DNA of 64,000 bases from the NCBI GenBank assembly GCA_015501605.1, contig JADNRZ010000019.1:806001-870000 (forward strand), read 5' to 3'. Shown here in pieces: positions 1 through 64,000 of the stretch. Position 1 is the first letter of the stretch. Each line of letters starts with the position of its first letter. The position numbers and the translations under genes were made by a program. Source of the DNA: Panaeolus papilionaceus (taxonomy: Eukaryota; Basidiomycota; Agaricomycetes; Agaricales). The notes under the pieces were generated by a model. That model saw nothing but the letters and a program-made list of their open reading frames with translations, was not told the origin of the DNA and made no database searches.

Positions 1-306
1 GAGATGAATCTTGCATTTCACTCGACGGACGAATTTCCAGCTTCCAAGTGCGAGGACGACTATTTACCTAGCGCAAGAAGTCTGCAGAAGCGACTGGCTA
101 GCTTGTTGCATATGGGAATGCATAACGATAGAGTGGGAAATGTGCCGCGGTACGGTGAAATCGAGGTCAAAGTCAAGGTATCATTCCATTCGGAGAACTG
201 GTATAGGGAGCAGAAGACGCACGAATATGATGTAACGGCGGACGCGATTACCGGTGGTTTGGTGTCATTTCACGGAGTTGATAATGGGTGCCTTGCTTCG
301 TCGTAG
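1..306 (+). CDS. 3' end of an F-box/LRR-like gene (second copy, cut by window edge)
   Basis: The 100 codons before the TAG at 304-306 are nearly identical to the last exon of the complete F-box/LRR-like gene at 2386-4505. They differ by scattered substitutions and by one codon missing in the 'W-Y-R-E-Q-K' stretch. The reading frame is open, so this copy may be intact upstream of the window. Homology continues past the stop codon to about 475. That indicates duplication of a DNA segment, not a retrocopy. The role is presumably the same as the complete copy. Nothing here proves it is expressed. Confidence 0.75.
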   Translation, partial: EMNLAFHSTDEFPASKCEDDYLPSARSLQKRLASLLHMGMHNDRVGNVPRYGEIEVKVKVSFHSENWYREQKTHEYDVTADAITGGLVSFHGVDNGCLASS

Positions 307-475
307 TCAAGCATTCTTGTGTATGTGAGATATCTCAGATGTGTGTAAATATGTATTATATCTAGTTCACTATCAAAAGCTCTGGATCAGGCTCGTAATT
401 CGATTCGAACTTGAATAATCAAGCATGAATTCGTAGCATCTCCGAGTTGGGATGCAAATGAAACAAGCTATTCAC
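1..475. repeat. Segmental duplicate of 4197-4672
   Basis: The two segments align almost base for base through the coding end and about 170 bases of 3' flank, offset by 4196-4199 bp. Identity is lost just after the shared 'gatgcaaatga' at about 467/4664. The copies lie in the same orientation, which fits unequal exchange or tandem duplication. Confidence 0.85.
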
Positions 476-487
476 CACCAACTGGGC

Positions 488-590
488 TTAAAGGAAGATC
501 CGGAGGGGGGATCGCTGTTTGAGGAACTCGAGTAGATCGTGTGGGTTATCATAGCACGTTTGACGTCGATCGAACCCTGTCTTCATTATT
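488..590 (-). pseudogene. Relic of the C-terminal part of the convergent F-box gene
   Basis: Read on the minus strand, this stretch encodes NPHDLLEFLKQRSPLRIFL before a stop. It resembles RDEFAVYLLEFLKSRIHPHP near the C-terminus of the F-box protein at 4670-6700. It sits where that gene's 3' end would be expected if the convergent pair had been duplicated together with 1-475. The rest of the gene is not recognisable, so this is a truncated remnant. Confidence 0.45.
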
Positions 591-599
591 GGGTAAATG

Positions 600-1260
600 A
601 TGTCGTTCGACAGCCCACCTTGTCGATATCTATGTAGGTGGTCCCAGTCAGGTACGTCCTTATGAGCGCTCAGTGTGACAGAACGATGGGTGATTGCTTA
701 CCTATCTCCAAGGTACTTCTCAATACACCCAATGTGATCGTCAAAGCCAAGCAAGACTTTCTCTCAACGTACTCGTCTTTCCTACTCGCCCATACTCCAA
801 CCCTGCACAGTTCTACGCCGTCCTTCAAAAGCAAGCTTAGTTCGCCTCAAGCGCAAAGCTCCGATGACATCTAAAAAGCCTCAAATCGACAGCGACGCAA
901 TAGCAGACACGCGGGTCGGAGAAGAGAAGTCGAATTGTTGGCAGTACTACTCGCAGAGAGTGAATACGATGTATAACTCGATTACACTCCTGTATAGGCT
1001 ACATGGCTGAGACTTAAATACCTAGATAATGAGTCATAAATGTAACCACTGAATAATCCAATTAATAATATGAAATCTTATCTTACTGACCTAAAATGTA
1101 GATTATTAACTACAAATGCCAGCTCAGCTGGCTCCACAATTCCAACAGAAGTCAAAAGAGGAGGAGGAGAAGGAGGAGGAGAAGGAGGCCAACAGGGGAA
1201 CAAGCGACCAATGAGGGATACTAGGAAGGTTCTGAATCGGCAGATATGGATCGCACTGGG
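600..1260. other. Region without a recognised gene
   Basis: Only short open frames occur. A plus-strand frame at 712-874 (VLLNTPNVIVKAKQDFLSTY...) reads like real protein. It could follow a possible GT..AG intron at about 653-711, but it has no convincing start and I do not recognise it. A purine-rich (GGAGGA) stretch lies at 1157-1190. Confidence 0.3.
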
Positions 1261-1261
1261 C

Positions 1262-1910
1262 TCAATCAAATTTTACTGCGACTAGTAGTACTGCACTCAC
1301 GGTCAATTTACAATCTCTTCCAAATAGAACTTGGCAGTCTTGGCAGTCTCTGTCAATGTAAATGCAGCTCTCCCAGCTGCCATGATTGGTAAGGCTTTCT
1401 TTTCGTCGACCAATTCCTTCTGGATTTGAAGTCTCAACTTTCATCCCATTGAGTTGCGCAAGAGGCCAGATAGCACTTGTCCCACCCATATTGTCATCCG
1501 ATGTGTTGTATCGAGCCACAAGCGCTGGATGTTCCCGCTTGAGGAAAGTGGCCCATTCCATAGTCTTCAACTCATCCTCTTTTTTTTCGATATTTACCCA
1601 TTCCCCCTGGTTGGATATTGTTCCACATGGTGGTAACCAGAGCAAGTTTGTCGAACCCATCCGGACCATACATCTTTCTGAATATGTTGAGGATCCCTGC
1701 GGGCGCTGAATCAGAGCGGATATCGGTTATTCGGTGCAGATAGATGATGCCATCCAGAAGTCGACCTTTTCGATAGCTAAAACATGAGTCAATGCCAGAT
1801 ATGTATGACGAGTGTTAGGGATACATTGTGACCACAGAATCACCGACCACTTACATATATTCCAGGTACCTCGCTTTTGTCGTTAATATCTCTGAAAAGA
1901 AATTTATCTT
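1262..1910 (-). pseudogene. Decayed fungal P-loop GTPase (AIG1-like) fragment
   Basis: On the minus strand, an intron-like gap (about 1782-1853, gtaagt..ttttag) is followed by YRKGRLLDGIIYLHRITDI, then MYGPDGFDKLALVTTMWNNI. The second phrase matches the LVTTMW segment common in fungal AIG1-like GTPases. The matching continuation, EWVNIEKKEDELKTMEWATF followed by the FLKREHPALVARYN stretch, lies in a different frame, so there is a frameshift near 1610. The nucleotide-binding P-loop half (N-terminal) is absent and the sequence upstream of 1910 is degraded. Family members bind GTP, but this copy cannot make the full domain. The family assignment is from memory of motif wording only. Confidence 0.55.
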
Positions 1911-2385
1911 GCTGAGAGAGATTTTCCCGGAGAGAGATTTTTTCGGTGACCGAAAAACTCGAGGAGAAGGATAGAAGAAATCGCCCTCAGCTGCCTAGCG
2001 GCGCTATCGTGTGTCTCCAATATTTGGCTAAGTCTGTATTTACAAATATGTACACACTTGTGCTTACATTCATCTTATCCTCTGATGATTGAGACGCGCG
2101 CCGAACGCGCGTGGCATCTTCCTTCTAAAACTCTGACATTCAACTCTGCTGATTCAATTTCTGCTGGACAAAAGTATAGACCTTGCGGCTGATATTCTGT
2201 GAATCTCTGGAGAGTGTCACTCTGTGGAACGTTCCCAGACAGCTAGCAGTTGGCAGGCGGAGCCCAAATAATTCAAAAATTGAAGGTCCTGGAGTTAGCA
2301 ATCGTTTCTCTTTCTCAAGGACCTGCTTCATTCATGGCCTTTTTGGCTCTCCCTACATATATCATCTAACACTCAGACAATTCTA

Positions 2386-4505
2386 ATGTCGGCTATTAAC
2401 CCGATATTCCCGCTCGAGATCTTCCATACGATCATTACCATCGTTGGTGACATGGCTATTGCATTGGACTTTTCAAGCGACTGGTAAGATTTAATTTTGA
2501 AATTTCGTTTAATGGAACGAATTTAATTGACCTCTAACTGAACCCACAGCTTTCCGCGGATCGAGGGCTTCACTTATGATGCAAAATCTTCGGAAAAGAG
2601 GCGAGAATGGCGTCGAAGTTTGGTCTCCGTCTCACAAGTTTCCCAAGCTTTCAGAACCCTATGTCAGCCCTATTTCAAAATGCTGTCCATTGAGGTCTCT
2701 GTCTACCGTAATGGATCCAAATGGACCCCACCTACCTTCACAACACTCTATCTTGATGACAAGTCGGGTACTAGACCTACACCAAAGTGTTTAGAGATGG
2801 TTGTTGGGCTAACGTATCACCATTGGAATTCCGATCGCGTCATCCAAAGGGGCACGCTCCTAGAATCAGCGGAGTCATGTCCGCCTGATTCTTTGCTTCT
2901 CGAGCTCCCGTCTCTCCAAGCCCTGCATATTGACGTACCTTCTGCAGTGGGTAACTTTAGGGCAAGAGTTTCATACAATCAACCCACGCCAGACCTCTCC
3001 GGGGCAGGTCTCCATAAACTGCTCGAACGCTACGCGTTTGGGAGGCCCAAAGCGGAGATCATGAGCCAAGGGTCTTACACACCTTTGTGCAACGACTGGA
3101 TTGCTGGTTCAACATCCTCACTTACTCACCTCTCATTATCACATATCACAGACCTCCCTCTTCATTATCTACTCACATCTGCTTCTCTCATCGCAATCGA
3201 GTTGTACTGCTGCACCGCAGTCGATTCCCAAATACATCTATTTTCCGCGTCGTCTGGAGCTGCATCTGCGGGTTCAGGTGGGGCTATCACTCTCGTGCCC
3301 CGCTCACGTTCAAGGTCTTCCCCTACCTCTTCCACATCGCTTTCTCAGACAACCCCAGGATTCAAACTCAGGTCGTGGAGAGTCAGGGGGGGAGAAAATT
3401 TAATATCTCCTCTCCTTCGATATTGCACCTTACTGGAACATCTTGACATCTTGCAAACTGGCCCTAGCACCGCCCATTCCAACGATGTGCAAATTTTCCA
3501 ACATAGTCTGCTCCCTGCAAAGGTGCCAATACCAGAGCCGATTCCCTTTCAAAATGTCCGAAGTCTACGCTGGGTAGGGAAGGTCGATATGATGTACTTT
3601 TTCGCGTTCGTAGAAGCCATGGGCGAGGATGTAAAGCTGTTTCCCCACTTGCGTGAGATTATACTCGACGGTGTATCCCGCGATATGTGGCTGATGGATG
3701 GATACGGAGATATGGGGTGTGGAAGAATCCTTTCAAGGCATGTTAGTAACTTGGAGGCATTGACAGTCATTCGTGGTGAGTACCTCTAGGACTCTTGAAA
3801 ATGACGTGTTGACGGACTTTCTTACCTTTTTTTGCATTTCCATTCATAGCCCAACCGGATGCGTTCGACCTCTCCCAAGCGCTCATCATGTCATCACAAT
3901 CACTCAAGAAGTTACACCTGAGATGGACGATTGGAGATGGCCATGTCCGAGATCGCCCTGTCGATGCTTGCGAATCTACCCTCTGCGACGGGCTCGAGGC
4001 AATCAAAGGTATCAACTGTTTAGAGACGCTTGAAGTGATATTTGCCATCTTCAATGTCAACATCGCCGGCCTGTTTCTTGATTCTGAGGGTAACAATATG
4101 ACACACGGTAACCGACGTCAAATTTGCCAATGGATGCGTCTTTCAACCATCCTTTCCTCGAACCCTACTATTGATTTCCCCCTTCTGCGACGAGTAGAGA
4201 TGAATCTTGCATTTCACTCGACGGATGAATTTCCAGCTTCCAAGTGCGAGGACGACTATTTACCTAGCGCAAGAAGTATGCAGGAGCGACTGGCTGGCTT
4301 GTTGCATATGGGAATGCATAATGATGGAGCGGGAAATGTGCCGCGGTACGGTGAAATCGAGGTCAAAGTCAAGGTATCATTCCAGTCGGAGAACTGGTAT
4401 AGCCTGCAGCAGAAGACGCATGAATATGAGGTGACGGCGGACGCGATTACCGGTGGTTTGGTGTCGTTTCACGGAGTTGATAATGGGTGCCTTGCTTCGT
4501 CGTAG
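2386..4505 (+). CDS. F-box/leucine-rich-repeat-like protein, 659 aa
   Basis: There are three exons: 2386-2483, 2550-3775 and 3850-4505. Together they make exactly 660 codons. The start MSAINPIFPLEIFHTIITI is a typical fungal F-box beginning. The exon-2 stretch WRRSLVSVSQVSQAFRTLCQ completes an F-box-like fold. The remainder has the irregular Leu spacing of RNI/LRR-like domains (LSHITDLPLHYLLTSASL, YCTLLEHLDILQ, LREIILDG). F-box proteins usually select substrates for SCF ubiquitin ligases; the target here is unknown. A second copy of its 3' end lies at 1-306. It converges on another F-box gene 165 bp downstream. Confidence 0.8.
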
Positions 4506-4669
4506 TCAAGCATTCTTGTGTATGTGAGATATCTCAGATGTGTGTAAATATGTATTATATCTAGTTCACTATCAAAAGCTCTGGATCAGGCTTGTAATTC
4601 GATTCGAACTTGAATAATCAAGCATGAATTCGTAGCATCTCCGAGTTGGGATGCAAATGACACAAACTA

Positions 4670-6700
4670 TTAATCACCAAATGGCCACGTGTAGTCAGTC
4701 TCTTCATCCAGTCCTGCTTTCAGCGACAACAAAATGTCGGGAGCTTTCCATTTTTGCTTCCCCTCGTGCTCGTATAGCTCTTTCCATGGGTACGAAATGT
4801 CCAAAAAGATATCTTCCCCTATCTTCCTCCCAACTAACTCCACATGACGCGCGACCTCTGCAGCCAAATCTAATGGTATATCCACTTCAGTATCTGTTTG
4901 CATTTCTGGATGTCCATCGAGGACGAGTGTGACAGATTCCAGCGATGCAGTCGGGTGATCTGGTGCTGTGGACAAGGACGGCGCAGAACTGGCTGGATGG
5001 GGGTGAATTCGACTTTTGAGGAACTCGAGCAAGTAGACCGCAAATTCATCACGGTTTCCGATCCCTATCTTTATAATGGCCGTGAACGATGTCAGATTCG
5101 GGACCAGCGGGTCGCGCGATGCGGTCGTCGTTGCTTGATGATCCCATGGCATTTCTGTTGCCTCGATGTCTTGATTAAAAAAAGACCAATAAGTGTTCAA
5201 GTGCTTGCATTCTGACGGGCGTACTGATCTTGGCACTGGTCTTTCCTTTGATGACCAGAACAAGTCCTCTTCTCGATAGCGATGGTCAATAACGAGTTGT
5301 GTGATTTGGGGAATGGCGTTTAGCATTTGAAGGAGTTCGCTATTGGACAGAGCGCATGGGTTGAAGGTAAACTTCTCAAGGGACGGAAAACGCTTGAGGA
5401 AGGGAACAACATGTGGCCCATTATGCGGTGCAGGCAAGAGCACCAGGCTAACCAAGTCAGGAGCGTCCAGCAACTGGAACAATGTACCGGACGTATCAGG
5501 ATGCAACGAGTCGGGGTCTTCCTCCCTTTCAATCGTCAAGTGCTGAAGCTTGAGCAGGGTAATAGGGGCGAAATCCGTGATAGGGGACGAATCCTCAGGA
5601 GAAACTGATAAATGGCACACTTCGAGCAACGGACACCTGCGAAGCACATCTTGAATGATTCGTCGGTCGATGGCAAAGTAAAGTGAGAAGCGTGTAAGTT
5701 GAGAGCTCTGAATCAACGAGGGGGACGGGATAGGCTCAGGGATATCTACATTCTGCATTGCTGCACTGGCCGAGTACAAGGGTAAAGAGCGAATTGCCAT
5801 GTGAGCGTCCCGCAAAGTGGGTAGTGAGAGCCATGAATGCACAGGTCTGGTGCTTCTGGGAGCCGCTTGAAAACCCAGGGTAGCGCGGAAAATCATTAAG
5901 GGACGATCTGCTTCCACAACCCTCAGAAAACGCAACATTGGAAGAGTCGCATGGGAAATATCGAACATGTTGTGTAGGGTTCTCAGTGCGTACACCGGGA
6001 GACATAATTCCAGGCATCGCAACCGACTAGCCTGATCCACTACCATGAGTTGAAACATTTCTCGTTGGATTTTTTGAGATTCGTGGTCCAGCATTCCAAG
6101 AACAGCTCCCTTCACCGATATGGATAGGGGGAGGTTGTGGGAACGGGAGAACCAAGCTTTGAGCCCTGCAAGGCGGAGCTGCCATCGCCCTGCGAACAAC
6201 TTGTCTGGATCGTAACCTCCTTCTGTTACGTTGAGCTGAAAGGATGCATGGACTTTCGTCCACAGCCTCGGAGAGGACAGAGCTACCGATCTCCAATGTC
6301 GACAGACAAGGGTTAAGACCAGAGGTGACTCGGATGTGATGGGAATGGGATTGCGATGCGTAGGAATACAGTGATGGAATATTTCAGCCAAGATATCCTC
6401 CGGTAGGCGTCTAATTGGGGAAAATAGCGGGTCAAAAGAAGAAACGAATGTCTGAATTTGGTCTTGTTGTCGGTGTAGCGCAGCTAGTGTCAGGTTTAGG
6501 ACATCGATGGTTCGCTTGATATCTTTCAATTCGCCTTTCCAAGGAGCAAGGGCGGTCCTCAGTAGCGTAAGCGTGGCGTCAGAGGGCGCTTCGGGGCACT
6601 TTAGTGTTTCAGAAAAGCGATTCTTGATCTTTGACATATTGCCTGATCTCCAATCACGGTTGCAAATGGGATTGGAGTTGGCCTCAGGCTTATTATCCAT
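4670..6700 (-). CDS. F-box domain protein, 676 aa
   Basis: A single exon encodes 676 residues. A possible short coiled coil at about 50-85 is followed by a clear F-box at about 96-147 (IRRLPEDILAEIFHHCIPT ... LVCRHWRSVALSSPRLW). The rest is leucine-rich and LRR-like, with phrases such as LTRFSLYFAIDRRIIQDVL and LLKLQHLTIERE. This is the classic architecture of the expanded Agaricomycete F-box family, presumed to be substrate receptors of SCF E3 ligases. It ends 165 bp from the convergent F-box gene. Its first codons and 5' flank recur as relics at 35190-35420 and 38190-38400, next to copies of the A-type gene, so this gene's 5' end belonged to the duplicating block. Confidence 0.85.
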   Translation of the reverse strand: MDNKPEANSNPICNRDWRSGNMSKIKNRFSETLKCPEAPSDATLTLLRTALAPWKGELKDIKRTIDVLNLTLAALHRQQDQIQTFVSSFDPLFSPIRRLPEDILAEIFHHCIPTHRNPIPITSESPLVLTLVCRHWRSVALSSPRLWTKVHASFQLNVTEGGYDPDKLFAGRWQLRLAGLKAWFSRSHNLPLSISVKGAVLGMLDHESQKIQREMFQLMVVDQASRLRCLELCLPVYALRTLHNMFDISHATLPMLRFLRVVEADRPLMIFRATLGFQAAPRSTRPVHSWLSLPTLRDAHMAIRSLPLYSASAAMQNVDIPEPIPSPSLIQSSQLTRFSLYFAIDRRIIQDVLRRCPLLEVCHLSVSPEDSSPITDFAPITLLKLQHLTIEREEDPDSLHPDTSGTLFQLLDAPDLVSLVLLPAPHNGPHVVPFLKRFPSLEKFTFNPCALSNSELLQMLNAIPQITQLVIDHRYREEDLFWSSKERPVPRSVRPSECKHLNTYWSFFNQDIEATEMPWDHQATTTASRDPLVPNLTSFTAIIKIGIGNRDEFAVYLLEFLKSRIHPHPASSAPSLSTAPDHPTASLESVTLVLDGHPEMQTDTEVDIPLDLAAEVARHVELVGRKIGEDIFLDISYPWKELYEHEGKQKWKAPDILLSLKAGLDEETDYTWPFGD

Positions 6701-7800
6701 GTCTGGTACAGCGAGGTATTGCGATTAGCAATCTGATGAGATCACCTGTAGGAGGCAAACATAGACTTTACCTCAAAGTAGGTGGTTTCTTGTTCCCCAA
6801 AAATTTCAAGCTGATTTGGATGTGTTGAAAATCGAATTGATAAGACCATGAGTCACCACATGTATTTGGATACATCGAGAATCTGAATCCCACGAAAGAC
6901 CAGCTTCGTCCCTGAGCCTGGTGCTCAATTAACTCATAGCTTTATAATCACCAACGATCGATTGCTAGTGTAGAAGCTGTCCTCACTATAAGAGTGAGCC
7001 GGATTCAAGCACCATGTCTATATACCGTTATGATGGGTAAATAGTAGCATCAGAGCAAAGTGGGCCACAGGGCAACCCCTCACAATACCATGTATGACAA
7101 CCAAAATGCCAGGGATTGCCACAATACCCACAATCCGAGGCCCGGCTAGGGTTTGATGCAATGGTGACAAGGATTTTGAGCATTGTATGGGATTTTAAAG
7201 GATTGTATGGGCCACAAGTACATGTGGTCATCATTTCTCTGATGTAATACCATTAAGCGCCCAGTTTAACCACACCACGCGGTGATCCGTTGTTTTTGTC
7301 ATAGCTCGCGGTGCAATGGAGAACTGTGAAAATGCGTAGTTGCACCTGCGAAAAGGTAATAATCTACGAACGCAAATGGTTTTCAACACGTTTGCCACAT
7401 TGTCTCGAGGCTGGCTCCATGTTCCATATATAACTCCAACTCTCCGCCGAGTAACAACTCTCAACAAATGCTGCAAGCAGTGTGTCTTGAATCATCAGTG
7501 AGATATGTGTTTGCAGTCTAAATAACAACGAGGTGTAATACAACAAAGTCATTCACGATCATATCCCCACGGCTGGCGTCAGCAGATCGCCCAGGACATA
7601 AATAGGCTCCAGTGTGCACCCCCGCGTGAATCATAAAGCTCATGTGTGGAGCCACTTAATTTGCGGGGTTCATAGCAAACATATATAAGAAGAACATCCG
7701 GAAGGCTAGAAGTGAGAACTACGCCTCCGAGTTGCACAACACACCTTCAAATCGGAGCTATCTACCATAGAGGCAAAAACAACAGGTTTCAGTACCAAAA
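6660..7800 (+). repeat. 5' block shared by all A-type genes (copy 1)
   Basis: This region runs from the start of the F-box gene to the A1 start codon. It matches, in the same order, 35190-35975, 38190-39598, 48370-48757 and part of 52510-52810. Landmarks shared by several copies include 'cagcttcg', 'attaagcgccca', 'gccgagtaacaactc', 'tgaatcatcag', and a TATA box about 120 bp before ATG. Apart from the promoter I see no gene in it. Short minus-strand frames at 7028-7476 are not supported. Confidence 0.65.
7682..7689 (+). promoter_or_regulatory. TATA box of A1
   Basis: TATATAAG lies about 112 bp upstream of the A1 ATG. It is kept at an equivalent place before A2, A3 and A4, followed by a conserved 'gga(a/g)gctaga' stretch. 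Confidence 0.6.
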
Positions 7801-8046
7801 ATGGATCAGGACAAAGATACCCATATGCAAGCCCCAGAAGAGATTGGATTGCGTATGAAGCATGCTGAAGAGATGAAGGCGGAAAAGGAAAAGCAGGAAC
7901 TTGAAGCGACAGTTGAGGCAAGTCTCGCCATCGGGTCGACAGTATTGATGGGGATAGCAAATTATCAGCGCCAGAAAGAGGAGAAGAGGATTGCAGCAGA
8001 GGAGGAAACGAGAGAATTCTGTAACAGATCCGCAGAAACAACTTGA
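7801..8046 (+). pseudogene. A-type short coiled-coil gene, copy A1 (truncated, CaaX lost)
   Basis: The frame encodes 81 residues, highly charged and helical (MDQDKDTHMQAPEEIGLRMK...). The region EEIGLRMKHAEEMK is a weak version of the family motif seen in A2-A4 as DEVQRRIEQSRAQRR. The centre (ASLAIGSTVLMGIA) is hydrophobic and unlike the other copies. The frame ends at TGA 8044-8046. Downstream, out of frame with the ORF, the bases coding SSSPCIL are still present (8065-8086) as in A3, but the final Met and stop are replaced by foreign sequence. The copy has therefore lost its CaaX tail. The protein family is not one I know. Confidence 0.6.
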
Positions 8047-8086
8047 ACTAGGGACTCTGGATCGTCGTCACCTTGCATTCTCGGCC

Positions 8087-8738
8087 CTACGCTTGCTCGC
8101 TGTTTCAATTGCATCATTTGTACTCCCCAGATTTCGTATCTGAGTTTCGTCTTATCGGCGTCACCAGCCGTCGTCTGGTCCAGTTTCAGCGCATTTTAGC
8201 TATCTCCCAGTCGCCGTCTTGGTCGGTTTTAGGATCAGTCAGTCCAAGTCATCGTTATTGCCTCTCCCAGTCGGCCGTCCAGCGTCGCCGTCGTCGATGT
8301 CTGCCTCAGTTCTAGTCTTTTCAGCTTTTGTATACTGTCTAGTTCCGTCCCTCAGCATTTCCATCGCCGACCTGATCCTCGTCTCATCGACTTAGCAACC
8401 CTCTCATAACCACAGCTCTCCGCACCCCACGTTCTTGCAACCGAGTGCATCTCAATCTTATCACTCACCTGCATCGTCGCAAACACCCTTACCATTCCGT
8501 TTCGTTTTTTGTTTCCATTCCTCATTCCACGGTGGCGCGCTCATCACCGGGTCAAGGGTCACTTGATAATACTGGCTTCTAATGAATGTCGGAGTAGGGT
8601 TGAGGTGGGCGCGATAACGTCAGAGTAGGGTATCGGAGGGGGAATCGGAGAGGATAGGTGGAAAGGCGTTGGAGAGGGTATCGGAGTAGTTGGGTGGAGG
8701 GGTGTCGGAGAGGGGTACTAGGGTGTGAGGTATCGGGA
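8087..8738. other. Sequence inserted into the A1 3' end
   Basis: In A2-A4 the CIL codons run straight into ATG-TAA and a flank with 'catggttactagttactcg'. In A1 that flank (tatatggttactggttatg) resumes only at about 8740. The extra ~650 bp is C/T-rich in its first half and carries degenerate 'gtcggagaggg' repeats at 8585-8735. No terminal repeats or target duplication are clear, so the type of element is unknown. Confidence 0.5.
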
Positions 8739-9174
8739 AGGTCTATATGGTTACTGGTTATGCACTTATTTCACGCTCCTCGATAACAATTTTTGAACAG
8801 AGGTACCATTATAGTGTTCCCAATATGAGTTAACTTGTTCATCAAACCGAATCCAGACCCCGTCTGAAATCGCGTCTAATATGCTTAACATAACTCATTA
8901 TCCTAACACGTACATAATCAGAAACGCGACCGTACTTACCTTTGTGCTACGTGTACACTCTGTTCACAGACCTGTCAAAAAAAAAAAAAGCCAAAATCTG
9001 TAGCACTCATTTGACTCTATTGGACTATTGGTCACGGTCTCTATGTGTGTTGAAAGCGAGCCACGATACCCAAATACCGATAGCTTATATCAATCATTTT
9101 AACAGGCCGAGGAGAGCTCCTGGCTACTAACTCTAATCCTAATATCTAGGCAAGACCGAGTTGACCTGAATTTC

Positions 9175-9960
9175 TAAGAGCGATAAGTAGCAGACAAAAC
9201 GACGAGGAGTGGTGGAAGGCAAGAGAGGCCGAATTGATGGAGGAGTCGATGTGATGCACCCGAGACACAGATGAAATTGACTGGCGAAACAAGAAAAGCG
9301 AGGAAGCGAGAGCTGCACTAGAGAAAGAAACGATAGAGTCAAGAGGGCAAGAAAAGGAGGGGAAACAAGAAGAGAAAAATAAACGGAAGGAAGAGGAACA
9401 GGAGGCCAAGAAACAAATAGAACTGAGTTCAGCCGCAGAGGTTCAGAACTATACGAAGAATGACGATGCCAGGTTGGGGAGCAGGGCCCAACAGGGGACT
9501 CTTACGGACATATCTGACTGGCACACGAGTGGTGACAGAGAAGGACCAAGCTTGGGAGTTGAAGCTGAAACCGGAAGAAAGGAGATGGAGAAAAGAATGG
9601 TAACACAGGGAATGGTAAAGCCAGGTCAAGGGCGCCAGAGGAGAGGAGAAAAGCAGAAGAGGAACGAAAGCCGGAGGTAGTGGTAAAGTGGCGGTGAGAG
9701 ACAAGAGAAGAAGAATTCAGACTGGCGGAGGAGGTCACGAAAGACGAGGGTGCGTATGATTCCGGAACAATGAGCAGAAGAGCATCGGGTATTGTTATCA
9801 ATAAAGTCGAATAGCGAATTAAGAGGAGCGAGGAACAAGAGGGCTCATTGGAGAAGGCCAGGAAAATTGAGGAAGTGAGAAAGCAAGGGGAGGAGAGGAG
9901 GGTGGCAGAAGAGGCACGAAGGCAAGAGGAGGATAAATGACGGGAGGAGAAATGGGAAGG
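9175..9960 (+). pseudogene. B-type long coiled-coil gene, copy B1 (decayed)
   Basis: The flank at 8940-9170 and this stretch align with the region before and within B3 (40080-41686). The family motif survives at 9270-9332 as DEIDWRNKKSEEARAALEK. The stretch at 9850-9940 reads like KARKIEEVRKQGEERRVAEE, matching B3 KARKIEEARKQEEEKERKL. Several frameshifts and a TGA break the frame, so no full protein is possible. Confidence 0.65.
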
Positions 9961-10712
9961 ATGGAGGGAAATAGTAGATGCGGTGGAGGAGGAGGAGGGA
10001 TATCAAACCGAAACTCGCGAGTTGACGCAGATGTACAACGCCGGATCTCTTAGAGTTAACTCGGCCTGCCTTGATGTGAATTTCTAGGTACCATGGGTTT
10101 GAAATGGGGGGTGGATGAGGTGGGGGTAATGTCAGGCAGGACGTAGAGGGGTGGGGGGACTCCGAAGAGGATGGGAGGGAGAGGCGAACGCTGAACGTTA
10201 CACCTTACGATTGTGGTGAGTCAGTGACCCACGCGTCGATGGCCCGAAACTCCGAAAAGGTCGTTCGTTGGCTTCTTGAAATCATACTTCGTGACATCGC
10301 GCCCCTGGGCCTACTCAGCTTTCTTTCTACTCCCTCAAAAGCATTTTTGACCTATCTACTAGGCCCTATGCGCGGTATTATGATGACACATGCGTCCTTT
10401 CCTTCCCTGTTACAGGCCGATTTTTTTCTATCGCCTTGCCACCATCTTTTCTTGTTGTAAACCCCCTTCTTTCATGCTCATCCATCAGGAAAATAATTAA
10501 AACTTGTTTTGTGGTTGCAGCACCGACCATTATGTAACAGGCCTTCCCTCGCTGATATGCCAGTGCATGGATATGCACTGGGGTGTCATTCTGTCATTAA
10601 GTATATATTCAATGTAGCATATTGGTAGTAGTCTTGTATGAAAATAAAATTATTATTTTTTGTTTACGATACGTGTGTCAGAATTATAGCACAGTTATAT
10701 TCCCTGACATTA
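9961..10712. other. Intergenic region left of the transposon
   Basis: This covers the end of the B1 relic plus AT-rich DNA. I find no supported gene. The last three bases (10710-10712, TTA) are the left target-site duplicate of the CACTA element. Confidence 0.5.
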
Positions 10713-10744
10713 CACTGCGGGCAAAAGGCTATCGTCTGGCCCTG
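10713..10744 (+). repeat. Left terminal inverted repeat of the CACTA element
   Basis: This 32-bp repeat starts CACTG and pairs with 32524-32555, with one mismatch at position 26. Subterminal words (ATCTTC, AAGAT, AATCTTC, GAAGATT) follow within 60 bp. Confidence 0.9.
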
Positions 10745-11347
10745 AAAGAAAAGTTATCTTCTAAAAGATATTCTGGGAATCTTCTCGGCTGGAAGATTCA
10801 TTAATTTTTCCTTTCATCCCAACTTGGGACATTTGCTAAGTGCCTTTTGTCTCGGTTATCATGGGTTAGCTAAGTTGAGGATACGGGAGCCCCCGGTGTC
10901 CGGGCATTTAAGACACATAACAAAGCCATCTCGGCCGCTCGTTTTCTGAATTTGTATAATTTCTCTAATCTTATATAAATATGATGTCGTCATCAACTAT
11001 CATTGAGTTGTGCCAGGGATTTGGTTCATAGGTGTAGGCGCCCATTAGCATTCACAGGCGCGTTAGATACAATACATATATATATTCATGTCCGTAATTA
11101 AGAAGAATATATATATGTCCAAGAGATCTAGATAGAGGTACAAGTGCAAACAAATGCGGAAGAAAGGATAGCATACTTAGTTGATTAAATTCTGTACAAT
11201 TAAAATATTTCCCCAGATTGCAAGAAGTGTATATATTTATGGGAAATGGGTGTACATGTGCATGCAAAAAAAGTTATTAATGGTGACGGCGCGAAGAGAA
11301 AGAATGTGATGATCGATGCTTGTCTGTAAGGCTATAGAGATATGAAG
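10745..11347. other. Left subterminal region of the transposon
   Basis: AT-rich, with clustered AATCTTC-type words in its first 60 bp. I see no gene. The nearest coding stop is at 11348 on the minus strand. Confidence 0.4.
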
Positions 11348-13416
11348 TTAGCTCGGGTCAAAGGATGAAGAGGTAACGTATACGTACTCGGACAAGGCAT
11401 TATAAAACGACCAAAGATCAAGCTTGACCGAAGCGTTAGGTTTGACATCAAATGCACCGCGATCGGGGAATTTGGATAACCAATCCTCGTCGTATACCTC
11501 TGTGGGGAGACCAGTTGGAAAGCTACCAGGTTCATCACGGATACCTTGGTCGGATGCAACTGGGGGGGCGCGAAAGTGAGCAGGGTGTCCACGCTGGCCA
11601 AATCCAGACTTTGCCTTGATTGAAAGATACAATGTGTCGAGGCCGTGAAGAACATGCGTCATCACAGAAGAACGCCAGAGCGGCTTGACAACATAACACG
11701 TTCCACAACTGGGATTGCTGTCTGATTCGTCACCGGACATGGCACTCCAGTCTAACGCCTTCATCGTGGGTTCAAATTGTTGGAGGTGCGGGTGATGTTT
11801 AACGGTGAAGTAACGTCTCGTGAACAGCTGCAAGGATGTCAGCTCTATGATGACGGGGAGAAATGTGATATGCATGTACGTACTCCTCTCTGTCGCTTCT
11901 GCCTCCGATCATGCTGGACGATAGACTGCTGTTGGTGTTGAGGAAGCAGCTTTCGTTTGTACTCCTTGTGCAAAGACGCGACGCGCACGAGAAACCGTTT
12001 CTGTATCGTTTCCAACTCCGTTATGTCCAATCTATAGTGTTTAACAAAGTCTCTGGCAAAGACACGCGCTGCTGATTGATTCCATGCGCACAAGTAAGAG
12101 CTGCCATAGAGAACCATACGAAAGTTATCGACGTCGCAACAAGAAATCGGATCGTCAGGGTTTCGGTTTGACCAGCGGAGGGCAAATGAATCGGCCTCAT
12201 CTATATCCACCATAACATCCCGACTAAATGCATTGCTCCTAACGAGGCGGTCAAGATGATCGCGGATATCCGACTACATTGATCAGAAAAAGAAGGTGGA
12301 CATTGTAAGTAACCTAAGAAGCTTACCTTGAGCTGATTTTCTTCCGCTTTATTGCGTTTCTGATAAGGAACATACGGCGCAGAGACAGGTGTTGCTTGAC
12401 GTCTGCTCCTGTTGGGCTGGTTATTCGTTAATGGCTGAGGGCGACCTGCGGAAACACCATTGCGTGTGACGGGTGTTGAGTGGTCGTAGTCACGAGAGCG
12501 GTAATCGGAGCGGGCCCTAGAGTATCGGAAGCAGGAACGAGAACGAGATTGAGGGAGATGACGACCGCGGGAGGGGGAACGGGAACGAGGGCGATGGCGA
12601 TGACGACCGCGGGAGGGAGAACGGGAACGAGGGCGATGGCGATGACGACCGCGGGAGGGAGAACGAGAACGAGGGCGATGACGACCGCGGAAGGGGGAAC
12701 GAGAACGAGAACGAGAACGAGAACGAGAACGAGAACGAGAACGAGAACGAGAACGAGAACGAGAACGAGAACGAGAACGAGAACGAGAATGAAAGCGAGG
12801 ACGAGAACGGGAACGGGAACGAGGATGAGAATGAGGATGAGAATGAGGATGAGAATGAGGATGGGAACAAGAACGGGAACGAGTACGAGTACGAGAATGA
12901 GACAGCGAGATTCTGTCAGGCGAATTAGGCCGGCCAGTGGAGGGTGGGGAGCGTGAAGATGAACGGTCATTTCTGTCAGGTCCATCGCCTCCTGCCAAGG
13001 ACCTGATGTCACATGCGGCTCCAAAACGTTGGTTGAATGAGTGCGTGATGTGTATGGCGGAAGGAGAATACGGCTGTTGAACTGAGCTTTGAGGATGTAA
13101 AGCTTCGGTTTGGGATGATACAATCGACGGCCTTCTAGACCTGTGGCGTGGTATATGTGTAGAAGCAGAATGCTCTATGCATATGGGTCTTGATTGTAAG
13201 ATATAGTTTCTGGAGAACAAAAAAATGATTCTCACCAGAGAGGGTCAAACCCGACTTATCTCCAGGAGTACGATAGTTCCAATGTTCAGGCATGGGGATG
13301 ATCAAGTCGGAAAGGTGGTTGCAATGTTCTTCGAAAGTTCGCGCAGTGTGTACGAGAGTCGGGAGGCTGGAAGCTTGCGGAGGGTGTAAAATGAAAGAGG
13401 TGCAAGTTCTAGCCAT
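11348..13416 (-). CDS. RS-repeat protein of unknown function (transposon cargo)
   Basis: My model has four exons: 13416-13236, 13174-12327, 12273-11884 and 11827-11348, 633 codons in frame. The N-terminal exon reads MARTCTSFILHPPQASSLPT. Exon 2 holds a long Arg/Ser domain: an SR dipeptide run encoded by a (GAACGA)n array, then repeats of SRSPSRGRHR. The last exons carry a conserved-looking globular part (LDRLVRSNAFSRDVMVD ... MKALDWSAMSGDESD). I associate the GMSSDESD-like phrase with an expanded family of Agaricomycete unknown proteins. RS domains usually mediate nuclear RNA/protein contacts. A nucleic-acid role for the transposon is inference. The start and first intron are uncertain. Confidence 0.6.
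12697..12789 (-). repeat. (GAACGA)n microsatellite encoding Ser-Arg repeats
   Basis: About 15 copies of the hexamer lie in tandem inside exon 2 of the RS gene. Related 'gaacgag' and 'gaatgagga' variants flank it. It encodes alternating Ser-Arg. The length is a multiple of three, so expansion would not shift the frame. Confidence 0.9.
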
Positions 13417-13723
13417 GATCATATTTATATATAATTCATCCGAGTAAAATAATGAATACGCACTGACATTGTCTGCATGAAAGGCGGGGTTGCAACACGC
13501 ATTACGATAAAGCAAATGTGATGATGTGAAATATGTGAGGGGGGCTGCAGGGCGAATGCTTCCGAATTAGATCATGTAACAAAAACGAGTACTTCAAATG
13601 ATCAAGGGCTCACAAGATATTATGAATTAGTGTTGTATTAAGTCCCCGTAAAATGTATATGAAAAAGGACACAAGCAGAACTCTTCGACGAAGTACCCAT
13701 GACCATTACCCTCTAGATGTGGG

Positions 13724-16700
13724 TTAAGACGAGAGGGACATGGAATGTTGACTGGCAATGCTTTTCATAAAGGCCTCATTTCTTTCCGTAACACCGTCTA
13801 CGAATTTGTAGATGTTGGCTATCCTTATCGTCCTTTTGGCCCTGATCCACGAGCGCCAATCGTTTCTCGACTTGGGTTGCAGTCCCTGCTCGATCTCCGT
13901 TATAACAAGAAGAAACAGCTCTTCGTCCACTTCCGTCCACTGGGTCCAATCATTCTTGTTTCTTGACTCGTACCAAGCTGTTAGGGGGGGTAACCACGAG
14001 ACAAGTTTCAGCTGATTTGCTTGAGCTACAGACGATTTGGAGTAAGACAAGGGAACTGCGGCTTGATGGTCAACCTACTCACCAGTTTCCATTCTGTAAG
14101 TCCCAATTAAAAGTTGTACCTCATAGTCTGAGAGGTCATCATCCATGTAGACAAGTCCCGGTCTTTCTGACGAGAATATCTGACCTTCGTGGTGCACGCG
14201 CACTTCTGACGACGGACCGTTGGCGATGGCATCAAACGTGAGGTATTGTCGAGCTATTCTCGCAATCAACCCCCCTTTGAGCAACGCCGCACGCCCGAAA
14301 GGGCGTGATAGCAACCGCTCAGCACTGAGCTTGTAGGCTTCATAGTCGTCCTGAGTGTAAACACGATTGTGAGGGTTAAGATATAAAAACCCTTCACTCC
14401 GAGGGAGAAAATGTAGGCGTGGTTTTGAAGACGTAGGTGGCACACGCAATAAGGTATGAAATGCGACACCCCGGTCCATCAACACTTTTGAGAGGGTTAA
14501 CGAAGTATGATTTCGGTTTTGACAGAGCAGACGCATGACAAGAAGTGCTGCTGTTGCTCCTTTGACTCCGAGGAGCCAGTCTACCGAGGACGAGTGGGTG
14601 TGAACGAAAACAAATAGGTTGCAGTCGACTCGAACAAAAAATTTGCTCAAATCATGTATCCCCGCAAGATAAAGGCGGTTAGATGGATTGAGGTCATCAA
14701 GATCGGGGTCGACAGGAATGGCCTTCATGAGCTGGCTGATAAAGCGAGTGATGGCAACTTTATCATTGCTAGAGACAAGGAAACCACTGGCATTCGGAAA
14801 ACCGACAAGTTTCATTGCAACTTCCCAAGACATGTCGCCATTAGTGTGGTGTGTAGCATCCAGAACTGGCGTGTAGCCATATGTGGAAGCCATATGCTGG
14901 ACGATGTCAATGTACGAGATGCCCTCAGTAGTGTCCGGGTCGGAGTTGCAAGATGTTTGGACAAAGCATGTCTGAACTTCCAGTGCATGGAAGTCTGTTG
15001 TCACCACCATATCGCCAGGAGGGGCCGGTTGAGAGGAGTCCATATGTCTGTAGGGAGATGATGCGATGACGTTTTCAGGGCCCACTGTAGACCTTTCTGG
15101 TGAATGTGGGGTACCGTACACCTCATTCCATAGATCTTCTGGGCTTTGGTCATCCTCTGATCCGCTGACATCACTGTCGTCGGTTTCCAATGCTGGGCGA
15201 GTATCATTTACATCGTCAAAATGTTCGTAGAGATCCCATTCGGGAGTTTCGGGATAGGCATTGAAGCGGCGAGTAAATGCAGGCTTTTTAAAAAACGAGT
15301 GCAGTACATCCTCTTGATTTCGTCGATTGATGCGAATCCGAGCATACAAGCTTTTTCCACCAGTGACAACCTTTTTCCATCGATAAACCACTGCTCGCTT
15401 CTTGGATGGATTTCTCTCTCTTGCTAAGCGTCGAGACCGTTCCTGCACAGTCTCACAGCGATCGAGCTCTACTTGTCGCTTTTTTTGAGAAGAAAAAAAG
15501 TGGGTCCAATGTTCATAGAGTTGTTCACCCTGGAAATCACCTCTGTCCAACATCTGTGGCCATGGGTAGCATGATCGAGAACGTTTCAGCCGAGCTTGCA
15601 CCTCACAGCGCGCAACTGCTGCCTGTAACATGGCAATGGTGGATTCTCTCCCTTCGGCTGTTACCATGGACGGTAATCTTGCCAAATCGTCGTCCCCGAT
15701 TGCATTGCAAAAGTATTGGAAGGTTGAGGTGTTCAGGTCATGCACTCTGAGCATCTTTTGGATTTGACTTCCTATTGCATTTAGCTCGGAGTTGAGATAA
15801 TGGACCATGATGACGCCTTTTACTTCTGGAGTTGAATCACGAAACAGCTCGTTGAGAGCTTCATTGATCATGGATTGAGGGGGGATCAAGTTGCGGAAGT
15901 GACGATGATTTTGTAACCACTGCTCCTCCTTCGCATCAAAGAGGAACCAGACGGGGATGTTGTGCTTGAGGAACCAATCTATTGAGGCATACTCGGCATC
16001 ACTTTTAGACATTCTGAGGATGATTCCGTTACGGGGGACAGTGCGGTCGAAATCACAGACAACAGAATTGTTGAGGCCTTCTAGCCATGAATGATCGGCT
16101 CCATCCTTTCGCAGACATGTGTACCACGGTGCGACTGAATCCTTCGCCTTGCGTTCACGGTTGTGATGAGGGTGTTGCGACATGCAAATCAGGTATGAGA
16201 GGAGTCCCATCCAAACGACAAACCAGTCGCGGGACGTTCGCGCCCGGGAGCTGACCGCACTGAGACTTTTGAGGGTATGTGAGTAGCCAAGATCTGAGGG
16301 TGGTGGTGGGGTTTCTCCTGGTATCTTGTAGGCCAGGCGAATAGCGTGACAGGCCTGTAGGATGTTATCCTCAGCAGCTTTCCATGCAACAGCATCATCA
16401 GAAGTTATCTTGAAACGTTTTTCGTACAGTCCTGCTCTAGTTTGGACGTCCGTTTCTTCGATTTTTGGTTTCCAGCATAGAGATCGGAATGGATGGGAAA
16501 GGAAGGAGGGGCTGAGCGGCATGAATCCAATCCAGCCCCACGAGGAACTCCACCATACGGGCTGGTCAAAATCCTGTGCCTTCAGGTTTCTCTCTTGGTG
16601 GTTGTAAAATGGTGAGGTGAGAGATGGTGGCTCTGCAGGTAGAATAACGTCGCGGCGGATCGAGTTTGGTGAGACAAAAATCCTTCCATTCGAGATGACA

Positions 16701-16837
16701 ACTGAACCGTTTTGAGCCCAGTTAATTGACAATAATTCGTGGTGGCTCATTGAAATAGTAGGGTTTCGGAAACAAGCAAGGTTGGTTTTATTAAAAGATG
16801 CAGAAATCTGTACTGGATCGCCAAATACAAGATTCAA
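13724..16837 (-). CDS. 1018-aa protein of unknown function (transposon cargo)
   Basis: There are two exons, 16837-14083 and 14025-13724, joined across a 57-nt GT..AG intron to give 1019 codons. The true start may be the internal Met of MSHHELLSINWAQNGSV (about 16750), because the first 29 residues overlap a short repeat (16809-16835). I recognise no catalytic motif. Visible segments are an N-terminal beta-rich part, Trp-rich WWSSSWGWIGFMPLSPSFL, a central NIPVWFLFDAKEEQW phrase, a basic linker near RRLARERNPSKKRAVVYRWK, an acidic stretch, and a C-terminal globular part. I associate the NIPVWF-type phrase with a large family of Agaricomycete 'hypothetical proteins'. The function is unknown. 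Confidence 0.7.
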
Positions 16838-17600
16838 GGCAAGGTTTAATAATTAAGACGCGGTTCGACTGTGCTTCCCTTCAAAGAAATCTGTATTGGA
16901 TAGCCAAATACACGACTTCAAAATGTAGGGTGGGAGAGGAATGAGAAAAGACGGTGTCTGTACTGGCTGGCCAAATACACGACAGGACTTGGTTGGATGA
17001 ACTGAAGCAGTTATAATTATGTCGTGTCAAGAAGGAATCACATGTCATGTGATCGTCTTTGAGATGGCTTACATAACGTCGACCGGCCACATCCGGTTAC
17101 CTCGGTTGAGAAGGAAATTCAACTGGCAGAATCCTGCCTCCTCATCGTCACACATACATCAGGCTTTGCTCTGACATTGCGTTAGGCTAACCAGCGCATG
17201 TCATTAGCGAGGTACTGCATGGCTTACAACTATAATGTATCTATCTACTTGTCCCGGTGTTGCGTTTGGCCATCCAGCGCACATCTTGGTCAAACCTGGA
17301 TAGTTCATGTATATATGCACTTTTGCTTTGGCGTTGCGTTAGGCTATCCAGCGCACATCATTAGCAAGATTGTTAACTCCTTGCTGCAATATTCGGGATT
17401 CAATGGTACAAATACTGTGTTTGGCCATCCGGCACACATCTCAATACGTGTCGATGCTGCGTTAGGCCACCCAGCGTACGCATCTGCATAGTGCCAGAGA
17501 AGACAACAATATCAGCTGTAGCACATCCCATCATTTATGATCTGAGGCGACATGCTTTCCCTTCAAATGCTGGGTTTGGCCAACCAACTCACATTTCGGA
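16809..17600. repeat. Nine interspersed ~25-bp repeats in two inverted groups
   Basis: Three copies at 16809-16835, 16891-16916 and 16958-16983 read CTGTAxTGGxTxGCCAAATA. Six copies at about 17178-17203, 17258-17284, 17335-17360, 17415-17440, 17457-17482 and 17569-17592 read TGCGTTTGGCCATCCAGCG with variations. The first group is the reverse complement of the second (shared core TTTGGCCAxCCAG). Spacing is irregular (about 40-115 bp). They fill the gap between the 1018-aa gene and the WD40 gene, where no other gene is visible. Confidence 0.75.
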
Positions 17601-17868
17601 GGCCTGATGAACCTCTGGTTACCAAGAGACCCAGGGAAGCCTCCGTGGCCACACCATTCAACCAATAAGATCCGCCTCTTCTTCCTTCAAAATTATGGTC
17701 ACATTTCACTGTACATATAATTGTCAAGTCGTACGTAGAGTGTTTCACAAAAAGTTTGATACACGCATTCATCTACATATATCTTTCTTTTCTAAGCTTT
17801 CTAAACCCGTTTATTATTTTGTAGAAGAAAAGGGAGTTGCATAGAAGGGACATGAAGACAACGTGGAA

Positions 17869-20782
17869 TCACGACTGTTCGTATTGTGGCTGGCCCATGC
17901 TGACAGTCACTGGAACTCGTAAAAGCCGTCCAGCGCTGTCGGAAATAGTGTGGTATGTCGTCTTCGGCGATGGCATTGCAAGAGCGGGGATACTGTTCAG
18001 AGCTGTCGAGGCGCCTTGTACACGTTGTTCTTCGCACTGCCCTTTTTGATCGGGGGTGTTCACTGGGCTCAGGATTGGAGTGGAATGGAGAATGGTGTTG
18101 GGGTTGAACGACACTGGACTGGGGAAAGAGATGGGATCAAGCAAAAGTCCGATGGGCGCACCCCAGGGTGGAGCACTCTCAGCATCATCATCGTCTGAAA
18201 GCTTGAATCGAACGCCGATCTGGCCTTGTTCGTCACTGCTCTCTGCCACGGGCGAGCTTTGATCATTTTCTGTGCTCGTTGCACCCTCTTCGCGTTTATT
18301 CCCAGATAGAAGGATGGAAGGGCTGTCGGCGCAGCCCCCCTCTGCCACACTGTCCTCAGGTAAACCCGGACGCCGCTTTAGAACGGATTTGACCAGGCTA
18401 CTTGGCCTGTCGTATGAATCTGGAGTAAAATACCTTGTGCGTGAGTTTGTTTCGTTAGCACTCTGAGAGCCGAGATTAACAATGTAATCCAGATCATCTC
18501 CCTCGGATGCCTCTGATCGCGAAGTCTTCTTTTGTCCAGGTACCAGCCGGCCTGATGCAATGTTTGCCTGGAGAAATAAACCCATAAAGGCGTTAAACGG
18601 AGCCCGGCTCTCTCGCAGGAAATAGCTTGCACTTTTTTTCAGAGTCGTGGAGACCTTGGATTGGTACTTGGTCGCTTGGTCTGAAAGTGTTGCCATATCG
18701 TCTTGGCCCCGTTTTTCAACATTTGCATTCACAGAGGATCCGGGTATCTCAACCAACGGGGAGATGAGTACAGTTGGTGGTGGGGGATAGATGTGGGATG
18801 AAGCGGGGCAGGAAAGGGGATTGTCCGTAACACGATCCTGCTTTGAATCGGGAGGGGTTGGCTTAGTCACAGAGGTGGCGAGACACTCGTCAGTGCGTTT
18901 TGGTGTTTCAATCCCTGACTCAACTGTGAGAGAGTGCGTGCGACTGGAGGAAGGGTGTGAAGGAATGTTGGCATTTTTTGGTCCCGTTGCTTGAGGGGGG
19001 AGGCTTGGGAGTGGCCGTGGTTTGAGGCCTGTCATAGAGACTGAGGGAGCAATGAAATCTGTTGTCGCTCCAAACAGGACAGCGTTATCTAAAATACGAA
19101 TATCGCCCAGAACACCCAGAAGGATTGTAGGTCCCCGCAAGGCTGTTTGTTGGTTGTCCACCGCCAAGTGGAGAACATCGCCTGCTTTGTTTCTTCCAAC
19201 AGCCTGTAGGGGGGAAGGTAAGTGTCAATTCTGTTATGAAGCGGTACGATCACTAACGATGTGATGGTATTCTGGGCAGCTATATATCAGTGGACACATG
19301 ACACAACATCGGCATCAGGGACGTACCTGCAGAGATATTTCCAGGCTGGATTTCCCTCGAAGACCAAGGGATAAAATCATCTATGGGTTTCCAAAGCATT
19401 AGGACACCTTCAAGACTACCAGAGATCAAAGTCTCGTCGTCTACAAACGCCATCCGCATAGTTCTGAAGCATGGTCTACGGCGTGGCGATAAAAATTCAC
19501 GACTTGATGCTACCAAGCTCCCATTCTGAACGCAGAACCAATCGACCCTCTGCCTGCCAAAGCGATACATTGCGACGTATTTTAGATTAGGGGAGAATTT
19601 TGCCCCAGCATAACTGAAAATTCATCAGCATGCCGCCACAAAACCCCGACACCATACTCACAGGGTCTGGTCGCGTCTCCAATTGTTGTCACTTGGGATC
19701 TTCTTCGTCGTCTGTCCCCCCGAGATTGAATGCACACTACATGTTCTTCAGCGGAAGTTTTGTACGTTTCACCAAAATTCATACCTGATCCCCAAACAAC
19801 CTAAATGAGCCACATAAATGAAGTCGTCTTTAATTGCGACATCGCATGGGATGGCATCATTGAGGATATTAGTAACGTCGCCAAGCGGGGGTGCAGCCAA
19901 CCAGTGAACGTCTACTTTACCGCCAACGGCGGGGACTAGTTGCACAGATATCAGTTGTCAAGAAACCCCGTGTCAATGCTCCCACTTACAAGCTATCGGA
20001 TTAACAATGTAGCCGACTTTGTGTGCACAAGCCACCGCCAGACGCCTGCCATCCTTCTCGAACCCTAAGCAATGGATATAATCGTCGATCAATATTCCCG
20101 TATGCAACTCGTCCGACTGAAAATTGTCGTCTCAGATTGCAGTGAAGCTAAAACGATAATTTTTTGGACAATACCTTCCAAATTTCTGCGAGCACAATCT
20201 TGTGTAACACCCCGTTCGGCGCCCCAATAAAAAGCACGTTATCATGTTGAGGGTCCCAAGCTAAGGCTTGCACGGGACCATCCTTTGCGATTTCAATTCG
20301 ACGTAAAGGCGAGCACATTTGATTGTCGAGGCTCCATATCTGCGTCCCAACAAAAAGTCATGATCATCAACTGCGTCACAGAAATCGAAGCTTTATCCAG
20401 GACCCACCTCCGCGTCCCCCTTCTCGTAGCCAAACGCTACAAATTTTGCCGCAACAGACATCTCCATCGCCACTATATCTCCCCTTCCTCCCAGTGCTTC
20501 TTTGCTGGCAATGTTCGTAGAAGGAAATTGCATAGAAACCGTGGATAAATCATGATCACTGGCAAGGCTGTTGTTGGGTAGAGAAGTCATAACAAGTCGT
20601 ATGAGATCTAGAGTTTGTTGAATATTCAAGGTCGTCTGGGAGGGATATGCAGATAGATGGTTGTGGACAATGCGCTGGAGCAAGGAAGTGGTATGCACTT
20701 TGATCGCTCGATAATATCTTAGAATCTGACAGTAAAATCCACAGATCCAGCTCGCCGATGAAACCATGAAGCGACCTTCCAT
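17869..20782 (-). CDS. WD40-repeat protein, 842 aa (transposon cargo)
   Basis: There are eight exons: 20782-20408, 20339-20175, 20116-19990, 19935-19785, 19736-19662, 19613-19327, a 14-nt micro-exon 19271-19258, and 19203-17869. They sum to exactly 843 codons. WD-type phrases appear through the first half: GPVQALAWDPQHDNVLFIGA, CLGFEKDGRRLAVACAHKVG, AGAKFSPNLKYVAMYRFG and MAFVDDETLISGSLEGVLML. These indicate a beta-propeller. The C-terminal 400 residues are Ser/Pro/Asp-rich and probably disordered. No enzyme domain is seen. WD40 proteins are usually scaffolds. The match of exon phases argues this is a functional gene, not a fragment. Whether it was captured from the host is unknown. Confidence 0.75.
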
Positions 20783-21313
20783 TGTCATTGACTTTGTCAA
20801 AGGAAATGGCCATGGGCCATGGGCTCCTAAATTAAAATTTACCGCGCCGCCAACTCTCATAAATCACATTATCACAGCTTGGTATACGTATTCCCCGCGA
20901 GGCATGAAAATAGCATCATCAGGGCTGACATATGTCATGATCATTTCCACAGATAAATTTGTCTTTCATGACTTGATCAGCATACGTCCTTCCCTCTTCC
21001 GCATTCGGCAAGAACACATGTACAGGGCCAACACAAATGCAGGTGTCCAAGTTCAACCTTCAAAGACAATACCTTTGCTCGGAGACAATACCTTAGCTCG
21101 GATACCACTTGCCTAACCTATCAGAAGGCAGCGCAATATGGTTAAGTAGACTGAAACAGTGGCCATGGTTGCTCTAGATCTGTTTAACAATCCGCAACTC
21201 TCCCCTCCAATATCTCAATCACTTCCCCGATGGTACGCCTTAAGACTTTTCTCGTTTTCTCGAACTCATTCTTACTTATAATTGCAATTGCTAGCCCACC
21301 GTCCGTGTCCCTA
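20783..21313. other. Gap between divergent cargo genes
   Basis: This is probably the shared promoter region of the WD40 gene (-) and the small gene starting at 21314 (+). Short frames here are not supported. Confidence 0.35.
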
Positions 21314-21988
21314 ATGCCCGCGGCAGACGTCAACCCAAGCGACAAGTTATCGTATGTCTTCTTCCACTTCATGATCCCATCTGTCATTCTTCGAGTCCCT
21401 CCTTATAATTAACGTCTGTGTAGGGCGGCGTGAAAGGCTACTTGTACCCCTCAAGAGGAGCATCACTCAACCGCCGGATGGAAACGTTTTCCGTTTCGCA
21501 CACCGGTAACTTGAACGACGTGCCTGTCGTCAACGTCAAAAATCATTTTTATAATCCCTGTCGTGTATCCCTCATTTCGTCCACGATTAGCATAGGATCC
21601 GGACGACGCCGTCAATATCTCATTACAGCGTTTTTTGACTCCACATTGGATATCAATCCAACTCTCTACGCTTTGGAACCGATGGTGCAGTGGAGAGGAG
21701 CTCTTGCAGTGGTCTCAACAGGATCCCGCTCAGTCGTTCTATCCCGTCCTGCTGGGTCCCAGCTTGAGATCAAAGAGGTCGTCCGTCTGTCAGTCTTTGT
21801 TATTGTTGCTCATCACATTTGACTCCTGCTCATGATCTCATTTTTTTCTTTAAAATATAGCTTCATGAGACGGATTAAAGATGCTATGGATAAGGAATTA
21901 CCGCTCCCTGAGGCCATTACCGTTAGTACCTATTTTTTCTATCGTTTGCTCGGTCATCATCGCTGACTTTGAGCTCCAGTACGTCTAG
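21314..21988 (+). CDS. Small conserved-looking protein of unknown function (transposon cargo)
   Basis: Starting at MPAADVNPSDKLS, the likely exons are 21314 to about 21357, 21424 to about 21792, an exon from about 21861 (FMRRIKDAMDKELPLPEAI) to about 21918, and a last exon of a few codons ending TAG at 21986-21988. The middle exon is well formed: GGVKGYLYPSRGASLNRR, VPVVNVKNHFYNPCRVSLIS, LEPMVQWRGALAVVS. I recall similar short proteins as unknowns in mushrooms but cannot name a function. The first intron border is uncertain because the best donor (gtatgt) gives the wrong phase and the next (gtcttc) gives the right one. Confidence 0.5.
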
Positions 21989-22587
21989 AACAAGTCAATA
22001 ATCACTTCAGACCTGCTCGTCTCATATATAGGTCCATCATCATCATGATCAATATTATAATCGTTTTTCTTTTACAAATTTTCGGTACATTTGATGAGAG
22101 CTTGTTCTTTTCGATACCTTTGGACTTTGTCAAATTTTTGAAGCCTTTACTGTTCATGATCATGCCAACATTGCGCGACACCTTGCAATTGATGAAACAC
22201 GATTGATGGTCATGAGTCTCATGATCATCATCAATGTCATTTTCCAATGCGACTCTAGATATCCGTGTTTCTTAGTGAGCATAGCTACAGAAACTCTCCC
22301 GATCGGTCCTTTCATGAATCCATACCACAAATGTGAGTTCCGGACCTGAGCTTCCACGTCTGTCAATTTCATGAAAGAACTCGTATATTGACGTTATGAT
22401 TTTTCACAGGAGCACATTCTGCCAAGATACGCCCTTTGATCAGCACGTGTAATATTGTCTTTGAACAAAAGACTCCCTGTTTTCCATGTCATCATGATCT
22501 TCGGCTTTCGAGATTCTCAATCTCGAAGTCAGATGTACATATAACTCACAACTCTCTTTTCATATATACAGATCTGCTCCCTTTCGT

Positions 22588-25500
22588 ATGCGTACTCGCA
22601 GCCAACTGCCTTCCCGCTTTCAAGAGTACACACCCCAACCCATATCAAACCAAACCAACAGCAACGATTACTGCGTTCACCGCTCATCGACCTACGACAT
22701 CGACTCATATCCACAGTCAAAGAAATTTCCGAATATCAAGGTGAGGCAGGATTGCAATGCTTGTTATAATCGCTCCTCCCTCCTAACGTTCTTTGTTCTC
22801 TGTTATTCGACCAGACTCACTCGCACGACTTTTTGTCGGATTATATGGGACACGGAAGCAGCTACAGGGATCGTGAATCCCAATACAAAGATGGTAGTCG
22901 GGAAAGGCGCTCAACTCGGTCAGCATAATTTTGATTTTATGGCAAGCACACCGATCTGACATGAAGAACTGATGCCAGTAGCTCCTATTACCGAAGCCGC
23001 GACTCAAGACGAAGTTCTTCTCGGTATGTAGAATCGCTCATGCTGTCAATGCGCTCCTCACCATTCAAGGTATAGCTATTATGATAGAGAACGTGGACGT
23101 TCTCGATCTTCACGCGACTATGAGAGTTCTCGCCACTCTGCCCGCACACGATCTTGTGAACGCAAAGAAAGAGAACGTGGCCACTCTCGCAGTTCTCGCC
23201 GCTCTGCCCGTACACGGTCCTACGAACGCAATGATAGAGGCCGTGGCCGCTCCGCCCGTCCACCGTCTTATGAACGCAAAGACAAGAGGCCATACCAATC
23301 ACGAGATCGACGTGAAGGATCCCAGCGAACCAGTCGTGGACGATCTGGGTCATCTACAGAACCTGATTATGATAAGGGTTCTTATCATCGTCCTGGACCC
23401 GAAGCGTCCACCGAGAGCCACACCCGTGCTCCCCCTCCTCCCACCCCCCACTCCACTCCTCCTCCTTCCCCCACCCCTCCTCCCTCCATCCCTGTAACCC
23501 CGACGGAACAAAGACCACAGACCACATCTGACACCGTTTCTAATCCGCGTGTCCCATCTTCTGAGCCCCCCCGCACTCAACATGAACAAACCCCACCCGC
23601 CAACCATCGCGAGTCGTCTCGAGGACGCTCTCGTGACCATACCCCGCACAAGCCTTCGTCATCCACTAACCATCGCGAGTCGTCTCGGGGGCGCTCTCGT
23701 GATCGTACCCCTCACAAACCCTCGTCATCCACTAACCGTCGCTCTCGTGATCGTGCCCCGCATAAGTCCTCGTCATATCGCGAGTCGTCCCGAAGGCGCT
23801 CTCGTGATCGTACCCCGCACAAGCGCTCGTCATATCGCGAGTCATCTCGGGGGCGCTCTCGTGATCGTACCCCTCACAAACCCTCGTCATCCACTAATCA
23901 TCGCTCTCGTGATCGTGCCCCGCATAAGTCCTCGTCATATCACGAGTCGTCTCGAGGACGCTCTCGTGACCATACCCCGCACAAGCCTTCGTCATCCACT
24001 AACCATCGCGAGTCGTCTTGGGGGCGCTCTCGTGATCGTACCCCGCACAAGCACTCGTCATATCGCGAGTCGTCTCGGAGGCGCTCTAGATCTCGCGATC
24101 GTACCCCTCACAAACCCTCGTCATCCACTAACCATCGCTCTCGTGATCGTGCCCCGCATAAGTCCTCGTCATATCGCGAGTCGTCCCGAAGGCGCTCTCG
24201 TGACCATACCCCGCACAAGCACTCGTCATATCGCGAGTTGTCTTGGGGGCGCTCTCGCGATCGTACCCCTCACAAACCCTCATCATCCACTAACCATCAC
24301 TCTCGTGATCGTACCCCGCACAAGTCCTCGTCATATCGCGAGTCGTCTCGAAGGCTCTCTCGTGATCGTACCCCTCACAAGCCTTCGTCATCCACCAAAC
24401 GTCACTATACGCCTCGCTACTCGTCTCGAGGACGCTCTCATGGTCGTACCCATTCCAGGAATCGTGATCGTACCCCATCACACAGGCCCAGGTCGTCCAG
24501 CAAGCGTCGTCATCACCGACACACTTCATATTCTGGGGAGCGTAACGAATATAGGGAACCGCACTCCTCCGCATCTAGTCGCACCCATAGGGAGGACCAC
24601 TATGATCACAGAATGTCTAGTGAACGACATCCTCCCTCTCAACCGGACCGTAATGATCGCCACGAAGACCAGCATTCCTCACATCACACTGAACGAGGAC
24701 ACACACAGCAGGACTCTCGACACCGAACACCTGGTAGTTCTGACGTTGACAAGGAAATTCCCCAGGTCATAGGGTATGTATATTCCTTTCGTTATGTTTG
24801 TCTCCGTTAAAATTTATACTATATTTATCATCTAGACAAGACGCTGCTGCGGATGTCCTCAAAACATCGAAACGCTTCGTCAAGGAATTCTTCCAGGATC
24901 GAAACAAGCTCGAAGAGGCAGAGCTTCATACAATCAGTTGTACACTGGCCATCACTCGTAACATCGAATCAGCTGCCCGCGCTGCTCCAAGAGCTGCTGA
25001 ACGCATAGGCAGGGATGTTTTCGATGTTGCATGCGCTGCTGTCATCATCAGCTTGGAGGAAAAGTATGACCTTGATGGCAATCAGCACGATGACAGACAA
25101 CGGACAACCGCTCCACAGTAAGCCCCTCTGTATAACATCTTCTTCAGGTCACGTACTTATGCAAGACTTGATTTAGACGCATGTCCGGCACTCATGAAGG
25201 ACCCTCCCGTGGCTACGCATCAGCGCCTATTCCTTCGTCCACAAGATCGACTGCCAACCGCTCCGATTTTGTTTCCAAACACGCTGCTTTTAAGGACATG
25301 AGGTGTGCTGTTTATTTTTTTAACATGTACAGGAGCATCGCTGATGCTTAGGTCTGCAGAGATGAGGAAAATAGGATGCAATCCCGAAACTGGTATGCAT
25401 CAGCTCCACCGAAAGTATGGTATTCACGGGAATCAGATCGCATGTACGTCTATTTTCCCTGGGTCGAAGGCCCCAACTGATCATAACCTTATAAATTACA

Positions 25501-26233
25501 GGGATGTCGATTTTTCTTCTGAGTGAGTGACTCCCCTGTCCTTCTCGTTCCATTGGACTCATGTTTCATTCATGCCAGACGTAAATTTAAAGAGCGCGAC
25601 AATCCGGACGAGATGCCAGTAGACGACATCGATGCGACCAATACTCCCCTCCCGGAGAAGCCCGTTTCTGTCCCCCTTCCTCTCTACGTCCCGAATACTT
25701 CGCAGCATCGAAAATGGACAAAGAATGATGGAGTTCATCTTGTCTCCTATCTTGGAAGTGGCACCGTTGCGAAACCTTATGTGGAAAATAGGGATTTTAG
25801 GGGGGGGAGCTTCAGGTATTATCTGTCTTTTGGTTCGGCATTGATTGCCACCCCTCCCATCCCTGCTTCCACGTACGATTTTGCAGGAGCAAAACTGCGC
25901 GTCGGTGATGTCTATATTCACATCCTCAACGATATGACAGAAATTTCTGTTTGGCACCTTCTTCCTGGACAACAAGCCCTCGCGTCGTCGTCGAAAGATC
26001 GCAGCCTCAGGGTTTGGGAGAATATTTCACGTTCCTTCGTCCTCAACGACATGTCGGTTCGACACCCCAACGATCCAAGTTTTGTATTGGCAATACACAT
26101 CAATCTCAAGCCTCAATATCTGAAGACTTCAACTATGCAGACTTACATAGGAGCTGACAAAGGCGTCCAGAGGAACGTGACGCCCAACGATGATCTTGTG
26201 AAGCTTATTGAGTCGCTAACAGCAGGTATTTAA
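22588..26233 (+). CDS. RS-domain protein with C-terminal globular region (transposon cargo)
   Basis: A multi-exon gene: 22588-22740, 22815-22918, 22979-23023, 23070-24773, 24836-25117, then about 25178-25301, 25353-25450, 25501-25524, and a final exon from about 25580 to the TAA at 26231-26233. Exon 4 carries a 560-residue Arg/Ser domain built from a repeating SRDRTPHKPSSSTNHRE unit with a Pro-rich patch before it. The C-terminal part begins QDAAADVLKTSKRFVKEFF, looks helical, and is followed by a beta-rich section (VHLVSYLGSGTVAKPYVENR). It has the same design, RS array plus unique C-terminus, as the minus-strand RS gene in this element, but a different C-terminus. It is probably nuclear. 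A role in transposition or RNA handling is inference only. Confidence 0.65.
23600..24420 (+). repeat. Coding minisatellite in the RS gene
   Basis: Two alternating in-frame units, encoding roughly RGRSRDRTPHKPSSSTNHRE and RRRSRDRTPHKSSSYRESS, recur about a dozen times with few changes. The repeat keeps a second long frame open (23549-24772), which is a shadow and not a gene. Confidence 0.85.
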
Positions 26234-26677
26234 TTACGAAAACATACAGGGCGTCTAATAGATAGATCCATACACGTAGTGGCCTGTCAAAGACAAATCC
26301 CGAACACCGATCAAGAGCGCCGATTTCCCTCTATTTGATTTTCCTTCTCGTTCCAGGCTGTCATTTGCCATTCCAGATATATGCATCTTGTTTTCCCTCG
26401 ATCACATAAAAGATAAAAACATTGTAATGCGAGCTCCTTATAATTAGATATATAATGTTTCTGTTTTCTACTTTCAATTTCGTCACTTGTAATTATCATG
26501 ACTTTTATTTCATGATCAATCACCACTTCTTCTTATTTAATGTGGCTGGGAGGGGTGATAAGGGGGAACAGATAACGATGCCGATGTGATCAGGATATCG
26601 GGTGCTTTTAGCTAGCCATGGTACGTTCAATTGGTTGTTTTCGACAAGAGCTGTGCACACGTCTAACAATAACCATC
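26234..26677. other. Gap before the transposase
   Basis: AT-rich, no gene seen. It probably holds the terminator of the RS gene and the promoter of tnp2. Confidence 0.4.
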
Positions 26678-29600
26678 ATGCCCCCTGTTCAAAATCAAAG
26701 ATCCAAAAAACGTACGTTGGTAGAGTGCAATTGCCAACTGTATTGTTATCGTTGGAATGCAGAAGCTCAGGAATATCGAGGGGAGCGCGTCACCCTGGCG
26801 ACTCGTAAAAATCACAGAAAAGACGAAGCCGAACAGCGACGAGAGCAGAATCGTGGCCAGTCCCACTCATCCTCAGAGTGGCTGCCAACAATTTCGGATG
26901 AGCTCCAAGCTCTTGCCAGCACACCTGTTGTTCACCCCGACACCCCTCTTGTTTTTGTCACCGACCCAATCTCTGTGCCATTCGACTGTGATATCCAAGA
27001 CGAACTACTTCGGCCAAATCATGCCCCGTTTTCCCTTGCTACACACCCCTCCAATACTCATTTTCTGGATGTCCAATCTCGCCTGGTCAACATCTATCAT
27101 CTCCTTGAAACATCCAACCAAGAGGAAGGCCGCGTCAGTTTGATGGAAGATGTTGAAGGGATCATGGCAAAATTAGTATTGGAGAAACATATTCAATGGA
27201 ACAACCAGCGTTATGGCGGCGCTCAAAATCACCACGTCAATACCGGTAAGTAGCTCATACTTTCAACCCCAATGGAGCATGCTGATGTTTCCTCGTTCAG
27301 AGATCTTTTTTTATCGTGGTCATCAGCGCAGCAAGGCTTATCGTTGCGCGGTCCTTGTATCACTAGTCCTAAAGCATATCTATTCAACTCCCCTCCGCGC
27401 AACACGAACACAACTCGCTGGGCTCCGCAGTGTACTACGTTTGGCCGACTTTCCTTCAAACGATATAAACCAGCTACCCCGTGACCCACGAACAATTACA
27501 ACTTACTATCAACTTCAACCAATTACTCGGCAATATATCTGCTGCCCCCAGTGCAATTGTATCTATGCTTGGAATGGGAAGCGCAGGGGAGAGTCGGGTT
27601 GTATTGTTCCAAGCCAATGTACCCATCAGCCCGCCACTGAGGACCCTGTTTGTGGAGTAGACCTTTGGAAAGTCCGGCGACTGCCAGGGAATCGCACCTT
27701 CTATGTGCCAATCAAGCTCTACACGCAGCAACCATTGAAATTTTGGCTTGGACGCTTACTCTCCAGGCCCGGGATCGAAGACCATATTGACAACGCAAGG
27801 ATGACTACCCGAAGCGGCGATAACGACGGGTCTCTAAACGACATCTGGGGATCCCCTTGCTTGAGGTCCTTGAAGGGTCACGATCAGCAGCCCTTTCTTC
27901 CCGGCCCAGAAACCGAAGGTCGTCTTATCTTCGGGCTCGCTGTGGATAGCTTCGATCCCACCTCGCTGAAAGCAGCATCCCAATCCCTATCATCAACTGG
28001 CATTTGGCTTACCCTTCTCAACCTCCCTGCTCACCTGAGGTATTTACATGAAAACATGTACCTCGCTGGAGTGATCCCAGGACCCCAGAAGCCATCTTTG
28101 GACGAAATAAACCACTACCTTGATCTGGTGATAGACGACCTTTTGGAGGCATTTCACCCAGGGATTCATCTATCCCGGACGTACAAACACAAATTCGGGC
28201 GTCTATACAAGGCAATGCTCGTCCCCTTGATATGTGACATGCTAGCGGCTCGACAAGTCATTGGCCAGTCCTCAGCCCCCACCGCCCATAGTTTTTGCAC
28301 CGCGTGCGATTTGGATAAGGACGACATCGACATTATGGACACTCGACAATGGCCCCAGAAGGATATCGTGCATGTACGCCACTATGCGGGCCTTTGGAAG
28401 TCTGCAACAACTACAGTGGAACGCCAGAAGCTCTTTGATGGTTCAGGTATTCGTTGGTCTTCCCTTCTACGTCTCCCCTATTGGGACCCCGCCAAGTTCA
28501 CGGTTATTGATGCAATGCACACCCTGGACCTCGGCCTATTCAGTAATCAATGTCGATCGCTCTTTGCGCTGGACGCCGACGCAAGCAGTGGGGACGGGAC
28601 TTGTGCTCATCCCAAGGCCACAATAAGCAAGAGAATTTATACCAAGGCACACGTAGCGGGATACCGTAAATGTATAAACATTGTCGTTCACAACGGGCCA
28701 TCCATTGAACGTGAACTCCTCGAGCTGGACAGGAAAGTCCTTTACAGCTTCTGTGTCGACAATTCTATCACAAGTGATGGTCGTGACCTGGTGGTTGGCA
28801 CAAAATGGGTTCTCACCTGCAGCATCATTCGCTGGGTACGTTGGTCCTTTTTATTAAATGACGCAAACTAATACTGGATCATCAGAGGAACGCCGAGACC
28901 TACTCCCATCCGAGGCTTGACATTGAGGAAATCCGCAAAGACCAAGTAGCGAGACTATCGGAAGAACCTGAGCGTGAAGCGACACCTGAAGGTATTACCG
29001 ACTTGAAGAATCTTCTACCTACCATCAAACTCTTGTTACTTCCAACTGCTGAAAACATGGAGAAACTGCCCTCTGTGGCTACCAAAAAAATATACCTCCA
29101 AATCTGCGATCTGTTAAACATCAATCACGAGCACATCGATCTGCGAAAACGTGCAGCAAAGCGTGAGCTTCAGGACTACATATTGGAACAGGTGGGCACC
29201 GTGGTGTTTTAAACCTGTTTTTTTTACCTGACCTCGTCCTATAGTTGTCAAATGATGATTCATATACCACCACTCTGTCACAGCTACTACCGAAGCCTAA
29301 TGAACGTGTTGTTTTGGGAAAGGAGGTGATGGCGGTTGTGTGGTCCGACATGAAGAAGACTCAAACACCAACATGGGTAGCAACGGCACCGCCTAACTGG
29401 GGGACCACACAGCGAGGAAAGCTCAGCGCGGCTCAATGGAGGGTGATTTGCACCATACATCTTCCGATTACGCTTATTCGACTATGGTCTGGCGAAGAGG
29501 GCAGGAAGAGGTTGCTCCTGGATCACTTCATGGACCTCGTGTGTGCTGTTCGAATTGCCAACATGAAGACCAGCTCCAGTGAGCAAATTGCGGCGTACGA

Positions 29601-30637
29601 CAAACACATTTTTCGCTACGTCGCGAATATATGCAAAATTTATCCGGACCAGAATCTGAAGCCCACTCACCATTGTGCACTACACATAGGAGAGTTTCTC
29701 CGATCTATGGGACCTACTCATTCTCACAACTCCCCTTTCTTTGAACGTTACATTAATTTCTTTCATCATCAAAACACAAACTCGCACCCAGGTATGTCTC
29801 ATATTATTGCGCTCATGCCTACTCAGCCTGACTTCAGGTGTACAACACAGCTGAAATGGACACCACTCTGCTCATCTCGTCTGCGTGTAACGGGAATCTT
29901 CGCGGATTGCTCGCAGACGACTCTGAAATTCGTCCACTCGTCTGTGAAATGATCGACACCATGCACACTATTGATCAAGAGGACATCAGAGGTTTTCGTT
30001 TAGCTAGCATCCTTGATCCAAACACCCCCACTGCAACTTCTCGTTTGAAAGGGAACCTGCTCGTGCTAACCCCGACTCGCCAAACACTTTGGCGACGGTG
30101 TCTGGAAAACCGCGGAGAATTGCCAATCGATATAAGCCCCACAGTTATATCCTTCACTCAAATAGCCTTGCAGGGGGTTTGCTACAGTACAACTGACCAT
30201 GTCTTTCGCAACAGCGTCATCATGTTCTCGGAATTCGCCAATCAACCTCCGTCTGCTGCTGATTATCAACACCTCAAGGCAGCATTCATTGATCTTATTT
30301 TTCAGCCTCACGCCTCGCAGTCCTCACAAACATACTATCTCTTAGTCCGCGAACTTATTCCAGTCGAAGAAAAAGACGGCCTCTGTGATCCGTATAAACG
30401 TTACGGCTTTGCCAGCGGTTTCCTATGTCGACAACATCACCAAACGCTCCGTGTTATAAAGCTAGACCAAGTCAATTCACACGCAACTATGACACCTATG
30501 CAGTTTGACGGGTTTGGTGATGTCTATCATATCCTCTGTGTCGATCGTGTGCGTTTCTCGTTTTCGCGCACTTCTCGTTGCTCACATATTTGCAGATGAT
30601 GAATATTTTTTCGACGTTTGATTATGACACACCATAA
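26678..30637 (+). CDS. tnp2: TNP2-type transposase of the CACTA element, 1231 aa
   Basis: Six exons (26678-27245, 27301-28835, 28886-29191, 29245-29791, 29851-30548, 30596-30637) sum to exactly 1232 codons with no stop. The N-terminus is basic and Cys-containing (KKRTLVECNCQLYCYRWNA). A zinc-ribbon-like CPQC pair follows. Then comes the family signature: RLIFGLAVDSFDP, IWLTLLNLPAHLRYLHENM, YLAGVIPGPQKPSLDEINHY, the RxxxARQVxG segment (MLAARQVIG) and a HSFCTACD Cys pair. The region VIDAMHTLDLGLF resembles the conserved DxMH of the TNP2 catalytic core. The C-terminal half has QWRVICTIHLPITLIRLWS and LHIGEFLRSMGPTHSHN, as in fungal TNP2 proteins. It would bind the element's ends and cut them. 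Integrity suggests recent activity. Confidence 0.9.
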
Positions 30638-31037
30638 TTTACATACATGTACAAGTGGAATGATTCGGGAATCCGTATATTCATCGACAGATATGCCGTA
30701 ACACCGTAAGCCGGATTTCATAAGTATACTTAGCTGTAGCACATTCCACTTCTGGTTGAGATGATCATGACGTGGTACGTGATGCAGTGACGGTGTCATC
30801 GTGGAAAGGTGATCAATTATAAACGCCCAAGAAAATTACAAGATGTAGATCAACTAAAATGTAAGTGGCCATGGTCTCCTGTGTACCTACTATGATCCTG
30901 GTTTAATCGCCCACAGATAGGAACAAATGCACAACGACGATTGTGGAAATTGTAGGGACGTGGTATAGGGACAGCAACAAACACGAATACAGAAGGGTGG
31001 AAATATCGGGGATATGGTAAAGGGATCGGAGAAACAA

Positions 31038-31753
31038 TTACGGGACGACGATTGCGTTAACGTTGGAAATACCCGCGTCTTTCAGGAGGAGTTGGAGGTC
31101 GGTAGGATGCAGACGTCGGGGGGTTGGCGCGTTCGACCTTCGCTGAGAGTTGTGGGACGTTGCCCTATGAGGATGAGCGTACAAACTTACACGAAGGGAG
31201 ATTCGTGTGGGGATGAGGTTGTAGCGTTTTTTCTTGTCGACGAAAAAGCCTTTGCTGAGGTTGGCGTAGCTGTTCGCGATTCCTGACCCGCGCAGAAATG
31301 GTTTGGGCAGTGCATGGGAGCAGGGTAGAAGTTGGAGGAAAGGGTGGACGTTGTTGACGACCACCATTGGGTGCCTCACCTTGTGCGCGGGTTTGTGTGG
31401 CTTCAGTTCGGCCTTCGCGATCCAGTTAGCGTGAAAAACATACGAAAAATAGCAAATTACGCACATTTTTCAATCTGTAGCAATCCTTAGGCCTAACCCA
31501 CACAACGTCGCCCACCGACCACACCCTCCCACACCGTTTTTTCGCCTTCGACGTGACCGATCCGACACTGGCACCACTCGTACTGAAGCTTCTCGCGATT
31601 GAAATTGCTGGGCCAAGGGAGCCCGTATACAAGGCGCGTCGTAAAGAAATACGTGTCGCGCTGCCTGTAAGCCAAATTTCGTTCACTTTGTTCAAGTTTT
31701 GCTACTATAGACCACTTACCTGCCACTTTTGAGCCCACAAGTGTATGGAACAT
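31038..31753 (-). CDS. Predicted mitochondrial protein, 202 aa (transposon cargo)
   Basis: Three exons, 31753-31720, 31664-31465 and 31412-31038, make 203 codons. The N-terminus, MFHTLVGSKVAGSATRISLR then ARSFSTSGASVGSV, is Arg/Ser/Ala-rich without acids. It contains RSFSTS, a hallmark of fungal mitochondrial presequences. Next is RVWSVGDVVWVRPKDCYRLK, which could form an SH3-like barrel strand, and KPHKPAHKVRHPMVVVNN. The C-terminus is basic. I do not recognise the family. A start nine codons upstream (31780) is possible. It reads towards the transposase and away from the right end, so it looks like a captured gene. Confidence 0.55.
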
Positions 31754-31799
31754 AAGTGGAATAGGGTGGATGGGGTACATGGATGTCAGGGTGGGATGA

Positions 31800-32523
31800 A
31801 GATGTAGTGGATGATGAAGAAGTTGTGTAAAAGCTTAAATGACGGTGCGTGTCCACAAAACATCTGTGTGGTCACCGACGAGTGATATAACATGGGCTAT
31901 CTGTGGAACGCGACACCGCGCTAATCTCGCCCGCCTATCATCCTCTTCCTTCAACTGGAGGACGTTCTTCGTGTACGAGCCTCCAGCGATGCAGTCCCAG
32001 TCTCCCAATCTCCAGCAACATTAATATGGACTGCCTCAACTTGTATGTTTTATGCTTCCTTTTAACATAACACTAACATATCTTTTTTAGCACTCGATTC
32101 TCTCAATTTCTGGCGATTGAAAATATTATTACGCTCTCAAAGGTCGTGGTACGAGTCGGCATTCATATCTCACTTCTTACTTAGATATTACTCTAGATAT
32201 CGTACACCCCTCCAGACCAGCTACTTATACCTTACTTTATTATATTTAATTCTAGTCTACATCAGTCTACATCTCTTTGTCTATATCTTATTGATCCTTT
32301 TATCATATTTATTATCTTCAGTTAATACCGGCCGCAACGCCGCCGCAATGGGCCGTAATTGACCAGAATTAATCATTTATTTTCATTATTGGCACTAAAA
32401 ACAACCATTAAAATAATATTTAAAATAATAATAAACATTTATTAATACTTATAAAAGGACAACGAGGCCAGAAGATAATAAATCTTCCAGCCAGGAAGAT
32501 CCTTTAGAAGATTATTAATATTC
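31800..32523. other. Right subterminal region of the transposon
   Basis: AT-rich with a pyrimidine-rich stretch at about 32160-32300. AATCTTC/GAAGAT words cluster in the last 60 bp, mirroring the left end. No gene seen. Confidence 0.45.
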
Positions 32524-32555
32524 CAGGGCTAGACGATAGCCTTTTGCCCGCAGTG
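32524..32555 (-). repeat. Right terminal inverted repeat of the CACTA element
   Basis: This is the reverse complement of the left repeat (31/32). It ends CAGTG and is followed by TTA. The words GAAGAT, AATCTTC and AAGAT lie just inside it at 32470-32515. Confidence 0.9.
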
Positions 32556-32558
32556 TTA

Positions 32559-35189
32559 CCTGTTATTCACCTTGGGAAAAAGGACTTAGCGAAAATTCTT
32601 CGATTAACTGTGACGAATGACACACCGTCACCCCGTGATGCTTATGAATACAGCACGTGATGGTTGGTTCATAATTCATGAACAGTGTTCAGAACAGTGT
32701 TCAACGTTCAACTACCATCGTTCCACTTCTCTTTCTTGACTTACCATGATTCCTCTCGACTTCCCTCCCCGAGGTAGGCTGGTTTAGCCAAAATAATATG
32801 CAAGGTATATCTGAATATGCTTCTCATATCACTTGGCACTAACAATCATTATAAATACAGTACTCTTCAGTTCGTAGGCCCATTGATTTGCAGGGTTCAG
32901 GTATGGCTCACTGTTGTTTAAATTTGCCAGCGATTATCACAACTAATCTGAATTTTCAGGCAAAACCTCAACGCTTTATGGACATCTTGACATGCCAGCG
33001 CGCCATTTCCACTTATACCTTCCCTCAAATTTACCACATGTATTTATTAATACGGTAGCATGGTTTGAAGCACACATTATGATAGTTTAATTACTCTAGT
33101 ATAATGTAGTTTATACTACTAGCTGGAATTTGTAATTTTATTCGATAACAATGTCATGCATTTCCATTCATTTATATAATGGCTACCCACAAGAAATCTG
33201 GGATTCAACTCTAATACACAATAAATTATGGCTTCAACAGGCAATCTGCACCATACATGACTTCTCCCTGGTCATGCTAAGCCAGCCTGATACCAATCTG
33301 ATACCGCTGATGAAAATGAGGGTAGACAGATAAGGTTTATATATGGTATGTTGTAAGATTTTGCCAGATTATACCGGTGATGCACAGCAAAAGATGGAAA
33401 AATAGTTCCGACACGATATTTAGTTGAAATTCTGTATTTTAATAAATAATGAATCAATTTCGCAAAAAACACATTTCCCACCAGGCGAAATGATTGTAAA
33501 ATGACCAACTGTAAATAATCAAATCATTATCTACTTGTAACAATTTAAAGTCTAAATTTCCATAAAATTATTCGAAGGAGAGAATCTGAGGACTTAGGAT
33601 TTGAAAAAAAAAGAGTTGCCTATATGCGCACACAACGCGTCATCATTGACTTTGTGCAATCAGTGGATCATGATCCATCCTTGATCCCATCCACCACATC
33701 CCATCGGTTGTCCCGTACTCTCAACATCTCCTGCAAGATTCGTCATACACACCAGCAGCAGCTATCTGGGTTTTATCTGAGTACTGTCTTTCATTTAAAT
33801 GTTTGTATATGCGAAGGTAGCTGGCTGCTGATATGCAATCTCACAAATTCAGATGTTCACCGAACTGAGAACAAGTTGTAGGACATTATGCTTGTCATCC
33901 ACAACTTATGGTAATTGTGTTAGATTAATCAGTCATCAGCTCCGTTGCCTAACATATTAACAGATTTATCTTCACCCAATGAATGGCACTAAGAGATCAG
34001 ACTGGATTTTTAACGTGCGAGCCTGGACATTTGGAGCGACGTGAGTGGTTGCATTGTGTCCCTCAGTACACCAGGTTCACAGTTCAAGCTGAATCCCAAT
34101 GGATAAGAAGGGGGGTGGTCCTTTTTCGTGCGGATCTGGAGGACCTCCCTCCATGATGGTTTAGCAGACCCAGGACAGGCTAGCACACACGAATATTACA
34201 GGAGAGACAAGATAACCTCGGGACAACGAGAGAGGGAGGACCCACTTGCAGTAGGCTCTTGTTTTACTCTCTTTTTTTGCTCTAGTTCGCTCAACCTTCC
34301 CCTCAAGTTGCTTCGATGTCACACTCAATACTTCTACTTCCTCGCTATATAAACCCCTAGATGCAATTTAACTTCGAATAGTGCATGTTAATCCCTTCAT
34401 AGTCAATACATTGCCTTTATCTATCCTATTTCATTACATTCGCTGTGTGAATCGGAGGATATCAAGCAGAAATTCAAGGCGCATGCAGGGGATGTACCTG
34501 GTGATCGACCGTGTCAGTACTGGTACCCGGATTGGGGATTACATTTTTCAAAAATATTGGAACCATGAAAACAGAGAGAGAGATGCAAAACGTTTAGAAA
34601 ATTTATTAAAATTTGATAATGTGCAACAAATAAGATGGCACAGTTATATACTAGAGAATTTATTGATAACTCGTGGAAAATTCACGTTTCGCATCAATTC
34701 TTCAGGCATGTTTTATTTTCAGTCTTTTGCTGTGATGGTGGGTTATACCACCGACATGACCCTTATAAGACATTATGTGTAACTCTTGATTTTCCTGATG
34801 TCCTTGATAAAGTATACACTCTCTGTTGCGCCAGCTCCAGTCGAAGAAAATTTTCCTCGACGAATATGGTAGCCTTATGAATTCGACTGTCGATTTGGTT
34901 CGTATATTTAGACTACTTTTGTGTGCGATGCCGATTTGACTTTACCATAAATCGGATGTAGAGGAGAGTACTGTGGATGCGCATTTCACTGATCACTGCA
35001 GTGTTTTTATCGTCGAAATGTCGTATAAGCGTGATTGAATAATGAGGTAACTTGGGTGCCTCGGTCCTCAATTTGCATGATGAGTCAGTAACCCCTATTT
35101 TTCGATTTTCCTACTATTTTCCGTGTATTTCTGTTCGTATCAGCTCACAATTTACGCATTGCGAGCTCTTGGTTTCCGTAGATCCGGGA
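32559..35189. other. AT-rich gene-poor stretch with LTR-like remnant
   Basis: No supported gene. At about 34260-34382 there is a promoter-like stretch, gctatataaaccc followed by tttaacttcgaatag. Both words recur at 61369-61424, suggesting LTR fragments of one retroelement family. Frames at 34381-34880 are short, lack recognisable motifs and may be remnants. Confidence 0.4.
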
Positions 35190-35975
35190 GTAGACCTCAT
35201 TATCCATATCTAGTACAAGATATTGCAAATGAGTCGTGACTCACAGTGGGAGACAAGTGTATGCTTTACCTCAAAGTAATTATAAGTAGTTTATGCCTTC
35301 CAAAATTTCAGCTGATATGGCTGTGTTGAGAAGAAAATAAATAAGCCTGTGACTCGCCTTGCCTCGACAATCTGAATCCCACAAAGGAACAGCTTCGCCG
35401 CTGTAGGTGCTCTATATGCATTAGCTCATAGCCTTATGACCGCTAAGCCTGTTATCGCCCCAGTACCTACGCAATTACTCATATAGAAGCTGTGATAACT
35501 TCAGAAGTGGGTAATACTCACTCTCCACATCTATATAGCGTCAGTGGGGTAAATATTGCCATTAAGCGCCCAATTTAAACACAACGCGCCGATCGGCCGT
35601 TCTCCGCCGAGTAACAACTCCCAACACATGCTGCAAGCAGCGTGCCTTGAATCATCAGTGGGATATGTGATCAAGTCTAAATAACAACGAGGCGTAATAC
35701 AATGAGGTTATTCGTATCTCCACGGATCGAGTCAGCACATCTGCCAGGACATAGACACGCTCCAGTCTGCACCTCCGCAGCAATCCCCATTACCACAATG
35801 ATGAAGCTCATATGTGGAGGGATTTAATTCAAGGTCCTTCAGCATGTGTATATAAGAAGAATGTCCGGGAGGCTAGAGATAAGAGTGGTGTCCCCAACTT
35901 CATTCCAGAGTTGCGCAACACAGCTTCAAATCGGAGCTATCTACAGTACTATTCAAGGCAAAGGCAGCAGTACTA
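35190..35975 (+). repeat. 5' block of A2, including relic of the F-box gene start
   Basis: On the minus strand the left end contains ATGGATAAT as at the F-box start (6700). The block then follows the same landmarks as copy 1: caatctgaatcccac, cattaagcgcccaatttaa, gccgagtaacaactc. A TATATAAG box at 35849-35856 lies 120 bp before the A2 ATG. Confidence 0.65.
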
Positions 35976-36287
35976 ATGGATTTGAGCGAAGAACAGAGGA
36001 GAAGGGGGGAGCATCTTTTCTGTGATGAGGTTCAACGCCGCATCGAGCAGAGCAGAGCGCAGAGAAGGATGCAATGCGAGAAAGCGATGAGGGCGGCAGG
36101 TCCCGCAGAGCAAACCAGGTTGGAAGAGGAGTACTTGACAAAGGAGAAGAGGATCGAAGAAGAGGAGGAAGAGAAGCGCTTGGCGAAGAAGAAGAGGCTT
36201 GCAGAAGAGGAGGAAGCGAGAGAATGGGAGGCGGCTAGGAGAGAGTTAGCAGAATGTCAAGCTAGGGGCGATTGTATTCTCATGTAA
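35976..36287 (+). CDS. A-type short coiled-coil protein A2, 103 aa, CaaX end
   Basis: An intact single-exon gene. The N-terminus MDLSEEQRRRGEHLFCDEVQ leads into the family motif DEVQRRIEQSRAQRR (residues about 17-31). A continuous helix rich in Glu, Arg and Lys follows. The protein ends DCILM: Cys, two aliphatics and Met, a CaaX box whose Met favours farnesylation. It would be a small membrane-anchored coiled coil. It has the shared TATA-containing promoter block. C2 lies downstream, but no B gene is present in this module. The family is unknown to me. Prenylation is a prediction. Confidence 0.65.
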   Translation: MDLSEEQRRRGEHLFCDEVQRRIEQSRAQRRMQCEKAMRAAGPAEQTRLEEEYLTKEKRIEEEEEEKRLAKKKRLAEEEEAREWEAARRELAECQARGDCILM

Positions 36288-36539
36288 AACATACGGCCTC
36301 ATTTTGCCTATATGATTATTAGTTACTCGTCATGTACTTATAATTGGTTCACGCTTCTCGGTAAAAATTTTCGAACAGCAGTACGATGAAAATTTCCCCA
36401 GAATTGGGTTCGTCAAATCTAATCAACAGCACGTCTGACAATGTAACCCATGTATACATGCCGATCCTAACCAAGTGTAAATTGACCGTTACCCTACACG
36501 ACATTGCGGTATTCCTCGTCCAGGGAACTCCACTAAATT

Positions 36540-36690
36540 CTACACACGGTTGTGCACGGTACCTACATGGTTCACGCACGGTTATGCACAGCTCGCTCAC
36601 GGCCCCGCACAGCCCTGCGCGGCTTTAAATTTACTATGACCTTGCACGGTAATGCACGGTCACGCACGGCCGTGCGCAGCTTTGCACAGC
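36540..36690. repeat. Cluster of GCACGGT-type words
   Basis: Within 150 bp the words GCACGG(T/C), GCACAGC and CACGGCC recur about fifteen times at 6-12 bp spacing, in a region absent from the other modules. It is not a perfect tandem array. It may be a piece of a repetitive element. Confidence 0.6.
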
Positions 36691-37191
36691 GTTTTACCTA
36701 TGCCCGATGCCAAGTGTTTTCAAGGGCTTCATTTTCGATACTCATGGAGAATAATTTGGGTGCTCGATGCGTGTCCGTGATACAGAACTTCCGCTGCCCA
36801 ACTCTACCCACTTCCGCACTGCTCTCTGTTTGTACCCCTCGATTTAAATGTATGCATTCAGAAAACCAGGCTCCTAAAGACAAATGGCGTAACTTGAAAT
36901 TGAATGCATTCGTATCAAGCAGGCACCGCACTCCAAAGACGGGACATTCACAACAGACTGCGGAAAGGTTTTGGTTGGCCGTTGAGGACTATGTGTCAAC
37001 ATAAAAAGCCCAAGACAAGAGTCATCAAACATATAGGTTTACATACACCTTCCCATTACCTTCGCTTCGCTAGTTTAACGACAAACAAATATCTCAACAT
37101 TCGAATTGAACTCACCCTCAATCCCTCGTGTCGACATCACTCATCGGCGAACGGATAACGAAGTCAGATAGAAAGCCATTCAGAACTTCTG

Positions 37192-37872
37192 ATGGCTGAC
37201 AGAGATCCAGAAGTAGAATCACGGCACTCAGAGCTGGGAGAGCTGGAAGTGATAATCGAAGAAGGGGAGGACGAAGACTCGGAGGAGATGAAGGCGGCGA
37301 GGCAGGCTGAGGAACATAGGACAAAAGCAAAGGTGAATACCAACGAATTCGAAGTTGAAGCTGAACGTGAAAGGGAGAAGAGGGGTGGCCGGCTAACCTC
37401 CCAATTCGCATGTTTTGTGCTGGATGCGGTCACATGGCGGATGGAAATGAGTAGGACAGAGGCAACGCGGAGAACTGAAGAGCGTGAGCGCGAGCGGGAC
37501 AGGCAGAAACGAATGAGGCAGAGGGAGTGGTTACGGGGGATCAGGCGGAATAAGGAGACGAGACAGAGGGACGAGGCAAAGGTTCATCTGGATCCAGAGG
37601 AGAAAACGAGGCTAGGAGAAGGGACAAAGATAAGACCTTCTGTGGAAGAGCAGCCAGGTGCCGAGAGGAGAGGGGAGCAGCCATTGGAGCATTCGAATGA
37701 AATGGAGCAGGCTAGATCGTCGATCATAACCAGCACAAGTGCGAATAATTCCAGTGACGAAATTGGAGAGCACATTGCAATGCTACATATGAAAGAGGAA
37801 GAAGGGGAAGGGCTAGGAGCGAGAGAGGTGAGGGTACAGCTAGCAGGATGGCGCACTAGGTACAATTCATGA
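37192..37872 (+). CDS. C-type charged protein C2, 226 aa
   Basis: An intact single exon from ATG. The N-terminal third is very acidic (VIIEEGEDEDSEEMKAARQ). The centre carries the family motif, FVLDAVTWRMEMSRTEATRR, at about residues 75-94, flanked by basic helical sequence (RERDRQKRMRQREWLRGIRR). The C-terminus is Ser/Asn-rich, then acidic, and ends TRYNS without a CaaX box. It is probably a helical, partly disordered protein. Decayed copies lie at 42090-42420, 51140-51760 and 53994-54660. C2 is the only full-length C gene in the window. Confidence 0.55.
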   Translation: MADRDPEVESRHSELGELEVIIEEGEDEDSEEMKAARQAEEHRTKAKVNTNEFEVEAEREREKRGGRLTSQFACFVLDAVTWRMEMSRTEATRRTEERERERDRQKRMRQREWLRGIRRNKETRQRDEAKVHLDPEEKTRLGEGTKIRPSVEEQPGAERRGEQPLEHSNEMEQARSSIITSTSANNSSDEIGEHIAMLHMKEEEGEGLGAREVRVQLAGWRTRYNS

Positions 37873-38189
37873 GGCCTGCATTAGGAATGATGAACCAACT
37901 AGGGTCAAAAAGTGCAGGAGGATGATGAAGCAGAGGAACAACAGCAAGCACAAAAGACAATGACCAACTTGAAATTCTGGGAAACCAAGACAAGCAGACA
38001 GACAAAGAAGGCGAAAAAAATTAAGTGAACAAAGACCCAGTGCCTCATCATCATTTGAATAATAATATTATAGACCCAAGTATGAAGATTAACAAAGGCT
38101 AATCTCCTTCATCTACTTCAAATTTCTGTGAGTGATTCAAACCAACCAACACAGCTGACCATTTCCGTGTCATGGGCTTGTGGTTTCCA
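37873..38189. other. Spacer between modules 2 and 3
   Basis: A-rich 3' flank of C2 and the word ccaaccaacacagctgacca, which recurs at 43014, 51740 and 54968 after the other C copies. No gene. Confidence 0.45.
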
Positions 38190-39598
38190 TAGAATCAAGG
38201 GTTGGCCTTATTATCCATATCTGGTACAAGATACTGTAAACAGTGAGTCTGACTCATGGGAGACAAGTGTGTATATAATACTTTACCTCAAAGTAAGTGG
38301 TTTATGCCTTGTAATTTTTCAGCTGACATGGATCTATTGAAAAGAAAATCGATCAAGCAGTGGCTCACAATCCCTTGAGAATCTGAATCCCACAAAATAA
38401 AGATAACACTGGCCAGCAGCATGGCCTGCTACCATATGACTTGCTCTTTCAGTGTGTAGTACATTGGAACTAGCAATCTGGATGCAAGAATGTGTCTTCA
38501 TACTGAAACATAATGTTCGGTTCAAAGAATTGGATGCAGGGGGCATCATTGAACACACTTGTGCAAGTCTACAAGCTCTATGATTCAATACCTTTGGCAT
38601 TCGTATGAGTTCTTGATTAGAAATCACCAGAGAGAACACTTTGAGTTTTAATTCCGTGCTAATACATGATTCATACTCTCTGGTACCTGAGACAGACATA
38701 GTGATAGGATTGACAACACTGCATCTGGGCATCAATGTAGGCTGAGGGTGCGACCGCCACTCGTCGTCAACCTCCGGTTGACTCCTTCTGGCGCTTGCGT
38801 CCATATTTCGAATCTTTCTATAGGATGGAGGCTGAAGGGATGACCATCCTCGATAACCATTGAACAGGATAAGTATACGATAAGATTTGGGGTGTGGAGT
38901 GAGGAGTGGGACGAAATTACCATACGCGCGTGTGAATTCACAGCCACATTTTGATCTTCTGCCAATTTTTTTTATACCATTCCACTAAAACCCACTACCT
39001 CACGGTAGCGGGGATATCAATCAGCTTCGCTCCTGAGGGGTTCAATTAGTTCATACCGTTAAGACCACTAAGACTGTCCCCGGCACGTACATAATTACTC
39101 ATATAGAAGCTGTGATAACTTCGGAAGTGGGTCATACTCACGCTCCATATCTACATAGCGTCAATGGAGTAAATATTAATATTAAGCGCCCAATTTAAAC
39201 ACAACACGCGCCGATCGACCGTTCTCCGCCGAGTAACAACTCCCAACACATGCTGCAAGCAGCGTGCCTTGAATCATCAGTGAGATATGTGATCAAGTCT
39301 GAATAACAACGAGGCGTAATACAATGAGGTTATTCGTATCTCCACAGCTTGGAGTCAGCACATCTGCCAGGACATAGACACACTCCAGTCTGCACCTCCG
39401 CAGCAATCCCCATTACCACAATGATGAAGCTCATGTGTGGAGCGATTTAATTCGAGGTCCCTCAGCATGTGTATATAACAAGAATGTCCGGGAGGCTAGA
39501 GATAAGAGCGGTGTCCCCAACTTCATTCCAGAGTTGCGCAACACAGCTTCAAATCGGAGCTATCTACAGTACTATTCAAGGCAAAGGCAGCAGTACTA
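38190..39598 (+). repeat. 5' block of A3 with F-box start relic
   Basis: The same block as before A1 and A2. The F-box start relic (minus-strand ATGGATAATAAGGCCAA) is at about 38190-38215, and the TATATAAC box at 39472-39479 lies 127 bp before the A3 ATG. About 600 bp of extra DNA (38400-39000) interrupts it. That insert holds a minus-strand frame, 38334-38804, with LRR-like wording (LKLKVFSLVISNQELIRMPK) that may be another F-box/LRR fragment. Confidence 0.55.
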
Positions 39599-39874
39599 AT
39601 GGATTTGAGCGAAGAACAGAGGAGAAGGGGGGAGCATCTTTTCTGTGATGAGGTTCAACGCCGCATCGAGCAGAGCAGAGCGCAGAGAAGGACGCAATGC
39701 GAGAAAGCGATGAGGGCGGCAGGTCCCGCAGAACAAGCCAGGTTGGAAGAAGAGTACTTGGCAAAGGAGAAGAGGATCGCAGAAGAGAAGGAAGCGAGAG
39801 AATTAGAGGCGAGGATCAGAGACGCAGAAACAGCGAGGAGGTCCGGGTCGTCGTCACCTTGCATTCTCATGTAA
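39599..39874 (+). CDS. A-type short coiled-coil protein A3, 91 aa, CaaX end
   Basis: Nearly identical to A2 for the first 55 residues, with the motif DEVQRRIEQSRAQRR. It then has a shorter Glu/Arg-rich helix (EARELEARIRDAETARR) and ends SSSPCILM. The tail is a CaaX box predicted to be farnesylated. It differs from A2 and A4 mainly by deletion of the EEKRLAKEKRLAE segment, so helix length varies in the family. B3 lies downstream in the same orientation. Confidence 0.65.
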   Translation: MDLSEEQRRRGEHLFCDEVQRRIEQSRAQRRTQCEKAMRAAGPAEQARLEEEYLAKEKRIAEEKEARELEARIRDAETARRSGSSSPCILM

Positions 39875-40477
39875 AACATCCGGCCCCATTTTGTCTACAT
39901 GGTTACCAGCTACTCGTCATGTACTTGGTTCACGCTTTTTGATAACAAATTTCGAACGGAAGTACCATTATATTCTTCCCACTGAGACCTAACTTGATCA
40001 TCAAACCGAATCCACAACCCGTCTGAAATCGCTTCTAATGTGCTTATCGTCACTGATTATCCTAGCATGTAATCAGACAAGCAACCGTACTTATCAATGT
40101 GTTCAGTTAGCACACTCCGTTCAAAAACCTGTCAGAAATACCAAAAGCCATAGCGTCCTTCTGACACTTCACTGCACCTCCACATTACGCCCTATTTGCA
40201 ATTTGTACTGATGTAATTATATTGAATGCAAGCCACGAGACCCAAATATCGACAACTTATATTGATTACTTCGGCAGGACGCGTGTCAAACAGATACTCG
40301 AACTCGGAATGGGAAATATTTGAAGGATAAAGGGATAAAAGGGAATCGGAAACCATGGAGGTCATTCCGAGTTGACCCTGACCCCCTTCCTCTCCCCATA
40401 CTATAGAAATTGAACTAAACTCATAGCTTTCTAATCCCACCGATAGGGCTAGATCGAGTTTACGTCGATATTAAAAG
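39875..40477. repeat. A-to-B spacer, conserved between modules
   Basis: Aligns closely with 49121-49725 and more loosely with 8740-9174. Shared landmarks are acttgatcatcaaaccgaa, cgcgtgtcaaacagatactc and gatagggctaga. No gene is visible. Confidence 0.6.
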
Positions 40478-41686
40478 GTGATAAGTGACAAAAAGAAAGA
40501 TGAAGAGTGGGAGAAAGCAAAGCTTGCTGCAATGAAGCGAAACGAGAAATGCCGTCGCCTTTCAGATGCAGTTGGCTGGCGAATCAGTCAAAGTGAGGAG
40601 GCGAGAGTTGCATTGGAAGCAAAAATGGAGCAGGAAAGACGGCAAGCTCAGGCGAGGATGGAAGAAGAGGTCAGAAACCGAAAGGAAGAGGAACGAGTGA
40701 GGAGGCAAATAAAAGAGCTAGCGCTGTGGTCAGCAGCGGAGGAAACGGTGATGGATCAGAAGAGACACGACGAAGCCAGGTTGGAGGGCGGGATACAAGG
40801 GGGAACCTTTTTCAACGCAGTTGATTGGTACACCAAGGATGTTGAAGCGTCATGGGCGAGGGCGACTGGTTCAAGAGTTCCAGCTGGTGAGGGCAGAGAG
40901 GAGATAGAGGAGGAATTAATAGAACAAAGGAGAATGGAGTAACGAGAAACAAGGCAGGCCAAGGAGGCCAGAAGCCGAGCGGAGGAGAGAAAAAAGGCAG
41001 AAGAGGAACGGAAGCATGCACAGGAAGAAGAGGAGCATAGGAACGAGGTAGGGGGGGATTTGAGCAAGGCGATGAAGAAGGATGAGTATGAAGCTGCGTT
41101 AGAGAGCAACAGGCGAAAAGCTTTTGTTAGGGACGAAGTTGATTGGGGAATCAAAATGAGCGAGAAACAGAGAGAGCAAAGGAGAATCGCAGAGGAAGCA
41201 TTGGAAAAGGCGAGGAAAATCGAGGAGGCTAGAAAACAAGAGGAGGAGAAGGAGAGGAAGTTAGTAGACGAGAAACGAAGGAGGGAGGAAAAGGAAGAAA
41301 AGGAGGAACAGGCGAGGGAGCGAGTAATGGAGATGCTTGAGCAACAGCAGAGATATGAAGCCAATGTAAACGATGGAATGCTACGCGGTCATCTTGCTGA
41401 TGAAGTTAACTGGCGCATCGAGAGGAGTGAAGCAGCAAGGGATGAGAGTCAGAGACAGGAACAGCTGTTGGAAGTCACGCCGTCAGTGAGGCGGATGAAA
41501 CAGAAGAGGGAAGATAGCGAGAGGAGAAAACGGGAACGGGAACAAGAGGAGGAACAGAAGCAAGAAGCGGGGGCAGTACGGCTGGAAGAAGACGCTAGAG
41601 ATGAAGCTGAATTCCAGCAAGAGATGAAATGGGTGATGGAAGCAAGAGTATTAGAGCGTAAGAAATCATCATGTATTATTATGTGA
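40478..41686 (+). pseudogene. B-type long coiled-coil gene B3, one in-frame stop, CaaX end
   Basis: One frame runs about 402 codons, broken only by TAA at 40940-40942, where B4 has CAA. At the position of the B4 start, ATG is ATA here, so the next usable start is 40532. The predicted product is helical, rich in Glu/Arg/Lys/Gln, with four copies of the family motif: SDAVGWRISQSEEAR (about 40562), FNAVDWYTKDVEASW (40811), RDEVDWGIKMSEKQR (41129), ADEVNWRIERSEAAR (41396). The C-terminus KKSSCIIM is a CaaX box. An intron removing the stop seems unlikely, because B4 reads through the same region in frame. I call it a recently disabled gene. Confidence 0.6.
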
Positions 41687-42089
41687 ACTAAAAGGTTTAT
41701 AGCATCGATACAGTGAGGACATTGTAGCAGTCTAGCGGAAATATACCAGATCAAGTGAAAGGTCTCAAAGAGTTTCGATGTCCAGGGAGAATAATTCGCA
41801 TGCACGATGCGTGACATGATCAACACTGCTGATTCCCAAATTGCAGATGCCACAACCCGAAATTGAACATTGCATTCGCATCCAACCAGGCACCGCAGCC
41901 CAAAGACATCACATTCATCCAATCCACCGCTGCAGACTGCGAGACATTTTGATTGAGTTATATGCGTTGACATAAAAACCCCCACGTCACTATATGCACA
42001 TGATTTTGAAGGGGCTCTCAAAGTATTAGTTGACCTCGCCCCACCCTATTCACTCATCAAAAATCGCAACATCTCAAAATTTAAATTGA

Positions 42090-42420
42090 ATTCCTAGGAT
42101 GATTGAGATATATACAGGAACAGAAACATGGGCTTCAGAGCTGGGAATAATAACCGAAGGAGGGGACAATGAAGACTCAGACGATGTGAATGCACCAGCA
42201 AGGCAGGTGGAGGAAGTCAATGAGCAACGGGAGAAGAGGAACTACTGAGTCTGGAGAAAGGGAATCTGTGATTTACTATATGAAGACGGCGACCCACGCT
42301 GGTGAAGTTATATGGAATGACAAGGGCCCAGGTGGTGCAAACGACAAGCGAGCATGCCCAGGGTTACGCAAGACAAATGAACGGGAGAGGCAAAGGAAGA
42401 TCTGAAAGACATATGGGAGG
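42090..42420 (+). pseudogene. C-type relic C3
   Basis: Encodes ETWASELGIITEGGDNEDSD..., which parallels the acidic N-terminus of C2, then stops after about 40 residues. The motif region is deleted. Its upstream flank (41760-42090) aligns with that of C2 (36700-37190). Confidence 0.5.
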
Positions 42421-43013
42421 AGCAAACTACGGAGGACGAAGCAGGTCCGGATGGGATTAGATTGGACAAAGGGGTGCGATATGAACAGAGTTCAAAAGTG
42501 TGTCAGGGGATTCATAGAAGAACATGAACGGCCAAGGGTACGTCTAGGACTGGAAGAATATGGAAGAATGCAGGAGGTGTGCTTGCTTCATTGCGGAATC
42601 TATCGCCGCGGTTGAGGAAATGACTGATTAACGTTTTAACATTTTGAACCTTTTGAAGCATTCGGCGATATTTTAGAGCGCATTGCTACATTGCCGGGGA
42701 GACGGGGTCAAACGGAAGTGATAGGGGTTGGAGATGATGCAAGATGAAGTAGACATGATGACACCATCAGAGTCGGAAACGACATAGCAAGTAAAGGCGC
42801 CTCTGGAAATGGCGAAGCGCAGAGAAAATAAAGTGCAGGCGAAGGATGAAGCAAAGAACCAACGAAAGCAACAAACGACGATGTTCAAATTCTGCGATTC
42901 CAAGACGAGGGAATAGACGGAGAAAGAGAAGTGAAGAAAGCGGAAAGGGTCCCAGTGCAGATTCAAAGGTCCCACTCACACCACTCGCTCCCCACCATCC
43001 ACTTTTGTTCAAG

Positions 43014-43540
43014 CCAACCAACACAGCTGACCATTCTGTGGCGACACAAAATGAGTTTATCTATTGCTAAAACACGATCTTGTATGAAAGAGCCTGAATC
43101 TCGGAAAGGAGACCATGGTGGTTTGGGTAAAAAAAACGATGCTATTTCAAGTATTTCGGGAATGGTGCAACGACATTGAGCTCACGGTGAGTTGAGAATA
43201 GGGGATTGATGAACGCCGGAGCCGCTTACACAGTCACTTCGAATGCCATCTTGAACGCTCAATTACTCAAATACATAAAATCATGGGTTGTAATATATAT
43301 TACTCGCAATGTAAGCCGTAATTACTTGAACTTCTGATACCCACATGAAATAGGTCCCCAGGTACGGTAGTGCTGTCAATATGGTAGAGCATAAAGAACC
43401 TCATTGATGTCCAAATCTACAGGCCCATTCATAAATCCCATTTACAGACCTGTGGGAGATACCGGTGCCAGCAGATGTGAGTTGGAGGGCGCCGCATTTG
43501 ATAATGAATTGGGTCTGATGCAAATGAGCTATTAATCCTC
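43014..43540. repeat. Module 3' flank, also at 51738-52290
   Basis: The two stretches align closely from ccaacacagctgacc/ccaatcgacacagctgacc through aatgagtttatctattgctaaaacacga to tactcgcaatgtaagccgtaattac and beyond. No gene is seen. It marks the right end of the duplicated module. Confidence 0.7.
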
Positions 43541-44928
43541 AGCTGGTATTGCGGATACTACAAAAAATGCCTAGAGCGGGAAGGAATGAGGTGAGCGTCC
43601 TGCACCTTGGGTGCAGAACGACGGTGGTGGTGGTGGTGTCAAGCTTTAAAATGCGTGAATTACCGGATGCAGCGAGAACTGGAGCATCCAATGAATGGAG
43701 GGGGGAAAGGAGAAGGGCAGAACAAGAAGATAGAAGGACAGCAGGAGGAGGGACTTTTCGAGTCATGAGCAGTCGTCCAGAACAAAGATAAGCAATGTGC
43801 TTGAGGGGTGCGATTTATGCTCATTGAATAGAAATGAGTGCGGAAAGAAAGGGCGCAGCGGCCAGGGAAGCTAGGGAAAGCGAGAATCCAGCAAGAACTG
43901 ACGTTGACGAGCTTAGCACGTCCCCTCTCCTCACTCTTCCTCTGTAAAAACTGCATAGGAGCCATCAGTAATGCTGATGATGATGTCGACGATAGACGGA
44001 TAAAATTAATAATGGGTAGATGGCGATGAGCGAGTTACCAGAAAGGAGCCAGGGTACCAAAAAGCGGTGATGGTGATGAGACGAGATTGAGATCAACAGC
44101 GAGAGTGATGTGGGGTTTGGAAAGCATGTCACTGCTCAGTTGGTTGTCATCTTCATGCTCTTGGGCCTTTGACTGTAAAATCATCACTAAGAGAACCACG
44201 ACTCGGATTTCAGAGCTAGACGATTCCATAAAATTCACCATTGGAATAGATGTGAATCAAATCAAACCAACTCACAACTTTCTTTCTGCAAGGAGGAGCC
44301 TCACTACTCTTACTTGAACGTCCTTGGGTTGTGATTCAAAATCTTCGGTATCAACAGAGAATACCTTTATCCAGTAGCAGTTCAGTGACACGAATGAGGG
44401 GATAATAATTGTTGACTCACCGACCCACTCAACAACGCTTTCGTCCCATGAAATAACTCGTAAAAACAACACTCGCTCAGGTACTCCCTCTCAACTCAAT
44501 GGTGTTGGTGAAAGGTGTCTCATCGCAATCGACAAATTTGTTGGTTTTATTGAGGCGGGGGGTGAGGAGGGAAGGAGTGGGTTGGTGAGTTCGTTGAGGT
44601 GAGTGTGATTATGTCAAGACCGTCCCCACGCACATACAGGCGGATGCTCATGATTAGTTTTGCACAACGAAGCCATGAGCCACATTTCAATACTTGCATG
44701 AATTATCGAGATATGTGATGCGGGAATTGATTTCAGTCTGAACGTTGAACGTTGACCCACCATCTGGCCTGCTCGTTGGAGAGAAATCAATAGCTTATGA
44801 AGTGTGCCATCCGGAAGAGCGTTAACAACTCTTTGAACATAAAATGTCACTTGAAGTCAGAATGGGCTACATATACATACATGTGCGTACTACGTGTGAA
44901 GTAAGAATAAAACCAAGGTACTCGTACT
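43541..44928. other. Region without a recognised gene
   Basis: Minus-strand frames at 44272-44472 and 44035-44241 (VISWDESVVEWVGESTIIIP, SEIRVVVLLVMILQSK) could be exons of an unknown or dying gene, but no join is convincing. Confidence 0.3.
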
Positions 44929-46305
44929 CTACTGAAGATGGGGGAGAGCGCGAGTGCTAGAGTCAAGGGGTGCGTCCTCGACATTGGTCATCATAAGAAT
45001 GTCGTCCAGAAATCTGCTCTCATCAATAACCTTGGTGATGTTCTGATCATTGACCCATGCCAGCATCGCGGGCTTCGAGACGATATAAACCATTTGCCTC
45101 GGCAATTTCAATGTATCCAGATTATCCGAAACCATTAGACGAGTCTGGTCAATGACAATCTGCCGAGCTTCCTGGTCCGACAATGGCTCGTCACCGTCAT
45201 CGTCGTTTTTCAAGTTCCGAATGAGCTGGTCGGCTTTGGTCCGGACGAGGAATGCTGGGATGTAGCACCTGTTGGCGTTGCCGATCAGGGTCCCCGCCGT
45301 TTGGGTGAATCGATCGGCGAAGACGATGACCATGACGTCGAATACAAAGAGTCCCTGGTCACGGAAATACTGCCACCCTTGCACATTAGGCGTGTTTGCG
45401 CCGGGAACATCGTACCAGACGAAGTTCGGATTGCGAAGGTCGGGGTAGCCTCGCACAGTCCTCGTCGTTTCATTGAACCCGCAGCGTGCGGCACCTGGAT
45501 CTCGGGGTCGTAATCCACGGAGGGCGTTCAGGAGTGATGATTTCCCCATCCCAGACTCGCCGACAATCGCAATGTTGATTTTGTCGTCCTGTATTGCGTA
45601 GCGTTGTCGGAAATGCTGTTTAAGCTCCTCGGTTGGCCTAAACTCGGGAGGTATCCCTTGCATCCACCGTTCCTCTGCTTGTCTCTGTGCCTCTTGTGCC
45701 TGCCTCACCGCTTCTTCTGCCCGTCTCTTTGCTTCTTCCACTCGTTCTGTTGCCTCTTCCGCTTGCCTCTTGGCTTCCTCCTCCCGCCTCATCGATTCTG
45801 CTGCCAATCTTTGTGCCTCGCCCTCGCGTCTTCTTGCCTCTTCCTCCCTCCTTCTCGCCTCCTCTTCCTGTCTCCTCGCTTGGTCTGCAAGCCTCCTCAT
45901 CTCCTCTTCCACTTGTCTCCTCGTCTCTGCCTCCTCCGTCCTCATTCGCTCCTGGGCTTCCCTCAACGCTTCCTCTGTACGTCTCCGTTCCTCTACAGCC
46001 TTCTTCATCACCTCCTCTGCCTCCCTCCTCTGCTCCTCTGCTAGTATTCTTGCTTCCTCGGCCGCTTTCGCCTCCGCAGCAAGCCGTTGTTCCTCCTTTT
46101 TCGTGTACTCTTCCATAGCAGCAGCTGCATCCATACAATTTGCCGCTTCTTCCGCCTTGTTTGCCCAAAATGCTACTCCGGCAGCCCAGGCGAGTCGGCC
46201 AACAAGTGCATAGGGGTTTGTCAAAGTGGCACCAGCCACCACTACGGTTCCAGCAACGCGTGCGGTCCAGGCTACCACACGGGTGAAGCCACTCCAAAAG
46301 CCCAT
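44929..46305 (-). CDS. IRG-like GTPase with N-terminal membrane segment and coiled coil, 458 aa
   Basis: A single exon. Residues 1-48 are hydrophobic (MGFWSGFTRVVAWTARVAGT, then YALVGRLAWAAGVAFW) and probably membrane-associated. Residues 65-213 form a long charged coiled coil. Residues 241-458 are the G domain: G1 GESGMGKS at 249-256, G3 DVPG at 299-302, G4 TKAD at 356-359 and a G5-like VSKP at 409-412. Spacing and wording fit the interferon-inducible (IRG/IIGP) GTPase family known mainly from animals but also present in some fungi. In animals these proteins act on membranes in cell-autonomous defence. The role here is unknown. Gly2 raises the question of myristoylation, though Phe3 is unfavourable. 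Module copies flank it on both sides. Confidence 0.8.
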   Translation of the reverse strand: MGFWSGFTRVVAWTARVAGTVVVAGATLTNPYALVGRLAWAAGVAFWANKAEEAANCMDAAAAMEEYTKKEEQRLAAEAKAAEEARILAEEQRREAEEVMKKAVEERRRTEEALREAQERMRTEEAETRRQVEEEMRRLADQARRQEEEARRREEEARRREGEAQRLAAESMRREEEAKRQAEEATERVEEAKRRAEEAVRQAQEAQRQAEERWMQGIPPEFRPTEELKQHFRQRYAIQDDKINIAIVGESGMGKSSLLNALRGLRPRDPGAARCGFNETTRTVRGYPDLRNPNFVWYDVPGANTPNVQGWQYFRDQGLFVFDVMVIVFADRFTQTAGTLIGNANRCYIPAFLVRTKADQLIRNLKNDDDGDEPLSDQEARQIVIDQTRLMVSDNLDTLKLPRQMVYIVSKPAMLAWVNDQNITKVIDESRFLDDILMMTNVEDAPLDSSTRALPHLQ

Positions 46306-48369
46306 ATCGTCAGTGGTTAGTCAAGATTGGTTTGAAAATGAGAGCGAAGTTTCAAATGATAGCTATTGATAGTGGGCAATGGATAGCTTCGGATTTTATA
46401 TGCTAGGGGGAATGGTCATTATTAAATCTTGAACATGAAAGATGTATGCAAGCCCGAGGTCATGTAATATGTGATATGGATACTGACCGTATTGAACTGC
46501 GGAATGCAGTGCTTATTGTGATCTATTCCGATTTCAACAACAGCATGTTACGTCGACATCCAGTATGCAGCTCCCTAAAACACACCTTTCTCACTACACA
46601 TTAAGTCCCCAAAATCGTGTTCGATGCAATACCCAAAGGACCTTATTCACAAAGCCGTCGCTCTTTTGCTATGAGGTACATCATGTTCTAATTTCACAAC
46701 TTATCAAACACACGAGGGGGTTCATCAGTATACAATCCGACTTGGAAGGTTCAGCGTAGGGCACGCGATTGGGCTACAAATATCACCAAAGATAAAGCTT
46801 GCATACCTTGATCAAGCTATCCAGTCAACCGTTTTCATATCCATATGATTCACATTCGGCTTCGATTGACCTCGGGACATTCTTCAGGAGTCAGACCGAC
46901 ATCAGCCCAGGCCCCAATATCTTGGGTTTTCCATGTACGTATGTGAATGATAGTATGCGGCTCACAAGGCGAGCCCTCTTCACGCGCAATGTGACACGTA
47001 AACAAGGAGGTAAAATGAGCTCGAGGCAGTGTTTGATGTTGAATCCTCAGAAAAGTATATCTTCGTTCGATAACCCATTGAAATTCTGATCTCCACACTG
47101 CTGCCTTGGACAGGTTTCGAATGGAATGTCACATCTCAACCGCACAGAAATATCGCGGAAATTAATGTGCGATCGAAGGGAACGACATTTATTTTATATG
47201 AGGCTGTTCTAGCAAAGATTTGAGAATACCACCATTCCATATAAAGAACCATTTCACTTCAGCGAATGACAAGTGCATACGATAACGAACAACACGCGCA
47301 TATCCGCACTAAGGCCTGATTGATAGGGAACATAGGGAACACTCGATCATGTATGAAATGGGGTAGCCATCCAACTTCGCCGTAGTGGCACGATACATCT
47401 AAAGTGCAGTCTTATTTACAACAAGTGGTGCGAAAGAGGGTCTACCCCAACTTGAACGTCGCACACATCAGATGTCTGTTATGACGATGTTCATGCACCT
47501 CAAACAGCAAATGTATTGTCATCACTCATGTCAATGCGCATGAGGCTCAATAAAGTCAGATGTTATCAACCCACCGAGCCATGACGTGGTTCCAGAACTG
47601 ACGTCAAACCATGAGGGGAATGTCATTCATGCAACTTACCGTCGACCAGAACCGCATAGTTGGATTTTGCTCGGTTCACACTCTCAGTCATCGGCTGCCA
47701 GTCGGCACCCCTCTGATGGAGTCACACGCCCCTATTTTTAAGCGGGCTTCTCCTTTCTTATATTGTAACATTGTATGTAGGTCAAGCGGTCCAGCGCATA
47801 TTCATGATGAAATACAGCGTTAAAGCTCAATTTTAACTTGATTTTATGGTATAAGCGTAATAATTACCCCTATGACCCTCATCTGGAGATGCGAGTAACG
47901 ACAACACCTGAATTTGGTAAGTATATCCTGGCGTCGCTAATGGACACTCAGACTTTACAAACTTCATAGTCATCAGAGCCCAAGTTTCATACCTTATGGT
48001 ATCCTGTAAAATATAAATCATGTTGAATTTGAAGGGATATGCTGAGTTATGTCAGTAGGTTGACGATTGCAGCATGATTTGAATTACAATAACAACACCT
48101 CGAGGTTTCGGGTTGAAAAATCTAAGCGCCCAGCGGAGGTATAAATGATCGTTAATTCCACCAAAAAGGATTCTCATCAACATGATAAACACAATGATGG
48201 AATAAATACAATGAAATTTCCGTGCTCGTTGATGAGCGCTTGTCGGTGGGAGGACGAATGGGGAATGAAAACGAAAACAAAATGTGAGGAGAAGTCGAAG
48301 CGTGAGTATAAGGGCGTTGGTGAGCGATGTGAAAGAGCGCTCGTGTACGAGTTCGTGAGGCGGCAGTCT
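46306..48369. other. Gene-free interval upstream of the IRG-like gene
   Basis: Presumably the IRG-like promoter followed by unique DNA. Short frames at 46565-47089 and 48145-48450 have no motifs or flanking splice sites that I can support. Confidence 0.4.
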
Positions 48370-48757
48370 GGCTTCCGACCCTTTCTCCGCCGAGTAACAA
48401 CTCCCAACACATGCTGCAAGCAGCCTGCCTTGAATCATCAGCGAGGTATGTGATCGAGTCTAAATAACAACGAGGCGTAATGCAACGAGGTTATTCGTAT
48501 CTCCACGGATTGAGTCAGCACATCTGCCAGGACCTAAACACGCTCCAGTCTGCACCTCTGCAGCAACCCACATTACCCCAATGATGAAGCTCATATGTGG
48601 AACCATTTAATTCGAGGGCCCTCAGTGTGTATATATAAGAGAACATCCTGGAGGCTAGAGATGAAAACAACGTCCCCAACTTGAGCCCAGAGTTGCGCAA
48701 CACAGCTTCGAATCGGAGCTATCTACAGTACCATTCAAGGCAAAGGCAGCAGTACCG
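48370..48757 (+). repeat. 5' block of A4
   Basis: Starts abruptly at tctccgccgagtaacaactc and aligns with the A2/A3 blocks to the ATG. The TATATAAG box at 48632-48639 lies 119 bp upstream of the start. Confidence 0.7.
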
Positions 48758-49120
48758 ATGGATCTGAGCGAGGAAGAGAGGAGAAGGCAGCGGGAAATGG
48801 AGGAAAGGCAGCGGGAAATGGAGGAAAGGCAGGAGGAGCATGTTTTCCGTGATGAGGTTCAACTCCGCATCGAGCAGAGCAGAGTGCAGAGAAGGATGCA
48901 ATCCGAGGAAGCGATGAGGGCGGCAGGTCCCGCAGAGCAAACTAGGTTGGAAGAGGAGTACTTGGCAAAGCAGAAGAGGATCGCAGAAGAGGAGGAAGAG
49001 AAGCGCTTGGCGAAGGAGAAGAGGCTTGCAGAAGAGAGGGAAGCGAGAGAATTAGAGGCGAGGATCAGAGACGCAGAAACAGCGGGGTCCCAGTCGTCGT
49101 CGTGTTGCATTCTCATGTAA
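48758..49120 (+). CDS. A-type short coiled-coil protein A4, 120 aa, CaaX end
   Basis: An intact single exon and the longest A copy. The N-terminus has a small duplication (RQREMEERQREMEERQ) ahead of the motif VFRDEVQLRIEQSRVQRR. It shares the EEKRLAKEKRLAE helix with A2 and the C-terminal EARIRDAETA with A3. It ends SSSCCILM. The CILM tail is a CaaX box, and the extra Cys next to it could be a second lipid site. B4 lies downstream in the same orientation. Confidence 0.65.
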   Translation: MDLSEEERRRQREMEERQREMEERQEEHVFRDEVQLRIEQSRVQRRMQSEEAMRAAGPAEQTRLEEEYLAKQKRIAEEEEEKRLAKEKRLAEEREARELEARIRDAETAGSQSSSCCILM

Positions 49121-49728
49121 AACATCCGGCCCCATTTTGTCTTCATGGTTACTAGTTACTCGTCATGTACTTGGTTCACACTTTTTGATAACAAATTTCG
49201 AACGGAAGTACCATTATATTCTTCCCACTGAGACCTAACTTGATCATCAAACCGAAACCACAACCTCTCTGAAATCGCTTCTAATGTGCTTATCTTCGCT
49301 GATTATCCTAGCATGTAATCAGACACGCGACTGTACTTATCTATGTGTGCGGTTATATCTATACACCCCATTCACAAACCTGTCAACAGTACCAAAAGCC
49401 GTAGCGTCCATCTGACACTTCACTGCACCTACGCATTACGCCCTATTTGCAATTGTACTGACGTAATTATATTGAATGCAAGCCGCGAGACCCAAATATC
49501 GATAACTTATGTTAATTACTTCGGCAGGACGCGTGTCAAACAGATACTCGAACTCGGAATGGGAAATATTGAAGTATAAAGGGATAAAAGGGAATCGGAA
49601 ACCATGGAGGTCATTCCGAGCTGACCTGAGCCCCTTCCTTTCCCCATATCATAGAAACTGAACTGAACTCATAGCTTTCTAATCCCACCGATAGGGCTAG
49701 ACCGATTTTACGTCGATATTGAAGGGTG

Positions 49729-50964
49729 ATGAGAGACAGAAAGAAAGATGAAGAGTGGGAGAAAGCAAAGCTTGCTGCAATGAAGCGAAACGAGGAATGC
49801 TGTTGCCTTTCAGATGCAGTTGGCTGGCGAATCAGGCGAAGTGAGGAGGCGAGAGTTGCATTAGAAGCAAAAATGGAGCAGGAAAGACGGCAAGTTCAGG
49901 CGAGGAAAGAAGATGAGGCAAGAAGGTGAAAGGAAGAGGAACAAGTGAGGAAGCAAATAGAAGAGCTGTGGTCAGCTGCAGCTGAGGAGGAAACGGTTAC
50001 AGATCAGAAGAGACATGACGAAGCCAGGTTGGAGGGCGGGGTACAAGGGGGAACCTTTTTCAATGCAGTTGACCAGTATACCAAGGATGTTGAAGCGTCA
50101 TGGGCGACTGGTTCTGGAGTTCCAGCTGGTGAGGGCAGAGAGGAGATAGAGAAAGAACTAATAGAACAAAGGAGGATGGAGCAACAAGCAACAACGCAGG
50201 CCAAGGAGGCCAGACGCCAAGCAGAGGAGAGAAAAAAGGCAGAAGAGGAACAGAACCATGCACAGGAAGAAGAGGAACATAGGAACGAGATAGGGGGAGG
50301 TTTGAAACAGTTAGGCGAGGCAATGAAGAAGGATGAGTATGAAGCTGCATTAGAGAGGAAAAAGGGACAAGTTATTAGGGACAAAGTTGATTGGCGAATC
50401 AAAATGAGCGAGGAACAGAGGGTCGCGAGAGAACAAATGAGAATGGCAGAAGAAGCGTTGGAAAAGGCGAGGAAAATGGAGGAGGCTAGCAAACAAAAGG
50501 AGGAGGAGGAGGAGGAGAGGAAGTTAGCAGACGAGAGACGGAGGAAGGAGGAAAAGGAGGAACAGACGACGAAGCAAATAATGGAGATGCTTGGGCAACA
50601 GGAGAGATACGAAGCAAGCGTAAACGATGGAATGCTACACAGTCGTCTTACTGATAAACCTAACTGGCGCAGCAAGAGGAGTGGAGCGGAAAGGGATGAG
50701 ACCCAGAGAGAGGAACAGCTGTTGGATGTACTTTCACCCGCCAGGCGAATAAAACCAAGGAGGCAAGCTAGGAAGGCAGGGAAACAGGACCAAGAAGGGG
50801 AAGCCAGTTTGAATAAAAAAGCAGATGAAATGTGGCTGGAAGAAGAAGCTAGGGTTCAAGCAGAGTTCCAGGAAGAGATGAAGTGGGCAGACGAGGCGAG
50901 AGCAATAGAGTCTAAGCGCAGGAAATCGTCGTGTATTATTATGTGGAATGTAAAAGGTTTATAG
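49729..50964 (+). pseudogene. B-type long coiled-coil gene B4, one in-frame stop, CaaX extended
   Basis: Starts at ATG 49729 (MRDRKKDEEWEKAKLAAMKR). The frame runs to TAG 50962-50964 with one internal TGA at 49927-49929, where B3 has CGA. Four motif copies: SDAVGWRIRRSEEAR (about 49810), FNAVDQYTKDVEASW (50059), RDKVDWRIKMSEEQR (50377) and a worn TDKPNWRSKRSGAER (50649). The CaaX codons C-I-I-M (50932-50943) are intact, but the TGA that follows in B3 is TGG here. Translation would add WNVKGL and hide the box. So this copy has an early stop and a lost anchor. Confidence 0.6.
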
Positions 50965-51139
50965 CATCGATACCGTATGGACATTGTAGTCCTCTAGCAG
51001 AAGTATATCAGATCAAATTCGACAGGTTCCAAAGAGGTTTCATGATAACCAATACCGATTTACACCTCTGTATTACTCTCCGCTCATATTCGTACCTCTC
51101 AATGCGACTGTATTCCTCAAACAGGCATCACGACCCAAA

Positions 51140-51760
51140 GACATTTCATGGGCTTCAGAGCTGGGAATAATAACCGGAGGGGACAATGAAGACTCAGAGG
51201 ATGTGAATGCGTCGGCAAGGCAGGTGGAGGAAGTCAGGGCAAGGGCAATAGCAAAGTCCGACATTCAACTCGAAGTAGAATGTGAAAGGGAGAGGAAGGA
51301 TAGGCTGATGCGGTTGCATGGCGGATATCAAGGAGCGAGAGAGGGCAACAAAAAGGGCTGAAGAGCGCAACGGGAGAGGCGAAAACAAATGAAGCAGGGC
51401 AAGTAGTTGAAGGAGACTAGAGAGACGAGGCGAGTATTTATCTGGAGGAAGAGGAACTACCGAGTCTGGAGAAAGAGACAAAGATTGCATCTGTGGAGGT
51501 GCAGGCAGGTGCCGAGACAGTGTGAGGGGAGGCGGCTGTTAGGGTATTCGAATGAATTGGAGGAGGCAAACCTAGTCACAAGGGAGACGATGAGCAGGCC
51601 AAAATTCTGGGGTGCCAATACGAGGAAACAGACGAACAAAGAGAACAAAAGAAGAGTCCCAGTGCATTATCGTCTGAACAAGTATGACAGATTCAAAGGT
51701 CCTACTCACACCACTCGCTCCCCATCATCCACTTCTGTTCAAGCCAATCGACACAGCTGA
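51140..51760 (+). pseudogene. C-type relic C4
   Basis: WASELGIITGGDNEDSEDVN and RQVEEVRARAIAKSDIQLEV match the C family N-terminus. The motif survives out of frame as DAVAWRISRSE at about 51306-51340. Frameshifts break the rest. Confidence 0.55.
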
Positions 51761-52416
51761 CCATTCTGTAGCGACACAAAATGAGTTTATCTATTGCTAA
51801 AACACGACTTTGTAAGGAAGAGCCTGAATCTCGGAAAGGATCATGGTGGTTCGGGTGAAAAAAAGAATTCCTATTTCCGGAACGGTGCAACGATATTAAC
51901 CTCACGGTCAGGTGAGTTGAGAATACTGAGGGGAATTCCGAATTGATGAACGCTGGAGCCGCTTTCACGCTCAGTTTCAATGTCATCTTGAATGCTCAAT
52001 TACTCAAATACATAAAATCATGGGTCATATATTACTCGCAATGTAAGCCGTAATTACTTGAAATACTGATACCCACATAAGATGAGTCCCCAAGTACGGT
52101 AGTCTGAGTGTAGTGGAAGCCATCAATGATATGGTAGCGCGTATAAGCACCTTATTGATGTCCAAATCTACAGAGCCATTCATAAATCGCATTTACGGAC
52201 CTGTCAAAACAATAACGCCCCAATGATACTTCACTTCACTACACCGCCTCTCTGTGATTCGAATATACGCCTAGGTAATTGAATTTACCTTTGTGCACGA
52301 GACCCCGTATTATTCACGGTTGATTCAATGTAAGCAATTTGAATGACAGACACCCCCAGGAATTTGAACTCAGAGAGGAACACTCCGTATAATCCTCATC
52401 TATATAACGGAGTATC

Positions 52417-53410
52417 GCAATTTTCGATGCAGTTGACTGGCGAATTGAGAGAAGCGAGGCAGTGAGGGCGGAGAGAGGGGATGACAGGCTGCTGCATTGG
52501 CTCATGCATGGGTTCATGACCACTAAGGCTGTTACTACCTCAGTACCTCCACAATTACTCATATAGAAGCTGTAATGACTTCAGAAATGGGCCATACTCA
52601 CGCTTCATATCGATGTAGCGCGCCAATGGGGTAAATATTGCTATTAAGCGCCCAATTTAAACACAACACGCACCGATCGGCCGTGCTCTGCCGAGTAACA
52701 ACTCCCAACACATGCTGCAAGCAGTGTGTCTTGAATCATCAGTGAGGTATGTGATCGACTCTAAATAACAACAAGGCGTAATACAGCGAAGTTATCCATA
52801 TCTCCAGGGTGGAGTCAACATATTGATGCAGTTTGCTGGCAAATCAGGAAAAGCGTGCATATGGAGAGTGTAATCTGTGATGAGGGAAGATAAAGAATGA
52901 TTTGGCGGAGGCAAAAAAAAGCTGAATGAAGAGGAACAAGCGAGGACGCAAATAGGGGAGCTGAGGTCAGCCGCAGGGGAGATGCTCAAGGACCAGAGAA
53001 GGTATGATGAAGCTGGGAAACAGGGAACTCTTATCAACTTAGCTGATTCGTACGCTAAGAATGTTGAAGAGTCATGGGTGACGAGCTCGAGAGTTCAAGC
53101 TGAAGTGAGACAAAAGGATATAGAAAAAAGACTAGTAGAACTAAGGAGAATGGAGGAAGAAGCGATGAGGCAAGTCAGGGGGGACAGAAGGGAGGTAGAT
53201 GAGATGGGAAAATCAGAAGAGGAACAGAAGTGTGTACAGGAGGAAGAGGAGGAACACAGGGAAGAGATGTGGGAAGAGATGTGGGAAGAACAATTGAGAC
53301 AGGCAGCTGAGGCGATCAAGGAGGAGGAGGATGAAGCAGAAATAGAGAGGTGCATATGTAGGGGCTATGTTATCAATATCACATCCCTTATAACGGTCAA
53401 CACCTCATAA
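52417..53410 (+). pseudogene. Module 5: fragmented B-type copy
   Basis: A motif copy, FDAVDWRIERSEAVRAERGD, lies at 52414-52475. A broken A-type 5' block follows (52510-52810: attaagcgcccaatttaa, gccgagtaacaactcccaac). A second motif, IDAVCWQIRKS, is at about 52821. Then an open stretch, 52982-53410, corresponds to the B interior (DQRRYDEAGKQGTLINLADS, YAKNVEESW, the VELRRMEEEAMRQVRG region). The 3' end lacks the CaaX region. Pieces of A and B are shuffled together. Confidence 0.55.
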
Positions 53411-53993
53411 CATTACCTTAGCTATTTACCACATTGTACCTTTCGTCTAGTTGTTGTTTCTCGCACTTGCGAATATAGCAAGATCTAGTTCATTCTCGCT
53501 TCTTGAGTGTTTACCCAAAAGCCAAGGGTTTCCATAGTCCGATCCAGCTGACTGTACCCAACACAGCGATGGAGTGAAAATCATATATTACTCTACTGGC
53601 AAAAGCTATCTCATGTGCTGCACAAGCGCTGGGAGCGCAATGAGAACGATGAAAACCCCACAATCACTATCTGCGCTCAATTTGAATCTGCATTCGAAGT
53701 ACTATCGCCGACAAGTACTTCGTGCTAACCAGGACTTCGGGCCGCATTGCGTTTTGGTGGGGATTTTGTGCCGTCACTTGTCCTCACTAAATTTTGGGAC
53801 CGCACGACGTTCTGGTTGGCACGGAGAACTGGTCGATGATAGTAATTGACCTTTCCCTATCGTATTTAATCCTTGAAAATCACAATGTCTCAACATTCGA
53901 ATCAAACTCACCCTTGAATCCTCGTATCGGCATCACTCGCCAGTGCATGGATCACCAACTCAGATAGAAGACAAATCAGAATGATATGAGATA
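53411..53993. other. Spacer before C5
   Basis: Includes gggtttccatagtccgatcc, related to the F-box relic blocks (ggtttccatagaatc at 38189). The 53860-53960 part (ctcaacattcgaat, catcactcgccagtg) aligns with the flank before C2. No supported gene. Confidence 0.4.
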
Positions 53994-54660
53994 ATGGTCG
54001 ACAGAGACCCGGAAGTAGGAATATGATGAGACGGAGGCAGAAAGGCAAGTGGAGGAACAAGAGGAAGTTAGGACGAGAGCGACAGCAAAGTGCGACATTC
54101 AGGTTGAAGAAAAGCGTGACAGGGAGAAGAAGGGTGGGCGCAGAACATTCCAATTCACACGTTTTGTGCTGGATGCAGTTATATGGTGTATATCAAGTGA
54201 GTAAGAAAGAGGCGACAGGAAGAGCTGGACACCCCGAGCCCGAGCGGGAGAGCAGAAAACGGATGAGGTAGGGGCAGTGGTAGTGGGGGAACAGAAGGGA
54301 TAAACAGACGAGACAGAGAGACGAGGCAAAGATTCATCGGGATTCAGAGGAAGAAACGGGGCTGGAATAAGAGACAAAGATAATACCCGTGGAGGTAAAG
54401 GAACGCGCAGAGACAAGAACAGGGAGGAACTGTTGGGGTGTTCGAATGGATTGGAGGAGACAGAGCAGGTCATGAGGGAACTCAGGACAAGAGATGACCC
54501 GAGCGACGCAGAACAACGCCAAATAATGTGAGGGAGAAAATCAGAAAGCACATTGCAAGGGTAAATATGGAAGAGGAGAGGGGAAGGGTAGGAGCGAGGG
54601 AGGTGGGAGCACAGGTTGGAGCGAGCATGATGGCGCCATCAGGTACATACCATTGTAGAG
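53994..54660 (+). pseudogene. C-type relic C5
   Basis: Begins MVDRDPEVGI, like C2 MADRDPEVES, but stops and frameshifts follow at once. Recognisable pieces are FVLDAVIWCISSE (about 54157-54197) and, near the end, EKIRKHIARVNMEEERGRVG, parallel to C2 DEIGEHIAMLHMKEEEGEGL. Confidence 0.6.
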
Positions 54661-55435
54661 CCGGTGTTGGATGTGACAAGGCAACCAGAGAGTTAAAAGG
54701 TACAAGGGAACGACGAAGGAGAGTAAGAGCAAAAGGCACAAAAGATAACAAGTCAAGCCAAGAAGACAGACAAAGAAAGGGAAGAATATCGAGCAAAAGA
54801 AGTCCCTGTGCCTCATCCTGTAAATAATAATCCTATAAACCCAAGTGCGAAGATTGGAGAAGGTTATGGTCTCAAGGAGCAATTCGAATATTGGAATGAA
54901 AAGAGGAATCACGTACCTTTATCGCTCGTCGCCTTGCCTGATCTATTAACTTCCGTGAGCACCGCAGACCAACCAACACAGCTGAACGTTCTTTAGCGAC
55001 ACCAATTGAGAGTATTGATATGAAAAAGCAACTTTGAGAGAGAGAACCGAATCTCGGGCGACGAGACCATGGTGGTTTGGAGCAACTGAGTGATGCAAAT
55101 AGGAGGTATTCCCACACAACACGATCACGTGACTGTTGAACGGCATCGGTTTTCTATTGTCAATGTTGGTTCTGTGCATTCAACTGAACTCTTCACTGCT
55201 CTCCATCCATCCATCCTCCTCTCGTTACCACCACCACCGCAACGTCAACCTTGTACTGTAACCTTTTACGTATTGGAGAAGACGTTTTTGATAGCTCCGA
55301 CGGAACGTGGACCAGGCGAGGTGGATCAAAGAACCCTGCAAGAGCACGCAACATCCTCCCCAACAAATCTTTATTCAACAACGGTGACCCCAACATTGCG
55401 CCGTGGCGGGAGATAATTGAGATCAGTAGAGAGAA
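54661..55435. other. Module end and kinase promoter region
   Basis: The module flank word ccaaccaacacagctgaacg is at 54968. The remainder is unique and presumably contains the 5' UTR and promoter of the NIMA-type gene. Confidence 0.4.
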
Positions 55436-58400
55436 ATGGCGACAAACGTGCCCTTTTTGGATCAGTATGAGCCACTAGATGTGATTGGGAATGGGAGTTT
55501 TGGGATTATCAGGAAGGTGAAGCGGAAAAGTGACGGCACGGTATGTGTTCTATTCATATGCATAGTCTTTGGTTTCTCATTGTTGTGGGAGCACTAGATA
55601 CTAGCCAGGAAAGAGTTGAACTTTGAGAGGATGAGCGAGAGGGATAGGAAGCAGATTGTGGCTGAAGTGTACATGCTCACTGTCTCGCATTTTATTAACC
55701 ACACTAATTCCACTTGAACACGCAGGAACATCCTTAAGGAACTGAACCACGTTCATATTGTACGATATTACGACCGATACGTTGACCGCGACGCTGGGTT
55801 TCTATACATTCTCATGGAATATTGCGGAGGCGGTGACCTGAGCACCGTCATCAAGACAGCGACAAAACAAGGGCGGCTTATTCCTGAAGACGCGATCTGG
55901 AATTATTTTCTCCAGATTCTGCTGGCGCTGCAGCATTGTCATCACCCCAACATTAGCGGGACGAGTATAGGGGGAGGCCACACGCGGAGCGGGAGTGGGA
56001 GTGGGGCAGCCGCACTGGGAATGACACCATCAGAGGCGGATGCTGGCGGTTCAAGAAGGGCGCAGATCCTTCATAGGGATTTAAAGCCTGATAATGGTGA
56101 GCTTCTTATTTTAATTTGTTTGATTTTCGTTTATTTAGCCTTTTGATAGTCTTTCTTGATGAAAACAACACGGTCAAGTTGGGCGATTTTGGACTCTCCA
56201 AGGCGCTGGCGCAGGCGAGTTTTGCAAACACTTATGTTGGAGTGAGTTATTTTTTTTTTCTTGACGGGTAATGATATCTGACGCGTTTTGTAGACACCTT
56301 ATTACATGTCGCCTGAACTTATGCAAGAAAAAGCTTACGACTCCAAGTCGGACATTTGGTCTTTAGGATGTCTAATTTACGAACTCTGCGCCCTCAAACC
56401 CCCTTTCCACGAAGCCAAAACTCATTCAGAGCTGAGCATCTTTATTAGGTACGCGTAATTGCCACCTCCTTTCTCTTTATCTCGTCTTACTATTCTACAT
56501 GTCAGAAATGGCCGTATACCCCCTCTTCCCCGTGGTTACTCACAAGCACTCAACGCCGTCATAAGAAGCATGCTGAACCTTAATGTATGCATATCTTATT
56601 CTTACACCTCTTTTCTTGAGCTAATCACTGGCTTAGCCTGCTATGCGTCCCTCGGCGGCTCAACTCCTCCAGCATGAACGATTAGAGCTCGTGTTCAAAG
56701 TCGCGGAGACGGAAAAGATGTACGTCCGCTTTTAGCCTCCCTCTCTCCTTTCTCTGACGTCTCCCATCAGGCTTTCCATCGTCAAATCTCACCGCTCAAA
56801 CCTCGCCAACAAAGAATGCGAAATGCTCGCGCGAGAACACACTATCGCCGAGAAGGAACGTCAACTGTCGACTATCCTTCAATCCAAGGAAGAAGAAATC
56901 ACGTCCCTCCAACACATGGTTACGCAGCTCCAGGCTCACGGAGAGGCGCTACGCGTCGCGTTGCATGAAGCCCAGCAGAAGACGGGATACTCGCAACAGG
57001 ACGTTGACGTGGCGATTAAGAATGCAATTGCGAGGAGGGAGGCCGAGCTTAGGGTGTTGGTGGCGCGTCAGGAAGAGCAAGTTGCGACGGCGATGAGTAT
57101 TAGAGAAGAAGAAATTATGGAGGCTGTGCGACAGAGGGAGAGAGAAGTGGGAGAGGCGTGGATGAAGAGAGAGGAAGAGCTGAGGGGGGAGGTAGTCAAG
57201 CGAGAGGAGGAGGTTAGAGAGCGAGAGGAGGAAATGATGAGGAGGGAGGAAGAGCTTGCGCGGATGGAAGATGAGTTGGCGAGGAGAGAGGAGGATTTGA
57301 CGAAGAAGGAAGAGAAGAAGGCGGGTGGAAGGAGGGAGAAAGGAGGCGTGTTTGAGGAAGTGAAGAATACGCTTCCCTCAGAGGAGAGTAGTGCACGTCA
57401 GTTTAGACGTGCGACGACGACGGGCGGACGTGGCTTTGGGACGCGTCAACCTCAACCTCAGCCGACTCCTCGTCCTCTCTCTAGCTTTTCAAGAGGGATG
57501 GAAACCCCTGTCATGCGCTCTGCGCCGGCGACTACTGATATCACCCCTATTCCCTCTGCGCTCAGTAATCCCTCCAACCTCGCTGCTATGCCACCTGCTA
57601 GTGCGATGAAAGGCGTCGTGTTCACCGCTACTGGCCAAGTCCTCGCCACACCCCTTCCCCCTGCTATCCCCATGAACCTTGCCACGCCCAGTCCAGCGGA
57701 AATCGGTGCTTTGTTTGAGAAGAGCCCTAAAGTCGGGCTTGGGTTCGCCAAGATCTTTGATTTTGGAAAGGAAGGCGAGGAGAAGGTGGAGAAACTTGAT
57801 TTGAATGTTGTGGATACCGAGGTGGAGAGTAGTGAAGGAGAGAGAGACGCGAGTCCGCCGCCTTCACCTAGTGAGAGGCGGACGACAGTGAGGCGGCAGA
57901 GGGAGCGAGTGAGGCAGGAGAAGGAGGACTTTAGTGATGATGAACAACATTCGACTGGGTCGGGGTCGAGTGGTGGCACGACTACGACGACGACGCAGAG
58001 GCTGCCTTCCAAAGCGGAGTTGTTGGCACCGCAGGCGAAGGTGAAGCCGAGAGGCATAGAGCGCGTTATGACATCTTCTGTGGTGGGGATGAAGCAGGCT
58101 GCGGCTCCCAAGGCGATGAGCAGGACTAAGTCGGCTTCGAGTGTGGCGATGATGGGATCTCAGCCTCCCCCTCCGACGAGGATACGTCGTCCGTCGATTA
58201 GGACGACGTCGGGCTCGTCGAATGGGGCAAGCTCGTCGGGATCGTCGGCACAGAGTGTTGCGGCGAATGCGGCTGGGTCGGTGAAGAGGATTAGTGCGTC
58301 GAGGAGTGCTGGGCATGCGACGAATCAGCAGACGTTAGCTGTGGATGAGGGTATGCCCGCATCGGCGTCTGCTCAAGCATTGCCTAACGAGAGTACGGGG

Positions 58401-58931
58401 AGGGCGGTTAAGCCATTGCCGCATCCTCATCTCATGCGTACGACCAAGTCGAGTTCGAATCTTCGTGCTGCTGCTGCTGCTGCGACGACAACGGCAGAAG
58501 TGACGAACGATGCGCCTCAGTACGATCTGGCGGATGAAGAAAACCTTCCCAGCCCGTTCCTGAAACGCGGCGAACGTTCAGCTGCATTTGTGGATTCGAC
58601 GACATCAATTGGTCGACTTCCTGCCCTACCCATCTCCACCTCTTCTCAACAACAAACGTCTTCAACATCATCGTCAACTCTACCAGCTTCTGATGCCAAA
58701 GCGAAACGACGAGGAAGCTCGGGTCTTCTATTACGCGCAGCTGCGACGAATGCGGGGAGGAGAGCGGCGGCTGTTGCTGCTGGATTGGTGTCGGGAGGAC
58801 AGGTTAGTCCGACTGCGGATGTGATGATGGAGAATGGAGGTGAGGATAATACGGCGACGATTAGGGAGAGGCCGGGCACGTTGGCCGCTCATGCGAGAAA
58901 GACGAGCGAGGAGAGGAGGGGGTATAGATGA
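55436..58931 (+). CDS. nimA: NIMA-family serine/threonine kinase, 1038 aa
   Basis: Eight exons (55436-55540, 55598-55668, 55726-56096, 56150-56241, 56294-56448, 56506-56584, 56637-56719, 56771-58931) give exactly 1039 codons. The kinase domain is N-terminal: Gly loop IGNGSFG, Lys in ILARKELNF, hinge [10 protein letters not shown], catalytic [15 protein letters not shown], activation loop TPYYMSPEL and [22 protein letters not shown] and the coiled coil after the kinase domain are typical of NIMA/KIN3/Fin1, which control entry into mitosis and spindle pole function. A Gly/Ser-rich insert sits just before HRD. The coiled coil covers about residues 320-490. The rest is Ser/Thr/Pro-rich and probably disordered. 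It is outside the duplicated modules and looks like a stable housekeeping gene. Confidence 0.93.
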
Positions 58932-59270
58932 TGTTGATGCCCTGATTGATTGATTGGATTTCATCTGTTTCTGTTTTTCAGGTTTGTTATGGATGATGTT
59001 GTGGTTTAGAGTTATGATTTTTCTTCGCGTTTTTGCATTGGTTTTAGTATTTATCTGAATGATTCAGTTTACATCTCATTCTTACTCTCGTTACACCCAC
59101 TCACATTACCCATCTTCTTTGTGTTGTTCATCCTTGTTTCATGATGTCTTATGGCTTGTCATGTGTTTTCCCGAGAGGAAGCCGCAAATCAAGCCTTTTC
59201 TGTCTGCTTTTTCATCACTTCTTCACGCCAAGTCTCTGTACTGTGTAACCTTGATCATGATAATTCATAT
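58932..59270. other. 3' flank of the kinase gene
   Basis: T-rich downstream region, no gene seen. Confidence 0.4.
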
Positions 59271-60210
59271 AAATTAAGTAGTGCCATGTGATGCATGGCA
59301 AGCCTGCTCCTTTACACATTTCTGGTGCAGAATAATTGACTATAAGTGGATTGATAGGCTATAGTACCGGTTTTTAGCAAAGTGCACGATTTGTGTTATT
59401 GGAGGTGGCAAGAGGGATAGACCAAGCTACAACAAAAATATGACATCATATGGAGAAAGGCCAAACTCTGCTGAGATGCAGGAGGACAGCATCCCCAGGC
59501 TATCCCCAAGACACTCAATGTTTCAGAAATAAGGATTCAAGTAGGCTGGCCCATAACCCTCTACTAAAGTAGTGGGAATAATAAACTAAGTAGGGCCATG
59601 TTTCACATGGCAAGCCTGCTACTTTTGACTTGTAACCATACCCATGTTCAAATTAACCATAGTATTGTTAAAGAGGAGCAGTATAGAAGGGTGTTTGGTG
59701 ATCATTTATTCCCTCAAAGCAGCAAGGCTGCAGGCCTGTGGCTGCTGTTCCAATGCAGGCATTGCATCAACCAATCATCACTGAAGACTTCAGAAGACAG
59801 CTAGATTTTCTTCACAATCAACCCACACATTTCAAAGACCCTTCCCCATCCACAGATAACAGATTCACAGGGTCAGGTGAATTGTTTGAAGATAAATTAG
59901 CAATGGCCAATTTATTAGAATTACAACTGGGATTAGCACACATGGTAATGTTGGACTTTTCAATCTAATGAACTGCAAAGTGGCAAAAGTAAAGTGCAAA
60001 CAGAAAAATGAGATGAAACACTATGTAACTAAGGTGAGTAAAGCTTAGGTGAAAGTAGCAAGTGCAGATGTAGTCATCACATGATAAGATGCCATCAGGC
60101 CAAGGTTTGGCATTGCACAGGTAAGCCTGAAAATAGCAAAAGTCTCAGATTAACAGGAATTGTTGGCACCTACATAACCCACTACTAAAGTAGCAGGAAT
60201 ATGAATTCCA
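59271..60210. repeat. Interspersed repeat remnants
   Basis: The phrase taagtag(t/g)gccatgt...catggcaagcctgct occurs at 59275-59315 and 59585-59625. The phrase cataaccc(t/a)ctactaaagtag followed by ggaata occurs at 59551 and 60173 and contains a palindrome, CTACTAAAGTAG. This looks like nested ends of one or two transposon families. No coding capacity. Confidence 0.5.
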
Positions 60211-60317
60211 TTCTGATATTCTGTATGTTCTGACATTGGGAATGAACCAAGTTCCAATGGTTCCCTACATTGGTCTGTAGGTTCTCAGCAGGTTCTGAGG
60301 GATGTTTGAGCCTGGTA

Positions 60318-60645
60318 TCAGGGAACATCATGGGTAACCCTTGGGTACAGAATCGCTGACCTGGACCTGGACCCATGGTGTACCCTACCTGTGTACCCAC
60401 AGGTTTTCCGCACAAAACAAGCCCGAGAACATCCAAAACAGTCAACCTTTGGGCAAGATATGGCTGAAATACAAAGCCTTTTGTATTTCGAGCATATCTT
60501 GCTTGATTCTGCACCATTTTGGGCGCTCTTCGGCTCGTTTTGAAGCTCACAGGTATGCCAAAGCCAACCCATACCCATACCCACGCCTAACCCAACCTGA
60601 GACCTGTCCAGGTTGGGCATACCCTTGACTTTCCCTACCTGGTAT
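60318..60645. repeat. Long imperfect fold-back element
   Basis: The centre at about 60456-60503 is caagatatggctgaaatac, a short spacer, then its near reverse complement. Pairing extends outward: aaaacaagcccgagaacatcc opposite cgctcttcggctcgttttg, then the outer 'acctggac' words. This could fold into a hairpin of roughly 300 bp, MITE-like. Confidence 0.6.
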
Positions 60646-60723
60646 TCATTGTATTGTCCAAGAAATGCAAGCATTTGTGCCTAAATGTATGCCTGTTGAG
60701 CCCCTACCAACAGATCAATGCCT

Positions 60724-61610
60724 TCTGTTACAGTGGGCTTGTCTGGCACTTCCAGTTAAGGCTATAGAGCCATTTGTTGTCAAAGTCAATGATGATGAGC
60801 CCTTTGATGGGAGGACAAATGGGGAATGAAAACAAAATGAGAAATGGGATGGTGAGTCAGAGTGTGATGGTGTAAGGATGTACAAATTCATGGGGTCTGG
60901 AGAGCTGAGGTTTGAAGAGAAAGGCTGAGGGTGATGGAGAGAGGCTCAGGTCAATGACAGTGACACTGAGAGATGAAACAAAGTGATATAAAGGCAGAAC
61001 CAATAATGGCAGTGACTAGGAACAAAAGCCAATGACAGTGGCTGTTACATCGTCTTTTCCCTTCCTCTTCTTTTCTCTATCTTATCTTGTACCATTACTT
61101 TTTCTTATCTTATCATCATGTACTATCATCTCTCTTTGTACTTGTAGTTCACCTTATCTCTCTTATCTTTCCCTTCTCACTCCACTTCCATCTCTGCTGT
61201 CACTCTACTCTTATCTCCTATCTCTGACTCATCTCCTTACTCATCTCTCTCACACTTATGACTCATTCCTTATTGTATTCTCATGCTCACTCTGTTATGA
61301 CTCCTATTCTGACTCACAGACTTCACACCTTATCTACTTGGTGTTTACATGCACAGCCTCTTAGATAGCTATATAAACCCTGTAGTTTATACCCTTGTTC
61401 TTTAGCTAGTTCTTTAACTTCGAATAGAACAACAACTTCTATGACAATCTTACTCTTCTTGCTCTCTTCTAAGACAATACCAGTGTAGCATGTGTATGCA
61501 GTGGCATTCTTAGAACAATACTCAAACTCTATTGCACAACCAAACTGACTCCAACTAGCTCAAAGGCCTTAACTACAAGTGCCTGTTGAGCTACCACAAC
61601 AGTGGCTATG
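60724..61610. mobile_element. Probable solo LTR or LTR fragment
   Basis: T/C-rich DNA with a TATA-like gctatataaaccc at about 61369 followed by tttaacttcgaatag, as at 34330-34380, and gtgcctgttgagctaccacaaca near the end. A related tgcctgttgagcccctaccaaca stands at 60689. Ends and target duplication are not certain and no retroelement proteins are visible. Confidence 0.4.
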
Positions 61611-62140
61611 TAGGACAACTAGGAGACAAAGAAAGAGCAAGGAACTCGAACCAGACATGGCTGGCAACACTGAGAGATGAAGAGATGATGAAATACAATA
61701 GGAAACGAACCAGACAACAGCTGGTATGACTGCTACAATGAAATGAGGGTGAAACCAAGCTTAGACACAAAATATGGGCAGTAAGAATGATCTGAATTTT
61801 GAGGTAAGGTAGGATACAAAAGATATTGCAACTACAGTTTGTATTTACAACATGAGAAAGAGAAGGAAAAATGATGGAGGTTGTCATGTGAAACAAGAAA
61901 ACAAAAGATGTAATAATGGTTTTTGAATAAATGAAAGAAAATCAGTTATGAAATTTTCAAGGAAGCAGGTAGTGCACTGGCAGTTGTGATAGTGTACATG
62001 TGTGAGCATGATGCTGATGCCATGCATAAGTGCATGAGTGGCAAGTGTCCAAAAACATATGAAGGTGCGAAAACGGAGTTAGATGGGTGCACAGCTCATC
62101 ATTGAGGTTGAATAAAAGGATTCACATTCAGAATTGTACT
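61611..62140. other. Region without a recognised gene
   Basis: Only short frames; probably repeat-derived. Confidence 0.35.
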
Positions 62141-62144
62141 AAGA

Positions 62145-62405
62145 TGTTGCAAATTTCGCACAGCCGTTACAGCGCGTCACGACGGCTTGTAACAGCGTCC
62201 AACACTGGGAGCACAAATTGCCAGTTGTAACGCATCCGAATAGGGTGTTCTAGTGTGCTAACAGTGCCGGTAACGGTCAAAAACGGTCACCAACAAACGG
62301 CTGGGTGTCATTTCAACCCGAAATGGCAAATAGCAGGCTGTTACAATGGCATTCAACGGCGCTGTCTGTTACAACGCCGATGGGAAATCTGCGACAGAGT
62401 GCTAC
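62145..62405. repeat. Second fold-back-like element
   Basis: The left arm gcaaatttcgcacagccgtt and the right arm ending aacgccgatgggaaatctgc are inverted versions of each other. 'gttac' and 'aacggt' words recur throughout. This resembles a small non-coding inverted-repeat element. Confidence 0.5.
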
Positions 62406-63173
62406 TTTGAGAGTCACTCAATGGTATTGTCTTAGTAGAGAGCAAGCAGGTTAAGGTCCAGTAGAAGTTATCATTCTATTGTAGTTAAGGCTGATGCCAA
62501 TGCCAGCTCATCAATTAAATAGCTGTTTCACCTGGGTTTGATCCTTTACCTCTTTCTCTTTGGATCTCCTCCAGGTGAGCCTACTTCCTGTATTTATGTA
62601 GAGCTGATATATATCTTTGGATCTCCCCCAGGACTTGTGTGTGTCTGAGGTGCCCTTACGCTTTTCTGAATATGAAATGGGCTTTTATGGCACTCACTGT
62701 GAGACTCCTAAGGGTGGAAATTTTAACACCATTTCCTCCTGATTAATGACAATATTTCACTCAATACGGACGAAAATTATGACTTCTGAGATAAAATAAG
62801 GTCATAATTCAATACACTAAATGTAAAGGAATCATTCAAGCAAAGGTTGAATTTTTACCTGTCCATGGCTGAATCAATGAGATAATTTATTGCATTTCAG
62901 TAAAAATTACCCATCTAATAGCAAAATTCTTATCGAAATATGAGCACTTTCAGCCTTTTAAGGATTAAATGAAAAAACGGCAAAATTTTTGATTTTGTCT
63001 ACGTGACAAGAACGACAAGAAAGGGTATAATATGTAACAGATAATAACAAAATTAAGGGCGGTAATTAAGCGTTATTGATGAACGAAAAACAGCCTCGGA
63101 AAGAGTGAAAAAAATAATGAAATACGAAATGATATGTAACATATTGAAAAAGGAATAGCGCTGGTGTTGACGC
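62406..63173. other. AT-rich region without a recognised gene
   Basis: No supported reading frame. The right end probably carries the 3' UTR of the minus-strand gene at 63174. Confidence 0.4.
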
Positions 63174-64000
63174 TCACTTGGAGGTCTTCTTTGCCTTCTT
63201 GGCTTTGACAGCCTTGCCCGGGTTTCCGTTGGTCTTCGTTGCCTTCTTTACCTTCTTTACGTTGATGGGCGCTTGTTCCTCGTCCGGATCACCAGTAGAC
63301 TCAGCATCAGATGTGCTGTCCTCACCGCTCCACTCAGCAACTCGAGCCCGCTTCCTCCCCCTCCCCTTTCGCTTCTTGGCCACATTCTCCTCGTCCTCAT
63401 CCTCATCCTCGTCCTCCTCACTGCTCAACACAGCCTTCTTCCTCACTCTCCTCTTTCGCTTTTCTGCTACTTCCTCCTCCTCCTCCTCCTCCTCCTCCTC
63501 TTCTTCTTCTTCATCCCCAACCACCACTGCAGCCTTCTTTGTCTTCTTCAACGCCCCCACCCTTTTCACTCTAGGAGCGTCACTGCTATCCTCCAAATCC
63601 GAATCTGGAACAACAGGAACTGGTTGCATCGCTGCTGACAAATTGATGCCCCCAAAGATCTGTTCAGCGGCAGCATAGTGCTGTTGCCGGAGCTTGGCGA
63701 GAAGTGTCATATATCCCCGCTTCCCTTTCATGTGGGTCCTCATCATCTCGAGTGTTGCCCATCCCCGTTCATAATTCTTGAGAACAGGTTGACGTTTTTC
63801 AATCTAAATTATTTCTAAATCAGTTATTGTAAATGTAGAGTAATATAAACGATCACATACCAAGGCTCGTGCGCTTGAAATAAAATCCGGATCCTGCTTC
63901 CTCCAGTCGTGTTTGTATACCTCGTACCTTGCCTTGACAGTCTCGCGAACAGTGGCCTAGATTATGTGAGCAACAGTGATCAAGTGAGAATATAAGCATT
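63174..64000 (-). CDS. 3' part of a Lys/Glu-rich protein gene (runs past window edge)
   Basis: Two exons are visible: 63956-63861 and 63803-63174, with GT..AG borders. More lies beyond 64000. The first part is a plausible helical domain (ATVRETVKARYEVYKHDWRK, RQPVLKNYERGWATLEMMRT). The C-terminus is low complexity: a run of about 14 Glu, mixed Glu/Asp blocks, and basic KRKGRGRKRAR and AVKAKKAKKTSK clusters. These suggest a nuclear protein. It is not recognised. Confidence 0.6.

Follow-up and report, generated by a model that had tools for sequence, protein, structure and literature searches.

CACTA transposons are usually credited with one or two open reading frames (ORFs), and in maize En/Spm the protein TNPA is responsible for pairing of the element ends. 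Starships, giant elements of fungi that also hold several genes, depend for their mobility on a tyrosine-recombinase captain (DUF3435) located at one end. Large CACTA elements were known before from plants (17–20.5 kb) and a red alga (16–20 kb), as were fungal EnSpm elements. Plant elements range from En/Spm (8.3 kb) through Tam1 (17 kb) to soybean Tgmt* (20.5 kb); their subterminal repeats are bound by an element-encoded protein, and the transposase and the DNA-binding protein come from one complex transcription unit (PMC2613891). The red alga Chondrus crispus has enlarged En/Spm elements of 16–20 kb with 4–5 ORFs (PMC6431247). Fungal EnSpm and Plavaka elements belong to the CMCT group (PMC12730594). 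Transposase_21 sequences of mushrooms (Coprinopsis, Phanerochaete) have been listed in the work on SmTRC1 and TRC, in which the ends of the fungal TRC elements could not be defined (PMC1636069).

Here we describe a CACTA element of Panaeolus papilionaceus (Agaricales) at positions 10713–32555 of a 64-kb window, the whole stretch of DNA analysed (64,000 nucleotides). It is very probably a single giant CACTA (EnSpm) element, a 21,843-bp unit with a duplicated TTA, whose accessory genes are mostly long-standing companions of tnp2 rather than recent host cargo. The boundaries of a giant fungal CACTA are thereby fixed to single-base precision and a natural empty site is provided; of the genes inside that lack an explanation, most seem to be owned by the transposon.

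The element has matching ends and a paralogous empty site

The termini of the element are CACTG and CAGTG, inverted and identical at 31 of 32 bp, and TTA stands on both sides; these three claims of an earlier sequence-only reading were upheld when the sequence was re-examined. The ends and their surroundings are as follows.

10483–10712, plus strand: left part of the dispersed repeat hosting the insertion, by match to the copy on contig C3
10710–10712, no strand: left target-site duplication TTA, from the sequence and the empty-site comparison
10713–10810, plus strand: left terminal inverted repeat, CACTG end, beginning CACTGCGGGCAAAAGGCTATCGTCT, with GAAGAT/ATCTTC sites at 10756, 10779 and 10792
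32471–32555, minus strand: right terminal inverted repeat, CAGTG end, with GAAGAT/ATCTTC sites at 32471, 32482, 32495 and 32507
32556–32558, no strand: right target-site duplication TTA, from the sequence and the empty-site comparison
32556–33380, plus strand: right part of the same dispersed repeat, by match to the C3 copy

The 64-kb window was scanned for inverted pairs of 32-mers separated by more than 1 kb, with an exact 12-base seed and at least 26 of 32 matching bases. Seven rows were obtained, including the 10713/32555 pair at 31/32; the other six were the pair 61451/62453 at 28/32 and five GGA-type pairs at 26–29/32. GGA-type pairs (for example, 1156/63502) were discarded as low complexity. 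The outermost 25 bp of both ends are identical. With gaps allowed, the inverted similarity covers 98 bp at the left end and 85 bp at the right, the ends being imperfect beyond the first 32 bp.

The empty-site check was performed in a paralogous version. The repeat copy at C3:307021-307972 matches the left flank at 94% and the right flank at 92%, and the two matches overlap in a single TTA. Since this copy is an uninterrupted site with one TTA, it demonstrates insertion of the element, and 10713–32555 is one transposon that entered a dispersed-repeat copy as a unit. A 3-bp duplication was present in all six examined elements in which both ends were found, namely TTA in the window element, TAT in a second giant element on contig C34, and CCA, TCT, CAA and TCA in four MITEs. 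Because the duplication differs between these six, TTA is not a fixed target.

The genome contains MITEs of about 230 bp whose ends are related, which would fit a reading in which the two ends are separate short elements around an ordinary host segment. We regard this as extremely improbable, because in the paralogous repeat copy the two flanks are precisely joined through one TTA, the 25-bp end occurs within the window at the two termini only (up to seven mismatches allowed), and the second giant element (C34:2547041-2571251, 24,211 bp), which has the same gene order, lies between matching ends of its own (29/30, duplication TAT/TAT). The paralogous empty site and the second element together rule out that the ends arose by chance or belong to separate elements.

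The element encodes a tnp2 transposase and further genes

The following features were delineated inside the transposon, in part by comparison with the C34 element.

11351–12273, minus strand: conserved exons of gene A, which belongs to a basic protein family of many Agaricomycetes; candidate TNPA-like binder of subterminal repeats
12204–13244, minus strand: ORF with Arg-Ser repeats, immediately upstream of gene A and probably encoding its N-terminal part
13727–16852, minus strand: gene B, a 925-aa open frame and a second exon; annotated as BJ165DRAFT_1408076, 989 aa
17869–20863, minus strand: gene C1, with beta-propeller/WD40-like exons (19283–20863) conserved with the C34 element
17869–19224, minus strand: putative 3' part of gene C1, a long ORF with no match in the C34 element, probably C1
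21424–21819, plus strand: conserved coding-like block from the C34 comparison, assigned to no gene; the minus strand is also open at 21669–21809
23032–26233, plus strand: gene C2, with conserved exons 24750–25121 and 25523–26233; weak WD40 similarity
23032–24810, plus strand: RS/RD-repeat region, putatively joined to gene C2
26612–30599, plus strand: tnp2 (CACTA) transposase, several exons; PF02992 within 27177–28871
29245–29952, plus strand: DUF4218-like stretch of tnp2, scoring below cut-off
31041–31469, minus strand: gene D, conserved exon

The count of seven genes in the sequence-only reading was about right, as the C34 comparison supports at least six conserved genes and one conserved block. 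Transposase_21 (PF02992) was detected with an E-value of 5.2e-11 and a score of 42.6 bits (cut-off 28.6), and no other family passed the Pfam cut-off among all 45 ORFs of at least 100 aa inside the element. Nine tnp2 sequences, from 13 tnp2 places found in the genome, were aligned. D257, D354, C374-x2-C377 and M447-H448 were invariant in all nine; the third acid of the DDE triad was not identified in this alignment. The nearest tnp2 relative in the genome is 64% identical, and one full-length copy was found for each giant family, which gives no sign of recent transposition. Ends of the relatives on C18 and C23 were not found in the stretches examined, nor was the shared end pattern found at the C33 locus.

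Four features that define CACTA/EnSpm elements are present: CACT(A/G)...(C/T)AGTG termini, a 2–3 bp duplication, tnp2/Transposase_21 and a short repeated subterminal motif (GAAGAT in the window element). A further one is a C(2)C between the second and last acids of a DDE triad; for this the nine aligned sequences offer a candidate in D354 followed by C374xxC377. As far as the plant elements are described in PMC2613891, the window element has in common with En/Spm, Tam1 and Tgmt* the CACTA ends, tnp2, short subterminal repeats and non-autonomous derivatives, and with Tgmt*, for which it is stated, the 3-bp duplication; it differs in that at least five more genes are spread over its two strands and that no TNPA can be recognised. 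The En/Spm elements of C. crispus are also multi-gene CACTAs of similar size, a likeness to a red alga drawn from size and ORF number. Fungal EnSpm elements, in the description given in PMC12730594, resemble the window element in CAC..GTG ends, 3-bp duplications and, probably, the C(2)C motif. Six Tet_JBP matches were found in the genome (one over cut-off), none of them inside this element or closer than 20 kb to any of the 13 tnp2 places, and identity with a TET/JBP-bearing EnSpm was rejected. Plavaka termini, given as TGT..ACA and CATCA..TGATG (PMC12730594), differ from CACTG, and the transposase ORF matched PF02992 only, in contrast to PF18759 of Plavaka; this identity was rejected as well. 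SmTRC1 and the fungal TRC families carry Transposase_21 as the window element does (PMC1636069), but here the ends, the duplication and the empty site are all defined. Among the 45 ORFs there was no Pfam match to a tyrosine-recombinase captain (of the shorter exons, 19772–19957 alone was scanned), and a Starship identity was discarded.

Most accessory genes appear to accompany tnp2

Genes A, B, C1, C2, tnp2 and D are common to the window and C34 elements in the same order. Protein identity between corresponding blocks is 32–76%, and synonymous change is saturated in 13 of the 14 blocks compared. Because the order is kept at such divergence, the association of these accessory genes with tnp2 is old. 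The pN/pS values were 0.21–0.64 over the 14 blocks, although protein-based alignment favours such values and one block was below 1 on both strands; the comparison suggests that the genes of the element were kept under selection.

The genome was searched with one exon each of A, C1 and C2, and the match counts are lower bounds. All matches lay within 20 kb of a related tnp2 (A, 6/6; C1, 4/4; C2, 4/4); as the 13 tnp2 places make up about 1% of the genome, the chance of this is about 1e-10 for A and about 1e-6 each for C1 and C2. Conversely, no match was found at 7 of the 13 tnp2 places for A and at 9 of 13 for both C1 and C2, mostly places with a distant tnp2. Gene B was near tnp2 at 6 of 15 loci, with none at the C33 locus among the 30 matches listed, and gene D at 4 of 7 matches; the remaining nine and three, respectively, lay away from scored tnp2 matches. 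Since their matches are near tnp2 only and their order is common to a second element bounded by inverted repeats, A, C1 and C2 appear to be the element's own genes in this genome. The case is weaker for B and D.

These data bear on the alternative that the element combines a transposase with genes captured from the host and is thus conceptually similar to a Starship. Its length above 20 kb, its several non-transposase genes, two of them weakly WD40-like, and the B and D relatives away from scored tnp2 matches are in keeping with this. Against it stand the confinement of A, C1 and C2 matches to the neighbourhood of tnp2, the old association indicated by the C34 comparison, and tnp2 being the only one of the 45 inside ORFs to pass a Pfam cut-off. 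We therefore consider captured cargo unlikely for the element, and rejected it for A, C1 and C2 in this genome, whereas B and D may be captured genes. The sequence-only reading of a gene-carrying giant CACTA accordingly stands as to size, multiple genes, intact ends, duplication and empty site, but its likeness to cargo elements is unsupported.

A long-standing multi-gene CACTA could also be a dead relic, formerly mobile and now immobile or reliant on the transposase of a relative; this is compatible with our explanation and seems possible though rather doubtful. It would agree with the single full-length copy, the distance of the closest tnp2 relative, the imperfect ends past the first 32 bp, and the public gene A model at this locus, which is partial (158 aa). 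The open frames of the tnp2 and B exons, the identical terminal 25 bp, the exact target duplication and, with the reservations given above, the pN/pS values argue against it.

Gene A is a candidate for binding the subterminal sites

GAAGAT occurs 7 times in the terminal 2 × 200 bp of the window element (0.26 expected) and 10 times in those of the C34 element (0.45 expected), a density 22–27 times that of the interior in both. The pattern CACTGCGG-N5-35-ATCTTCT gave 29 rows, against 2 for a reversed-pattern control, and an ATCTTCT finishing at base 50 from the end is common to both giant families. We infer that gene A is the best candidate for a TNPA-like end-binding protein. Set beside what characterises TNPA/TNP1, it is basic (in the C34 element, P0008, residues 220–400 have a pI of 10.1 and a net charge of +13.5) and all six of its own-genome matches are near tnp2. 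Pfam searches with gene A gave nothing over cut-off, and no fold match was found in the PDB at E ≤ 0.001. Relatives in other mushroom genomes, where named, are 'hypothetical protein' and the like, with one 'SUN domain-containing protein'. A transposon origin is thereby suggested for this family.

In the mechanism that we consider most likely, the tnp2 transposase would cut at the CACTG ends and paste with a 3-bp stagger, and a basic protein encoded by the element, with gene A as best candidate, would bind the phased ATCTTC/GAAGAT sites and pair the two ends across about 22 kb, as TNPA does for maize En/Spm. The WD40-like pair, B or D might also have a role in the element. Tentatively, but as a serious possibility, we propose an old mushroom lineage of CACTAs above 20 kb with a stable set consisting of tnp2, a new type of end binder (A, with a confidently predicted core lacking a PDB match), the WD40-like pair, B and D, which may constitute machinery for end pairing or anti-silencing. 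The element also offers a limited number of proteins open to testing, with which one can ask how a transposon manages to join ends more than 20 kb apart.

The same proteins could mobilise MITEs of about 230 bp in trans. Four MITEs of 229–232 bp have ends related to those of the giant element.

Ends and insertion of the giant element

In the one assembly analysed (50.85 Mb, 71 contigs), where the window corresponds to C11:806001-870000, the giant element starts at 10713 (TTA-CACTGCGGG...) and its last base is 32555 (...CCCGCAGTG-TTA). The 32-bp terminal repeats with 31 matches and TTA on both sides claimed in the sequence-only reading are real: the inverted termini match at 31/32 bp, and gapped inverted similarity covers 98 bp at the left end and 85 bp at the right. 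When the window was scanned for inverted pairs (32-mers >1 kb apart, exact 12-base seed, at least 26/32), this pair ranked best among seven rows, five of which were rejected as GGA-type low complexity. A separate inverted pair at 61451/62453 (28/32, about 1 kb apart) is possibly another short element.

The left flank (10483-10712) and the right flank (32556 to about 33380) are two halves of one dispersed repeat. Genome searches with 1000 bp of flank gave 15 matches including self on the left, that is 14 other places, and 32 including self on the right, a count that takes in the neighbouring repeat. On contig C3 the halves adjoin (307021-307249, 94% identity; 307247-307972, 92%), overlapping by three bases that form a single TTA, and the flanks joined in silico align uninterrupted across C3:307021-307972. 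With the halves contiguous there and one TTA between them, this locus serves as a paralogous empty site, demonstrating that the 21,843 bp and the 3-bp duplication came in as one unit. The earlier reading had proposed to look for an empty site in strains or sister species; a version of that test thus comes out positive within the same genome. Another unbroken copy of the repeat, at C34:2107423, has different target bases. Divergence among repeat copies gives no date for the insertion. The adjoining stretch 33383-33555 is a different repeat, with 100% identity to C7:419401-419573.

Two families and short relatives

A genome search with the terminal 25 bp of this first family (up to 3 mismatches) gave 13 occurrences, and none for the reversed control. 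They comprise the two giant-element ends, four pairs about 230 bp apart and three single ends (C27, C29, C16). The paired ends delimit MITEs of 229-232 bp on C56, C3, C26 and C70 (one C56 end starts CACCG), flanked by the duplications CCA, TCT, CAA and TCA; these short elements would presumably be moved in trans. A second giant element, of 24,211 bp, lies at C34:2547041-2571251, with inverted ends matching at 29/30 and TAT on both sides. Its ends lose identity to those of the first family after nine bases, and a search with their own pattern gave 12 occurrences, with none in the control. For further relatives on C33, C18 and C23, termini were searched for and none were found in the stretches examined.

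Genes held in common by the two giants

The giants were compared at the protein level using ORFs of at least 30 aa, and the resulting gene models are exon-level, derived from comparison rather than RNA. Order and orientation of the following features are common to both.

Features of the giant element kept in the C34 giant
11351-12273, minus strand, gene A
13727-16852, minus strand, gene B
19283-20863, minus strand, gene C1 (WD40-like)
21424-21819, block without assigned gene
24750-26230, plus strand, gene C2 (WD40-like)
26612-30596, plus strand, tnp2 (transposase)
31041-31469, minus strand, gene D

Identity in the 14 blocks between the giants is 32-76%, with synonymous change saturated in 13, and pN/pS is 0.21-0.64. 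Because protein-guided alignment biases these values down and the block at 21424-21819 is low on both strands (0.37 and 0.46), pN/pS alone is no proof.

The ORF at 27177-28871 matches Transposase_21/tnp2 (PF02992, E 5.2e-11, over cut-off), and a DUF4218-like stretch under cut-off lies at 29245-29952; the third catalytic residue of the transposase was looked for and none was identified. PF02992 gave the only match over cut-off among all 45 ORFs of at least 100 aa scanned inside the element, and no Starship captain was among them. The large ORF at 14075-16852 is identical to a public Panaeolus papilionaceus protein. C1 is weakly beta-propeller-like (PF23409, E 0.0024 here and 0.00052 in C34, both under cut-off), and C2 has a single weak WD40 match (E 0.054) that its C34 counterpart lacks.

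Arg-Ser/Arg-Asp repeat expansions at 12204-13244 and 23032-24810 are far weaker in C34; strong expansions lie at 12489-12902 and 23602-24395, in different parts of the element. Upstream of gene B are three related 31-nt repeats (16802-16982) and, at 17178-17592, a 22-nt motif (TGCGTTAGGCTATCCAGCGCAC-like) present six times; the repeats at 16802-17592 may have a regulatory or binding function.

Genes A, C1 and C2 accompany the transposase in this genome

To ask whether the genes are cargo or the element's own, one exon or ORF per gene was used as genome query; match counts are lower bounds. All matches to A (at least 6), C1 (at least 4) and C2 (at least 4) lay no more than 20 kb from a tnp2 match, as did 4 of at least 7 for D; at least 30 matched pieces of B grouped into 15 loci, 6 of them within this distance. 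Since the 13 tnp2 places with 20-kb margins make up only about 1% of the genome, chance co-location can be neglected for these three genes. Not all tnp2 places have them: A was found at 6/13 and C1 and C2 at 4/13, in the closer relatives; B was not among the genome matches at C33. The side and orientation of A relative to tnp2 have switched between two groups of loci: in the two giants and C33 it sits at the far side and is transcribed away from tnp2, and at two C18 loci and C23 it follows tnp2 and is transcribed the same way.

The gene A profile has 35 protein matches, 4 from P. papilionaceus and others from genera including Galerina, Dendrothele, Plicaturopsis, Lyophyllum, Pluteus, Mycena and Artomyces. 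In P. cyanescens, a 321-aa homologue of B covers 32% of the query at 57% identity.

Subterminal sites and a candidate end-binding protein

GAAGAT/ATCTTC is enriched in the terminal 2x200 bp of both giants (7 against 0.26 expected from the interior; 10 against 0.45 in C34), and in both families the last base of an ATCTTCT is base 50 counted from the terminus. The pattern CACTGCGG-N5-35-ATCTTCT gave 29 rows against 2 in the control, some rows being one end at two spacings and a few probably chance. In plant CACTA elements, subterminal repeats of this kind are described as TNPA binding sites (PMC2613891). By analogy, the gene A product may bind the element ends, and we tentatively put it forward as a TNPA-like candidate, because in this genome it is found only with tnp2 and because it is basic (C34 protein, residues 220-400: pI 10.1, charge +13.5). 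Its end-binding is only a proposal, since the predicted core, though confident, had no PDB match at E<=0.001.

Relation to known elements

Its termini, target duplication, transposase and subterminal repeats make the element a CACTA/EnSpm transposon. It is not a Plavaka, its termini being CACTG. It also differs from TET/JBP-bearing EnSpm elements: a genome search for Tet_JBP gave no match inside it or less than 20 kb from any of the 13 tnp2 places found. Six Tet_JBP-like matches, one over cut-off, lie elsewhere (C56, C24, C61, C10, C23:2142824, C11:229196). Size by itself is not new, since Tam1 (17 kb) and Tgmt* (20.5 kb) of plants (PMC2613891) and the Chondrus elements (16-20 kb, 4-5 ORFs; PMC6431247) are similarly large. 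An older survey states that the ends of fungal members could not be defined (PMC1636069), and EnSpm elements of fungi that have CAC..GTG ends and duplicate 3 bp of target have already been reported (PMC12730594). Because a Marasmius oreades library holds elements of up to about 42 kb (PMC9674265), repeat libraries may already contain similar ones. The seemingly new point is that a CACTA element of a mushroom has been delimited which has at least six genes on both strands, maintained as a set across diverged families.

Elsewhere in the window, Lys/Glu-rich, coiled-coil-looking ORFs recur at 9255-9680, 37159-37869, 40943-41683 and 49930-50961, and a 45-nt unit with nearly the same consensus is tandemly repeated at 36122-36216 and 48949-49043, which looks like local copying of a gene for a charged protein.
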